A program made the position numbers and the translations under genes. Shown one piece after another: positions 1-46,364 of a stretch of DNA of 46,364 nt (its first letter is position 1; each line of letters starts with the position of its first letter). The DNA is from an uncultured Flavobacteriales bacterium (GTDB taxonomy: Bacteria > Bacteroidota > Bacteroidia > Flavobacteriales > Flavobacteriaceae): positions 1 through 46,364 of the forward strand of contig CAJXRD010000020.1 in NCBI GenBank assembly GCA_913058295.1, in the 5' to 3' direction. The notes beneath the pieces are model-generated. The model searched no databases. It had not been told where the DNA came from and worked only from the letters and a program-made list of their open reading frames with translations.

Positions 1-24
1 GCGTCAGATGTGTATAAGAGACAG
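1..24 (+). other. Residual Nextera (Tn5) sequencing adapter, not genomic
   Basis: Bases 6-24 are AGATGTGTATAAGAGACAG, the 19-bp Tn5 mosaic end used in Nextera libraries. The five preceding bases GCGTC continue the known read-1 adapter. Genomic sequence appears to start at base 25 with GTGCTTCATT. That resembles the start of a later cassette (GTTGTGCGTCATT at 8151), so only GTT of a cassette boundary seems to be missing. This is library residue, not a transposon. Confidence 0.97.
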
Positions 25-52
25 GTGCTTCATTATCAGAAACTGCTAACCA

Positions 53-799
53 ATGATAAAATTCTTTAGAAAAATTCGACAAAACTTGCTAATGGAAAAC
101 AAAACAGGTAAGTACTTAAAATATGCTATTGGCGAAGTTGTACTCGTCGTTATCGGGATTTTGATAGCCATATCGATTAATAGTTGGAATGAGAATCGAA
201 TTTCTAGGAACAAAGAAATTCTGCTTCTAAAGGAATTAAATAACGAATTTAAACTGAACAAAATACAATTGGATACTGTATTGTCAAGGCATTTGAAGTC
301 CAAAAAATCAGTGGATTATCTAGTATCAAGGTTACCTATACAATCCATGGAAACAGAAAACCTTGATTCGCTCTCATTTCATCTTATTAAAGTAGGGGTT
401 ACCTATACGTTTAATCCTTCAGGTGGTGTAATTAATTCTTTAATGAGCAGTTCGACTATAGATATTATTTCAAATGATGAATTACGTCAATTAATTATTG
501 GTTGGAATGATGTATTATTAGATTATCAAGAAGAAGAAATACTAGCACGTGATAATTATATTAATTATTTAAAACCCTTTGAAAAAAAACATTTTAATTG
601 GGGTGGTGATGAAAAAAGTTGGTTAAATGATTCAAGAGTAGATTTTAGTATTTTCCAAAGCTTAGAATTTGACAATTATGTACATGATAGGCGTTGGGAT
701 TTAAAAAACATCTTAGACAATAGATATGGAGAGTTAGATATGATAAAAACAAATATTGATAAAATTATTGAATTATCTGAAAGCAATAACAATGATTAA
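53..799 (+). CDS. DUF6090 family membrane-anchored protein (copy 1)
   Basis: The 248-residue protein begins with the family signature MIKFFRKIRQNLL, a basic amphipathic start. One transmembrane helix follows at about residues 25-44 (YAIGEVVLVVIGILIAI), then the NSWNE motif typical of DUF6090 proteins. The rest is a mostly helical, charged soluble domain. The molecular function is unknown; a single N-terminal helix suggests a membrane-anchored protein. It overlaps the next DUF6090 gene by 8 bp (ATG at 792, this stop at 797-799), so the two are probably translationally coupled. It starts only about 28 bp after the presumed cassette start, leaving little room for a private promoter. Family assignment is firm; function is not. 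Confidence 0.9.
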   Translation: MIKFFRKIRQNLLMENKTGKYLKYAIGEVVLVVIGILIAISINSWNENRISRNKEILLLKELNNEFKLNKIQLDTVLSRHLKSKKSVDYLVSRLPIQSMETENLDSLSFHLIKVGVTYTFNPSGGVINSLMSSSTIDIISNDELRQLIIGWNDVLLDYQEEEILARDNYINYLKPFEKKHFNWGGDEKSWLNDSRVDFSIFQSLEFDNYVHDRRWDLKNILDNRYGELDMIKTNIDKIIELSESNNND

Positions 800-1556
800 G
801 TTTTTTAGAAAGATTAGATACGACCTTATGGAAAAAAACAAAATCGGAAAGTATTTTAAATATGCTATTGGTGAGATCGTTTTGGTTGTAATTGGTATTC
901 TCATTGCATTGAGCATTAATAATTGGAATGAAGACAGAAAATCTGCTAACGCAGAGGCAAAAGCTTTGGTGGAATTATTAGCCGAGTTTAAAAAAAATCA
1001 ATCAGATTTAATGAGAGTGTATCGCATAAAAACAAGAGCAGCAAAAAATCTTGACCGTTATTTACACCTTATAAATAATGATAGTGTTCCGGATAATGAA
1101 AAAAGCTATGTTTATATTGGCATAGGTGATAATACATGGAAAAAACAATATACTGTTCTAAATAGCTTATTAACATCTGGTGCGATAAATAATATTAAAA
1201 ATGATTCTTTAAAATACCTTCTAACTACATGGAATGATTATAAAGATGATTATTTGGAACAACAGAATGATTATTTTATAACAGCTCGAGATTACTCTAA
1301 TTACCTGAGAGATAAAGTCCCCAATAAGTTTAAAGTTCTAGATTCTACTTACCAGAATTGGGACTATAAACGATTTGAAAGTAAGGAAGAAACACAACGA
1401 TTATCAGAAAAGATAATTAACAGCATAGAGTATCAAAATTTTTTAAAAGTTATTGGCCAGAAACTATACATTCAAGCACGTGTTATACAGCCACTAAAAA
1501 ACAACTATTCAAAGATCGTAGAATTATTAGAGAAAGAAATCAATTTCAAAAAATAA
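792..1556 (+). CDS. DUF6090 family membrane-anchored protein (copy 2)
   Basis: The 254-residue protein has the same layout as its upstream neighbour: MIKFFRKIRYDLMEKNK, one transmembrane helix near residues 26-45 (YAIGEIVLVVIGILIAL), NNWNE, then a helical soluble domain of about 200 residues. The start at 792 was chosen because the family signature begins there; an in-frame ATG at 756 would add 12 non-conserved residues lying inside gene 1. Both copies belong to one cassette-like unit ending in the palindrome at 1562. The C-terminal halves of the two are clearly diverged, so this is an old duplication or the joining of two family members rather than a recent tandem copy. Function unknown. Confidence 0.9.
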   Translation: MIKFFRKIRYDLMEKNKIGKYFKYAIGEIVLVVIGILIALSINNWNEDRKSANAEAKALVELLAEFKKNQSDLMRVYRIKTRAAKNLDRYLHLINNDSVPDNEKSYVYIGIGDNTWKKQYTVLNSLLTSGAINNIKNDSLKYLLTTWNDYKDDYLEQQNDYFITARDYSNYLRDKVPNKFKVLDSTYQNWDYKRFESKEETQRLSEKIINSIEYQNFLKVIGQKLYIQARVIQPLKNNYSKIVELLEKEINFKK

Positions 1557-1561
1557 CGAAA

Positions 1562-1692
1562 GCACAACACCGTGTATAATTCATTGCTAGTACTCGCCTA
1601 CTTACGAAAATCCTCGCGGATTTTCTGTTTGGTTTTTATTTGCTAAATTAGGTGTTTAAACACGCCACTAATCATTTACAAAACCGTTATAC
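1562..1692 (+). repeat. attC-like site 1 (long class)
   Basis: R'' box GCACAAC (1562-1568), arm GTGTATAAT, apical stem GAAAATCC/GGATTTTC (1606-1625), arm TTTACAAAACC and R' GTTATAC (1686-1692). R'' (AAGCACAAC) matches the GTGCTT at the start of its own unit (base 25), not the R' it faces. Confidence 0.82.
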
Positions 1693-1700
1693 AAAATTAG

Positions 1701-2948
1701 ATGAAGATATTCTTAATTGCGATTATTTCATTAATCTTATTGACAGGATGCCGCGATGACGGAAAAGATGAAAGCCTAATTTCTTTGTCAGAAAATAGTG
1801 GATTTATTAGTAAACGACACTTACATGATAAAACATTAGACGATTCTAATTTTACAACTGAACAGCAATGGGATAGTTTACATGATATTTCTAACAAAAA
1901 AATAGTTTATAAGAAAGGGAAACTTGACGCTCAATATAAAACATTCGGTTGGCACCCTTATTACAATGGGTCTTCTTATAAAACTTATAATTTTTCAATA
2001 CTTTGGGGAGTGTCCTACTACTCATACAGTATAGAACCTAAAACGGGTAACTACAAAAGTATCCATCAATGGAAAACCACAGCGCTAATTGATAGTGCTA
2101 AAGTACATAACTGTAAAGTCTTTCTTTCTATTTCTAATTTTGGTAAAACAAACAACACTGTTTTCTTAAAAAATCTAGAAGCGCAAAACACATTGATAGA
2201 CAGTCTATCTAACCTATTGGCGTTTAGAGGTGCAAATGGCATCAATATTGATTTTGAAGGAGTCCCAAAAAATTCTAAAAAAGAATTCACAAAGTTTATT
2301 GCATTAATTTCAAAAAAACTAAAAAAAATCAACCCATCTTATATGATTTCATTATCACTTTATGCCGTTGATTGGAATAATGTTTTTGACATTAACGCTC
2401 TGGATCCGTATATAGATTTTTATACACTAATGGGCTATGATTACTATGGTAGTTTTAGTAAGACTACTGGTCCTTTAACTCCATTTACCTCCAGTGAGAA
2501 ATTTGGAAATGGGCTTATAGCATCGGTTGATCGTTATAGAAACAAAGGTGTTCATCCTAAAAAACTAATTATTGGCTTACCATATTATGGAGTAGAATGG
2601 TACACCAATAGTGATAAAATAGGAGCTGATGTCGTAAAATTTAGATCTCATCCTTCCTATAAATCAATAAGAACAATTGACATTGATTCTTTACACATCC
2701 CATTACAATTTGATACTATTAGCTCTTCCAGCTATATGATTATGAAAGATAGCAACAATACTTTTAGACAACTTTATTTTGAAGATGTAAAATCACTCTC
2801 AATTAAATATGATTGGATTAAAAAGAATAATTTTGGAGGTGTTGGAATTTGGGCTCTGGGATATGATAATGACTATTCTGAGCTATGGAATTTATTAACT
2901 GAAAAATTTTCAGAAGAACAAAATGCAACTTTGTATAACAATAAATAA
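1701..2948 (+). CDS. Glycoside hydrolase family 18 lipoprotein
   Basis: The 415-residue protein has a lipoprotein signal peptide with lipobox LLTGC (Cys17), so it is probably anchored in the envelope. The GH18 active-site strand reads GINIDFEG with the catalytic acid at Glu186 (compare DxxDxDxE), and the later MGYDYYG strand is also typical. Family members hydrolyse chitin or other N-acetylglucosamine polymers by substrate-assisted catalysis; peptidoglycan-directed members also exist, so the substrate is uncertain. The start codon lies only 7 bp after the unit's GTTATACAA start, so the gene has no room for its own promoter. Its last codons (LYNNK) are encoded by the R'' box of the following attC-like site, a hallmark of cassette genes. 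Confidence 0.85.
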   Translation: MKIFLIAIISLILLTGCRDDGKDESLISLSENSGFISKRHLHDKTLDDSNFTTEQQWDSLHDISNKKIVYKKGKLDAQYKTFGWHPYYNGSSYKTYNFSILWGVSYYSYSIEPKTGNYKSIHQWKTTALIDSAKVHNCKVFLSISNFGKTNNTVFLKNLEAQNTLIDSLSNLLAFRGANGINIDFEGVPKNSKKEFTKFIALISKKLKKINPSYMISLSLYAVDWNNVFDINALDPYIDFYTLMGYDYYGSFSKTTGPLTPFTSSEKFGNGLIASVDRYRNKGVHPKKLIIGLPYYGVEWYTNSDKIGADVVKFRSHPSYKSIRTIDIDSLHIPLQFDTISSSSYMIMKDSNNTFRQLYFEDVKSLSIKYDWIKKNNFGGVGIWALGYDNDYSELWNLLTEKFSEEQNATLYNNK

Positions 2949-2986
2949 ACACTATTAAAACAGGTGTTTATTCAAACACGTTGTCT
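2933..2986 (+). repeat. attC-like site 2 (compact class)
   Basis: This is a 54-bp palindrome: R'' GTATAAC (2933-2939), inner stem ATAAACAC/GTGTTTAT, and R' GTTGTCT (2980-2986). The extended box TTGTATAAC (2931-2939) is the exact reverse complement of GTTATACAA (1686-1694) at the start of the same unit. It overlaps the 3' end of the GH18 gene. Confidence 0.8.
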
Positions 2987-3013
2987 GTAATTGTGGAATA
3001 ATTAAATAAAATA

Positions 3014-4078
3014 ATGACAAGATTTGTAAAAAAGCAAAAACATGAAATTGGAAGACCACCTGACGAACTAATTTTTCGCGGCAGCCAAAGAATTGATAAG
3101 GTTTTGTTGAGAATTATTGACTTTGATTCGAACAATCTTAATGAAGATAATACTTCCTCTGTCAAAGACATAAGCAAATACAACAACGAAAATACAGTCA
3201 CTTGGATAAACATTGATGGTCTTCACAATTTGACCATGATGGAAGAGATAGCCTCTGCACTTAATTTTGATAAACTTACAATTGCGGAAGTCCTAAATAC
3301 AGAAGGCCGACCGAGAATTCTTGATTTTGACAATTGCACATTGATTTCTATTAAAATGTTGCGCCAAAATGATAAAACAGGAATTATTGATGTTGAAAAT
3401 TTGAGCTTAATTTTAACCAAGTCAACACTGATAACATTTCAAGAAAGGAAAGGGGATGTTTTCGAGCCTGTAAGAGAACGGATTCGAAAACAGAAAAAAA
3501 GAATTAGAAATAATGGAACTGATTATTTGACTTTCGCTCTTCTAGATATTGTGGTGGATAATTACTTATATGTAATCAGTCTATTAGGAGAAAAAATTGA
3601 AACTTTAGAAGAAAACCTTCTGCTTAACCCTAACCAAAATGTCATCAATGATATCAACAACTATAAACGTGAACTGAATTTTCTTCGCAAAAACATCAAA
3701 CCTGCTAAAGAAATGATTTTTTCTTTGGCTAAAATGGAATCAGAATTTTTTACCGAGTCTACTAGCATTCATTTTAAAGAGCTTCAAGACAACATTAGCC
3801 AAGCAAGTGATTCTTCTGACAGCTATCGTGAAATTTTATCTGATCAATTGAATATTTATCACACCACAATTAGCAGCAAATTAAATGATATAATGAAATT
3901 TTTGACTGTTTTTTCAGTCATCTTTATTCCTTTAACTTTTATTGCAGGTATATATGGAACTAACTTTGACAATGTTCCTGAGCTTCATTATGAATACAGT
4001 TATTTCATAATGTGGGGAGTTATTGTAGTTATTGCTATTCTTATGTTACTTTATTTCAGAAAGAAAAAATGGCTTTAA
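3014..4078 (+). CDS. corA: CorA-type magnesium/divalent cation transporter
   Basis: The 354-residue protein matches the usual CorA length and order: an N-terminal cytoplasmic alpha/beta domain, a long helical stalk (about residues 130-290) and two C-terminal transmembrane helices (about 293-313 and 328-347). The loop between the helices normally carries the selectivity motif GMN. Here it reads YGTNF (Gly315-Thr316-Asn317), followed by the acidic segment DNVPEL. CorA channels are homopentamers that import Mg2+ down the membrane potential. The gene starts 34 bp after the unit boundary and is the only gene in its unit. The Thr in the signature position may alter selectivity. Family assignment is secure. 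Confidence 0.93.
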   Translation: MTRFVKKQKHEIGRPPDELIFRGSQRIDKVLLRIIDFDSNNLNEDNTSSVKDISKYNNENTVTWINIDGLHNLTMMEEIASALNFDKLTIAEVLNTEGRPRILDFDNCTLISIKMLRQNDKTGIIDVENLSLILTKSTLITFQERKGDVFEPVRERIRKQKKRIRNNGTDYLTFALLDIVVDNYLYVISLLGEKIETLEENLLLNPNQNVINDINNYKRELNFLRKNIKPAKEMIFSLAKMESEFFTESTSIHFKELQDNISQASDSSDSYREILSDQLNIYHTTISSKLNDIMKFLTVFSVIFIPLTFIAGIYGTNFDNVPELHYEYSYFIMWGVIVVIAILMLLYFRKKKWL

Positions 4079-4084
4079 AACTAA

Positions 4085-4136
4085 ACACAACAATGTATAT
4101 AGCGCATTGAAACACGCCATATACTAACCGTTAAGC
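4085..4136 (+). repeat. attC-like site 3 (compact class)
   Basis: R'' ACACAAC (4085-4091), arm ATGTATAT, arm ATATACTAACC and R' GTTAAGC (4130-4136). R'' pairs with the start of its own unit (GTTGTCT at 2980) at 6 of 7 positions. Confidence 0.72.
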
Positions 4137-4165
4137 CCAAGTTAGAATAACATTATAAGAAAAAA

Positions 4166-6025
4166 ATGAAAAAGACAGACAAGCAATTGGGAATGAATAA
4201 AGGTATTGCTCGAAGAGATTTCATACAAGCAACTGTTTTGACTTCATTAGGCTTAATGCTTCCAACATCATGTGTTTTCACCTCTAACGACAATGAAGCG
4301 CCTTCAAATAATTATCCCCCTTTAAAAACGGGAATGCGTGGTTCACATGAAGGATCATATGAAACAGCACATGCTTTGGCTCGGCAAGGTATTCAATTTG
4401 ACAATCCTATTGACTCTAGTGAATATTATGACCTTATTGTTGTAGGAGCAGGTATCAGCGGCCTAACCACTGCATATGAATATCGCAAAAGGTTTGGGAT
4501 TGAATCAAAAATTCTCATTATTGATAACCATGATGATTTTGGTGGGCATGCGAAACGAAATGAGTTCAATCAATCGTCAAGTACACGCTTATCATGGGGT
4601 GGTACTATGAATTTAGAATATACCTCTTTTAGCCAATCAGTTCTTGATTTTATAGCTGAATTAGGGATTGAGATAAATGACTTGGAAAAAAAAATTGAGT
4701 TTAAATACGGAAACGACAAACCTGCAATTTGGTTTGATGCAGAAACTTATGGTAAAAACATCCTTGTTTCTGGGTTTTCTATGTATAGTAGAAATGAAGA
4801 TGCGCTCGATCAAATAGATAAATTCCCACTGAGTGAGCTGGGTATAAAAGCTTTGAAATCCTTTTATAAGAAAGACACTAATGTGCTTGAAGGTTTGTCA
4901 GAAAAAGAAATTGAAAAGGTGTTATACAAAACAAGCTACACCGATTTTTTAGAGAAGTACTGCAAACTTCCTAAAGAAGTTATTGAGATATTTATTAAAT
5001 CTACGGACGGCTATTGGGGAGTTCAGCCTCATAGTTTATCCGTAGCTGAAGCAATAAGTGCTTGGCTTCCAGGAAGTCATCGATTGGGTGAATCGGCTTC
5101 AAAAGTTGTTGGCAATGATGAGTCGGAAGAAGTAGCAATGTTTCCAGATGGTAATGCTACCATTGCTCGACTTTTGGCTTGTTCATTAATACCTGATATC
5201 TGCCCTGAAGCTAATGCGCAAACGATAGCCATGGCAAAGCTTGATTATTCAAAGCTTGACGTATCCAACAACTCTATTAACATTCGATTATCATCTACGG
5301 TGGTTAACGTCAAAAATGAGGATCATAAAGTAGCGGTAACTTATGTTCGAAAAGGAAAAACAATACGCCTACGATCCAAACATAGTGTTCTAGCTTGCTT
5401 TCATTCCATTATACCTCATATTTGCCCTGAACTCCCCTCCCATCAGAAGAAAGCGCAACAATACCAAGTAAAGCACCCCATGCTTGTGACCAACGTACTT
5501 GTTAAAAATAGTAAGGCTCTTGATAAACTAGGCATTTCTGGAGCTTACTGCCCGGGACGTATGCATGCTAAAGTATTTATGACGAAAGGGGTTAATACAG
5601 TAGGCTACCAACCTGATTACGAAAAAGATGAGGCTGTACCTCTGATGTTTTGGGGGATGATGGAACCGCCTACACGAGATGTTCATATTCACGATCAGCT
5701 TAGAGGAGCAAGAATGATACTTTTTCAAAAGAAATTCGAAGACTTTGAAAGAGAAGTAAGAACTGTGCTAGATGGTCTATTGGGGCCTGCAGGGTTTGAT
5801 GTATCTGAAGATATATTGGCAATAACGGTAAACAGGTGGTCTCACGGTTATTCTTATGGCTACCTCGACCTTTGGGATGAAAAATATAAAGCTGGGGAAG
5901 CTCCTCATGAAATAGCACGGCAACCAATCGGGAATATAAGTATTGCTAATTGTGATGCTGCTGCTTCGGCATATAGTCAGGCAGCCATAGAAGAAGCATT
6001 TAGAGCTGTAAATGAACTAAAATAA
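4166..6025 (+). CDS. FAD-dependent oxidoreductase, spermidine dehydrogenase-like, Tat-exported
   Basis: The 619-residue protein has a twin-arginine signal (RRDFIQ, Arg16-Arg17) followed by a hydrophobic run and a lipobox-like LPTSC (Cys36), suggesting export in folded form and lipid anchoring. The segment GMRGSHEGSYETAHALA precedes the Rossmann dinucleotide motif VVGAGISGL and then DDFGGHAKRNEF. This order is characteristic of the spermidine dehydrogenase (SpdH)-like flavoprotein family. SpdH cleaves spermidine to 1,3-diaminopropane and 4-aminobutyraldehyde; the substrate here is inferred from family resemblance only. It is the only gene between two attC-like sites and one of the largest single-gene units in the array. 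Confidence 0.8.
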   Translation: MKKTDKQLGMNKGIARRDFIQATVLTSLGLMLPTSCVFTSNDNEAPSNNYPPLKTGMRGSHEGSYETAHALARQGIQFDNPIDSSEYYDLIVVGAGISGLTTAYEYRKRFGIESKILIIDNHDDFGGHAKRNEFNQSSSTRLSWGGTMNLEYTSFSQSVLDFIAELGIEINDLEKKIEFKYGNDKPAIWFDAETYGKNILVSGFSMYSRNEDALDQIDKFPLSELGIKALKSFYKKDTNVLEGLSEKEIEKVLYKTSYTDFLEKYCKLPKEVIEIFIKSTDGYWGVQPHSLSVAEAISAWLPGSHRLGESASKVVGNDESEEVAMFPDGNATIARLLACSLIPDICPEANAQTIAMAKLDYSKLDVSNNSINIRLSSTVVNVKNEDHKVAVTYVRKGKTIRLRSKHSVLACFHSIIPHICPELPSHQKKAQQYQVKHPMLVTNVLVKNSKALDKLGISGAYCPGRMHAKVFMTKGVNTVGYQPDYEKDEAVPLMFWGMMEPPTRDVHIHDQLRGARMILFQKKFEDFEREVRTVLDGLLGPAGFDVSEDILAITVNRWSHGYSYGYLDLWDEKYKAGEAPHEIARQPIGNISIANCDAAASAYSQAAIEEAFRAVNELK

Positions 6026-6032
6026 AATCTGT

Positions 6033-6100
6033 ATCTAACAATGTTTATAGTGCATAGCACCCTGCGGGATACTACGACACCATACACGAACACGTTGGTT
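6033..6100 (+). repeat. attC-like site 4 (short, divergent)
   Basis: R'' ATCTAAC (6033-6039), then ATGTTTATAG, a GC-rich centre (AGCACCCTGCGGGATACT), arm CCATACACGAACAC and R' GTTGGTT (6094-6100). Match to the start of its own unit (GTTAAGC) is limited to TAAC, so this boundary is weaker. Confidence 0.6.
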
Positions 6101-6125
6101 CACTCAAACTTAAAAATGATTAACC

Positions 6126-6953
6126 ATGAAAAAAATTAAAACCATGAAAATATTTTTAATCCACTTAGTACTATTTCTAACAATACAGTTAGTAATGGGC
6201 CAAGATGCAAGCGTAGGTAGTTTAGCTATAGATGCTATAAATGGCAATCAATATGGTTGGGCAGTAGATTATAAAACTCAAACAGCATCCAAAAAACGTG
6301 CGATTGAAGAGTGTCAAAAAAACGGTGGTAATGATTGCCATACAGTACTTTGGTTTGAAGGAGGTTGTGGCGTATATGTGGTAGATTTAGACAACCCTAG
6401 TCTTTATGGTTGGGGAGTTGCCAATACTCGTGTAGAAGCAGAGAGTATTGCAATGGCAGAAGCTCGTAAAATAGGAGGCACAAACTTAAAAGTACGTGTT
6501 TGGGGTTGTAATGATGGTAATTTAATAGATTCTAATCAAAAACCAGTAAGTGCCAATTTTAAAGGAACTTATATGTTTCATTACACTACTTCTTCATCAG
6601 ATAAAAAGTTTTTTACAAGCAATTTATTATATGTACCCAATGTTGCTAAAAAAGAAAATGAAAAATGGTATTGGTCTCCAAGTGCAGAAAGCGTAATTAC
6701 CCCAAAAGCTGTAGAATTTTGGGATGCTGTAGAAGCAAATAAGTATAGTTATTTAACGAAAGAACAACGCAAAAAATTAATTACACGGAATAAAAATGTA
6801 GATTGGGTAGGTGCAAGTGAAATAGAGTATGCAAACGCAAAGATAAACCTAAATAGTTTAGAAGATCGAAAAGCTATCTTTCAGAAGTTTAAAGAAGCTC
6901 TTACAAATCAAAAAAGAGATGAGGGCTTTGAAATTATCGAAGTTATTTTATAA
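6126..6953 (+). CDS. Secreted DUF4189-domain protein
   Basis: The 275-residue protein has an N-terminal signal peptide (MKIFLIHLVLFLTIQLVMGQ, preceded by a short basic stretch). Residues of about 30-130 match the DUF4189 pattern: AIDAINGNQYGWAVDY, repeated cysteines (EECQKNGGNDCH, GGCGVYVVD), and a second YGWGVANT unit with WGCN. DUF4189 domains are small secreted disulfide-bonded modules of unknown function. The C-terminal 130 residues are charged and have no motif I recognise. It occupies its own unit; about 85 bp between its stop and the next attC-like site has no recognisable content. Periplasmic or extracellular location is inferred from the signal peptide. Confidence 0.82.
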   Translation: MKKIKTMKIFLIHLVLFLTIQLVMGQDASVGSLAIDAINGNQYGWAVDYKTQTASKKRAIEECQKNGGNDCHTVLWFEGGCGVYVVDLDNPSLYGWGVANTRVEAESIAMAEARKIGGTNLKVRVWGCNDGNLIDSNQKPVSANFKGTYMFHYTTSSSDKKFFTSNLLYVPNVAKKENEKWYWSPSAESVITPKAVEFWDAVEANKYSYLTKEQRKKLITRNKNVDWVGASEIEYANAKINLNSLEDRKAIFQKFKEALTNQKRDEGFEIIEVIL

Positions 6954-7037
6954 CAATCATTGTAGATGACTTTGTAAAACTGTGTTAAAATTAGCATAGC
7001 AGAACATAATAAACGTCACGTTTGGAATAAAAACTAC

Positions 7038-7172
7038 TGGCAACACGGTTTATAATTAATTGCTTTAGCAAGTGCTTATTTAGAAAATTCTTTCGGAATT
7101 TTCTTGCGTCCATTTTTGTTTACTAAATTAGTTGATTAAACACGCAACGAATCCATACACGAACACTTTAGC
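7038..7172 (+). repeat. attC-like site 5 (long class, degenerate R' box)
   Basis: R'' TGGCAAC (7038-7044), then ACGGTTTATAATT, apical stem AGAAAATTC/GAATTTTCT, the TTTACTAAATTAG segment shared with other long sites, and arm CCATACACGAACA. The expected GTT core reads CTTTAGC (7166-7172), so the crossover triplet may be mutated. Confidence 0.7.
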
Positions 7173-7197
7173 CTTTATTAAAAAAAATGATAATCAA

Positions 7198-8016
7198 TTG
7201 ATAAACTTATTTACATCATCAGTTATACAAGATAAAGAAGAAAAGAAAAAATATCGCTGGCAAGTCTCTATAAGCATTCTTGTTCTATTCATTATTGGTT
7301 CTTTAATAAATATTCCTTTTAGTAGAGAAGTCAAAAAGTTAAATATAGAATCAGGAAGAACTGATATTTATCTTAATGAGTCAATTATTGATGACCTAAT
7401 TAATACAGGGATTGGTAGTTTAATTTTAGGTGTAATTTTAGTTTTTATCGGTTTATGGGTTTCTTCAAGAACTAATTTGGGAGCACCCCTTATTACTCGA
7501 ATATTTTCAAAAAAATCATTTAATAAATCAGAAAGCTGGAAAGCTTTATTCTCGAGTCTCATTTTGTCATCATTTGTGGCTTTATTTTTATTGGGCCTTT
7601 TTGAGTTACAAAGTGAGTTTTATCCAATTTCAGGTATAATTTCACGACCATCCAAACCTTTTTATGCTCTTGTGGCATTCTCTGCTGGAATTAGCGAAGA
7701 AATAATGTTCCGATTAGGATTAATGTCGTTGATAATTACGGTTATTCAATTTTTGAAAAAAGCAGATAATCCGTCGAATAAAACAATCTGGATAGGCATC
7801 ATAATTTCTGCAATATTTTTTGGGCTTATTCATCTTCCGTTATCCAAAAACTTTGTAGAATTAACACCTTTTACTATCGGTGTAACGATGATTGGAAACT
7901 TAATAACAGGTTCAACATTTGGGTGGATATTTTGGAAGCGCGGATTATTGTTAGCTATTATATCACATATTGCTTTTGATTTAGTATTTCACGTAATCGG
8001 AACACCATACACTTAG
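7198..8016 (+). CDS. CPBP family intramembrane glutamic protease
   Basis: This is a polytopic membrane protein of about 272 residues with the three CPBP (Abi/CAAX protease, MEROPS M82-like) motifs: SEEIMFR (glutamates plus Arg), FFGLIHLP (FxxxH) and SHIAFDL. These residues form the catalytic site in type II CAAX proteases. Bacterial members can modify peptides or act in self-immunity, but the role here is unknown. The start is uncertain. I chose TTG at 7198; an in-frame TTG at 7132 gives a protein 22 residues longer, but those residues would be encoded by the preceding attC-like site. No in-frame ATG precedes the first transmembrane segment, so a degraded 5' end is possible. Confidence 0.82.
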   Translation: MINLFTSSVIQDKEEKKKYRWQVSISILVLFIIGSLINIPFSREVKKLNIESGRTDIYLNESIIDDLINTGIGSLILGVILVFIGLWVSSRTNLGAPLITRIFSKKSFNKSESWKALFSSLILSSFVALFLLGLFELQSEFYPISGIISRPSKPFYALVAFSAGISEEIMFRLGLMSLIITVIQFLKKADNPSNKTIWIGIIISAIFFGLIHLPLSKNFVELTPFTIGVTMIGNLITGSTFGWIFWKRGLLLAIISHIAFDLVFHVIGTPYT

Positions 8017-8027
8017 AAAATAACAAA

Positions 8028-8157
8028 GCCTAACACCGTATATATTATTTATTGCTTCTGCCTACTTACGAAAATACTTGTGGATTTTCTTGGACAGTAA
8101 TTATTTACTAAATTAGGTGCTTAACTAGGCAACTAACCATACACAAAGCCGTTGTGC
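8028..8157 (+). repeat. attC-like site 6 (long class)
   Basis: R'' GCCTAAC (8028-8034), ACCGTATATATT, apical GAAAATAC/GGATTTTC, TACTAAATTAGGTGCTTAA, arm CCATACACAAAGCC and R' GTTGTGC (8151-8157). Extended R'' AAAGCCTAAC matches the start of its own unit (TTTAGCCTTT at 7167) at 8 of 10 positions. Confidence 0.82.
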
Positions 8158-8181
8158 GTCATTATAACTAAACATTAACCA

Positions 8182-8937
8182 ATGATAAAATTTTTTAGAA
8201 AAATTAGACAAAAAATGCTGACTGAAAATAAGTTCAGTAAGTATTTAATCTATGCAATTGGAGAAATTATACTTGTCGTAATAGGAATTATGATTGCGCT
8301 TCAAATTAACAATTCGAATAATAAAAGAATAGAAAAAGACAGAGAAATTAAGTACTTAACAAATATTAAACTTGATCTTTTAAAAGATATTGAAAGTCTT
8401 GAATACAATATAGATTTTAGACAAAAAAAGACATTAGGAATTGAGAAGCTGATAAACCAAATAAATGGACAACCGATTAAGGATTTAAACGAGACAACTT
8501 TTAACGTAATAAATACTTTATACCAAGAAAGGTTTCAACCTAGTAATGTTACATACAGTGATTTAGTGAGTTCTGGAAATATGAATCTTATTTCTAACGA
8601 TTCAATAAAGATATATTTGTTCGAATTATCACTTCTCTACCAACAAAACCTGTTCAACATTGAGCACGAGACTTCGGAATATGATGAAAACATATCTAAA
8701 TCAATTTTTAGATTAGTTGATGTTGAACGTATGAAGCCAGTCTTTTTAGGGAAAAAAACTATTGAACAAGTAAATATTTCAGAAGAAGATTTCAAGGCTC
8801 TTTTTGAGAGTCTTGAATATAAAAATGGATGTGTTCTTGCGAAATGGACATCAGAAGGAATGATAGAAATGTATCAGAATATCAATAATAAATCAAAGCG
8901 TTTAATTGAATTAATTAATTCGGAACTGAAAAAATAA
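8182..8937 (+). CDS. DUF6090 family membrane-anchored protein (copy 3)
   Basis: The 251-residue protein opens with MIKFFRKIRQKMLTENK, then one transmembrane helix near residues 24-43 (YAIGEIILVVIGIMIAL) and the QINNSN variant of the NNWNE motif. The first 45 residues closely resemble the two copies near the left end of the window, while the soluble domain is only distantly similar. The translation start follows the unit boundary (GTTGTGC at 8151) by 31 bp, and the intervening sequence resembles the leader of copy 1 (GTGCTTCATTATC versus GTGCGTCATTATA). The cassettes, not only the proteins, therefore look related. Function unknown. Confidence 0.9.
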   Translation: MIKFFRKIRQKMLTENKFSKYLIYAIGEIILVVIGIMIALQINNSNNKRIEKDREIKYLTNIKLDLLKDIESLEYNIDFRQKKTLGIEKLINQINGQPIKDLNETTFNVINTLYQERFQPSNVTYSDLVSSGNMNLISNDSIKIYLFELSLLYQQNLFNIEHETSEYDENISKSIFRLVDVERMKPVFLGKKTIEQVNISEEDFKALFESLEYKNGCVLAKWTSEGMIEMYQNINNKSKRLIELINSELKK

Positions 8938-8942
8938 CGAAA

Positions 8943-9075
8943 GCACAACAATGTATAACCGCAATTACGGCGGATTCGACTAGGTCCGAAACCACTCGGA
9001 ATTACGAGCGTTCGTGCTTAACCAAAAAACAGTAACTAAAAACCCGTAACTACCGATTATATGAAACCGTTAGGT
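8943..9075 (+). repeat. attC-like site 7 (long class, different centre)
   Basis: R'' GCACAAC (8943-8949), ATGTATAA arm, an unusual centre (GATTCGACTAGGTCCGAA and GTTCGTGCTTAACC), arm TTATATGAAACC and R' GTTAGGT (9069-9075). R'' is the exact complement of GTTGTGC at the start of its own unit (8151), while it cannot pair with the GTTAGGT it faces. Confidence 0.8.
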
Positions 9076-9139
9076 GGCATTTGAAAAAAACACATTATCC
9101 CAAATAAAATCCTAATGTTGTAAATTTGAAAGAAAAAAC

Positions 9140-10225
9140 ATGATATTACTTTTATTTTATTTATTTCTGGCTCTATTTGTCTCATTTCTCTGTTCTATAA
9201 TGGAAGCTGTGCTTCTTTCTACACCTCAATCCTTCTTGATTGCTGAAAATGAAAAAGGAAATGCATGGGCAAAAGTATTTGTTGATTTTAAAACGAATAT
9301 TGATAAGCCTTTATCTGCGATTTTATCATTAAATACAGTAGCACATACAATCGGTGCAGCTGGTGTTGGAGCACAAGCAATAAATGTATTTGGTGAAGCA
9401 TCTTTTGGAATTGTATCAGCTATTTTAACTTTTTTAATTTTAGTAATCTCCGAAATAATTCCAAAAACAATTGGAGCCAGATATTGGAGAAATCTAGCAA
9501 AGATTTCTTCAAAAATTATACAAGGTATGATAATTATAACCTATCCACTAGTGGTTATGTCAGCCGTCATTACGAAACTTATTTCAAAAAAAAAGCAAGA
9601 TCAAACTACTAGCAGAGAGGAAATAGCAGTATTAACAAATATTGGAGCAGATGAAGGTGTTTTTTCAAATAAAGAACATAAAATAATTCAAAATTTACTT
9701 AAACTCAAGAATGTGAAGGTATCAGAAATAATGACACCAAGAGTAGTTGTTGCTGTTGCCGATGAAAAATTAGATCTAAAGGATTTTTTAAAGAATAAGG
9801 ATTATCTAAAGTTTTCTCGTATCCCAATATATTCAAAAAATGATGAATATATAACTGGGTATGTTTTCAGGCAAAAAGTTTTTGAAAAACTTGCAGAAGA
9901 CCAACATAAGTTAAAATTGAAAGATATTAAACGAGAGATTGTTATGGTTCCAAATACTATTGTTCTATTTACTTTGTGGGAAAAACTATTGGAGAAAAAA
10001 GAGCATATTGCTTTAATTGTAGATGAATATGGTGGTATAGATGGAATTGTTACAATGGAAGATATTATTGAAACATTGCTTGGTCTTGAAATAGTTGATG
10101 AAACAGATACAATAACTGACATGCAAAAATATGCCAGGGATAGATGGAAGGAAAGACAAGCGAAATATAATATAATAGACAGATTAGATAAACAAGAAAA
10201 AACGCCACCTAACAATGTGTCTTAA
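9140..10225 (+). CDS. CNNM (DUF21)/CBS-domain transporter-like protein
   Basis: The 361-residue protein has an N-terminal CNNM/DUF21 membrane domain (about residues 1-150, hydrophobic helices including ILVISEIIPKTIGARYW). A tandem CBS pair follows (about 195-325), with signatures VSEIMTPR and VDEYGGIDGIVTMEDIIETLLG. This is the HlyC/CorC and CNNM family linked to Mg2+ or other cation efflux and homeostasis. The C-terminal HlyC_CorC domain of longer homologues is absent. The last residues (TPPNNVS) are encoded by the following attC-like site. The unit boundaries match perfectly over 10 bases. A TAAATTTG at 9120 could serve as a -7 box, but no well-spaced -33 TTG is visible. Confidence 0.88.
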   Translation: MILLLFYLFLALFVSFLCSIMEAVLLSTPQSFLIAENEKGNAWAKVFVDFKTNIDKPLSAILSLNTVAHTIGAAGVGAQAINVFGEASFGIVSAILTFLILVISEIIPKTIGARYWRNLAKISSKIIQGMIIITYPLVVMSAVITKLISKKKQDQTTSREEIAVLTNIGADEGVFSNKEHKIIQNLLKLKNVKVSEIMTPRVVVAVADEKLDLKDFLKNKDYLKFSRIPIYSKNDEYITGYVFRQKVFEKLAEDQHKLKLKDIKREIVMVPNTIVLFTLWEKLLEKKEHIALIVDEYGGIDGIVTMEDIIETLLGLEIVDETDTITDMQKYARDRWKERQAKYNIIDRLDKQEKTPPNNVS

Positions 10226-10339
10226 TTAATGCTTGCTTTAAACAAGTCTCAAAGTTTTCACATTTTTATAGACCTTATTTTCCTAGCGAAAAAACAGTTG
10301 GGTATTTAAACGCACTAACCATATACAAAACCGTTATCT
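10207..10339 (+). repeat. attC-like site 8 (long class)
   Basis: R'' ACCTAAC (10207-10213, extended GCCACCTAAC from 10204), ATGTGTCTTAATTAAT, arm ACCATATACAAAACC and R' GTTATCT (10333-10339). The ten-base extended R'' is the exact reverse complement of GTTAGGTGGC (9069-9078) at the start of the CNNM unit. This is the left boundary of the his unit. Confidence 0.85.
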
Positions 10340-10358
10340 GTAATTAAAGCCATTTTTA

Positions 10359-10389
10359 TTGTTTTTTTTTTAAAACTATATTACCTTTG
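10359..10389 (+). promoter_or_regulatory. his operon promoter (Bacteroidota type)
   Basis: A -33 TTG (10359-10361), a 20-bp spacer and a -7 TACCTTTG (10382-10389) fit the Bacteroidota consensus TTG-N19-21-TAnnTTTG. Transcription would begin near 10396, just upstream of the leader peptide, and it lies inside the his unit. Confidence 0.75.
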
Positions 10390-10407
10390 ACCTTAATTAA
10401 GTAATAA

Positions 10408-10467
10408 ATGACTTTTATACAATTACATCATCATCATTTTCATATTTGCCCTCAGGCGAAGTGTTAA
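10408..10467 (+). CDS. hisL: His-rich leader peptide of the his operon
   Basis: This short reading frame encodes MTFIQLHHHHFHICPQAKC (19 residues) with five histidines in a six-codon window (10426-10443). It sits about 12 bp after the predicted transcription start and immediately before an intrinsic terminator. Known: his leader peptides sense charged tRNA-His by ribosome stalling. Here stalling at the His codons under histidine starvation would be expected to favour read-through into hisG. It is too short for ordinary gene callers; position and composition make it convincing. Confidence 0.88.
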   Translation: MTFIQLHHHHFHICPQAKC

Positions 10468-10493
10468 TGATATGTAATTAATTTAAGATATCT

Positions 10494-10532
10494 AAAAAAA
10501 CACCGTCTGAGTAAATCAGACGGTGTTTTTTT
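10494..10532 (+). terminator. his operon attenuator (intrinsic terminator)
   Basis: A perfect 10-bp stem CACCGTCTGA/TCAGACGGTG (10501-10510 and 10516-10525) with loop GTAAA is flanked by seven A and seven T. This is a strong rho-independent terminator between the leader peptide and hisG. Confidence 0.9.
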
Positions 10533-10554
10533 ATTCTCCAAGGTTTACTCAGAC
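10505..10554 (+). promoter_or_regulatory. Alternative (antiterminator) pairing in his leader
   Basis: GTCTGAGTAAA (10505-10515) is exactly complementary to TTTACTCAGAC (10544-10554). This 11-bp pairing uses the left arm and loop of the terminator, so the two structures are mutually exclusive. The distal arm ends 16 bp before the hisG start. Which structure forms under His starvation is inferred. Confidence 0.65.
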
Positions 10555-10570
10555 TATTTAAAAAAGAAAA

Positions 10571-11428
10571 ATGAGTAAACTAAAAATTGCCGTTCAAAAA
10601 AGCGGAAGACTAAACGAAGATTCGTTAAAACTCTTAAAAGATTCTGGCATTGGCATCAACAATGGCAAAGACCAATTAAAAGTTATAGTAGATAATTTCC
10701 CTTTGGAAATTTTATACTTGCGTAACTCTGATATCCCTCAATATTTAGAAGACGGAACAGCAGATATTGCAATAGTGGGAGAAAACCTATTAATAGAAAA
10801 ACAAAAACAGGTTGAAATTGTTCAAAAATTAGGGTTCTCCAAATGCAAAGTTTCACTAGCTGTACCAAAAGAAGTTAAGGAGGATTCCATTAATTACTTT
10901 AATGGAAAAAAGATAGCAACTTCCTACCCTATAACTTTACAAGCCTATTTAGACAAAAATAACATCCAAGCCGAAATACACACTATTTCTGGCTCTGTTG
11001 AAATTGCACCTAATATTGGATTAGCGGATGGTATTTGTGACATTGTTAGTTCTGGAAGTACTTTATTTAAAAACGGATTAAGAGAAACGCAAGTTATTTT
11101 AAAATCGGAAGCAGTATTAGTAAAGTCACTTCAGTTGAATGATGAGCAAGAAGAAATTCTAAGCAAATTATTGTTTAGAATAAATGCTGTCTTGAGAGCA
11201 AAAAACAGCAAGTATATATTACTAAATGTTCCCAACGAAAAAATTAAAGCCATCACAAATATTTTACCTGTTTTAAAAAGCCCTACTATTCTTCCTTTAG
11301 CTGAAAAAGGTTGGAGTTCATTGCACTCAGTTATTGATGAAAATCAATTTTGGGAAGTCATAGATGAACTAAAAACTGAAGGAGCAGAAGATATTTTAAT
11401 TATTCCAATCGATAAAATGGTGTTATGA
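10571..11428 (+). CDS. hisG: ATP phosphoribosyltransferase HisG (long form)
   Basis: The 285-residue enzyme catalyses the first step of histidine synthesis: ATP plus PRPP gives phosphoribosyl-ATP. The start MSKLKIAVQKSGRL matches the family N-terminus. The PRPP-binding region is GLADGICDIVSSGSTL (about residues 150-165). Length and the C-terminal segment (about 210-285, ending DILIIPIDKMVL) indicate the long HisG form with its own ACT-like regulatory domain, which gives allosteric histidine feedback and does not need HisZ. It is the first gene of an eight-gene operon, preceded by leader peptide and attenuator. Its stop overlaps the hisD start by 4 bp (ATGA at 11425). Confidence 0.97.
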   Translation: MSKLKIAVQKSGRLNEDSLKLLKDSGIGINNGKDQLKVIVDNFPLEILYLRNSDIPQYLEDGTADIAIVGENLLIEKQKQVEIVQKLGFSKCKVSLAVPKEVKEDSINYFNGKKIATSYPITLQAYLDKNNIQAEIHTISGSVEIAPNIGLADGICDIVSSGSTLFKNGLRETQVILKSEAVLVKSLQLNDEQEEILSKLLFRINAVLRAKNSKYILLNVPNEKIKAITNILPVLKSPTILPLAEKGWSSLHSVIDENQFWEVIDELKTEGAEDILIIPIDKMVL

Positions 11429-12714
11429 AGACATACAATAAGCCCAATAAAGAACAATGGGAAAAACTAGTTCAGCGTCCTGTTATTAATGATGAGCAAC
11501 TTAGCCAAACCGTAAGCTCTATTATTGATGATGTAAAACAAAATGGAGACCATTCATTGATCAAATATGCAAAAAAGTTTGACGGTGTAAATCTGAACAG
11601 TTTAACTGTTTCAGTAGAAGAAATAAACAATGCCATTGAAAAAGTACCTCAAGAGTTGAAAGATGCCATACAGGTTGCTTACAATAATATTTCCATTTTT
11701 CACAAAGCACAAGAAATACAAGAAGAAGTAATTGAAACTACTCCTGGTGTTAAATGCTGGAGAAAATCAGTAGCCATTGAAAAAGTAGGCTTGTATATTC
11801 CTGGAGGAAGCGCTCCTTTATTCTCAACCATTTTAATGTTAGGTATCCCTGCACAAATTGCTGGATGCAAGAAATTGGTATTGTGTACTCCTCCAAATAA
11901 TAATCAGGAAATCAATCCAGCTATTTTGTACACAGCCAATCTTGTTGGCATTAGTGAAATTTATAAAACAGGTGGTGCTCAAGCTATTGCTGCCATGGCA
12001 TATGGTACTGAAACGATCCCTCAAGTATATAAAATATTTGGGCCAGGAAATCAATACGTAACCAAAGCTAAAGAGTTGGTACAACAATCTGGTGTTGCTA
12101 TTGATATGCCTGCTGGACCAAGTGAAGTTTTAGTCATTGCTGATGATTCTTGTAATCCTGCTTTTGTTGCCTCAGATTTATTATCACAAGCAGAACACGG
12201 AATAGATAGTCAGGTCTTTTTATTAAGCGATAATCAAAAGGTTAATGAAAAATGTTTAACAGAAGTATATCAGCAAATAGAACTTATACCAAGAAAAAAA
12301 ATAGCTCTAAAAGCATTAGAGAATAGCAAAGCTATCGTTTTAAATAACTTGGATGAGTGTATCTCTTTTAGTAATCAATATGCCCCTGAACACTTAATCA
12401 TTGCTACAGAAAGAGCTAATAAATACATAAATAAAATCATCAATGCTGGGTCTGTATTCTTAGGTAATTATAGCTGTGAATCTGCAGGAGATTATGCCAG
12501 TGGAACCAACCATACTTTGCCAACTAATGGTTATGCTAAAAGCTACAGTGGCGTGTCTTTAGACAGTTTTATAAAGAAAATAACCTTTCAAGAATTGAGT
12601 AAAGAAGGCATTAATAACCTTGGTAAAACTATTGAGCTAATGGCTGAAGCAGAAGGTTTAATAGCACACAAAAATGCGGTTAGCTTAAGACTAAAAGAAA
12701 ACAATAATGATTAA
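11425..12714 (+). CDS. hisD: Histidinol dehydrogenase HisD
   Basis: This 429-residue, full-length enzyme catalyses the last two oxidations, L-histidinol to L-histidinal to L-histidine, with NAD+ and a catalytic zinc. Recognisable family segments are VGLYIPGGSAPLFST, FGPGNQYVTKAK, DMPAGPSEVLVIAD, LLSQAEHGIDSQ (zinc ligand region), YAPEHLI and the GTNHTLPTNG stretch near the C-terminus. It overlaps hisG by 4 bp and hisC by 8 bp, so translation is probably coupled through the operon. Cytosolic. Confidence 0.97.
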   Translation: MKTYNKPNKEQWEKLVQRPVINDEQLSQTVSSIIDDVKQNGDHSLIKYAKKFDGVNLNSLTVSVEEINNAIEKVPQELKDAIQVAYNNISIFHKAQEIQEEVIETTPGVKCWRKSVAIEKVGLYIPGGSAPLFSTILMLGIPAQIAGCKKLVLCTPPNNNQEINPAILYTANLVGISEIYKTGGAQAIAAMAYGTETIPQVYKIFGPGNQYVTKAKELVQQSGVAIDMPAGPSEVLVIADDSCNPAFVASDLLSQAEHGIDSQVFLLSDNQKVNEKCLTEVYQQIELIPRKKIALKALENSKAIVLNNLDECISFSNQYAPEHLIIATERANKYINKIINAGSVFLGNYSCESAGDYASGTNHTLPTNGYAKSYSGVSLDSFIKKITFQELSKEGINNLGKTIELMAEAEGLIAHKNAVSLRLKENNND

Positions 12715-13735
12715 TATAAAAAACATTGTTCGCCCAAACATAATAGAACTCCAACCCTACTCTAGTGCCAGAGATGAGTTTAATAGTAAAGATGGGATAT
12801 TTTTAGATGCCAATGAAAATCCATTTGGCAGTTTAAATCGGTATCCTGATCCATACCAAAAGGAGTTAAAACAAGAATTAGCAAATAAAAAAGAGGTCGA
12901 TACCAATGCAATTTTTGTTGGAAACGGAAGTGATGAAGTAATTGATTTAGCTTTCAGAATATTTTGTAGACCAGGAATCGATAAGGCACTTACCTTCTCT
13001 CCTACTTACGGTATGTATGATGTATCAGCTTCTATTAACAATATTGCTTTATTGAAAATTCCATTAAATAAAGATTTTCAATTTGATATGAATATGGTAA
13101 GCCCCTATTTAAATGATAAAAGTATTAAACTCATTTTTATATGTTCCCCTAACAACCCTTCAGGTAATTTGATGGATAAAAGTGATATTGAATTTATCCT
13201 CAACAACTTTAATGGGATCGTTATAATTGATGAAGCCTATATCGATTTTGCTGAAAAGGAATCGTTAATCAACCTAATTAGTAAATACAACAATTTAGTT
13301 ATAAGTCAGACTTTCAGTAAAGCCTGGGGTTTAGCGGCTGCAAGAGTTGGAATAGCTTATGCAAATAAAGAAATTATTTCTTTTTACAACAAGGTGAAAC
13401 CTCCATATAATGTTAGCGAGTTAAGCCAAAAAGCAGCAATAAAAGCTCTAAAAAATTACAGCAGCTATCAAGAAAATTTGAAAATCATACTCAAAGAAAA
13501 AAAACAATTAAAAAATAATTTGCTAGAACTCGATTTGGTGAAGAAAATATATCCTTCAGATGCAAATTTCTTATTAATTGAAGTAGACAATGCCGATAAA
13601 ATTTACACCTTTTTAGTATCTAAACAAATCATTACCAGAAACAGAAATAAACAGGTAAGCAACTGTATTAGAATATCTGTGGGTACTTCAGAAGAAAACC
13701 AAAAATTAATAACAGCACTTAAAAATATATTATGA
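12707..13735 (+). CDS. hisC: Histidinol-phosphate aminotransferase HisC
   Basis: This 342-residue PLP-dependent class I/II aminotransferase converts imidazole-acetol phosphate plus glutamate into histidinol phosphate. Visible family signatures include [18 protein letters not shown] near the N-terminus, [29 protein letters not shown] and the PLP lysine in [15 protein letters not shown] (Lys205). Its start overlaps hisD by 8 bp and its stop overlaps hisB by 4 bp. The operon order hisG-D-C-B-H-A-F-IE is the common Bacteroidota arrangement. Confidence 0.97.
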
Positions 13736-14820
13736 AAAAAGTCTTATTTATAGATAGAGACGGGACCTTAGTTATAGAACCGCCATTAGATTATCAGTTA
13801 GACAGTTTAGAAAAATTAGTCTTTTATCCTGGAGTTTTTCAATGGTTATCTAAAATTGCTATGGAACTTGATTTTGAATTGGTTATGGTAACCAATCAAG
13901 ATGGTTTAGGAACTGACTCCTTTCCTGAAGAAACTTTTTGGCCTGCTCAAAATAAAATTATTCAAGCTTTTAAAAATGAAGGAATCGAATTTAACGAAAT
14001 CCTTATTGACAAAAGTTTTCCTGAGGATAATGCTGCTACCCGAAAACCTAGAACTGGATTGTTAAACAAATACATTTATGGCGATTACGATTTAGCCAAT
14101 TCATTTGTAATTGGCGACAGACAAACAGATATAGAACTTGCTAAAAACCTCAAAGCTCAGGGGATTTTTATTGGGGTTAAATGTGAAGAGGCTAAGCTAT
14201 CTACCACCAATTGGGCTAATATATATAACTTCTTAAAAGCCTTTCCTAGAAAAGCTACAGTAGCAAGAAAAACAAATGAAACAGACATTTGTGTGACAGT
14301 TAACTTAGACGGCAATGGCCAATCCAAGCTAGATACTGGAATTGGGTTCTTTAACCATATGTTGGAACAAATCGCTAAACACGGAAATCTAGATCTAGAA
14401 ATAAGGCTTAAGGGCGATTTAAACATTGATGAACATCACACCATTGAAGATGTTGCTATTACATTAGGAGAAGCTTTTTTAAAAGCATTAGGGAGTAAAA
14501 AAGGAATAGAGCGTTATGGGTTTTTGTTACCAATGGACGAGAGTTTGGCACAAGTAGCCATAGATTTTGGTGGGCGATCATGGCTTGTATGGCAAGCAGA
14601 TTTTAAGCGCGAAATGATTGGAGAAATGCCTTCCGAAATGTTTATGCACTTTTTTAAATCATTTTGTGATGCTGCTAAATGCAACTTAAATATAAAAGCA
14701 GAAGGAGATAATGAACACCACAAAATTGAGGCAATTTTTAAAGCTTTTGCTAAAGCAATAAAAGCAGCAATTAGCAAAACAAATAATTACAGCATACCAA
14801 GCACTAAAGGAACATTATGA
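13732..14820 (+). CDS. hisB: Bifunctional histidinol-phosphatase / imidazoleglycerol-phosphate dehydratase HisB
   Basis: The 362-residue fusion has an N-terminal HAD phosphatase (residues about 1-165, IDRDGTLV with Asp8 and Asp10, later [14 protein letters not shown]). The C-terminal IGPD domain (about 170-362) has the metal-binding motifs [11 protein letters not shown] and [10 protein letters not shown]. It dehydrates imidazoleglycerol phosphate and later dephosphorylates histidinol phosphate. The fusion removes the need for a separate phosphatase, so with the other seven genes the operon encodes every step from PRPP and ATP to histidine. Confidence 0.97.
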
Positions 14821-15395
14821 TAGCAATTATAAAATACAATGCAGGTAATATAAAGTCTGTGCAAAATGCATTAAAGCGTTTAGGTTATGAAAGCTATATA
14901 ACCGATGATCCTACCACCATATTGAATGCCCAAAAAGTAATCTTTCCAGGAGTTGGTGAGGCAAGTACGGCTATGAAGTATTTAAAAGAAAGAGGTTTAG
15001 ATGAGCTTATCAAATCTGTTACACAACCTTTTTTAGGTATTTGTTTAGGACTACAGTTAATGTGCAATAAAACGGAGGAAGGCAATACCAAATGCTTAGG
15101 CATTTTTGATACCGATGTAAAAAGGTTTCCTCTAAAGGATAAAGTACCTCATATGGGTTGGAATAATTTTGAATCTATCCAAGGTGAACTATTTAACAAG
15201 ATCCAAAAAAGTGATGATGTGTATTATGTACACAGTTATTATGCGGATCTAAATAAAGATACGGTTGCAGTTTGTAATTATATTACTCCATTCAGTGCTG
15301 CATTGCAAAAAGGTAATTTTTACGCTACCCAATTTCATCCCGAAAAATCAGCTGGTATTGGAGAGCAAATACTTAAAAGATTTTTAGAATTATGA
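14817..15395 (+). CDS. hisH: Imidazole glycerol phosphate synthase subunit HisH (glutaminase)
   Basis: This 192-residue class I glutamine amidotransferase has the nucleophilic Cys76 in GICLGLQLM and the His/Glu pair in QFHPEKSAG near the C-terminus. It releases ammonia from glutamine and passes it to HisF, which forms imidazole-glycerol phosphate and AICAR. It overlaps hisB by 4 bp and hisA by 4 bp. N-terminal [20 protein letters not shown] is typical of HisH. Confidence 0.97.
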
Positions 15396-16105
15396 GAATC
15401 ATACCCGCAATAGATATTATAGAAGGCAAATGTGTTAGACTTTCTAAAGGAGATTATAATACTAAAAAAATATATCATGAAAACCCTTTAGAAATTGCAA
15501 AAGCGTTTGAAGATAATGGCATCGAATACTTGCACTTAGTGGACTTGGATGGAGCAAAATCCCAACACATTATTAATTACAAGGCATTGGAAAGTATTTG
15601 TACAAAAACAAACTTAAAGGTTGATTTTGGAGGTGGATTAAAATCGGATGAAGATGTGAGAATTGTTTTTGAAAGTGGAGCGAATCAAATTACAGGAGGA
15701 AGCATTGCTGTAAAACAACCAGAAGTTTTTAAAGGATGGTTAAAGAAATATGGAGCTAATAAAATCATTTTGGGAGCAGATTGCAAGGACAGAAAAATTG
15801 CTACTTCTGGATGGTTAGAAACATCTAAATTAGATGTAGTAGATTTCATTAAAAAATATGAGCAGGAAGGTGTAAAATATGTTATTAGTACAGATATAGC
15901 TAAAGACGGAATGCTTTTAGGAACATCCAATAAATTATATAAAGAAATTATGAATAAATCTAATGTTAAACTAATTGCCAGTGGTGGGGTTTCCAATATT
16001 GAAGATCTAATTCAACTTAAAAAATTAGGTTGTGAAGGAGCCATTATTGGTAAAGCATTTTATGAAGGAAATATCACATTATCTCAACTGAAGGAGCTAT
16101 GTTAA
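15392..16105 (+). CDS. hisA: ProFAR isomerase HisA
   Basis: This 237-residue (beta/alpha)8 barrel has catalytic Asp8 in [14 protein letters not shown] and the phosphate-binding repeats VDFGGGL and IASGGVSN characteristic of the HisA/HisF family. It performs the Amadori rearrangement of ProFAR to PRFAR. The second-half motif TDIAKDGML carries the second catalytic aspartate. It overlaps hisF by 7 bp. Confidence 0.97.
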
Positions 16106-16854
16106 AAAAGAGAATTATACCATGTCTAGACATCAAGGATGGAAGAACCGTTAAAGGAGTAAATTTTATAGATATAAGAGATGCAGGAGATCCCATAGAA
16201 CTGTCCAAAAAATACGTTCAACAAGGTGCAGATGAACTGGTGTTTTTAGATATCACAGCAACAATAGAAAATAGAAAAACATGGATTGAATTGGTAACAA
16301 ATATTGCTGAAGATGTTAATATACCTTTTACCGTTGGCGGTGGCATTAATTCTGTTGAAGATGTGCGTAATTTAATTAAAGCAGGGGCTGACAAGGTAAG
16401 TATTAATTCTTCAGCAGTTAAACGACCTGAGCTAATAAATGAAATAGCACAAGAATTTGGCAGTCAATGCGTGGTTGTTGCAGTAGACACTAAATTTGAG
16501 GAAGACGAGTGGAAAGTGTTTATTCATGGAGGAAGAACTCCTACTACATTAAAAACTGTGGATTGGGTGAAACGAGCAGAAATGCTTGGAGCTGGAGAAA
16601 TTCTCTTAACGTCCATGAACAATGATGGAACCAAAAATGGCTTTGATTTAGATATTACCAATCAAGTTACCGAAGCTATAAACATACCTGTAATTGCATC
16701 TGGTGGAGCAGGAAAACTAGCACACTTTAAAGATGTTTTTGAACAAACAAAAGCCACTGGTGGATTAGCGGCAAGTATTTTTCATTATGGCGAAATACCC
16801 ATCAACAAATTAAAAAATTATTTAGACGCACAAAAAATAGCAATAAGAAAATGA
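16099..16854 (+). CDS. hisF: Imidazole glycerol phosphate synthase subunit HisF (cyclase)
   Basis: This 251-residue (beta/alpha)8 barrel has the catalytic Asp11 in [11 protein letters not shown], phosphate-binding VGGGINS and ASGGAGK, and the [12 protein letters not shown] loop after strand 5. It uses ammonia delivered by HisH to cyclise PRFAR. Length and motifs are canonical. It overlaps hisA by 7 bp and hisIE by 4 bp. Confidence 0.97.
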
Positions 16855-17453
16855 ATATAGATTTTACAAAAGGAAACGGTTTAGTACCCGTAATTATTCA
16901 GAACAACAATACCTTACAAATATTGATGTTGGGTTATATGAATGAAGAAGCTTACACTAAAACCAAAAAAGAAAATAGAGTTACCTTTTTTAGCAGAAGT
17001 AAAAACAGACTTTGGACAAAAGGGGAAGAATCTGGTCACTTTTTAAATGTAATTGATTTACAAATAGACTGTGATAACGATACCATCCTTATTAAAGTGA
17101 GTCCAATTGGACCTACCTGTCATACTGGGAATCATTCTTGTTTTAAAGAAGAAACATCAAAAGGGTTTGTTTACGATTTAGAAGCGACTATTAATCAACG
17201 AATTGATGAGGATGATAAAAATTCCTATACTAACAATTTATACCGAAGAGGAATAAATAAAGTAGCTCAAAAAGTTGGTGAAGAAGCAGTAGAACTGGTT
17301 ATTGAAGCAAAAGATAATGACCCTGATTTGTTTAAGAATGAAGCAGCAGATTTATTATATCATTATTTAATACTATTAAAACTGAAAGACTTTACATTTG
17401 CTGACATTGAAGGTGTTTTAAAAAAAAGAAAAAAAGCAGATAACAACGTATGA
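16851..17453 (+). CDS. hisI: Bifunctional PRA-CH / PRA-PH HisIE
   Basis: The 200-residue fusion has a HisI cyclohydrolase domain (residues about 1-105) with the metal sites [11 protein letters not shown] and CHTGNHSCF. The HisE pyrophosphohydrolase domain (about 110-195) has [18 protein letters not shown] and NEAADLLYH. It carries out steps two and three of the pathway. It is the last his gene; its final codons (KADNNV) lie in the R'' box of the following attC-like site. A 74-bp stretch of its HisI part (16934-17007) recurs exactly at 27246-27319. Confidence 0.97.
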
Positions 17454-17574
17454 AGTTCATTGCTACTACTCCCCTAATCTGAAAATTATTTCGATTTTTC
17501 AGAAGGTTAGTTTTCTTTTACTAAATTCGTATTCGAACCATTGCAACGAAAAGCGTTATACAAAACCGTACCTA
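17438..17574 (+). repeat. attC-like site 9 (end of his unit)
   Basis: R'' AGATAAC (17438-17444, extended GCAGATAAC from 17436), AACGTATGAAG, apical CTGAAAAT/ATTTTTCAG, TACTAAATTCG and arm TTATACAAAACC. The right core is irregular, CCGTACC, lacking an obvious GTT. GCAGATAAC is complementary to GTTATCTGT (10333-10341) at the start of the his unit at 8 of 9 positions. Confidence 0.8.
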
Positions 17575-17586
17575 ATTTGAGAAAAT

Positions 17587-18642
17587 ATGAGATTCAAAAG
17601 TTTAATTTTCTCAATACTATTTCTTTCTTCTGCAAACAATATACTATTTGCACAAAAATTCGAACCAGAAAATGGTAAATGTTTAGTCTTTGTAGGACAA
17701 GATTTAGAAGCAACAGGAGGTTTAGATAATTACAATAATGGCTACACTGATTATTTTGACATACCTGCTGGTGTAACTATGTATACAAATTTATCTCCAA
17801 ATAATGAATCCCATGGATACTACAATAAAGGATTGGACGGGATCAAAACAAAAGCCAATTGGGGAGCTGGAGATTCTTGGGCTAATCTTTATATTCAAGA
17901 TTCAACCTATCAGAATAGTGCTTTTTCAATTGGTCTGTCCTTCGTAAACCATGAAAAAAATGTTGCAAATGGTAAACTTGACTACTTAATTGAAGATTTA
18001 GCTGATTGGATTAAATCTACTAGACGCCCAGTATTTTTGAGGATTGGTTATGAATTTGATGGTTGGGATTGGAACCATTATAAAAAAAAACATTATCTAA
18101 ATGCATGGAAAAGAATACACTCCATTTTTAAGACTAAACAAGTAAATAATGTAGCTTTTGTCTGGCAATCTAAAGGAACAGGTTCTAATCAAAAGATATT
18201 AGAACAATGGTATCCTGGAGATGATTTAGTTGATTGGTGTGCATATTCTTACTTTGGGCAGCCTGATCAAGAAATGATTGTTTTTGCAAGGAAACATAAA
18301 AAGCCAGTATTTATTTCAGAAGCAACTCCTGTAAGACAGATAGATAATTTATACTTCGATTCTGATTTAAAAAACATAAGACTAGAAAAAATAATATGGA
18401 AAGAATGGTTCGTACCGTTTTTCAAAACAATAAATGAAAACTCAGATGTAATTAAAGCCTTTAGTTATATAAATTCGGATTGGTCTTCTCAGCCTATGTG
18501 GACTACAAATCCTACTTTTAATAAGGTCGACTCTAGAATTCAAATTAGTAAATACGTTACACAAAAATGGAAAGAAGAAATAGAAAAATCTAAATACTTG
18601 AAAGCTTCTGATGAATTGTGGAATGCAAAATTAAAAAACTAG
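17587..18642 (+). CDS. Secreted GH26-like glycoside hydrolase
   Basis: This 351-residue protein has an N-terminal signal peptide (SILFLSSANNILFAQ). The acid/base glutamate is in LRIGYEFDGWDWN (Glu156) and the nucleophile in PVFISEATP (Glu245). Their order and spacing fit the GH26 clan A barrel. Family members cleave beta-mannans or mixed beta-glucans; conserved Trp and Tyr (WCAYSYFGQ) line the site. The substrate cannot be read from sequence. It is the only gene in its unit and begins about 15 bp after the unit's GTACC core, so it probably depends on upstream transcription. The assignment rests on these two motifs and overall length. Confidence 0.75.
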   Translation: MRFKSLIFSILFLSSANNILFAQKFEPENGKCLVFVGQDLEATGGLDNYNNGYTDYFDIPAGVTMYTNLSPNNESHGYYNKGLDGIKTKANWGAGDSWANLYIQDSTYQNSAFSIGLSFVNHEKNVANGKLDYLIEDLADWIKSTRRPVFLRIGYEFDGWDWNHYKKKHYLNAWKRIHSIFKTKQVNNVAFVWQSKGTGSNQKILEQWYPGDDLVDWCAYSYFGQPDQEMIVFARKHKKPVFISEATPVRQIDNLYFDSDLKNIRLEKIIWKEWFVPFFKTINENSDVIKAFSYINSDWSSQPMWTTNPTFNKVDSRIQISKYVTQKWKEEIEKSKYLKASDELWNAKLKN

Positions 18643-18772
18643 GTACAACAACGTGTATAATTAATACTACCTCCTACTTCAAATAAAAATCATATATTTA
18701 AACAACTGATTTGCAACGACTGAAAATCCTATGGATTCTATGTCGCATAAATCATACACGAACCCGTTGTAT
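18643..18772 (+). repeat. attC-like site 10 (long class)
   Basis: R'' within GGTACAAC (18642-18649), ACGTGTATAATTAAT arm, apical CTGAAAATCC region, arm ATCATACACGAACCC and R' GTTGTAT (18766-18772). TAGGTAC (18640-18646) is complementary to GTACCTA (17568-17574), suggesting the start of its unit lost part of a GTTGTACCTA core. Confidence 0.75.
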
Positions 18773-18835
18773 GCCATTTGAGAGCAACCTTAGCGAAAAT
18801 TGAAAACCTAGAATTATAAAAATTAAACGAGAATT

Positions 18836-19531
18836 ATGTTAGCAGGACATTTTACAACCGCATTAATAGCAAAACAAAGGTTCCCAAAAGGAACGCTACT
18901 CTATTTTTTAATTATATCACAATTACAGGATTTGTTGTGGTTTACCTTTCATTATTTAGGACTTGAATCTACTGAACCAAGTGATGCCTTTGATGCAACT
19001 TTAAGTGATATGTCAGTTGATATGCTATATAGTCACGATTTGTTGCCTCTATTCTTTTGGTTAGCTATTGTGTTCGTAATAGGAAAATTCTTATTTAAAA
19101 GCACACAAATAGGATTAGTAAGTATGGCTTTAGTCTCTATCCATTTTGTATTAGATTTCTTTTCTGGTCATATACATCATATGTTTGGAGCAGATACAAT
19201 GGAAACTGGTCTTGGCTTGTATGCTTCCAGCCCATATTTAGCCATTTTCATAGAAGCTATATTTAGCGTTGGAGCACTTTGGTATTTCTTTAGAGAAGAA
19301 ACGAAAAAGGGCATTATTCGAACTGCAAAAAATAGAGTTGCTATTATTTCTGTTTTCACTTATGGAATTATTTTTATGCTACTAATTGCAACGCGTTCTT
19401 TTAGAGATTTATTCAGTATTCCTGAATTTGATTTAGGTTTTAACACCAATATGCCTACGTTGATTTTTACTTATGGAGCAATGCTTTATTGCTTGAATTA
19501 TTTTGTGCCGAAATTTAAGACAAAAGAGTAG
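18836..19531 (+). CDS. Polytopic membrane protein, possibly DUF457/YdjM-like metal-dependent hydrolase
   Basis: The 231-residue protein begins MLAGHFTTALIAKQRFPKG and has about six predicted transmembrane helices. Conserved-looking polar groups sit at helix ends: QLQDLLWF, YSHDLLP and IHFVLDFFSGHIHH. This pattern of His/Asp residues in membrane helices resembles the DUF457/YdjM membrane-bound metal-dependent hydrolases, but I cannot confirm the family. It starts about 64 bp after its unit boundary, next to a GH26-like gene in the preceding unit. No enzymatic role is claimed. Confidence 0.6.
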   Translation: MLAGHFTTALIAKQRFPKGTLLYFLIISQLQDLLWFTFHYLGLESTEPSDAFDATLSDMSVDMLYSHDLLPLFFWLAIVFVIGKFLFKSTQIGLVSMALVSIHFVLDFFSGHIHHMFGADTMETGLGLYASSPYLAIFIEAIFSVGALWYFFREETKKGIIRTAKNRVAIISVFTYGIIFMLLIATRSFRDLFSIPEFDLGFNTNMPTLIFTYGAMLYCLNYFVPKFKTKE

Positions 19532-19547
19532 TTACGAAAATATAAAA

Positions 19548-19724
19548 AACATAGGACGTTTATGGCTTATTCGAAATTTTGTACTTATTTACAGAGTCCG
19601 TTAAATATAAAATTTAGCATTTAAGCGAAAAATATAAAAGCAAAATATTTATATTTAGCTAAGAAATAAACCGAAACGATAGTGCTTATCAACTGCCCTA
19701 TGTTTCTTATACTAACCGTTGTAG
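19548..19724 (+). repeat. attC-like site 11 (divergent, weak)
   Basis: The stretch after the membrane protein gene has outer arms AACATAGG (19548-19555) and CCTATGTT (19697-19704), an internal AAATATAAA/TTTATATTT hairpin, then TTATACTAACC and a canonical R' GTTGTAG (19718-19724). The right core is convincing. The left R'' does not match its unit's GTTGTATGCC start. Confidence 0.5.
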
Positions 19725-19794
19725 CACATTATACCCAAAAACAATGAATGCCCTAAAATCTGACATTCACTATTTAAAGAATGAGGAACTATAT

Positions 19795-20883
19795 TTAATT
19801 GCTACCATGCCATTGTGCCCAATCTTTCATATTACCAAATAAGACATTCCTTCCTGAAGAACCATTGGTAAGTATTATAATACCAGATCTCGATTCAAAA
19901 TCGAGCATAAAACCAGAATGCCAACCCTCATTAGAACCTCCATGACCATGCAATGTGAAATCTCCAAAACGATTCATTTCCATATAGCCCATTCCGTAAT
20001 TGCCTCCAGATAATTCCGTGGGAGAGGTTAAAAGACCCAAACTCTTTTTAGATATTACTGGGTTTTTTGAAAAGGATGCTTTGGCAAAAAGAATTAGGTC
20101 ATCCAGCGTAGTATGCAACCCAGCTGCTGCTTGTGCATTGAAAAGACGTAAGGGGATTTCCTGTGCTTCTTCATCATAAGCATTAGCAGAGTTTTTTAAT
20201 AATTGATTGTCTAAAGTAAAGCTCGTATTTCTCATGTGCAAAGGTCTAAACACGTTTCTATCCATATAATCTGCAAAGGTTTGTCCACTTACTTCTTCAA
20301 TAACTAATTGAAGTATTGAATAACCTCCCCCAGAATATTGCCATTTGCTTTCAGGTTCCATAATAAGGGTGACTTTTTCATCTGGATTACTAGCTCCTGA
20401 TAATGATTTGCTAATTGAAGTTAAATCATTTTTAGATTCATATCCATCATAACCATGAACAGATAAACCTGCCGTGTGCTGTAATAAGTTTCTAATAGTT
20501 ACTTTATTAGAGTCAAATTCACTAGCGGGTAATTTCCAATTTGAAATATAAACTGCTGCTGGATTATCCAAGTGAATTTTTCCTTCCTCTACTAATTTCA
20601 TAATTCCCCAAGCTGTAAATGTTTTAGAGATAGAGCCTATATTAAAACCTGTATTAGTTTCAACTTTGGTTCCTTGGGCTACATTGGCAAATCCATATCC
20701 CTTTTTAATAATTACTTCGCCATCTTTAATAATAGCGATAGCCAACCCTGGAACCTTATTGGTTTGTAAAGCGTCTGGTGTGGTTGCATCTAACGTTTTT
20801 AATAATTCATTTTCAGAAGTCATTTGAGCATTAACGATACCTAATGTTAGTGCCATTGTGATAATTGTAATAATAGTTTTCAT
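19795..20883 (-). CDS. Secreted serine hydrolase, beta-lactamase/penicillin-binding-protein class C fold
   Basis: This 362-residue protein has a signal peptide (IITMALTLGIVNAQ). The nucleophile motif SxxK reads GSISKTFTAWG (about residues 82-92), a YSGGGYS loop sits where the YxN motif is expected, and HGHGGSNEGW replaces the KTG-type motif. Family members include class C beta-lactamases, D-aminopeptidases, esterases and cell-wall amidases, so resistance should not be assumed. It is one of two antisense genes in the array. It faces away from the lytS/lytR pair and shares a 230-bp intergenic region with it. A TAGGTTTG -7 box lies 25-32 bp upstream of its start (20915-20908 on the minus strand). 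Confidence 0.87.
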   Translation of the reverse strand: MKTIITIITMALTLGIVNAQMTSENELLKTLDATTPDALQTNKVPGLAIAIIKDGEVIIKKGYGFANVAQGTKVETNTGFNIGSISKTFTAWGIMKLVEEGKIHLDNPAAVYISNWKLPASEFDSNKVTIRNLLQHTAGLSVHGYDGYESKNDLTSISKSLSGASNPDEKVTLIMEPESKWQYSGGGYSILQLVIEEVSGQTFADYMDRNVFRPLHMRNTSFTLDNQLLKNSANAYDEEAQEIPLRLFNAQAAAGLHTTLDDLILFAKASFSKNPVISKKSLGLLTSPTELSGGNYGMGYMEMNRFGDFTLHGHGGSNEGWHSGFMLDFESRSGIIILTNGSSGRNVLFGNMKDWAQWHGSN

Positions 20884-20907
20884 TTTTAATTAGTTTTAAA
20901 TTCGAAG

Positions 20908-20915
20908 CAAACCTA
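20908..20915 (-). promoter_or_regulatory. Candidate -7 box of the serine hydrolase promoter
   Basis: TAGGTTTG on the minus strand fits TAnnTTTG and lies 25 bp from the ATG. The nearest upstream TTG is 25 bp away, longer than the usual 19-21, so this is a partial promoter match. Confidence 0.45.
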
Positions 20916-21113
20916 GAATTGTATTTCCACCGATTATAAACAATTTGATGAACCTAGCGTATTGCATGACATACGATTATTTGTGATATTTAAAGTACCT
21001 TTATCATCTAATTTGAATCGTTTACATTATAAAAAGAGCCATTTATAAAATAAAAGTTATCACCTTGAGTTCGCACCATAGCTTTGTGTCAAAATCATAA
21101 AAAATTAGAGAAA

Positions 21114-22064
21114 ATGACACAAAAAAAATTATTTAAATACGCTGCTATTTTATTAGGGTTCATCATTGTATTAATGGTGATTTTAAGAAACTCTCAAAGT
21201 GAGCTTTTCACAATACTTTCGGCATCACTAGGCTTAGTTATCTTTTACACACTTCTATATTACCTCTTTCAAACAGAAAAGATAAAATTTGGAGTCACCA
21301 ATCCAATCGTAAAATATCTCTTTTATGGAATTAGTATTCCGCTATTAATTTACGGAGTACAAGTAACTGCTGGAAATGATGGATTTTTTAAAAACACCGT
21401 TAGGATTCTTTTGGCTCTTGAAATTACATACTTAATTTTCTCATGGATCTATAAATACCGAAAAGGCATTCAAAAGCTTAAAAATGACAAATTGGAAGCA
21501 GAATTGATGCTTTTAAAAAATCAAATAAACCCTCATTTTTTCTTTAATACATTAAACAATTTATACTCCTTAATTAAGAAAGATGCTGATGCTGCTCAAG
21601 ATTATGTTTTAAAGCTATCAGATTTAATGCGATTCACCATTTACGATAGCGGAAAAGAAACTGTGCATTTGAAAGATGAAATTCATTATTTAATCAATTT
21701 TATTGAATTACAAACTGCTAGATACCATAAGGACATTGATGTGAATTTTGAAAAGGCTATTAAAAATTCAGAAGCTTCGGTAGCGCCTTTACTTTTTATC
21801 ATTTTATTAGAAAACGCATTTAAGCATGGTGTTGAAAAAGCAACTGAAGGTGCATTTGTGCATATAGAACTAATTGAAGACGATAGCAAAATAAGTTTCA
21901 AGGTCAAGAATAATTTCGACGAAGAAGAACCTTCAGAAAATAGTGGTATTGGACTTAAAAACCTTAAAGATCGTTTAAATATATTGTATTCAAATTCATA
22001 TCAATTATCGCATAGCATAGAGAATGGCATCTATTCAACAACTTTAGAACTTTATAAAAAATGA
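21114..22064 (+). CDS. Sensor histidine kinase, LytS/YehU (His_kinase) type
   Basis: The protein is 316 residues long from the ATG at 21114; a TTG at 21084 would add ten residues without family support. Four hydrophobic segments (residues about 8-115) form the membrane sensor. The His_kinase domain has the phospho-acceptor His141 in QINPHFFFNTLNNLYSLI, and the ATP-binding part has PLLFIILLENAFKHG and NSGIGLKNLKDRL. Known: such kinases phosphorylate LytTR-type regulators. It overlaps the regulator gene by 4 bp and probably forms a two-component system with it. TAGCTTTG at 21079-21086 may be its -7 box. Confidence 0.92.
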   Translation: MTQKKLFKYAAILLGFIIVLMVILRNSQSELFTILSASLGLVIFYTLLYYLFQTEKIKFGVTNPIVKYLFYGISIPLLIYGVQVTAGNDGFFKNTVRILLALEITYLIFSWIYKYRKGIQKLKNDKLEAELMLLKNQINPHFFFNTLNNLYSLIKKDADAAQDYVLKLSDLMRFTIYDSGKETVHLKDEIHYLINFIELQTARYHKDIDVNFEKAIKNSEASVAPLLFIILLENAFKHGVEKATEGAFVHIELIEDDSKISFKVKNNFDEEEPSENSGIGLKNLKDRLNILYSNSYQLSHSIENGIYSTTLELYKK

Positions 22065-22759
22065 TAAAATATATAATTGTAGACGATGAGTCGGCTTCGC
22101 ATGATAATATTAAAGATTATGCGAGTAACCTATCGTATCTATCCTACCAAAAAAGTTGTTACAATGCATTTGAGGCCCTTGAATATCTAAATAAACATAC
22201 AGTCGATCTTATTTTTTTAGATATCAATATGCCCAAGCTTTCTGGTTTAGACTTTTTAAAAACGCTTTCTAAAACACCAAAAATTATCATAACTACAGCA
22301 TATAAAGAATTCGCCTTAGAGGGTTATGAACTGAATATTGATGATTATTTATTAAAGCCATTTAATTTCAGTCGATTTGTAAAAGCGGTTAGTAAGGTTT
22401 ATGATTCATTAACAAATAAATCTATACCTATACAAAATTCTGAAGTTTCTGAAGACAGCAAGATTTTTATTAAAGAAGATAAAAAATATTATCAAATAAA
22501 ATTAAAGGATATTCTTTTTATTGAAGCCTATGGTAATTATGTAAAAATAAATATGATTGATAGAATAATTGTTTCACATCAATCCTTAACGTCCTTCACT
22601 CATAACTTAACAGAAAATCAATTTATTAGAGTTCACAAATCTTTTATTATTTCAATAGATAAAATTGAATTGATTGAAGGCAATAGAATACTTATTAAGC
22701 ATCATAAAATTCCAATAGGCAAAATGTATAAGCATAATGTAAATCGATTAATAAAATAA
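22061..22759 (+). CDS. LytR/AlgR-type response regulator (REC plus LytTR DNA-binding domain)
   Basis: This 232-residue protein has a receiver domain (about residues 1-118) with acidic pocket VDDESAS, phospho-acceptor Asp54 in LIFLDINMPKLSG, and the conserved Lys in DDYLLKPFNF. The LytTR domain (about 135-230) has the typical ILFIEAYGNYVKI and FIRVHKSFIIS segments. It starts inside the 3' end of the kinase gene and is its likely cognate regulator. The unit ends 14 bp after its stop. LytTR proteins bind direct repeats, and the divergent intergenic region with the serine hydrolase is the obvious candidate target. Confidence 0.93.
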   Translation: MIKYIIVDDESASHDNIKDYASNLSYLSYQKSCYNAFEALEYLNKHTVDLIFLDINMPKLSGLDFLKTLSKTPKIIITTAYKEFALEGYELNIDDYLLKPFNFSRFVKAVSKVYDSLTNKSIPIQNSEVSEDSKIFIKEDKKYYQIKLKDILFIEAYGNYVKINMIDRIIVSHQSLTSFTHNLTENQFIRVHKSFIISIDKIELIEGNRILIKHHKIPIGKMYKHNVNRLIK

Positions 22760-22776
22760 AATTATTCAAAAACGTG

Positions 22777-22907
22777 CTACAACAACGTGCATAATCAATT
22801 GCTGGTTCTGCTTATACTCAAAAAATCCTCTCGGATTTTCTATTAGGTTTTTAATTGCTAACTTTCGTGTTTAATCACGCAACTATTATTATACACAACC
22901 GTTTGCA
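22777..22907 (+). repeat. attC-like site 12 (long class)
   Basis: R'' within GTGCTACAAC (22774-22783), ACGTGCATAATCAATTGC, apical AAAATCC/GGATTTT, TTTCGTGTTTAATCACGCAAC, arm TTATACACAACC and R' GTTTGCA (22901-22907). GTGCTACAAC is the exact complement of GTTGTAGCAC (19718-19727), so the serine hydrolase and two-component genes lie in one 3-kb unit. Confidence 0.85.
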
Positions 22908-22930
22908 ACAAACAAAAAAAATCAAAACTT

Positions 22931-23593
22931 ATGAAATACAAATTTAATCGTAAAACAATATTTGAATTCCAAAATTTAATGTTCGTTTCAACCATTTTTA
23001 TTGTTCTATTATGCTTTTCTTGTAAGGAAGAATCCAACTCGTTAAAAAACTCAGAAAGTGATTTAATAACGAAAATAAATGCTGTTCAGGAGCAAGTGAT
23101 GGCACAAGGAAACATGACAGAAGTAGAGGAACAGGCTTTATTAAGTTTATGTAGCATTGTGTCGCATGATGACGGTTTAGCAACTTATACTACTGACAAT
23201 AGTATGATATTAAAAGATGTAGAAATTACCCCAGTGTATAATGGTTGTGAAGGACTCTCAATAGAAGTAACAAGAGAATGTTTTAATAATAAAGTTTCGA
23301 CATTTATTAAGCGAGAGTTTAACTTGAGTGTATCTAAAGATTTAAATCTTTCTGAACCTAAACTGGTAGAAGTTTTTTTTATAATCAACGAAAACGGAAA
23401 TTTAACTGGCATGAAAGTGAGAGATTCAGAAGTAACCGTTCAGGCAGAAATCTTAAGAGTGCTTAGAAAAATGCCTGTGATGAAACCTGCTAGCCACAAT
23501 GGTGAAAGTGTTTCTGTATTATGTTCTATCATTGTAAAATATGGAAATAATGTAGAAGTTGATGTTGTTTATATTTCTGAAAGACCCGATTAA
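22931..23593 (+). CDS. Lipoprotein with TonB C-terminal-like domain
   Basis: This 220-residue protein has a lipoprotein signal ending in CFSC (Cys31 from this start; an in-frame ATG at 22979 would give a compact 15-residue lipoprotein signal and may be the true start). The C-terminal 70 residues (VEVFFIINENGNLTGMKV ... RKMPVMKPASHNGE) resemble TonB_C domains seen in many stand-alone Bacteroidota proteins. There is no Pro-rich linker or transmembrane anchor, so it is unlikely to be a working TonB energy transducer. Six cysteines in the mature part are notable. Role unknown. Confidence 0.72.
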   Translation: MKYKFNRKTIFEFQNLMFVSTIFIVLLCFSCKEESNSLKNSESDLITKINAVQEQVMAQGNMTEVEEQALLSLCSIVSHDDGLATYTTDNSMILKDVEITPVYNGCEGLSIEVTRECFNNKVSTFIKREFNLSVSKDLNLSEPKLVEVFFIINENGNLTGMKVRDSEVTVQAEILRVLRKMPVMKPASHNGESVSVLCSIIVKYGNNVEVDVVYISERPD

Positions 23594-23624
23594 TCTTTAA
23601 TAATACTAACTAAAAAAGCCAGTT

Positions 23625-23755
23625 GCCAACAATGGCTATAAGCAATTACTTGTTCTCGCCTACTTCTGAAATTCCTCGCGAATTTTCTAGTTGGTTTTGT
23701 ATTTACTAAATTAGGTGCTTAAACACACAAAAAAACTTATACAATCACGTTGGCG
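23625..23755 (+). repeat. attC-like site 13 (long class)
   Basis: R'' within GTTGCCAAC (23623-23631), AATGGCTATAAGC arm, apical GAAATTC/GAATTTTC, TACTAAATTAGGTGCTTAA, arm CTTATACAATCAC and R' GTTGGCG (23749-23755). R'' matches the start of its own unit (GTTTGCAAC at 22901) at 8 of 9 positions. Confidence 0.85.
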
Positions 23756-23830
23756 GTAATTTGAATAAATGAATTAACTTTTATAAAATAAAACAGATAC
23801 ACTTTTACAATAAAACAAAAACATAAAACC

Positions 23831-24742
23831 ATGAGAAAAAAAATATTTCTTGCCATAGCAAGTATCATTATTCTTATTATTATCGTCTTATACATAACAA
23901 GCAGACCAACATCAACAGAAGATGGTGCATTTAGTCCATCACCATTGGCTTTAAAATTAGCAACATCATCAACAACAGATTTTGATAACACTTCTTATGA
24001 AAATAAGTACACAGGGAATAAAAAAGTGTTAATGATTTGTACAGAAGAAAGAAACATGATTATGGCTAATGGGAAAAAGTTTTCAACTGGAAACCATCCT
24101 GTAGAAATGATGCTGCCAATGTTGCATTTAAGGAATGCTGGTTTTGATATTGATATTGTAACTCCAACAGGCAAACCAGTGAAAATAGAAATGTGGGCCA
24201 TGCCAGAAGAAGATGAAGATGTAAAAGCTATTTATTCAGAATACAAACAACAATTTGAGAACCCAAAAAATCTATCAGATTTCGTTGAAAATGCAATGGA
24301 TAATAATTCTGATTATATCGCAATATATATTCCCGGAGGACATGGCGCAATGCTTGGACTTCCTAAAAACAAGGATTTAAATAAATTAATTCATTGGTCT
24401 TATGATAAAGATTTGTTTATGCTTGCCATTTGTCATGGCCCAGCAGCATTGTTAGCCGCGAATTTAGACAGTGATAAAGATTCATTCGTTTATAAAGGTT
24501 ATAAAATTGCTGCATTTCCAGATGCTGTCGATGAGCAAACACCTATGATTGGATATATGCCAGGTAAAATGCCTTGGAAATTCGGAGAGAAATTAAACAA
24601 TTTGGGAGTTACAATTATTAACCAAGAAGCCGATAATACGTGTTATGTAGACAGGAAATTAATTACTGGAGCTAGCCCTCAAGCTGCTAACGATTTTGGA
24701 AAATTAGCAGCAACTGAACTACTTAAGGATGTAAATAAATAA
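23831..24742 (+). CDS. Membrane-anchored DJ-1/PfpI family protein (Hsp31-like)
   Basis: This 303-residue protein has an N-terminal transmembrane or signal-anchor helix (FLAIASIIILIIIVLYI, residues about 5-21). The DJ-1/PfpI domain has YIPGGHGAMLGL and the nucleophile elbow LAICHGPAALL (Cys201, followed by His202). The inserted segment (VEMMLPMLHLRNAGFDIDIVTP) is typical of the Hsp31-like branch, which includes holding chaperones, glyoxalase III-type and deglycase-type enzymes. Activity cannot be decided from sequence. The periplasm-facing anchor is unusual for this normally cytosolic family. Its unit has matching 7-bp boundaries. Confidence 0.85.
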   Translation: MRKKIFLAIASIIILIIIVLYITSRPTSTEDGAFSPSPLALKLATSSTTDFDNTSYENKYTGNKKVLMICTEERNMIMANGKKFSTGNHPVEMMLPMLHLRNAGFDIDIVTPTGKPVKIEMWAMPEEDEDVKAIYSEYKQQFENPKNLSDFVENAMDNNSDYIAIYIPGGHGAMLGLPKNKDLNKLIHWSYDKDLFMLAICHGPAALLAANLDSDKDSFVYKGYKIAAFPDAVDEQTPMIGYMPGKMPWKFGEKLNNLGVTIINQEADNTCYVDRKLITGASPQAANDFGKLAATELLKDVNK

Positions 24743-24751
24743 AAAAACTAG

Positions 24752-24880
24752 CGCCAACAAAATGTATAATTAATTGCTTTCTGAATTTCCTATAGGAAAT
24801 TCACGTAATTAATTACTTTAGTGCCACGACGGAAAGCACTCATGTACTTCCCGGAACTAATCATACACACCAAGTTACTT
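24752..24880 (+). repeat. attC-like site 14 (long class)
   Basis: R'' CGCCAAC (24752-24758), AAAATGTATAATTAATTGC, apical GAATTTCC/GGAAATTC, arm ATCATACACACCAA and R' GTTACTT (24874-24880). R'' is the exact complement of GTTGGCG (23749-23755) at the start of its own unit. Confidence 0.83.
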
Positions 24881-24909
24881 GCAAGAGAAAAAAAAACCAT
24901 AAAACTAAG

Positions 24910-25887
24910 ATGAACTCATTTTTAGCAAATATTATAATTCGGACAACTCTTAAGTTCGGGGGTAAAAGAAAATATCCAAAAGGAATCCCCTCTGAATATA
25001 AGCTTGCAAAAGAATACCGGCAATCTGTTATTTCCCTGAAGCGTAATTTTAAGAATTTAATACTTATAATAATAGGAATTTTTTCTGCTTCCTTTGGTTT
25101 TAAGGGTTTTCTGTTAACAAACGATTTTATCGATGGGGGAGCTACAGGGATTTCATTACTTTTAGCTGCAATTACAGAAATCCCTCTTTACATTCTTATA
25201 ATTGGTGTAAACCTTCCATTTATATTTCTTGGATATAAAATTATGGGGAAACGCTTTGCTTTAAAGACAGCCCTGGCAATTATTGGACTTGCACTTTGTG
25301 TTGCAATCGTTCCCTTTCCAAACGTTACAGACGATGATTTACTTGTCGCAATTTTTGGTGGTTTTTTTCTTGGAGCGGGAATAGGACTTTCGATCAGAGG
25401 TGGTGCAGTAATTGACGGAACTGAAATTCTTGCAATTTATTTGAGCAGAAAACTTTCCACAACAATTGGCGATATTATAATCCTGATTAATATTATTATT
25501 TTTTCTTTCGCAGCGTATTTACTTTCTATTGAAATTGCCCTCTATTCGATGATAACTTATATCGCTGCTTCTAAAACATTGGATTTCATAATTGAGGGTA
25601 TCGAAGAATATATTGGCGTAACAATCATTTCTTCACAGAGTACCCGTATAAAAGAAATGATAATTGATAAATTGGGGCGTGGTGTGACGATTTATAAAGG
25701 CCAAGGCGGTTATGCCAAAAATGGTGTTTCAAAAGAAATGGATATTATCTACACTGTCATTACACGTTTAGAGTTAAATAAATTAAATACAGAAATCGAA
25801 AAAATTGAGCCAAATGCTTTTATTGTAATGAACAGCATAAAGGATATAAAAGGAGGTATGATAAAAAAAAGGCCCTTAAAACATTAA
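24910..25887 (+). CDS. YitT family membrane protein (DUF161 plus DUF2179)
   Basis: The 325-residue protein begins with a basic N-terminal segment. About six hydrophobic helices form two YitT_membrane (DUF161) repeats (GFKGFLLTNDFIDGGATGISLLL, and GLSIRGGAVIDGTEILAIYLS). A C-terminal DUF2179 domain (about residues 235-315, GRGVTIYKGQGGYAKNGV) follows. The family is widespread and poorly characterised; transport is inferred from topology. It stands alone in its unit, 27 bp after the GTTACTT boundary, and the boundaries match at 8 of 9 positions. Confidence 0.9.
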   Translation: MNSFLANIIIRTTLKFGGKRKYPKGIPSEYKLAKEYRQSVISLKRNFKNLILIIIGIFSASFGFKGFLLTNDFIDGGATGISLLLAAITEIPLYILIIGVNLPFIFLGYKIMGKRFALKTALAIIGLALCVAIVPFPNVTDDDLLVAIFGGFFLGAGIGLSIRGGAVIDGTEILAIYLSRKLSTTIGDIIILINIIIFSFAAYLLSIEIALYSMITYIAASKTLDFIIEGIEEYIGVTIISSQSTRIKEMIIDKLGRGVTIYKGQGGYAKNGVSKEMDIIYTVITRLELNKLNTEIEKIEPNAFIVMNSIKDIKGGMIKKRPLKH

Positions 25888-25903
25888 CGGGAGAAACGCC
25901 AGC

Positions 25904-25973
25904 AGGTAACAACGAATATAAGTAATACGGGGATTTGTTCTCAACCGAAAGGTTTGGTTATATTTGGTAACAC
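25904..25973 (+). repeat. attC-like site 15 (short, divergent)
   Basis: R'' within GCAGGTAAC (25902-25910), arm AATATAA, internal AACC/GGTTTGG hairpin, arm TTATATTTG and a degenerate right core GTAACAC (25967-25973). GCAGGTAAC matches GTTACTTGC (24874) with one difference. The 150 bp that follow (25974-26124) hold no gene I can recognise. Confidence 0.6.
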
Positions 25974-26124
25974 CGCCAAAACCTTTTTTTTTTGGATCAT
26001 TAGAAATGAAAAGATAATAACTCCAAAACAAGTTTTCGGCTCTGTGCTTGATTGAAAGTAAAGTCCGCTTTTACGCCAGCACAACTCATAGCCAAAACCC
26101 TAGGTAGCAATTAAATTAATCCAT

Positions 26125-26492
26125 ATGAAAGTTACAACCGAAAAAATGAAAAGTTTGCCAATATGATATTTGCAACCATTTATCCACTTTACCTGAATAG
26201 ACTGGAGAAAAACGGAAGAACAAAAGAAGAACTCAATCAAGTAATTAATTGGTTCATTGGTTTTGATCAAGATGCTTTACAAGCAATTATTGATGAAAAA
26301 GCAACCTTTGGAACATTTTTTCAAAAAGCTAAAATAAATCCAAACGCACACTAGATTAAAGGAGTCGTTTGTGGTTATCGAATTGAAGAAATTGAGTATG
26401 AATTTGAATTGTATAAACAATGTAGACGTATGGAAAAGTTGATTGATGAATCGGCAAGAGGCCGTAAAATGGAGAAAAATTTGCGTGAATAA
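26125..26492 (+). pseudogene. DUF2200 family gene, frameshifted and with an internal stop
   Basis: The reading frame starts MKVTTEKMK at 26125, then shifts by one base near 26148-26152 (AAAAG where the continuation needs AAAAAG). The rest (FANMIFATIYPLYLNRLEKNGRTKEEL...) reads in the next frame and is a near-complete DUF2200 domain. A TAG at 26352-26354 interrupts AKINPNAH-IKGVVCGYR, after which the family sequence continues to RKMEKNLRE and a stop at 26490. Two independent lesions suggest true decay, although sequencing error in the A run could explain the first. DUF2200 proteins are small cytosolic proteins of unknown function. Confidence 0.85.
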
Positions 26493-26506
26493 AAAAAGTA
26501 GAAACT

Positions 26507-26554
26507 AGTCCTAACAAAACCTAAACTGCATTAAAACACAGTTTTTCCAATCAT
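26507..26554 (+). repeat. attC-like site 16 (compact class, right half decayed)
   Basis: AGTCCTAAC (26507-26515) then AAAACCTAAACTGC and the hairpin AAACTG/CAGTTT (26523-26544). The left half is nearly identical to the compact site at 31560 (CTAACAAAACCTAAACTGC). The right half, where ACCGTTAGC should be, is replaced by TCCAATCATCC, so this is probably inactive. Confidence 0.6.
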
Positions 26555-26560
26555 CCAAAA

Positions 26561-27253
26561 ATGAAAAAAATAATGTTTATTGTTTTTGTCTTTCATTATT
26601 ATGCTTATCAACCACAAATAGTGACTATTCCAGATATTTAATTTAAAACAGAGTTATTGAAAAACTACAATATTGATATAAATAATGATGGTGAAATTCA
26701 ATATAGTGAAGCAGAATTATACAATGGACATATTGACGTTTCTTTTAATTTTAAAGAAAAAAATTATATATATTGTGTAATAGGTATTGAAGCGTTTATA
26801 AACTTAACTCATTTTTCTTGTAATGAACAACCTTTAACAGAAATAGATTTAAGTAATAACATTGCTCTTATGGAATTAGCTCTTATTGGAAATCAACTGA
26901 CTGAAATTAATATTTCAAACAATATAAATTTAATAAAATTAAATTGTTCACATAATCAAATTTCAAACATAGACATAAGTAACAACCTAAATTTGTCAGA
27001 ATTTAATTTTGCCTCTAATAATATAAATAGTATTGATTTAAGTAATAATATTTCTCTAAGAAGAATAATCTGCAATAATTCGTTGGGAGAAATTGATATT
27101 TCAAACTTAATAAATTTAGAATCTTTTGTATGTAATTATTGCGAACTTAATGATATAGATTTAAGTAATAATATAAATCTAAATTTTCTTTATCTTGAAT
27201 ATAATAATCTAGTTTCATTAGATGTAAGTAATAATATTTATCATATTATATGA
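26561..27253 (+). pseudogene. Leucine-rich-repeat surface protein remnant
   Basis: An ATG at 26561 opens a signal-peptide-like segment (MKKIMFIVFVFHYYAYQ), then a TAA at 26639-26641 interrupts IPDI-FKTELL, where related proteins continue IPDxNFK. After the stop the frame stays open from about 26642 and encodes an EF-hand-like NNDGEIQYSEAE and seven or so 21-residue repeats of the form IDLSNNxxLxxLxxxxNxL, as in secreted Bacteroidota LRR proteins. It stops abruptly at 27253 where a 74-bp hisI copy begins (27246), so the 3' end, including any sorting domain, is missing. Both ends are broken. Confidence 0.8.
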
Positions 27254-27319
27254 ATGAAGAAGCTTACACTAAAACCAAAAAAGAAAATAGAGTTACCTTT
27301 TTTAGCAGAAGTAAAAACA
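27246..27319 (+). repeat. 74-bp exact copy of a hisI segment
   Basis: This stretch is identical over 74 bases to 16934-17007 inside hisIE (it includes GAATGAAGAAGCTTACAC and TTTTAGCAGAAGTAAAAACA). It is flanked by the broken LRR gene on the left and the lrp stop codon (27320-27322) on the right. It is either a short templated insertion or a contig-joining artefact. Confidence 0.9.
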
Positions 27320-27778
27320 TTATAGAATATTATTTACCTTTTCATTATGCAAAACCATAGTAGTTTCGGTGCTTTGGATATAATCTAAAGTAGATAGTCT
27401 ATCGAGAATAAAGCTCCTTAACTCATCAGAGTCCTTCACTCCTATGTGCAAAATAAAATCATTGTTGCCTGCCATATGAAATAATTGTATAACACCAGGG
27501 AATTTAGATGCCTTCTCTTTAAAATCTGCAATTATGGAACGGTGTTGTTTGTTTAGCTTAATTGCTAACATTACCTCAATATTAAGACCTAGTTTTTTTT
27601 GATCGATTTGGGCAAAAGCCCCTTTAAAATACCCTTTCTGGATTAGTTTCTTAATTCTATCGTGTGTGCTAGATTGTGCAATTTCAACTTTTGCAGCAAT
27701 CTCTTTGTTGGATAGCCGTGCATTATTCAGCAATAGTCTCAAAATCTGAATATCTTTCGAATCTAGTTCATCTTTCAT
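27320..27778 (-). CDS. Lrp/AsnC family transcriptional regulator
   Basis: The protein is 152 residues long from the ATG at 27778 (MKDELDSKDIQILRLLL); an upstream in-frame ATG at 27814 would add 12 atypical residues and cover a likely operator. An N-terminal winged helix-turn-helix (NARLSNKEIAAKVEIAQSSTHDRIKKL) is followed by the RAM ligand-binding domain (about residues 65-140; GVIQLFHMAGNNDFILHIGV, LDYIQSTETTMVL). Lrp-type regulators sense amino acids and often control divergent genes. It is divergent from thrB with 134 bp between starts. Its stop lies directly on the junction with the hisI copy. Confidence 0.92.
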   Translation of the reverse strand: MKDELDSKDIQILRLLLNNARLSNKEIAAKVEIAQSSTHDRIKKLIQKGYFKGAFAQIDQKKLGLNIEVMLAIKLNKQHRSIIADFKEKASKFPGVIQLFHMAGNNDFILHIGVKDSDELRSFILDRLSTLDYIQSTETTMVLHNEKVNNIL

Positions 27779-27784
27779 AGTAAT

Positions 27785-27801
27785 AACGAATTTATTTCGT
27801 T
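27785..27801. promoter_or_regulatory. Inverted repeat upstream of lrp, candidate operator
   Basis: AACGAA-TTTAT-TTCGTT is a perfect 6-bp inverted repeat 7 bp upstream of the chosen lrp start. Position suggests autoregulation. Confidence 0.4.
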
Positions 27802-27848
27802 CTAAACAAAACATAAAGGAATATTATTGCATAAATATCACCTTTAAT

Positions 27849-27860
27849 GTACTATTGTAC
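27849..27860. promoter_or_regulatory. Inverted repeat GTAC-TATT-GTAC in lrp-thrB intergenic region
   Basis: A 4-bp palindromic pair lies near the middle of the divergent lrp-thrB intergenic region. It is a candidate Lrp-type site controlling thrB-thrC; this is inference from position only. Confidence 0.35.
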
Positions 27861-27912
27861 GAAAATAATGAAATATATGGAATTAAATAAACAATAATCA
27901 CAATCTTTCCAA

Positions 27913-28833
27913 ATGAATGAAATAAAAATATTTTCTCCAGCGACTGTCGCTAATGTTGCCTGTGGCTTCGATGTGTTAGGCTTTTGTTTAGACAGTGTCG
28001 GTGATGAGATGACAATTAGAAAAGTCGACAAAAAAGGGATTAAAATTAGTAGAATAGAAGGATTCGATTTACCCTTTGAAACCGAATTAAATGTTGCTGG
28101 AGTTTCTGCTCTAGCTATGTATGATGCTATTAATCCTGATTATGGTTTCGAAATTGAAATCTACAAAAACATAAAACCTGGAAGCGGTATTGGTAGTAGT
28201 GCAGCCAGTGCCGCTGGAAGTGTTTTTGGAATGAACGAACTTTTAGGGAGGCCGTATAATAAAACCGAATTAACACAATTTGCTATTAAAGGAGAAGCAT
28301 TGGCTAATGATTGTGAGGTGGCAGATAATGTGGCAGCAGCTTTGTTTGGGGGGTTTACCTTAGTAAAAAGCCTATCACCTTTAGAAATTTTACAAATTCC
28401 ATCACCAGATAACTTATATGCAACCATTATTCATCCACAAATAGAAATTAAAACATCTGTATCTAGAGCTTTTCTACCAAAAGAAGTAAAGCTTCAAGAC
28501 GCGATTACACAGTGGGCAAATTTTGGAAGTTTGATTCATAGCATGCATACTAATAATTATGAATTGATGCGAAGATCGCTACACGATGTAATTATAGAAC
28601 CACATAGAAGTAAATTGATTCCACATTACTTGGATGTTAAAAATGAAGCATTAAATGCAGGAGCATTAGGCTCTGGCATTTCAGGTTCTGGACCTTCGGT
28701 TTTTTCTTTATGCAAGGGAGTTGAGACAGCTAACAATGTGAGAGATGCCATAAAAAAAGTGTATTCAAAAACTGGGATTGAATTTGATATTCACGTCTCA
28801 AGAATTAATACAGAAGGAGTTAAAGTTCTTTAG
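27913..28833 (+). CDS. thrB: Homoserine kinase ThrB
   Basis: This 306-residue GHMP kinase starts MNEIKIFSPATVANVACGFDVLGF, the characteristic N-terminus. The ATP-binding motif PGSGIGSSAASAAG is at about residues 90-103, and the C-terminal motif GSGISGSGPSVF is present. It phosphorylates homoserine to O-phosphohomoserine for ThrC. The usual Bacteroidota order is thrA-thrB-thrC, but no thrA (aspartokinase/homoserine dehydrogenase) is present in the window. Control by the divergent Lrp-type regulator is plausible. thrC follows after about 80 bp. Confidence 0.96.
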   Translation: MNEIKIFSPATVANVACGFDVLGFCLDSVGDEMTIRKVDKKGIKISRIEGFDLPFETELNVAGVSALAMYDAINPDYGFEIEIYKNIKPGSGIGSSAASAAGSVFGMNELLGRPYNKTELTQFAIKGEALANDCEVADNVAAALFGGFTLVKSLSPLEILQIPSPDNLYATIIHPQIEIKTSVSRAFLPKEVKLQDAITQWANFGSLIHSMHTNNYELMRRSLHDVIIEPHRSKLIPHYLDVKNEALNAGALGSGISGSGPSVFSLCKGVETANNVRDAIKKVYSKTGIEFDIHVSRINTEGVKVL

Positions 28834-28912
28834 GTAAATAAAAAACATCACGCGTCATTATATAAGTAAAACACTTAATATTATTGAATTCGTGGCAAAA
28901 GTCAAAAAAATA

Positions 28913-30205
28913 ATGAATTACTACAGTTTAAACAAAAAAGCGCCTAGCACATCTTTTAAAAATGCCGTTATAAAAGGATTAGCACCAGATAAAGGCTTAT
29001 ATTTTCCAGAACTCATTAGCCCTTTGCCTAAGGCATTTTTCAATGACATCGATAATTTATCTCATTCTGAAATTGCCTTTGAAGCTATTAAGCAATTTGT
29101 ATCATCAGATATTCCAGAGGATATTTTAAAGAACATTATTAATGAAACGCTATCATTTGATTTTCCTATTGTGGAGTTGAATAAAAACATTTCAACTTTA
29201 GAACTCTTCCACGGACCAACCATGGCATTTAAAGATGTTGGTGCTCGCTTTATGGCACAATGCTTAGGTTATTTTAACCAGAACAACAGCAATGATGTTA
29301 CTGTACTAGTAGCAACATCTGGTGATACCGGTGCTGCTGTAGCCAATGGCTTCTTAGGAGTAAAAGGTGTAAATGTGGTCATACTCTACCCTAGTGGAAA
29401 AGTAAGTGATATTCAAGAAAAACAATTAACTACCCTAGGACAAAACATTAGCGCCTTAGAAGTTAATGGTACTTTCGATGATTGTCAAGCCATGGTTAAA
29501 ACCGCTTTTTTAGACGATAACCTTACTAGTAAAATGCAATTAACTTCTGCCAATTCAATTAATGTGGCACGTTGGTTACCGCAATTATTTTACTTTATGT
29601 TTGCTTATAAAAAATTGCATAATAAGTATAAAGACATTGTATTTTCCGTACCAAGTGGAAATTTCGGAAATGTGTGCGCAGGTATAATGGCACAACAATT
29701 AGGATTACCAATTAAACATTTTATAGCATCAAATAACGAAAACAATGTGGTGACTGAGTATTTAACAACACAGTTATATAATCCGAAACCATCTGTACAA
29801 ACCATAAGTAACGCCATGGATGTCGGAGATCCTAGTAACTTTATTCGTATTCAAGAAATCTATAAAAATAAATTTGAAACCTTAAAAGATAATCTGTCTT
29901 CGTTTAGTTTTTCAGATAATGAAACTAAAGCAGCTATGTTAGAAATTTATACCAATCATAATTATATTGCAGATCCACACGGAGCGGTTGGATATTTAGG
30001 CTGTAAGGCTTATTTAGAGAAAAATCCCAATGCGCATTGTGTCTTTTTGGAAACGGCACATCCAACCAAGTTTTTAGATGTTGTTGAAGATGTCATCAAA
30101 ACAAAACAAGCCTTACCACAACAAATTCAATCTGTAATGGGGAAAATTAAATTGGCAACTACAATTTCTAATTACGAGGAATTTAAAGAGTATTTGTTGG
30201 AATAG
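28913..30205 (+). CDS. thrC: Threonine synthase ThrC
   Basis: The protein is 430 residues long from the ATG at 28913 (MNYYSLNKKAPSTSFKNAV), the expected family N-terminus; a GTG at 28892 would add seven residues. This PLP enzyme converts O-phosphohomoserine to threonine. The PLP lysine is in HGPTMAFKDVGARFM (Lys107), with the substrate and cofactor loops ATSGDTGAAVANGF and SVPSGNFGNVCAG. It is co-directional with thrB and presumably co-transcribed. An attC-like site begins about 35 bp after the stop. Confidence 0.96.
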   Translation: MNYYSLNKKAPSTSFKNAVIKGLAPDKGLYFPELISPLPKAFFNDIDNLSHSEIAFEAIKQFVSSDIPEDILKNIINETLSFDFPIVELNKNISTLELFHGPTMAFKDVGARFMAQCLGYFNQNNSNDVTVLVATSGDTGAAVANGFLGVKGVNVVILYPSGKVSDIQEKQLTTLGQNISALEVNGTFDDCQAMVKTAFLDDNLTSKMQLTSANSINVARWLPQLFYFMFAYKKLHNKYKDIVFSVPSGNFGNVCAGIMAQQLGLPIKHFIASNNENNVVTEYLTTQLYNPKPSVQTISNAMDVGDPSNFIRIQEIYKNKFETLKDNLSSFSFSDNETKAAMLEIYTNHNYIADPHGAVGYLGCKAYLEKNPNAHCVFLETAHPTKFLDVVEDVIKTKQALPQQIQSVMGKIKLATTISNYEEFKEYLLE

Positions 30206-30241
30206 CTACGTTGGAACTTATACACAACCAAAAAAACGAAC

Positions 30242-30372
30242 ACACAACAACGTATATAAAAAATAGCAGGAAAGAGATAAATCTATAGTTTAGTTCTTTT
30301 CTGCTATCTTTGTTTTTAACTGAAAAGCAGCACATATAAGTCAGCTACTTTTCATATACAAGACCGTTGCAA
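30242..30372 (+). repeat. attC-like site 17 (long class)
   Basis: R'' within CACACAAC (30241-30248), AACGTATATAAAAAAT arm, internal ATAGCAG/CTGCTAT stem, arm TTTTCATATACAAGACC and R' GTTGCAA (30366-30372). The matching start of its own unit (expected GTTGTGTG) is not found upstream, so the left edge of the thr unit is lost or this site was added later. Confidence 0.75.
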
Positions 30373-30388
30373 TTGAATAAAACTATGA

Positions 30389-31585
30389 GTGAAACAGTCT
30401 AAGTTAATACTTCCGGTAATCGTACTCTCTCAGTTCTGCTGCACATCACTTTGGTTTGCTGGGAACGGTGTGATGGGCGATCTTATGGTGAATTTCAACC
30501 TTAAAGGTAGTGCTTTGGGGCACTTAACATCGGTCGTACAATTCGGTTTTATTTTAGGAACGCTGATCTTCGCCATTTTAACTATTGCTGACCGTTTTTC
30601 GCCATCAAAAGTGTTTTTAACCTGTGCTTTACTCGGCTCCCTATTCAATGTGGGGGTAATATGGGAAGGGAACAGTTTAGCAAGCATCCTTTCACTTCGT
30701 TTTATTACCGGCTTCTTTTTAGCCGGTATATACCCAGTAGGGATGAAAATAGCTGCGGACTATTATGAAAAAGGATTAGGCAAATCACTTGGTTTCTTAG
30801 TTGGTGCATTGGTGATTGGCACTGCATTTCCCCATTTAGCGAAGGAAATGACTGGAGCTTTTCCATGGAAATCTGTACTAATCTTAACTTCATTTCTTGG
30901 GGTGTTAGGTGGTCTATTGATGTTTATAATGGTGTCTGATGGTCCTTATCGAAAATCCGGAAACAAGTTAGAAATATCAGCTTTTTTTGGTGTATTTCGA
31001 AATCGAAAATTTCGTTCTGCGGCCTTCGGATATTTTGGCCACATGTGGGAGTTGTATGCCTTTTGGGCATTTGTACCGATCATACTAAAGACATATAGTA
31101 TGGAACATCCTGAAGCTACATTTAATATTCCGTTATTGTCATTCCTGATTATAGGAATCGGTGGATTAGCCTGTGTGCTCGGTGGATATCTCGCGCAAAC
31201 ATTAGGAACTAAACGAATAGCCTTCATAGCACTTCTCTTATCTTGCGGATGCTGCCTTGTTTCTCCTTTGATGTTCATGACTGAATCTGAAAGCTTTTTT
31301 ATTGGTTTTCTTCTTTTGTGGGGAATGGTTGTTATTGCAGACTCACCTCTTTTCTCTACACTAGTCGCTCAAAATGCATCAGCAGAAATAAAAGGGACCG
31401 CACTTACCATTGTAAATTGTATTGGTTTCTCAATAACAATAATTAGTATCCAGCTTCTGAATCTTTTGCACGCTACAATGAACCCAATGTATATTTATAC
31501 AATATTAGCATTAGGCCCAATATTAGGTTTGATAGTATTATACGAAAAGAAAAAACAGCAGCTAACAAAACCTAAACTGCATTAA
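30389..31585 (+). CDS. Major facilitator superfamily transporter
   Basis: This 398-residue protein has about twelve transmembrane helices. The MFS loop after helix 2 reads IADRFSPSKVF, and the region FITGFFLAGIYPVGMKIAADYY corresponds to helix 4. It resembles nitrate/cyanate/drug-type MFS proteins, but the substrate cannot be read from sequence. A GTG start at 30389 (MKQSKLILPVIVLSQFC) is required; the ATG four bases upstream encodes only five residues out of frame. The last residues (LTKPKLH) are encoded by the following compact attC-like site, so its natural C-terminus may have been altered. Confidence 0.87.
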   Translation: MKQSKLILPVIVLSQFCCTSLWFAGNGVMGDLMVNFNLKGSALGHLTSVVQFGFILGTLIFAILTIADRFSPSKVFLTCALLGSLFNVGVIWEGNSLASILSLRFITGFFLAGIYPVGMKIAADYYEKGLGKSLGFLVGALVIGTAFPHLAKEMTGAFPWKSVLILTSFLGVLGGLLMFIMVSDGPYRKSGNKLEISAFFGVFRNRKFRSAAFGYFGHMWELYAFWAFVPIILKTYSMEHPEATFNIPLLSFLIIGIGGLACVLGGYLAQTLGTKRIAFIALLLSCGCCLVSPLMFMTESESFFIGFLLLWGMVVIADSPLFSTLVAQNASAEIKGTALTIVNCIGFSITIISIQLLNLLHATMNPMYIYTILALGPILGLIVLYEKKKQQLTKPKLH

Positions 31586-31611
31586 AACGCAGTTTAGCTA
31601 GACCGTTAGCC
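31560..31611 (+). repeat. attC-like site 18 (compact; last of the array)
   Basis: A 52-bp palindrome: R'' AGCTAAC (31560-31566), stem CTAAACTGC/GCAGTTTAG, then GACC and R' GTTAGCC (31605-31611). R'' and R' here pair with each other (GCTAAC/GTTAGC), unlike the internal sites. No further sites occur to the right, so this marks the end of the array. Confidence 0.75.
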
Positions 31612-31726
31612 AATTAAAAAACTCATGACTATTAAATACAATTGGATTGGATTTTTCGCTAGAAATGCTGAATTCAGTATAATTCATTACTGATAATAGA
31701 TGATAAAGGATTGATTTTAAAAATAT

Positions 31727-33310
31727 TCAGTTAACAATTACTTTTTTTACTACTTTTTCATTGTTAGCATACATCTCAAGAAAATAAACACCCGACTTAA
31801 AACTACCAACATCTATACTATTAGTGTTTTTTTCTTCTTTAAGTATTAGTTTACCATAAACATCATAAAGAGCTAAACTACTTAGTGCCAATTCAGTGGC
31901 TATATAAATCTTATTATTCACTGGATTAGGGTATACTCTTATTGCATTATCTAGATTAATATTATCTTCAATACTTAATGGGTTTTCTTGATATATTTTT
32001 ACATAATCTATGACCATAGAACTTTGATTAAATCCTGAATCTATAGTTCCTGCAAGGCCACCCATCGCAATATTAAGCAATATAAATTGGTCTTCAAAAA
32101 ATGGCCATGTGCTAGCATCTTTAATTAGAGGGTTATAGGTATAAAAGCCAACACCATCCAATAAAAAAGTTATTTGTTCTGGAGACCAATTTAAAGAATA
32201 TACATGAAATTCATTTGCAAGATCAGTTGCAATTGTCCCTCCTTGATTTGGGTTTCCACCATAACAGCAAGGTGTATGAAGGGCACTGTTTATATAATTT
32301 ATGTCTTCAAATGGAAATATTCCATGTTCCATAATATCTATCTCTCCACAAGCAGGCCAACTAGTTGTACCATAACTTGAATCCCAGTATCCACCATCTT
32401 CATTAATATTCTTACCTAACATCCAAATTGCTGGCCAAGTTCCAGGTTCTATAGGTAATTTCGCTCTTACATCTACTCTACCATAAGTAAATGCAAATTT
32501 AGAGTTTAAACGCGCTGAAGTATAATTTTTTGAAAGACCTTGATCTGTAAAGATTTCATTTTTTGCTACTATATTTAGAAAGCCTGAATTATCCACAAAA
32601 GAATTATCTATACGATTTGTATAATGTTGTTCCTCTCCATTAGCCCAACCTACACCGGGAATAATAACCTGAGTTTGATGGTACCATTTGGTAGGGTTTA
32701 TAGTTCCTGGAGTGTCAAATTCATCTTCCCAAACTAAATATGTGTATTCTACATCAATTTCATTTGGATCTGTTGGTATAGAACCATCGTCAATATTATC
32801 AATTAAGTAAGTTCCTGGAGTTGTAACACCTCCATCAATAAAAATTGTTAACCTGTTGTATGTACCACTAGCATCAACAGGTGTTGTACCATCTGAACTT
32901 AATACTGCGTTTGAAAAATCGAAAATAATAGCATCTGTCCAACCACCTCCAGGTAGTACATTTTGAGTAACCTCTACATCAGGGTTTATACCACTCTCTA
33001 ACTTTAAAACTATCGTGTGTGCATTAGGATCAAACCCATAGAATGATAAAGAAATAGTATTTTGAAAATCTAAATCTATAGATCTTAATAAATCTATCGT
33101 AAAGCCCTGCCATGAATTAGATCCATCATTAAAAAATTGTCCTACATCATTACCAGAATCATTAGGATCCGTATTAAAAGAAAAACTACTTCCCGAAAAA
33201 GCAGTAAAATTATCTAAAGAATCAGAGAAATCTATTGGCATTTCTTGCGAATAAGAAATCTGTATCATAACTAAAAAGACAAGAAAAAGATTCGTATTTT
33301 TTTTTTTCAT
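31727..33310 (-). CDS. Secreted GH16 beta-glucanase (laminarinase-like) with T9SS sorting domain
   Basis: This 527-residue protein has a signal peptide ending in QISYSQ. An N-terminal beta-sandwich region (about residues 25-170) may bind carbohydrate. The GH16 catalytic domain has the ExDxxE motif GEIDIMEHG (nucleophile Glu323, acid/base Glu328). The C-terminal 75 residues match the type A T9SS sorting domain (VYPNPVNNKIYI, ending VVKKVIVN). It would be secreted through the outer membrane by the type IX system and likely cleaves beta-1,3 or mixed-linkage glucans such as algal laminarin. It lies outside the cassette array and converges with it. Confidence 0.92.
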   Translation of the reverse strand: MKKKNTNLFLVFLVMIQISYSQEMPIDFSDSLDNFTAFSGSSFSFNTDPNDSGNDVGQFFNDGSNSWQGFTIDLLRSIDLDFQNTISLSFYGFDPNAHTIVLKLESGINPDVEVTQNVLPGGGWTDAIIFDFSNAVLSSDGTTPVDASGTYNRLTIFIDGGVTTPGTYLIDNIDDGSIPTDPNEIDVEYTYLVWEDEFDTPGTINPTKWYHQTQVIIPGVGWANGEEQHYTNRIDNSFVDNSGFLNIVAKNEIFTDQGLSKNYTSARLNSKFAFTYGRVDVRAKLPIEPGTWPAIWMLGKNINEDGGYWDSSYGTTSWPACGEIDIMEHGIFPFEDINYINSALHTPCCYGGNPNQGGTIATDLANEFHVYSLNWSPEQITFLLDGVGFYTYNPLIKDASTWPFFEDQFILLNIAMGGLAGTIDSGFNQSSMVIDYVKIYQENPLSIEDNINLDNAIRVYPNPVNNKIYIATELALSSLALYDVYGKLILKEEKNTNSIDVGSFKSGVYFLEMYANNEKVVKKVIVN

Positions 33311-33490
33311 GGATGAAATATTTTAATCCGATAAATCTAAAGTTTTAATTTAAATAGTTTTAATTTTTGACCTATACAAAAACTATACAACACTGCCATT
33401 TATCACTTAAAACATATAAAAATTGTAACACTTCCTCTTTTAAAGCGTCCTAATACCATCAACAATCAATTTATTATAAATAAATCTTAT

Positions 33491-34222
33491 ATGACAATTT
33501 TAGTAGTAGGTGCAAGTGGTGCAACAGGAAGATTATTAGTAAAACAACTTTTAAAACAAGGGCAAAATGTAAAGGCTGTTGTTAGGTCTCCAGAAAGTTT
33601 AGCAGATTCCTGGAAATCGAATAGCCAACTAGAAATAATCAGCGCTAGTATCTTAGAATTAAGCGATGACAAATTAAGAGAACTTGTTATAGACTGTCAA
33701 GCAGTTGCTTCTTGTCTTGGACATAATATGACTTGGAAAGGTATTTATGGTCAGCCAAGAAGATTGGTGACAGATGCTACTCACAGAATTTGCAGCGCCA
33801 TAGAAGCTAACCAACCAAGTACTCCTATTAAATATGTTTTAATGAATACTACAGGCAATCGTAATAGAGATTTAAATGAATCCATTTCATTTGGACAAAA
33901 ATGTGTTATTGGACTTCTTCGATTGCTTTTACCACCACATGTAGATAATGAAAAGGCTGCAGATTATTTACGAACTAAAATTGGTCAAAGCAATCCTTGT
34001 ATTCAGTGGGCTGCAGTGCGACCTGACGGTTTAATAAATGAAGAAGAAGTTACAGAGTATAAAACATTTCCCTCCCCAATTAGATCTGCCATTTTTGATG
34101 CTGGTAAAACTAGTCGTATAAATGTTGCAAACTTTATGGCTACTTTAATTTACAATAATGAAATGTGGGAAAAATGGAAAGGACAAATGCCTGTAATCTA
34201 TAATAAACCCTATACAGAGTAA
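33491..34222 (+). CDS. NAD(P)H-binding protein, atypical SDR (NmrA-like)
   Basis: This 243-residue protein opens with the Rossmann motif ILVVGASGATGRLLVKQL, followed by VKAVVRSPESL typical of the NAD(P)H-binding atypical short-chain dehydrogenase group. The classical YxxxK catalytic motif is not evident, so it may be a redox sensor or isomerase-like protein. It starts a run of co-directional genes outside the cassette array. The flanking 180 bp (33311-33490) contains no gene. Confidence 0.85.
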   Translation: MTILVVGASGATGRLLVKQLLKQGQNVKAVVRSPESLADSWKSNSQLEIISASILELSDDKLRELVIDCQAVASCLGHNMTWKGIYGQPRRLVTDATHRICSAIEANQPSTPIKYVLMNTTGNRNRDLNESISFGQKCVIGLLRLLLPPHVDNEKAADYLRTKIGQSNPCIQWAAVRPDGLINEEEVTEYKTFPSPIRSAIFDAGKTSRINVANFMATLIYNNEMWEKWKGQMPVIYNKPYTE

Positions 34223-34277
34223 TTAGAAAATATTTATAAATTGTTATCTTGGTATTCCATTCAACTAACAAATAACA

Positions 34278-34685
34278 ATGATAAAATATCAAATAGAAAA
34301 TAACATTTCGCCAGAGGAATTTAAAGAATTGCTTATAAAATCGACACTTGGAGAAAGAAGACCTGTAGACGATTTTAAAAGAATTAAAACTATGGTCGAA
34401 AATGCTAATTTAATTTTCACTGCAAGAGTTAATTCAAAATTAATAGGTGTAGCAAGGTCCATTACCGATTTTGTTTATTGTACCTATCTTTCCGATATAG
34501 CTGTAGATACCGAATATCAAAAACAAGGAATAGGAAAAGAGTTGATACGCTTAACAAAAAAGGAAACTCCAAAAGCTTCCCTAATACTTTTGGCAGCTCC
34601 TAATGCTGAGGGTTATTATGGACATATCGGTATGACGAAACATACTGCATGTTTTATATTGAATTCAGAAAAAGATATAAAATAA
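34278..34685 (+). CDS. GNAT family N-acetyltransferase
   Basis: This 135-residue single-domain GNAT protein has the acetyl-CoA-binding motif A reading VDTEYQKQGIGKELI (the QxxGxG/A pyrophosphate loop), followed by LILLAAPNAEGYYGHIGM. The acceptor substrate is unknown. It follows the NAD(P)-binding gene by 55 bp and precedes the NADH dehydrogenase gene by 60 bp. A TATCTTGG near 34246 could be part of a promoter but fits poorly. Confidence 0.88.
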   Translation: MIKYQIENNISPEEFKELLIKSTLGERRPVDDFKRIKTMVENANLIFTARVNSKLIGVARSITDFVYCTYLSDIAVDTEYQKQGIGKELIRLTKKETPKASLILLAAPNAEGYYGHIGMTKHTACFILNSEKDIK

Positions 34686-34745
34686 GGCTATAACAGCTTT
34701 AGAATATTCGAGGATTTGATAAAGTTATTATTAAATTTGTAGTGC

Positions 34746-36023
34746 ATGGAAAACAAAAAAACAATAGTCATAGTTGGTGGCGGATTTGCAGGTTTAGCAT
34801 TTATAAAAAACCTAGCCTCTTCTAATAAATACCATCTTATTTTAGTAGATATAAATAACTATAATTTCTTCCCTCCTTTAATTTATCAGGTTTCAACAGG
34901 TTTTATGGAGCCTTCAGCAATAAGCTATCCCTATAGAAAAATCTTAAGAGATAAAGAAAATGTTCGGTTTAGACTCGGCTCTTTAGAAAAGGTGGTTGCT
35001 TCCGAGAATAAAATTATTTTAAATAATGGGGAACTTCATTATGATATTTTAGTGATGGCAACGGGGACAGAAACTAATTTTTTCGGTAATAAAAATATTG
35101 AAGAAAATAGTTTACCCATGAAAACCATAAGCGATGCCCTAACACTGAGAAATACCCTATTTACAAGATTAGATCGTGCCACTCGCCTATCTAATAAAGA
35201 AGAACGGAAAAAGCTATTAACCTTTGTTATTGCAGGAGCAGGACCTACAGGTGTGGAGCTTTCGGGAGTTTTTTCTGAAATGAGAACACATATTCTTAAA
35301 AAAGACTATCCCGAATTGATGGATGAAGATTTAGGGGAAATCTATTTAATAGATGGGCAAGATGCTGTATTAGCTTCTATGTCTAAAAAATCACAAAACT
35401 ATACTTATAAAAAACTACAGCAATTAGGAGTACATATTAAGCTGAATACCCTTGTAAAAAATTTCGATGAAGGCATTGTTTTCTTGTCTGATAAAACTGA
35501 AATTGAAACCGAAAATTTAATTTGGGCTGCTGGTATTTCAGCAAAGACCTTTGAAGGTTTTTATCCAGAAAGTTATGGCCGAGGAAAACGTTTAAAAACG
35601 GATGTGTTTAATTTGGTAGAAGGCTATTATAATATTTACGCATTAGGGGATAGCGCTATTATTTGTGGCGATCAAGAATACCCAAATGGCCATCCTCAAT
35701 TAGCACAACCCGCACTACAACAAGCCAAAAATCTTGCGGAGAACCTGAGTTTAAACAATAAATCTTGGAAAGCATTCAAATACACAGACAAAGGCTCATT
35801 GGCTATTATTGGTAGAAACAAAGCTGTTATGGATGCTCCAAAGCATGCTTTCTTTTTAAAAGGGTTTATTGCTTGGTTTATATGGATTTTTGTGCATATT
35901 ATGGGATTGGTTAATTTTAAAAACAAATTTAGAACCTTTTATAATTGGATAGGATATTATATTTATAAGGACCAATATTTTAGAATGATTATCGCTCCAA
36001 GGGAAAGAAAAAGTAAGGAATAA
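34746..36023 (+). CDS. ndh: Type II NADH:quinone oxidoreductase
   Basis: This 425-residue flavoprotein has an FAD Rossmann motif IVIVGGGFAGLAFI at the N-terminus, YNFFPPLIYQVSTGF typical of NDH-2, a second NADH-binding motif VIAGAGPTGVELSGVF, and a YALGDSA flavin motif. The C-terminal hydrophobic segment (GFIAWFIWIFVHIMGLVNF) probably docks it to the membrane. It oxidises NADH and reduces menaquinone without pumping protons. A TAAATTTG 7 bp before the start could be a -7 box, which would give a nearly leaderless transcript. The acetyltransferase gene follows after 1 bp. Confidence 0.93.
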   Translation: MENKKTIVIVGGGFAGLAFIKNLASSNKYHLILVDINNYNFFPPLIYQVSTGFMEPSAISYPYRKILRDKENVRFRLGSLEKVVASENKIILNNGELHYDILVMATGTETNFFGNKNIEENSLPMKTISDALTLRNTLFTRLDRATRLSNKEERKKLLTFVIAGAGPTGVELSGVFSEMRTHILKKDYPELMDEDLGEIYLIDGQDAVLASMSKKSQNYTYKKLQQLGVHIKLNTLVKNFDEGIVFLSDKTEIETENLIWAAGISAKTFEGFYPESYGRGKRLKTDVFNLVEGYYNIYALGDSAIICGDQEYPNGHPQLAQPALQQAKNLAENLSLNNKSWKAFKYTDKGSLAIIGRNKAVMDAPKHAFFLKGFIAWFIWIFVHIMGLVNFKNKFRTFYNWIGYYIYKDQYFRMIIAPRERKSKE

Positions 36024-36024
36024 A

Positions 36025-36462
36025 ATGATTTTTAGAGAAGCCAAAATTGAAGATATAAAACAAATCCAATTAGTTAGAAATTCAGTAAAAGAAAATATAT
36101 TATCGAACCCAGATTTGGTAACCGATAAGGATTGTGAAGAATTTCTTATAGCTAGAGGAAAAGGATGGGTTTGTGAGGTTGATCAATTAGTTGTTGGATT
36201 TTCAATAGTCGACCTAAAAGAAAATAATATTTGGGCCTTATTTTTAAAACCTGAATTTGAAAAAAAAGGAATTGGCCAAAAACTACATCAATTAATGTTG
36301 AATTGGTATTTCAAAAAAACCAAAACCAATATATGGTTAGGAACAGAGCCTGGTACAAGGGCGGAACTCTTCTATAAAAAAGCTGGCTGGGTAGAAATTG
36401 GAACGCATGGAGATAATGAAATAAAATTGGAGATGTCCTTTGATAACTGGATAAAGATATAA
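36025..36462 (+). CDS. GNAT family N-acetyltransferase
   Basis: This 145-residue protein has the GNAT core: IWALFLKPEFEKKGIGQKLH (acetyl-CoA loop) and the C-terminal ELFYKKAGWVEIG. The substrate is unknown. The start immediately follows the NDH-2 stop, so the two are likely translated from one message. It is distinct from the acetyltransferase two genes upstream. Confidence 0.9.
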   Translation: MIFREAKIEDIKQIQLVRNSVKENILSNPDLVTDKDCEEFLIARGKGWVCEVDQLVVGFSIVDLKENNIWALFLKPEFEKKGIGQKLHQLMLNWYFKKTKTNIWLGTEPGTRAELFYKKAGWVEIGTHGDNEIKLEMSFDNWIKI

Positions 36463-36483
36463 GTTTTTTAAAATCAAATTTTA

Positions 36484-37179
36484 ATGACCGAAATAATAGA
36501 TTTAAGTCAAGAGATATATGAAGGAATGCCTGTATATAAGGATCTTCCTCAGGTAAAAATGACTATTCATAATTCTCATGAAGAATGGGATGGAATTGAA
36601 AACCCAATAAAAAAAACACCTGCAGTACATAAATTAGAATTTGGAGAACATACGGGCACTCACGTGGATGCAATCAATCATATGGCACAGCAATACGAAG
36701 GGCAATCTATCGACACCATGCCCTTGTCTATGTTTTATACCGAAGGAATTTGTTTAGACTTCTCCCATAAAGGTTTAAAAGAATTAATTGATACGCAAGA
36801 AATTGAATATGCTTGCATAAAAGCAGGAGTAGAAATTAAAAAAGGAGATACGGTTTTACTTTATACCGATCATTATAGAAAAGCTTTTAATAGTAAGGAT
36901 TGGGGCAATGGTCCTGGGATTACTACAAATGCTGCAGAATGGCTAGGTGAAAAGAAAATCTCAGCCTTTGGTGTTGAGACCATGTCACCTGGAGTTCCTG
37001 GTATTTCGAATAAAGAAGTACATCATATTTGTGGAAGACTTGGTTTTACGCATTATGAAAACATGATCAACCTTTATAAATTAGTTGGTCGTGGTAGATT
37101 TCGTTTTATTGGGCTACCATTAAAAATAAGAGGGGGAACAGGTTCTCCAGTAAGAGCTGTCGCTATATTTGAGAACTAA
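36484..37179 (+). CDS. Cyclase family protein (kynurenine formamidase-like metal hydrolase)
   Basis: This 231-residue protein has the metal-binding signature GEHTGTHVDAINHM (HxGTHxD), the N-terminal IIDLSQEIYEGMPVY and a later GVETMSPGVPG loop. Members include kynurenine formamidases and other amidohydrolases with Zn or Mn. Substrate unassigned; no other tryptophan catabolism gene is nearby. The next gene begins with the base after its stop, indicating an operon. Confidence 0.88.
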   Translation: MTEIIDLSQEIYEGMPVYKDLPQVKMTIHNSHEEWDGIENPIKKTPAVHKLEFGEHTGTHVDAINHMAQQYEGQSIDTMPLSMFYTEGICLDFSHKGLKELIDTQEIEYACIKAGVEIKKGDTVLLYTDHYRKAFNSKDWGNGPGITTNAAEWLGEKKISAFGVETMSPGVPGISNKEVHHICGRLGFTHYENMINLYKLVGRGRFRFIGLPLKIRGGTGSPVRAVAIFEN

Positions 37180-37668
37180 ATGATACATTTAATCATAGGA
37201 AATACAGGTTCTGGGAAAACAACCTATTCGAATAAATTAAAAGCAGAAACCCATGGGATTGTTTTTTCGATAGACCAATGGAATAGTGTTTTATTTCTTC
37301 CAGACAAGAAATCGACCGATGGTCTCGACTGGTTTTTAGAAAGAATAGACAGATCTGAAAAGATAATATTAGATTTAATAAAACAATTAGAAAATTCAAA
37401 AACAGATGCCATTCTGGATTTGGGTCTTTCAAAGGTTGCACATCGTGAAAAGTTTAGACATTTTGCTGTTTCAAATAATATTGAAATAAAGCTTCATTTT
37501 CTAGACGTCTCGAAAGAAACACGATTAAAAAGAGTTCAAAAAAGAAATTCAGAAAAAGGAGAAACTTTTGAGTTTGAGGTAACTAAAGAAAACTTTGAAT
37601 TTATGGAGGCTTGGTTTGAAAAACCCAATGTATCAGAAATGAAGAATGGTATTTTAATTTCGGAATAA
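37180..37668 (+). CDS. P-loop ATP-binding protein (kinase-like/zeta-toxin-like AAA_33)
   Basis: This 162-residue protein begins with a Walker A motif at the extreme N-terminus (LIIGNTGSGKTTYSNKL). An aspartate-rich second motif (AILDLGLSK) and an arginine-rich lid (SKETRLKRVQKRNSEKG) follow. This is the architecture of small P-loop kinases of the AAA_33 type. The substrate could be a small metabolite or nucleotide. It is immediately downstream of the cyclase family gene. Confidence 0.87.
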   Translation: MIHLIIGNTGSGKTTYSNKLKAETHGIVFSIDQWNSVLFLPDKKSTDGLDWFLERIDRSEKIILDLIKQLENSKTDAILDLGLSKVAHREKFRHFAVSNNIEIKLHFLDVSKETRLKRVQKRNSEKGETFEFEVTKENFEFMEAWFEKPNVSEMKNGILISE

Positions 37669-37745
37669 TGAATTGTTAAACTCTTCAAAAATTAATCTCC
37701 TGAAAGAATCATCCGCCCTATATTTATACGTTTAAAACAAACAAA

Positions 37746-38834
37746 ATGCACAAAATAGCAAGTTACATTGCAGTATTGTTTTTGGTTTTCTCGAATGGTA
37801 TTCAAGCCCAAGATATCTCTTTTGAAAACTATAATCCAACTTCCACTCTAGCAGTACCCGGAGAAATTATTAATAGGGCCAAATATCCATTTATAGATAT
37901 TCATGGACATCAATACAGAATGGCCGATCAAGATCTTGCTCCAGTAATTCATGCCATGGACACCCTAAACATGGGGATTATGGTTAATTTAAGTGGGCGT
38001 TCTGGAGCTAATTTAATGAAGTCTGTAAAGAACATTAAAGACCATTATCCCAACCGATTTGTTGTTTTTGCAAATATCGATTTTGATGGAGTTGGAAAAG
38101 ATAACTGGACAGAGAATACGGTAGAACAACTTAGAAAAGACATACAGAACGGTGCAAGAGGACTTAAAATATACAAAAGCTTAGGATTACGAAACTTAGA
38201 TATAGATGGTAATCGTATAACAGTAGATGATCCTAGACTAGATCCTATTTGGGCATTATGTGGAGAAATGGGAGTTCCAGTATTGATACATACTGCAGAT
38301 CCAAAACCTTTTTGGGATGAATATGATGGAGATAATGAACGTTGGTTAGAGTTAAAAACACATCCAAGACGAAAAAGGGATGCTAACAATCCTGCTCCTT
38401 GGCAAGTTTTAATAAACGAGCAACACCATATGTTTCAAAAACATCCCAATACTACTTTTATAAATGCGCATATGGGTTGGTATGCCAATGACCTTAAAAA
38501 ATTAGGGGAACTTTTGGATGAAATGCCCAATATGAATGTAGGGATTGGTGCCATCATTGCAGAACTTGGAAGACAACCCAGATTTGCTAAAGCCTTCTTT
38601 ATAAAATATCAAGATCGAATTTTGTTTGGAAAAGACAGTTGGAAGCCAGAAGAATTCCCAACTTATTTTAGAGTGCTTGAAAGCAATGATGAGTATTTTC
38701 CTTATCATAAAAAATACCACGCTTACTGGGCTATGTATGGATTAGATTTACCAGATGAGGTATTAAAAAAGGTATATTATAAAAATGCATTGCGTATTGT
38801 TCCGGGCCTAGATAAGTCTCTTTTTCCAAATTAA
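37746..38834 (+). CDS. Secreted amidohydrolase family protein
   Basis: This 362-residue protein has a signal peptide (YIAVLFLVFSNGIQAQ). The TIM-barrel amidohydrolase_2 fold is indicated by the metal motif FIDIHGHQYR, the carbamate/metal strand RGLKIYKSLGL, VPVLIHTADPKPFW, FINAHMGWYAND and a late FGKDSW aspartate. Such proteins are metal-dependent hydrolases or decarboxylases; the substrate is unknown. Periplasmic location is inferred. It stands alone, with about 75 bp on each side. Confidence 0.87.
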   Translation: MHKIASYIAVLFLVFSNGIQAQDISFENYNPTSTLAVPGEIINRAKYPFIDIHGHQYRMADQDLAPVIHAMDTLNMGIMVNLSGRSGANLMKSVKNIKDHYPNRFVVFANIDFDGVGKDNWTENTVEQLRKDIQNGARGLKIYKSLGLRNLDIDGNRITVDDPRLDPIWALCGEMGVPVLIHTADPKPFWDEYDGDNERWLELKTHPRRKRDANNPAPWQVLINEQHHMFQKHPNTTFINAHMGWYANDLKKLGELLDEMPNMNVGIGAIIAELGRQPRFAKAFFIKYQDRILFGKDSWKPEEFPTYFRVLESNDEYFPYHKKYHAYWAMYGLDLPDEVLKKVYYKNALRIVPGLDKSLFPN

Positions 38835-38863
38835 TAGTACCTATATTTTCTTCTTAATTAACT

Positions 38864-38871
38864 TACATTTG
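38864..38871 (+). promoter_or_regulatory. Candidate -7 box before the methyltransferase gene
   Basis: TACATTTG fits TAnnTTTG and lies 42 bp upstream of the ATG at 38914. A good -33 TTG at the right spacing is missing, so the match is partial. Confidence 0.4.
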
Positions 38872-38913
38872 CAATAAGAAAGATCAGCAATTAACGCTAA
38901 ATCTATTATTAAG

Positions 38914-39777
38914 ATGAAAAGAATTTTTAGCGAACATTGGGCAGATTACGAGTTGATGGATGCTGGTAATAATAAAAAGTTAGAACGCTGGGGAAGTATC
39001 ATTACCATTCGTCCCGATAGAAATGCCTACTTCACTCCTGTTCTATCTTTAAAAGAATGGCTTCAGAAAGCACATTATGAATTTCTTGAAACCACTACTA
39101 ATACTGGAGTTTGGAAATCTCTAAAAAAAGAATTTCCGCTTTCAGATAATCAAGAAGCTGCAAGTTGGCAAATCAATTATAAAGATTGTGTTTTTAATCT
39201 GAAACTCACCAAATTTAAACACCTCGGTATTTTTCCTGAACAACAAAGCAATTGGGATTTTATAAAAACCAATATTAAAAAAGAAAGCAAGTTTTTAAAC
39301 CTATTTGCCTATACTGGCGGCGCTTCATTAATTGCTAATAGTATAGGGGCTGATGTTTATCACTGCGATTCTGTAAAGCAAGTGATCAGCTGGGCTAAAT
39401 TGAATATGGAAAGTTCTAGTCAAAATGGAATTCATTGGGTCCTTGATGATGCTTTAAAGTTTGCAACAAAGGAAGTAAAACGAGAGAAAAAATACGATGC
39501 GATTATTATGGATCCCCCAGCTTTTGGAATTGGAGCCAAAAAAGAACGTTGGAAAATTGAAACCAAATTCCCTGAACTGGTAAAAGTTGCGAGTCAGTTA
39601 CTCAGTGAAAAAGGATTTTTAATCATCAATACTTATTCTCCTAAATTAAAAGAGGAGGTTATAAGAAGTACTGTTCAAAATTACTTTCCGAAGAAAAATA
39701 TTGAAATTAAAAAGCTTTCCCTAAAAACTACAACAGGCAAAATTTTAGAATACGGTGAATTGACAAGAGTTTATTAA
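38914..39777 (+). CDS. Class I SAM-dependent methyltransferase, rRNA cytosine-methylase-like
   Basis: This 287-residue protein has an N-terminal beta-rich region (WGSIITIRPDRNAYFTP) followed by a Rossmann methyltransferase with LNLFAYTGGASLIANSIGA (SAM motif I). The catalytic IIMDPPAFGIGAK contains the DPPA/DPPY motif of rRNA or base methylases such as RlmI. The target base and RNA are not determined. The neighbours (a secreted amidohydrolase, a small helical protein) give no functional hint. Confidence 0.87.
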   Translation: MKRIFSEHWADYELMDAGNNKKLERWGSIITIRPDRNAYFTPVLSLKEWLQKAHYEFLETTTNTGVWKSLKKEFPLSDNQEAASWQINYKDCVFNLKLTKFKHLGIFPEQQSNWDFIKTNIKKESKFLNLFAYTGGASLIANSIGADVYHCDSVKQVISWAKLNMESSSQNGIHWVLDDALKFATKEVKREKKYDAIIMDPPAFGIGAKKERWKIETKFPELVKVASQLLSEKGFLIINTYSPKLKEEVIRSTVQNYFPKKNIEIKKLSLKTTTGKILEYGELTRVY

Positions 39778-39904
39778 AAAAAAGAGTTTGAAGTGTCTTA
39801 AGTTTGAAGTGCCTAGAATTAAAAAATTCAAAATTTTAATTACAATAAGTACTTTTACCCTTAAGCCCTGAAAGAAACAAATAAACATTATATCTTCGTA
39901 GTAT

Positions 39905-40378
39905 ATGAAAGCTGCATCCCTCAAAGAAGTTAAAACAGAACTCAGTCATAAAACCCCTCAAGAATTGATGGATTTATGCCTTCGTTTGTCCCGTTTTAAA
40001 AAGGAAAACAAGGAATTGTTGACTTACTTACTTTTTGAATTTTCAGATGAGGAAGGATATATAGAAAGCATTAAAGCAGCTATGGATCTAGAATTTGATG
40101 CTATAAACACCGATAGTTATTTTTATATGAGAAAAAGCATTCGAAAGATATTGCGTCTCATTAAAAAGTACATTCGATATTCACAAAACAAAGAAACTGA
40201 AGTAGAGCTCCTGCTCTATTTTTGTGATAGACTTCACTCATTTTCTCCTTCTATTAAGAATAGCAAAGCATTGGTAAATCTTTATCAAAGGAATATAGAT
40301 TTTATAAAGAAAAAGGTTGCTTTATTACATGAAGATCTGCAATATGATTTTCAACTAGAAATTGAAAAATTAGAATAA
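39905..40378 (+). CDS. Small conserved helical protein of unknown function
   Basis: This 157-residue soluble, almost entirely alpha-helical, highly charged protein (MKAASLKEVKTELSHKTPQELMDLC...) has no signal peptide or catalytic motif. It resembles short hypothetical proteins common in Flavobacteriaceae. The arsC-like gene follows 20 bp downstream, so the two may share a transcript. A TATCTTCG just upstream is one base from the TAnnTTTG consensus. Confidence 0.75.
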   Translation: MKAASLKEVKTELSHKTPQELMDLCLRLSRFKKENKELLTYLLFEFSDEEGYIESIKAAMDLEFDAINTDSYFYMRKSIRKILRLIKKYIRYSQNKETEVELLLYFCDRLHSFSPSIKNSKALVNLYQRNIDFIKKKVALLHEDLQYDFQLEIEKLE

Positions 40379-40398
40379 TAAACAATAAAATAAAGAAT

Positions 40399-40740
40399 AT
40401 GCTCACCATCTACCACAATCCCCGCTGCAGCAAATCTAGAGGCTGTAATGTAATGCTCCAAGATTTAGGAAAAGAAGTCAAAGTAATAAACTACACCAAA
40501 GATCTTTTTACAGAAACCACTCTTAAAAAGCTTGTCGATTTATTAAAAATTAAACCGATAGACTTAGTAAGAACTAATGAAAAGGATTGGAAAGAAAATT
40601 ATAAGGGTAAAGACTTAAGTGACGCAGAAGTGATTAAAGCGATGGTGACCCATTATAAGCTTATACAAAGGCCTATTGTAGTAAATGGCAACAAAGCTGT
40701 AATTGGAAGACCTCTTGAGGCTGTAAATGATATTTTATAA
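40399..40740 (+). CDS. arsC: ArsC/Spx-like thioredoxin-fold reductase
   Basis: This 113-residue protein has the ArsC family N-terminus TIYHNPRCSKSRG with the catalytic Cys in the CxxS context. The C-terminal QRPIVVNGNKAVIGRP supplies the anion-binding arginines of glutaredoxin-coupled arsenate reductases. No arsenic resistance genes are nearby, so a general ArsC/YffB-type redox role is as likely as arsenate reduction. Confidence 0.87.
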   Translation: MLTIYHNPRCSKSRGCNVMLQDLGKEVKVINYTKDLFTETTLKKLVDLLKIKPIDLVRTNEKDWKENYKGKDLSDAEVIKAMVTHYKLIQRPIVVNGNKAVIGRPLEAVNDIL

Positions 40741-40788
40741 GAAATTATTAACTTGATATTGAGATTACATTTCACTTTAAGTTTTTAT

Positions 40789-40796
40789 TATATTTG
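40789..40796 (+). promoter_or_regulatory. Candidate -7 box for the envelope-modification cluster
   Basis: TATATTTG fits TAnnTTTG and ends 17 bp before the TTG start of the MBOAT gene. No -33 TTG is at standard spacing. Confidence 0.45.
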
Positions 40797-40813
40797 ATAA
40801 ATAATTAGCCACC

Positions 40814-42244
40814 TTGCTATTCAACTCTTTTTCTTTTGGACTTTTTTTACCCATAGTGCTATGCCTCTATTGGCTTATAGGCTATAAGAAAGTAAAGTAT
40901 CAAAACATTTTACTTTTAATCGCAAGTTATTTTTTTTACGGCTTATGGGATTGGCGATTTTTATTATTAATTCTAGCAAGTTCCTTAATTGATTATTTCG
41001 CAGGGATTGAGATTTCTAAATCCCATAAAGTTTCCAGAAAAAAACTATTTCTATATTCCAGTATTGTATGGAATTTAGGGGTTCTCTTTATTTTTAAGTA
41101 TTATAACTTTTTTATAGATGAGTTTTCAGCTTTATTTAATTTAGAATCCAGTGATTATACCTTTAGCTCTTTACAGATAATACTCCCGGTAGGTTTAAGC
41201 TTTTATACCTTCCAGACGATGAGTTATACTCTAGATGTCTATAAAAAGAATATTAAGCCTACAACTAACTTATTGCAATTTTTATGCTTTGTAAGTTTCT
41301 TTCCTCAATTAGTTGCAGGTCCAATAGAACGTGCAAAAAACTTATTGCCACAATTTAGTAAAGAACGAAAATTTGATATTGCTACAAGTAAAGATGGTTT
41401 ACGATTAATACTTTGGGGACTTTTTAAAAAGATGGTAGTTGCAGATAATGTTGCTATTGCAGTAAATGCAATTTATTTAAGTCCAGAAGATCAAGGCAGC
41501 TTGTCTTTGTTTTATGCATCGATATTATTCTTTTTTCAAATCTATTGTGATTTTTCTGGCTATTCAGATATTGCTATTGGTTCCGCGAAGCTATTTGGTT
41601 TTAAATTGAGTAAAAACTTTAATATCCCCTACTTAGCAAGAAGTGGTGCCGAGTTTTGGCAACGTTGGCATATTACCTTAACCAAATGGTTTTTAGATTA
41701 TGTTTATGGGCCGATAGTAAAGAATAGAAAAGGAAGCTATTTCGCTAAAACCTTTGCCCTTTTTGTTTCTATGGGACTTATAGGCTTATGGCATGGCGCC
41801 AAATGGACTTTTATTTTCTTTGGAATTTATCAAGCAATTATCATTGCAATAGAAAGAATTCCTTTTAAGGTTAAAGACAAAAAGGTTAGTATTAGCTATT
41901 ACCTAGCAAGAATGCCATTTGCTTTTACTATTATTTATATCTTTATTCTTATAACCACATCTTCCATATTTTTTAGAGCAGATACTTTAGAATCTGCATT
42001 TTATATTATAAAAAAAATAGGGTCGTTTGTGCCTAGTGAGCAATTTTCATTAATTTCAACAAGGGTACTGTTTGTACCCCTATTAATAGCATTAGAATAT
42101 TTTACAAGAAGAAAAAATCATCCATTTGAATTTTTTGAAAAGAAATTCAGTAAACCAGTAAGGTGGCTAATATATTATGCGTTTGTTCTCATAATAATTA
42201 GATATGCCGGACCAAAAGAAGAATTTATTTATTTTCAATTTTAA
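40814..42244 (+). CDS. MBOAT family O-acyltransferase (AlgI-like)
   Basis: This 476-residue polytopic protein has the AlgI/DltB-type MBOAT layout. The start is a TTG at 40814; it is supported because it gives the conserved N-terminus MLFNSFSFGLFLPIVL. The family active-site histidine is in GLWHGAKWTFIFFGIYQ, preceded by EFWQRWHITLTKWF. Such proteins move acetyl groups across the inner membrane to decorate exported polysaccharide, teichoic acid or other envelope glycans, working with an SGNH-type partner. The next gene overlaps by 41 bp and is the likely partner. Confidence 0.9.
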   Translation: MLFNSFSFGLFLPIVLCLYWLIGYKKVKYQNILLLIASYFFYGLWDWRFLLLILASSLIDYFAGIEISKSHKVSRKKLFLYSSIVWNLGVLFIFKYYNFFIDEFSALFNLESSDYTFSSLQIILPVGLSFYTFQTMSYTLDVYKKNIKPTTNLLQFLCFVSFFPQLVAGPIERAKNLLPQFSKERKFDIATSKDGLRLILWGLFKKMVVADNVAIAVNAIYLSPEDQGSLSLFYASILFFFQIYCDFSGYSDIAIGSAKLFGFKLSKNFNIPYLARSGAEFWQRWHITLTKWFLDYVYGPIVKNRKGSYFAKTFALFVSMGLIGLWHGAKWTFIFFGIYQAIIIAIERIPFKVKDKKVSISYYLARMPFAFTIIYIFILITTSSIFFRADTLESAFYIIKKIGSFVPSEQFSLISTRVLFVPLLIALEYFTRRKNHPFEFFEKKFSKPVRWLIYYAFVLIIIRYAGPKEEFIYFQF

Positions 42245-43181
42245 TAAACATATCAGCTCATTTTTAAAAGGAGGATTGTTGTTTTTTACACCAGTCATTA
42301 TCTTCTGTATTTTATTAGAATTACTAATTTTAATCACCCCTACTAGCTTTTCAATTATTGGTAATTATTTTGATGAAAAACAGGAAAGTTTAGAAATAGT
42401 AATTTTTGGATCTTCACAAATTTTAAATTCCATTAATCCTAAATTTTTAGAAAAACCTTCTATTAACTTTAGCTCCGGGATGCAACATCATAACACCGAC
42501 TTTAAAATATTAGACCAAACTAGAGCTAGGCTTAAAAATTTAAAAACCGTTGTCTTTGAAGTCTCTTATGGCCATTTTGAGGTGAGACACAATTCAAGAT
42601 ATTTTTGGAAAAACAATGTTTTTTTAAAGTATTATGGAGTAAATCTAAAGGATAGAAATACGTATCCTTCAGACTATCTATTATACACTTCTAATCCAGC
42701 TTTCTTTTCTAGATTACTCTATGGAAATTATTTAAAAAACGATGGGAGTTATCAATATAATGCCTTTGGTTTTAATAAAAACAAATACGAGGGTAAGTTT
42801 AAAACCTTAAATTATGATACCATTTTATTTAATAAATCCTATGTAAAAATAAACCGAAGAGCCGATAAAAATATTTTTAAGCATAATGTTTCCTTTTTTT
42901 ATAATATGCTTGATTATTGCGAAAACGAAGGTTTAAATATTGTTATCATTAGCCCACCTACTTTTAATAATTACAATGATTTACGAAACCCTGTTATATT
43001 AAAAAGAAGGGACAGTATATTAAGTGTAATTTCAGAAAAATATAAAAATATTTATTTTTTAAATTCTGAACAAGATGAGAAATTTACTGCCAAAATGTTT
43101 TGGGACGAGAAGCATCTTAATCCTGATGGTGCTGAATTGTTTACATCACAACTTAATGAGTTAATTAATAGTATAGAATAA
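42204..43181 (+). CDS. Membrane-anchored SGNH-hydrolase-like partner of the MBOAT protein
   Basis: This 325-residue protein has an N-terminal transmembrane anchor (GGLLFFTPVIIFCILLELLIL) and a periplasmic domain. A GSS motif (IVIFGSSQILNSI) sits in the place of the SGNH nucleophile block, and a C-terminal FWDEKHLNPDGAELF provides the Asp-x-x-His pair. This matches the AlgJ/AlgX/DltD-like proteins that complete O-acetyl transfer. The start lies within the 3' end of the MBOAT gene; no later ATG precedes the anchor, so the overlap appears real. Confidence 0.75.
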   Translation: MPDQKKNLFIFNFNKHISSFLKGGLLFFTPVIIFCILLELLILITPTSFSIIGNYFDEKQESLEIVIFGSSQILNSINPKFLEKPSINFSSGMQHHNTDFKILDQTRARLKNLKTVVFEVSYGHFEVRHNSRYFWKNNVFLKYYGVNLKDRNTYPSDYLLYTSNPAFFSRLLYGNYLKNDGSYQYNAFGFNKNKYEGKFKTLNYDTILFNKSYVKINRRADKNIFKHNVSFFYNMLDYCENEGLNIVIISPPTFNNYNDLRNPVILKRRDSILSVISEKYKNIYFLNSEQDEKFTAKMFWDEKHLNPDGAELFTSQLNELINSIE

Positions 43182-43205
43182 TTAGAAATTCTATTTTTGC
43201 CAAAT

Positions 43206-44501
43206 ATGGCTAAAAAAATTACCTACTTCCTTGTATTAATAACCTATACCGTATTAGCACAGCAAAAAGATTCTATCCCTAATTTTAACAATTTTACCAC
43301 CGTAGAATTTGCATTAGGAAAAACCATGTCAACCAATTCTGGTTTTCCTGAATTGAACCTTAATAAAACTTTATTTTTAAGTTTTGGAAATACAAATAAA
43401 AACAGAACCGATGAATGGGCTTATCGTTTAAGATACCCAAGAACAGGAATGTCTTTTTCTTTAACAAATTATGGAAACCCAGAATATATGGGCTACTCTT
43501 TTTCAGCATTTTCTTTTATTGAATATGATTTATTAAAAAAGTTTTTTAAAGGACTTACTATGCAAATGGGAGGAGGTGCATCTTATTTTACTTATAACTA
43601 CAAAGACTTACCCTACGCCTTTAATAATTATCCAGAAAATAATAATAGAGCGATTTCAACAAAAGTAACTTGGGCATTTAAAATGTGGTTCAATTATGCT
43701 TTTATAAATAATGAAAAAGCAACTTGGAAAGCTGGATTTGGAATATTTCATCAATCCAATGGACATACAAATTTGCCAAATGATGCATTAAATTCTATTA
43801 TGTTTAGTGTTTCAAGGCAAAATTTTTATAATTATAAAAAAACTAAAATAAAAAAGGAGGAAGATTTTATACTAAAAGAATATACAAAAAGCAGTAATTA
43901 TTATTTCGATTTTAGGCTTGGGCTTGGAGTTAGTGTGCTTTCAGAAGAGTATAATGATCGAAATGGAGTTTATAGTGTTTCTGGGGGATTTGGAAAAACA
44001 TTTAATAATACATTTAAGCTTGGACTTGGTTTTCATTACAGGGTATACGGTAACTATTATAAATATATTGAAGATGAAGGAGAATTAGTTGTAGATGAAT
44101 ATCCTCATTTTATGGATGACCCCTTAAAATATGCATCAAATTATGGAGCTTTTGTAAATTTTGAAATATTACTAGGTCATATAGGTTTAGAAGCTACTAT
44201 AGGCTATAATTTCTACAAACCTTTTTATGAAGTAGATTACCAATTACAACAAGGTTTTAATTGGGAGAATACCTATGAAGATGGCACTACTGAAGTTGTT
44301 TATATTTATGGAGAATTGGGTTCTTCTTATGAGCTTAAAAATGCAATTTATGCTAGAGCAGGTTTAAAGTATTATATTATTAATAATGAAAAGAAACCTA
44401 AAAACAATTTCTATATAGGTGCTCATATAAATTCCAACCTAGGAGAAGCTGATTTTTCTGAATTAAGTTTTGGCTATATTCATAATTTTGGCTTTAAATA
44501 A
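43206..44501 (+). CDS. Outer-membrane acyloxyacyl hydrolase-like protein (PagL-like lipid A deacylase)
   Basis: This 431-residue protein from the ATG at 43206 (a TTG at 43197 would add three residues) has a signal peptide (KKITYFLVLITYTVLAQQ). An N-terminal beta-barrel carries the PagL-type catalytic pattern GIFHQSNGHTNLPNDALNSI, where PagL has a His-Ser pair and a downstream Asn-Asp. PagL removes the 3-O acyl chain from lipid A in the outer membrane. Length is more than twice that of PagL, and a second beta-rich half follows (about residues 230-431). Following the MBOAT/SGNH pair, it fits an envelope-modification cluster. Confidence 0.72.
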   Translation: MAKKITYFLVLITYTVLAQQKDSIPNFNNFTTVEFALGKTMSTNSGFPELNLNKTLFLSFGNTNKNRTDEWAYRLRYPRTGMSFSLTNYGNPEYMGYSFSAFSFIEYDLLKKFFKGLTMQMGGGASYFTYNYKDLPYAFNNYPENNNRAISTKVTWAFKMWFNYAFINNEKATWKAGFGIFHQSNGHTNLPNDALNSIMFSVSRQNFYNYKKTKIKKEEDFILKEYTKSSNYYFDFRLGLGVSVLSEEYNDRNGVYSVSGGFGKTFNNTFKLGLGFHYRVYGNYYKYIEDEGELVVDEYPHFMDDPLKYASNYGAFVNFEILLGHIGLEATIGYNFYKPFYEVDYQLQQGFNWENTYEDGTTEVVYIYGELGSSYELKNAIYARAGLKYYIINNEKKPKNNFYIGAHINSNLGEADFSELSFGYIHNFGFK

Positions 44502-44502
44502 A

Positions 44503-44536
44503 AAGACCGCCTAAATTAAATTTAAGCAGTCTTATT
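44503..44536. terminator. Hairpin between convergent genes, probable bidirectional terminator
   Basis: AAGACCGCCTAAATT and AATTTAAGCAGTCTT form a long imperfect stem between the PagL-like gene and the convergent repeat-protein gene, with A-rich and T-rich flanks. Confidence 0.65.
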
Positions 44537-44567
44537 ATATTAAAAACTAAGAAGTTTAAATCTTAAT

Positions 44568-46364
44568 TTATTCTACTATCATTCTTCTTGAATCTATCTT
44601 TTTACCATCCACAAATAAAGTATAAAGGTATGTTGCTGTAGCCATTCTAGCTTTATCAACAGTAATAGAACCTTGACCAAATTGTGCTAAATTTATATTA
44701 TTAAGTACCTGACCATTTATATTACTAATTATAATATTAGCTTTTGAATAAGATAAAGGAACAAAATATCCAATTACAGTACTATTATCAAAAGGATTTG
44801 GTACATTTTGTAATAAATATGCTCTATCAGGTTGAAGATTAAAATCATCAATTCCCAATGGGTCACAAGCACAATCTTCTTGAATTTCCATTCTAGCAAT
44901 TAAATCATCTATCTGCGCTTGTTGCGCATCGTTTTCTTCTTGAAGATCTGTTATTAGTGAAGAGATATCTACCGAGATTACATTCCCGCCTTCTATTTCG
45001 ATTTTAAGATTTGGTGAATCAAATTCTAAAATAGCAATCTCTTGATTGTCTGTATTATCTATATAACCAGATAAATCTACAGTACCCCCATTTTCAAGTT
45101 CTAAGGTATTACCCGTTATAGTTAATTGTTGATCATCTGTTCCTGAATCACTTAAAGAAGATAAATCTACAGTTTGAGAAGCTCCGTTCTCAATTCCTAT
45201 AGTAAGTGTACTACCAGCCAATCCAGATCCAGCGATATTCTGAGCATCTGTATTGTCCATAAATGGTGTAAGGTCTGCAACACCACCATCTTCTAAATTT
45301 AAATTGTTTCCAGCTAATGACAATTGTTGGTCATCTGTTCCAGAATCTACTATAGAAGATAAATCAACTACTTCAGAAGAACCATTCTCTATACCTATAG
45401 TAAGTATATTTCCTGATAATCCAGATCCAGAAATATTTTGAGTATCTGTATTGTCCATAAAAGGAGTAAGATCTGCAGCTCCACCATCTTCTAAACTTAA
45501 ACTGTTTCCAGCTAATGATAATTGTTGGTCATCTGTATTGTCAAAATAAGCTCCTAAATTTACAGTACCACCATCTTCTAAGTTTAAATTATTACCTGTT
45601 AAAGATATTTGTTGATCATCTGTTCCAGAATCTACTATAGAAGATAAATCAACAGCTTCAGAAGAACCACCTACTATTCCGATAGTAAGTATATTTCCTG
45701 ATAATCCAGAGCCAGAGATATTTTGAGCATCAGTATTGTCCATAAAAGGAGAAAGATCTGCAGCTCCACCATCTTCTAAACTTAAACTATTTCCAGCTAA
45801 TGATAATTGTTGGTCATCAGTTCCAGAATCTACTATAGAAGATAAATCTACAGCTTCAGAAGAACCACCTACTATTCCGATAGTAAGTATATTTCCTGCT
45901 AATCCAGAGCCAGAGATATTTTGAGCATCTGTATTGTCCATAAAAGGGCTAAGATCTGCAGCTCCACCATCTTCTAGGCTTAAACTGTTTCCAGCTAATG
46001 ATAATTGTTGATCATCTGTTCCAGAATCTATAATAGAAGATAAATCAACTGCTTCAGAAGAACCATTCTCTATTCCTATTGTAAGTATATTTCCTGATAA
46101 TCCAGAACCAGATATATTCTGAGCATCTGTATTATCTAAATAACCTGATAAATCTACAGTTTGTGTAGCTACACCATCATCTTCTAAAGACAACTCTAAA
46201 TCATCTCCATTTAATTGAAATACATCCGCACCTTGATCGTCTGTATTATCTAAATACCCAGATAAATCAACGGTTTGTGTTGCAACTCCATCATCTTCTA
46301 AAGACAATTCTAAATCATCTCCATTTAATTGAAATACATCCGCACCTTGATCGTCTGTATTATC
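44568..46364 (-). CDS. Repetitive T9SS-secreted surface protein (5' end beyond window)
   Basis: About 598 residues are visible. The open frame continues through the right window edge, so the true start is missing; an internal TTG at 46307 is not a credible start. The body is built of repeats of the form DNTDAQNISGSGLSGNILTIG / VDLSSIVDSGTDDQQLSL / GNSLSLEDGGAADLSPFM, Asp- and Gly-rich, likely a beta-helical or beta-sandwich stalk. A coiled coil follows (LQEENDAQQAQIDDLIARM) and a C-terminal T9SS sorting domain (NVPNPFDNSTVIGYFVP ... SRRMIVE). Known: similar flavobacterial proteins are large adhesin-like surface proteins. Nearly identical DNA repeats make this region prone to assembly collapse. 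Confidence 0.87.
   Translation of the reverse strand, partial: DNTDDQGADVFQLNGDDLELSLEDDGVATQTVDLSGYLDNTDDQGADVFQLNGDDLELSLEDDGVATQTVDLSGYLDNTDAQNISGSGLSGNILTIGIENGSSEAVDLSSIIDSGTDDQQLSLAGNSLSLEDGGAADLSPFMDNTDAQNISGSGLAGNILTIGIVGGSSEAVDLSSIVDSGTDDQQLSLAGNSLSLEDGGAADLSPFMDNTDAQNISGSGLSGNILTIGIVGGSSEAVDLSSIVDSGTDDQQISLTGNNLNLEDGGTVNLGAYFDNTDDQQLSLAGNSLSLEDGGAADLTPFMDNTDTQNISGSGLSGNILTIGIENGSSEVVDLSSIVDSGTDDQQLSLAGNNLNLEDGGVADLTPFMDNTDAQNIAGSGLAGSTLTIGIENGASQTVDLSSLSDSGTDDQQLTITGNTLELENGGTVDLSGYIDNTDNQEIAILEFDSPNLKIEIEGGNVISVDISSLITDLQEENDAQQAQIDDLIARMEIQEDCACDPLGIDDFNLQPDRAYLLQNVPNPFDNSTVIGYFVPLSYSKANIIISNINGQVLNNINLAQFGQGSITVDKARMATATYLYTLFVDGKKIDSRRMIVE

Follow-up and report, generated by a model that had tools for sequence, protein, structure and literature searches.

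An Integron-like Cassette Array in an Uncultured Flavobacteriales Bacterium, Probably Served by a Tyrosine Recombinase without the I2 Insertion

Introduction

A contig of an uncultured Flavobacteriales bacterium (Flavobacteriaceae; CAJXRD010000020.1 in assembly GCA_913058295.1) carries a row of gene-bearing units, in many of which the first bases complement the last box of the same unit, raising the question of which element builds such an array and with which enzyme. The stretch analysed, hereafter the window, comprises positions 1–46,364 of this contig (46,364 nucleotides). Own-unit pairing is in itself a textbook feature of integrons. Their integrases hold an IntI-specific insertion, I2, which has been reported to be necessary for cassette capture, and no integron devoid of I2 was found in the literature searched. 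Judging from the sequence evidence discussed below, it is highly probable that the window holds an integron-like cassette array, in which cassettes would be inserted as circles by a tyrosine recombinase without I2, likely the protein referred to here as P0001.

Units of the Window

The original prediction, made from the window, listed eight pairs of complementary unit ends between positions 1686 and 25910. All eight are present, at positions right to within a base. This range holds 14 units, 13 of them testable. Pairing was scored over the six variable positions following GTT, leaving out GTT/AAC itself; these core ends are common to nearly all sites (148 and 149 of 160, ends that are also favoured by the model).

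Site S1 (1566–1688, + strand, like all sites and units below) is attC-like, runs from AAC to GTT, and reaches 112.2 bits with R1, its bottom strand being the modelled hairpin. Its R' box, GTTATACAA, opens U1 (1686–2939), a cassette for a glycoside hydrolase family 18 protein whose own ends match at 6/6 positions. Three short attC-like sites come next: S2 (2937–2982), placed by hand and without an R1 match, S3 (4089–4132; 36.6 bits), and S4 (6037–6096; 36.1 bits). They precede U2 (2980–4091; CorA-like transporter; 4/6), U3 (4130–6039; FAD/NAD-binding protein; a poor 2/6), and U4 (6094–7044; DUF4189; 1/6), respectively. The attC-like site S5 (7042–7169; 91.0 bits) has TTT in place of GTT as its 3' box, so that U5 (7167–8034; Rce1-like CAAX protease family protein; 5/6) begins with T instead of G.

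The following attC-like sites are S6 (8032–8153; 93.9 bits), S7 (8947–9071; 52.6 bits), S8 (10211–10335; 65.3 bits), S9 (17442–17557; 67.4 bits), and S10 (18647–18768; 65.6 bits), and the cassettes between them are U6 (8151–8949; DUF6090; 5/6) and U7 (9069–10213; CNNM/CBS protein; 6/6, within a run of 10), the large unit U8 (10333–17444; 5/6), which bears an apparently complete his operon (hisG-D-C-B-H-A-F-IE) with its leader region, and U9 (17555–18649; 3/6), without a Pfam family. The unit starting at 18766 ends in S11 (19600–19720, start guessed; no R1 match), which consists of the 3' end CTAACCGTT only; its 5' half is missing, and hence this unit has no pairing score. U11 (19718–22783; 6/6, again within a run of 10) encodes a beta-lactamase-superfamily protein on the − strand, and a histidine kinase and a LytTR regulator on the + strand. 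The attC-like sites S12 (22781–22903; 91.0 bits), S13 (23628–23751; 85.9 bits), and S14 (24756–24876; 68.9 bits) open U12 (22901–23630; no Pfam family; 5/6), U13 (23749–24758; DJ-1/PfpI family; 5/6), and U14 (24874–25910; YitT-like membrane protein; 5/6). The latter ends in S15 (25908–25935), of which the 5' half (R'' GCAGGTAAC) is recognisable and the 3' half was not found. A further attC-like site, S16 (30246–30368; 68.7 bits), lies beyond the range covered by the original prediction.

The gene content of these units is varied. Among the best 150 matches per search, 168 units yielded a single pair of homologous cassettes from different genomes, and of 142 well-matched units with an ORF of at least 60 residues, 134 have their longest ORF in the same orientation as the site.

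The eight listed units each show 5 or 6 matches. The list was selective, since the five other testable units (U2, U3, U4, U5, and U9) pair less well, with a mean of 3.00/6 that is not significant for these five alone (3.00 vs. 2.05 after shuffling; 1,004 of 20,000 shuffles as high); four of them (all except U5) have a poor own-end match. Nevertheless, when unit starts and ends are shuffled over all 13 testable units, as had been proposed, the observed 4.46/6 compares with a shuffled mean of 1.99 and a largest shuffle of 3.77, and none of 20,000 shuffles scores as high.

Own-Unit Pairing beyond the Window

The pairing persists when the test is extended to the rest of the genome. Considering only units with both boxes present, 30 hand-listed units, window included and one of them later recognised as two, score 4.67 vs. 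2.10, and 128 units from automated model-based site calls (gaps up to 8 kb only) score 4.47, with 2.39 as the largest shuffle and 2.06 for same-site partners; 42 of these 128 score 4 or less. In loci from named genomes beside related integrases, 125 units reach a mean of 5.66 (largest shuffle 2.65; same site 2.40), comprising 104 perfect units, 13 with 5/6, and 8 with 4 or fewer; this scoring used 176 of 177 site matches, leaving out one that was cut off (at L090).

When the R' box of site i is compared with the R'' box of site i+k among the 150 best sites, k = 1 scores 5.52 (n = 105), and all other offsets (k = −3 to 0 and 2 to 4) score 2.2–2.55. Own-unit matches therefore exceed those to neighbouring units, and only the own-unit offset stands out. 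The sites could simply be plain dispersed repeats, or belong to a transposon with ends complementary by chance, and they are indeed repeats of ~45–210 bp found at many places. This explanation, already judged poor by the original prediction, has next to no probability, being contradicted by the offset profile: complementarity occurs at the own-unit offset only, and extends to an attI-like site (see below). The match often continues past the 7-bp box, as had also been claimed; this is not unusual, since pairing over 9–11 nt is given for most gene cassettes by Bouvier et al. 2009 (PMC2727003).

Structure and Strand of the Sites

The boxes deviate from the canonical consensus: the R' box pattern GTTRRRY fits only 9 of 119 GTT boxes (best 150 matches per search). 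For this reason, matches to a plain RYYYAAC pattern number only 68, vs. 97 in shuffles. An Rfam search returned nothing at gathering scores, and top-strand folds of 13 sites were unconvincing (z −2.7 to 0.5).

Folding of the bottom strand is a different matter. In the hairpin alignment A2, holding 31 of 38 sites chosen by higher score and a length limit, 91.7% of 581 cells are paired, and the arms co-vary, with 33 double-change cells vs. 11.3 in shuffles. The measured sites thus show the unpaired central spacer and bottom-strand hairpin known from attC. Arm mismatches that are wobbles on the bottom vs. the top strand number 184:11, and 38/38 sites lean to the bottom; two further sets (best 150 matches each) give 577:8 (126/126 sites) and 695:11 (148/148 sites), all counts coming from homologous sites that are not independent events. 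Among the best 150 matches, re-joining a site gives a better fold on the bottom than on the top strand in 101/103 cases, and a better one than the in-array site has in 91/103.

Canonical attC sites bear extrahelical bases on the R''-L'' arm, a feature that the 31 sites of A2 do not share. Reading A2 by eye, 11/31 sites have an extra base on the L' arm, 20/31 have none (one of these gapped across the region), and two bases are inserted on the L'' arm of one site. Two G.T pairs are nearly fixed (28/31 and 29/31), and in these alignments polarity seems to take the form of fixed G.T wobbles in place of extrahelical bases on the R''-L'' arm. As to a canonical control for this bias, a scan of two out of four stretches beside IntI genes of G218 and G208 revealed no clear attC repeats, and the sole canonical attC measured (aadA1, at L145) shows 3 gaps and a single wobble, on the bottom strand, too few to serve as a control.

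These results bear on the possibility that an integrase without I2 acts on duplex DNA, like Xer at dif, with the hairpin being incidental or a cruciform. The absence of I2, and the fact that the nearest solved relatives of the candidate enzyme are Xer/XerA proteins by both sequence and fold, speak for such a system. We regard it as unlikely, however, because all measured sites lean to the bottom strand and their arms co-vary, and because exchange between duplexes should require similar cores, whereas neighbouring boxes differ freely.

The Candidate Recombinase and Its attI

P0001 is a 398-residue tyrosine recombinase encoded on another contig (C53; L002:14884–16080, minus strand), directly upstream of a sister array with which it is co-oriented; linkage within the own genome is thus to the sister array only. 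The original prediction was unaware of this non-standard integrase because of its location on a separate contig. The catalytic set is complete (R, K, H, R, H, Y), and an extra domain of ~80 residues is found at the N-terminus. The I2 patch (from KDRV to HxLRH) comprises 94 residues in 12/13 canonical IntI rows, 52 in P0001, and 51–60 in 107/107 rows outside IntI and XerC/XerD. With the IntI profile, P0001 scores 192.3 bits vs. a cut-off of 265, matching in two stretches that skip profile positions 178–240, and canonical IntI forms a separate branch (SH-aLRT 100) in a quick protein tree of 69 of the 122 rows, built without bootstrap. The closest solved relatives mentioned above are PDB 4a8e and 5hxy; P0001 falls below the XerA cut-off of NF040815 (208.3 bits vs. 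220). For the N-terminal domain, Foldseek ranks the HARP domain of SMARCAL1 first (E 0.033, probability 0.84), followed by XPB entries, with no match at E 0.001, and Pfam HARP is found in 2/33 members (best E 0.13).

The related 376-residue recombinase L010 on contig C74, with 228 bits to NF040815, was discarded as the cognate enzyme, as R1 finds no site on C74. The IntI of L145, with a patch of 57 residues, is an atypical variant rather than a natural integron without I2.

Linkage was followed in 80 loci around P0001 relatives, kept of 243; since they were collected with P0001 and their sites are homologous, they are not independent events. Site orientation equals integrase orientation in 177/177 matches, only 2 of the 176 placed sites lie upstream of the integrase, and among the 49 loci that extend 1.5 kb or more downstream, sites are present in 45, with none seen in the other 4. 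In 38 of 49 loci, the R'' of the first cassette has a perfect GTT partner near the end of the integrase gene (control mean 1.3), while 11 lack it. Where the score is 5 or 6 (40 loci), ATATAAC precedes this partner by exactly two bases in 35. The motif occurs between −150 and +450 relative to the stop codon in 64/80 loci, vs. once in 571,304 upstream control bases, and is missing from 16/80. This conserved attI-like partner, ATATAACnn^GTT, ends exactly at the predicted G^TT. It also follows P0001 in its own genome, as ATATAACAAGTTGTGCTTAA at L002:14856, and matches the box of the first site over 10 bases; ATATAACnnGTT is the candidate attI partner for P0001-type integrases and their sites. Such systems without I2 occur across many Flavobacteriaceae genomes. 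In G019, the array meets a divergent 284-residue recombinase of another clade.

Alternatively, an ordinary integron might have built the array, by means of a canonical IntI with I2 that was lost or remained unassembled, leaving P0001 as a bystander. Own-unit pairing, the bottom-strand hairpin, and AAC/GTT ends are all seen in canonical attC, and within the phylum a canonical IntI above the NCBI cut-off occurs in 70 of 247 genomes, including a class-mate (G179) with a site match and the IntI gene on another contig. This alternative is very unlikely, however, given that the IntI cut-off is passed by 0/39 relatives, own genome included, that GTTRRRY fits so few R' boxes, and that the type without I2 is linked and co-oriented in nearly all long-enough loci, collected with P0001 as they were. 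Moreover, G171, a single contig given as 100% complete, holds 16 site matches and a P0001-type gene, and lacks an IntI hit at E 1e-40.

The host XerC/XerD pair, instead of P0001, could also act on the folded sites: XerC- and XerD-like genes are present in the genome (L005 and L004), and the use of a single-strand hairpin by Xer is known for the CTX phage (PMC7790495). We give this idea very little credence, as it leaves unexplained why a P0001-type gene is immediately followed by the attI motif and the array.

Proposed Mechanism

The preferred reading is an integron-like array in which P0001 is the likely recombinase for this genome. Each unit would be a present or former circular gene cassette carrying one attC-like site. 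On the bottom strand, R'' (ending in AAC, at the cassette end) would pair with R' (starting with GTT, at the cassette start) over ~9–12 bp, followed by an unpaired spacer of 3 versus 6 nt and an L stem of ~16 bp. The recombinase is predicted to act on the folded strand at G^TT, cutting it there and joining it to double-stranded attI near the end of the recombinase gene. Consequently, each cassette of the linear array would keep its R' box at its start and the partner R'' at its end. The insertion of circular units through a G^TT crossover, as originally predicted, is supported by the single-offset pairing, the attI-like partner, and the co-varying bottom-strand hairpins. In this crossover, the wobble pairs and the N-terminal domain may stand in for extrahelical bases and I2.

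Comparison with Known Systems

The system shares with integrons the cassette array with one site per cassette, own-end R''/R' pairing, the AAC/GTT core, the bottom-strand hairpin with an unpaired spacer, the attI beside the integrase, and genes mostly co-oriented with the sites. In contrast, the integrase lacks I2, has an extra N-terminal domain, and is co-oriented with the array; the boxes are rarely GTTRRRY, G.T wobbles are fixed in the L arms, and those sites that have an extra base (11/31 in A2) have it on the L' arm. It is most likely, as read from these features, an integron variant without a domain thought indispensable, which makes the claim of Escudero et al. directly testable and supplies the missing comparison.

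Spirochaete integrons would differ from this system in that their IntI carry I2. They resemble it, by their description in PMC9668308, in an integrase orientation unlike that of most integrons; typical Spirochaetota IntI are described there as "generally in reverse orientation". In Bacteroidetes, surveys have found few integrons, and the present system would add a group of them. In the account of IntegronFinder 2.0 (PMC9024848), one complete integron is given for Bacteroidetes proper, in Salinibacter ruber M1. The integrase search of this tool, as described in PMC9668308, depends on matching the IntI-specific domain, and would therefore be expected to miss a P0001-type enzyme.

Smyshlyaev et al. 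2021 (PMC8138268) describe an "integron-like" subgroup of tyrosine recombinases, with which P0001 may be compared; in the description used here, members lacking the insertion are given neither arrays nor an attI nor a function. The Xer/XerA recombinases, on the other hand, share the lack of I2 and are the closest solved relatives of P0001, which differs in scoring under the NF040815 cut-off. To our knowledge, no Xer enzyme runs cassette arrays. It is conceivable, although we lean slightly against it, that the system represents a second kind of integron, in which a Xer-like recombinase that never held I2 acts on folded single-strand sites, with strand and polarity read from fixed G.T wobbles instead of extrahelical bases, and the fold recognised by a HARP-like N-terminal domain. 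If so, its origin would be convergent, or else it would represent the missing pre-I2 state of integrons.

Own-End Pairing of the Array Units

The genome (G000, 3.07 Mb) is divided into 95 contigs, the window being contig C20. The eight pairs on which the original prediction was based, in which the first bases of each unit complement its own 3' box, are all present in the window sequence. Sites were listed by hand over 1.5–26 kb of the window, and 13 of the 14 units hold both boxes and were tested by the agreement between start box (R') and own end box (R'') over the six positions after GTT. This agreement averages 4.46 of 6 for the 13 units, against an average of 1.99 and a maximum of 3.77 in 20,000 shuffles of the ends. 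Own-unit matching holds for the 13 testable units taken together, but the list of pairs was selective: the eight quoted units score 5 or 6 each, whereas the five unquoted ones (mean 3.00) are, when taken alone, indistinguishable from chance in the shuffle test. The window array looks worn relative to other arrays, with sites S2–S4 being short, S11 lacking its 5' half, and S5 bearing TTT in place of GTT.

The same rule extends past the window. Contigs C4 and C53 carry like sites, with weak ones on C70, and 30 hand-listed units from the window, C53, and C4 average 4.67, compared to 2.10 when shuffled. A covariance model of the site (R1), constructed from the bottom strands of 31 sites, gave 33 matches in this genome, newly adding contigs C2, C26, C31, and C83, and 167 matches (160 distinct) across 46 searched sources. 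The 128 consecutive units derived from R1 calls have a mean of 4.47, with a top shuffle of 2.39 and a value of 2.06 for the control in which the partner box is taken from within the same site. Scores of 4 or less were obtained for 42 of these 128 units (11 in G019:C13, six in the window, five each in G011:C22 and G023:C13, and the remainder scattered). In G011:C11, a contig from a same-genus genome, no unit in a consecutive run of 28 scores below 5, and the 125 consecutive units in loci of relatives of the recombinase P0001, described below, reach a mean of 5.66, with 104 being perfect.

On the minus strand of C53 (locus L002), two adjacent, near-identical units of 658 bases each (4160–3503 and 3381–2724) open with GTAGCAC, while their ends predict GTTGTAGCAC. 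This start, three bases shorter, possibly reflects a shifted joint or a deletion.

Bottom-Strand Folding of the Sites

The L arms of the site pair across 16 positions, where the non-Watson–Crick positions are mostly G·T wobbles on the bottom strand, equivalent to A·C mismatches on the top strand. Under a scoring with no preference for either strand, bottom and top wobbles number 184:11 in 38 sites, 577:8 in 126 sites, and 695:11 in 148 sites, and the bias is toward the bottom strand in every site measured. Two of the wobbles are close to fixation, being present in 28 and 29 of 31 sites, and a third is located at position 11, beyond the box, where bottom wobbles represent 60 of the 85 mismatches. 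When cassettes are re-joined by their own ends (103 cases), the mean folding energy is −27.3 kcal/mol for the bottom strand and −23.5 for the top strand; the array form of the site is less stable, with a bottom-strand mean of −22.6 kcal/mol. By eye, the conserved extrahelical base of the type of Bouvier et al. is absent from the 31 sites, 11 of which hold an extra base on the opposite arm.

Linkage to an Integrase and an attI-Like Site

P0001, a 398-residue tyrosine recombinase and the candidate cassette recombinase, is encoded on the minus strand of C53 (L002:14884–16080), co-oriented with the sites and just upstream of the first one. A single scan with this protein yielded 243 relatives, from which 80 loci were retained, mostly labelled as Flavobacteriaceae or its genera (L118 is assigned to Bacteroidales and L122 to Chlorobiota). 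All 177 R1 matches in these loci are oriented as the integrase, and only two of the 176 placed matches lie upstream of it. Excluding a partial match in L090, sites are present in 50 of the 80 loci: 1 of 23 with less than 600 bases downstream (L125, whose site is upstream), 4 of 8 with 600–1,500 bases, and 45 of 49 with longer stretches. The exception to the co-orientation rule is L051 (G019:C13:52000–67000), a large array whose upstream end holds a 284-residue recombinase from another clade, divergent from the array.

R1 matches occur in 25 of 39 relatives, and in a class-wide draw (stricter filters) in 28 of 149 genomes, 24 of them with one or two only. The one-contig genome G171 combines 16 site matches with a P0001-type gene, and a search for IntI at E 1e-40 found nothing in it. 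In G179, a single site match coexists with a canonical IntI located on a different contig.

For the attI-like site, the R'' of the first site after the integrase was compared with GTT partners in a span that starts 150 bases ahead of the integrase end and runs to 400 bases past it, or to 60 bases before that first site. A perfect partner was found in 38 of 49 loci, against a mean of 1.3 when R'' was swapped among loci. In the 40 loci that reach a score of at least five, the partner is located 26–43 bases past the stop in 30 and at 115–378 bases in ten, and ATATAAC, which played no part in the search, lies exactly two bases ahead of GTT in 35. Between −150 and +450 relative to the stop, 64 of the 80 loci carry the motif ATATAACnnGTT, which has a single occurrence in 571,304 bases of upstream control sequence. 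In G000, the attI-like site (L002:14856) reads ATATAACAAGTTGTGCTTAA, with a ten-base match to the box of the first site.

The Recombinase P0001

P0001 scores 192 bits against the integron-integrase family TIGR02249 (cut-off 265) and 208 against NF040815 (cut-off 220), below both thresholds. Its closest solved relatives by sequence are an archaeal-type Xer protein and XerA, followed by the Vibrio integron integrase, in whose alignment to P0001 chain residues 180–247 of the integrase are omitted at a place where P0001 has 25 residues. In an alignment of 122 recombinases, each of the six catalytic positions is conserved in 121 rows. Of the 13 canonical IntI rows, 12 have a KDRV-to-HxLRH patch of 94 residues, and the remaining one, an atypical plasmid IntI1 variant (L145), has 57; the patch spans 52 residues in P0001, and 51–60 in the 107 rows outside IntI and XerC/XerD. 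In a quick tree of 69 rows with the columns of I2, the IntI-specific additional domain, removed, canonical IntI forms a single branch (support 100), and P0001 falls within a 31-row group of I2-less enzymes (support 99).

The N-terminal domain was modelled over 83 residues (AlphaFold2 mean pLDDT 83). Foldseek ranks the HARP domain of SMARCAL1 first, with XPB entries soon after, although no match falls below E 0.001 and even the best (E 0.033) is weak, and Pfam HARP matches 2 of 33 members, with a best E of only 0.13. HARP- and XPB-type domains bind branched DNA. The modelled N-terminal domain may offer one lead on how an I2-less enzyme would avoid the second exchange.

The his Unit and Other Features of the Window

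A complete his operon makes up array unit U8 (window 10333–17444). By eye, the unit bears a leader-like ORF from 10408 with many histidine codons, together with a hairpin near 10501 that resembles a terminator. Of the 18 genus genomes searched, G000 among them and many incomplete, two gave HisG at E 1e-40. The his copy of G014 is homologous across window 10372–17430, nearly the whole of U8, and a search of the surrounding 19 kb gave no site (best E 0.14), which suggests that a chromosomal his operon turned into a cassette, or that a his cassette became fixed elsewhere.

A 74-base segment of the last his gene (hisIE region, 16934–17007) is duplicated exactly at 27246–27319, past the array. Three DUF6090 paralogues are also present, two adjacent at the contig start (53–799 and 756–1556) and one alone in its unit (8182–8937), as well as a long minus-strand ORF (44568–46307) with internal repeats spaced 198 and 114 bases. 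Positions 1–24 resemble a Nextera transposase adapter, so the first bases of the contig are probably an assembly artefact.

Proposed Mechanism and Comparison with Known Integrons

In the most likely mechanism, the cassette bottom strand would fold with its own R'' pairing with its own R', the recombinase would cut the folded strand at G^TT and join the cassette to attI, and the array would keep a record of the insertion as own-unit complementarity. Own-end pairing, the fold, the integrase–site linkage, and the attI motif are established as far as sequence goes; the chemistry, strand, and enzyme identity of cassette insertion are inferred.

A search of open-licence PubMed Central retrieved no description of an I2-less integrase serving an integron-like array. 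Both the pairing of a unit's own ends and the 9–11 nt over which it can extend are textbook traits of integrons (PMC2727003). PMC9668308 and PMC7790495 present the IntI-specific domain as a defining characteristic and I2 as necessary and exclusive, respectively. Thus, the P0001-type system is probably integron-like in its working, yet its enzyme lacks a defining feature of IntI.
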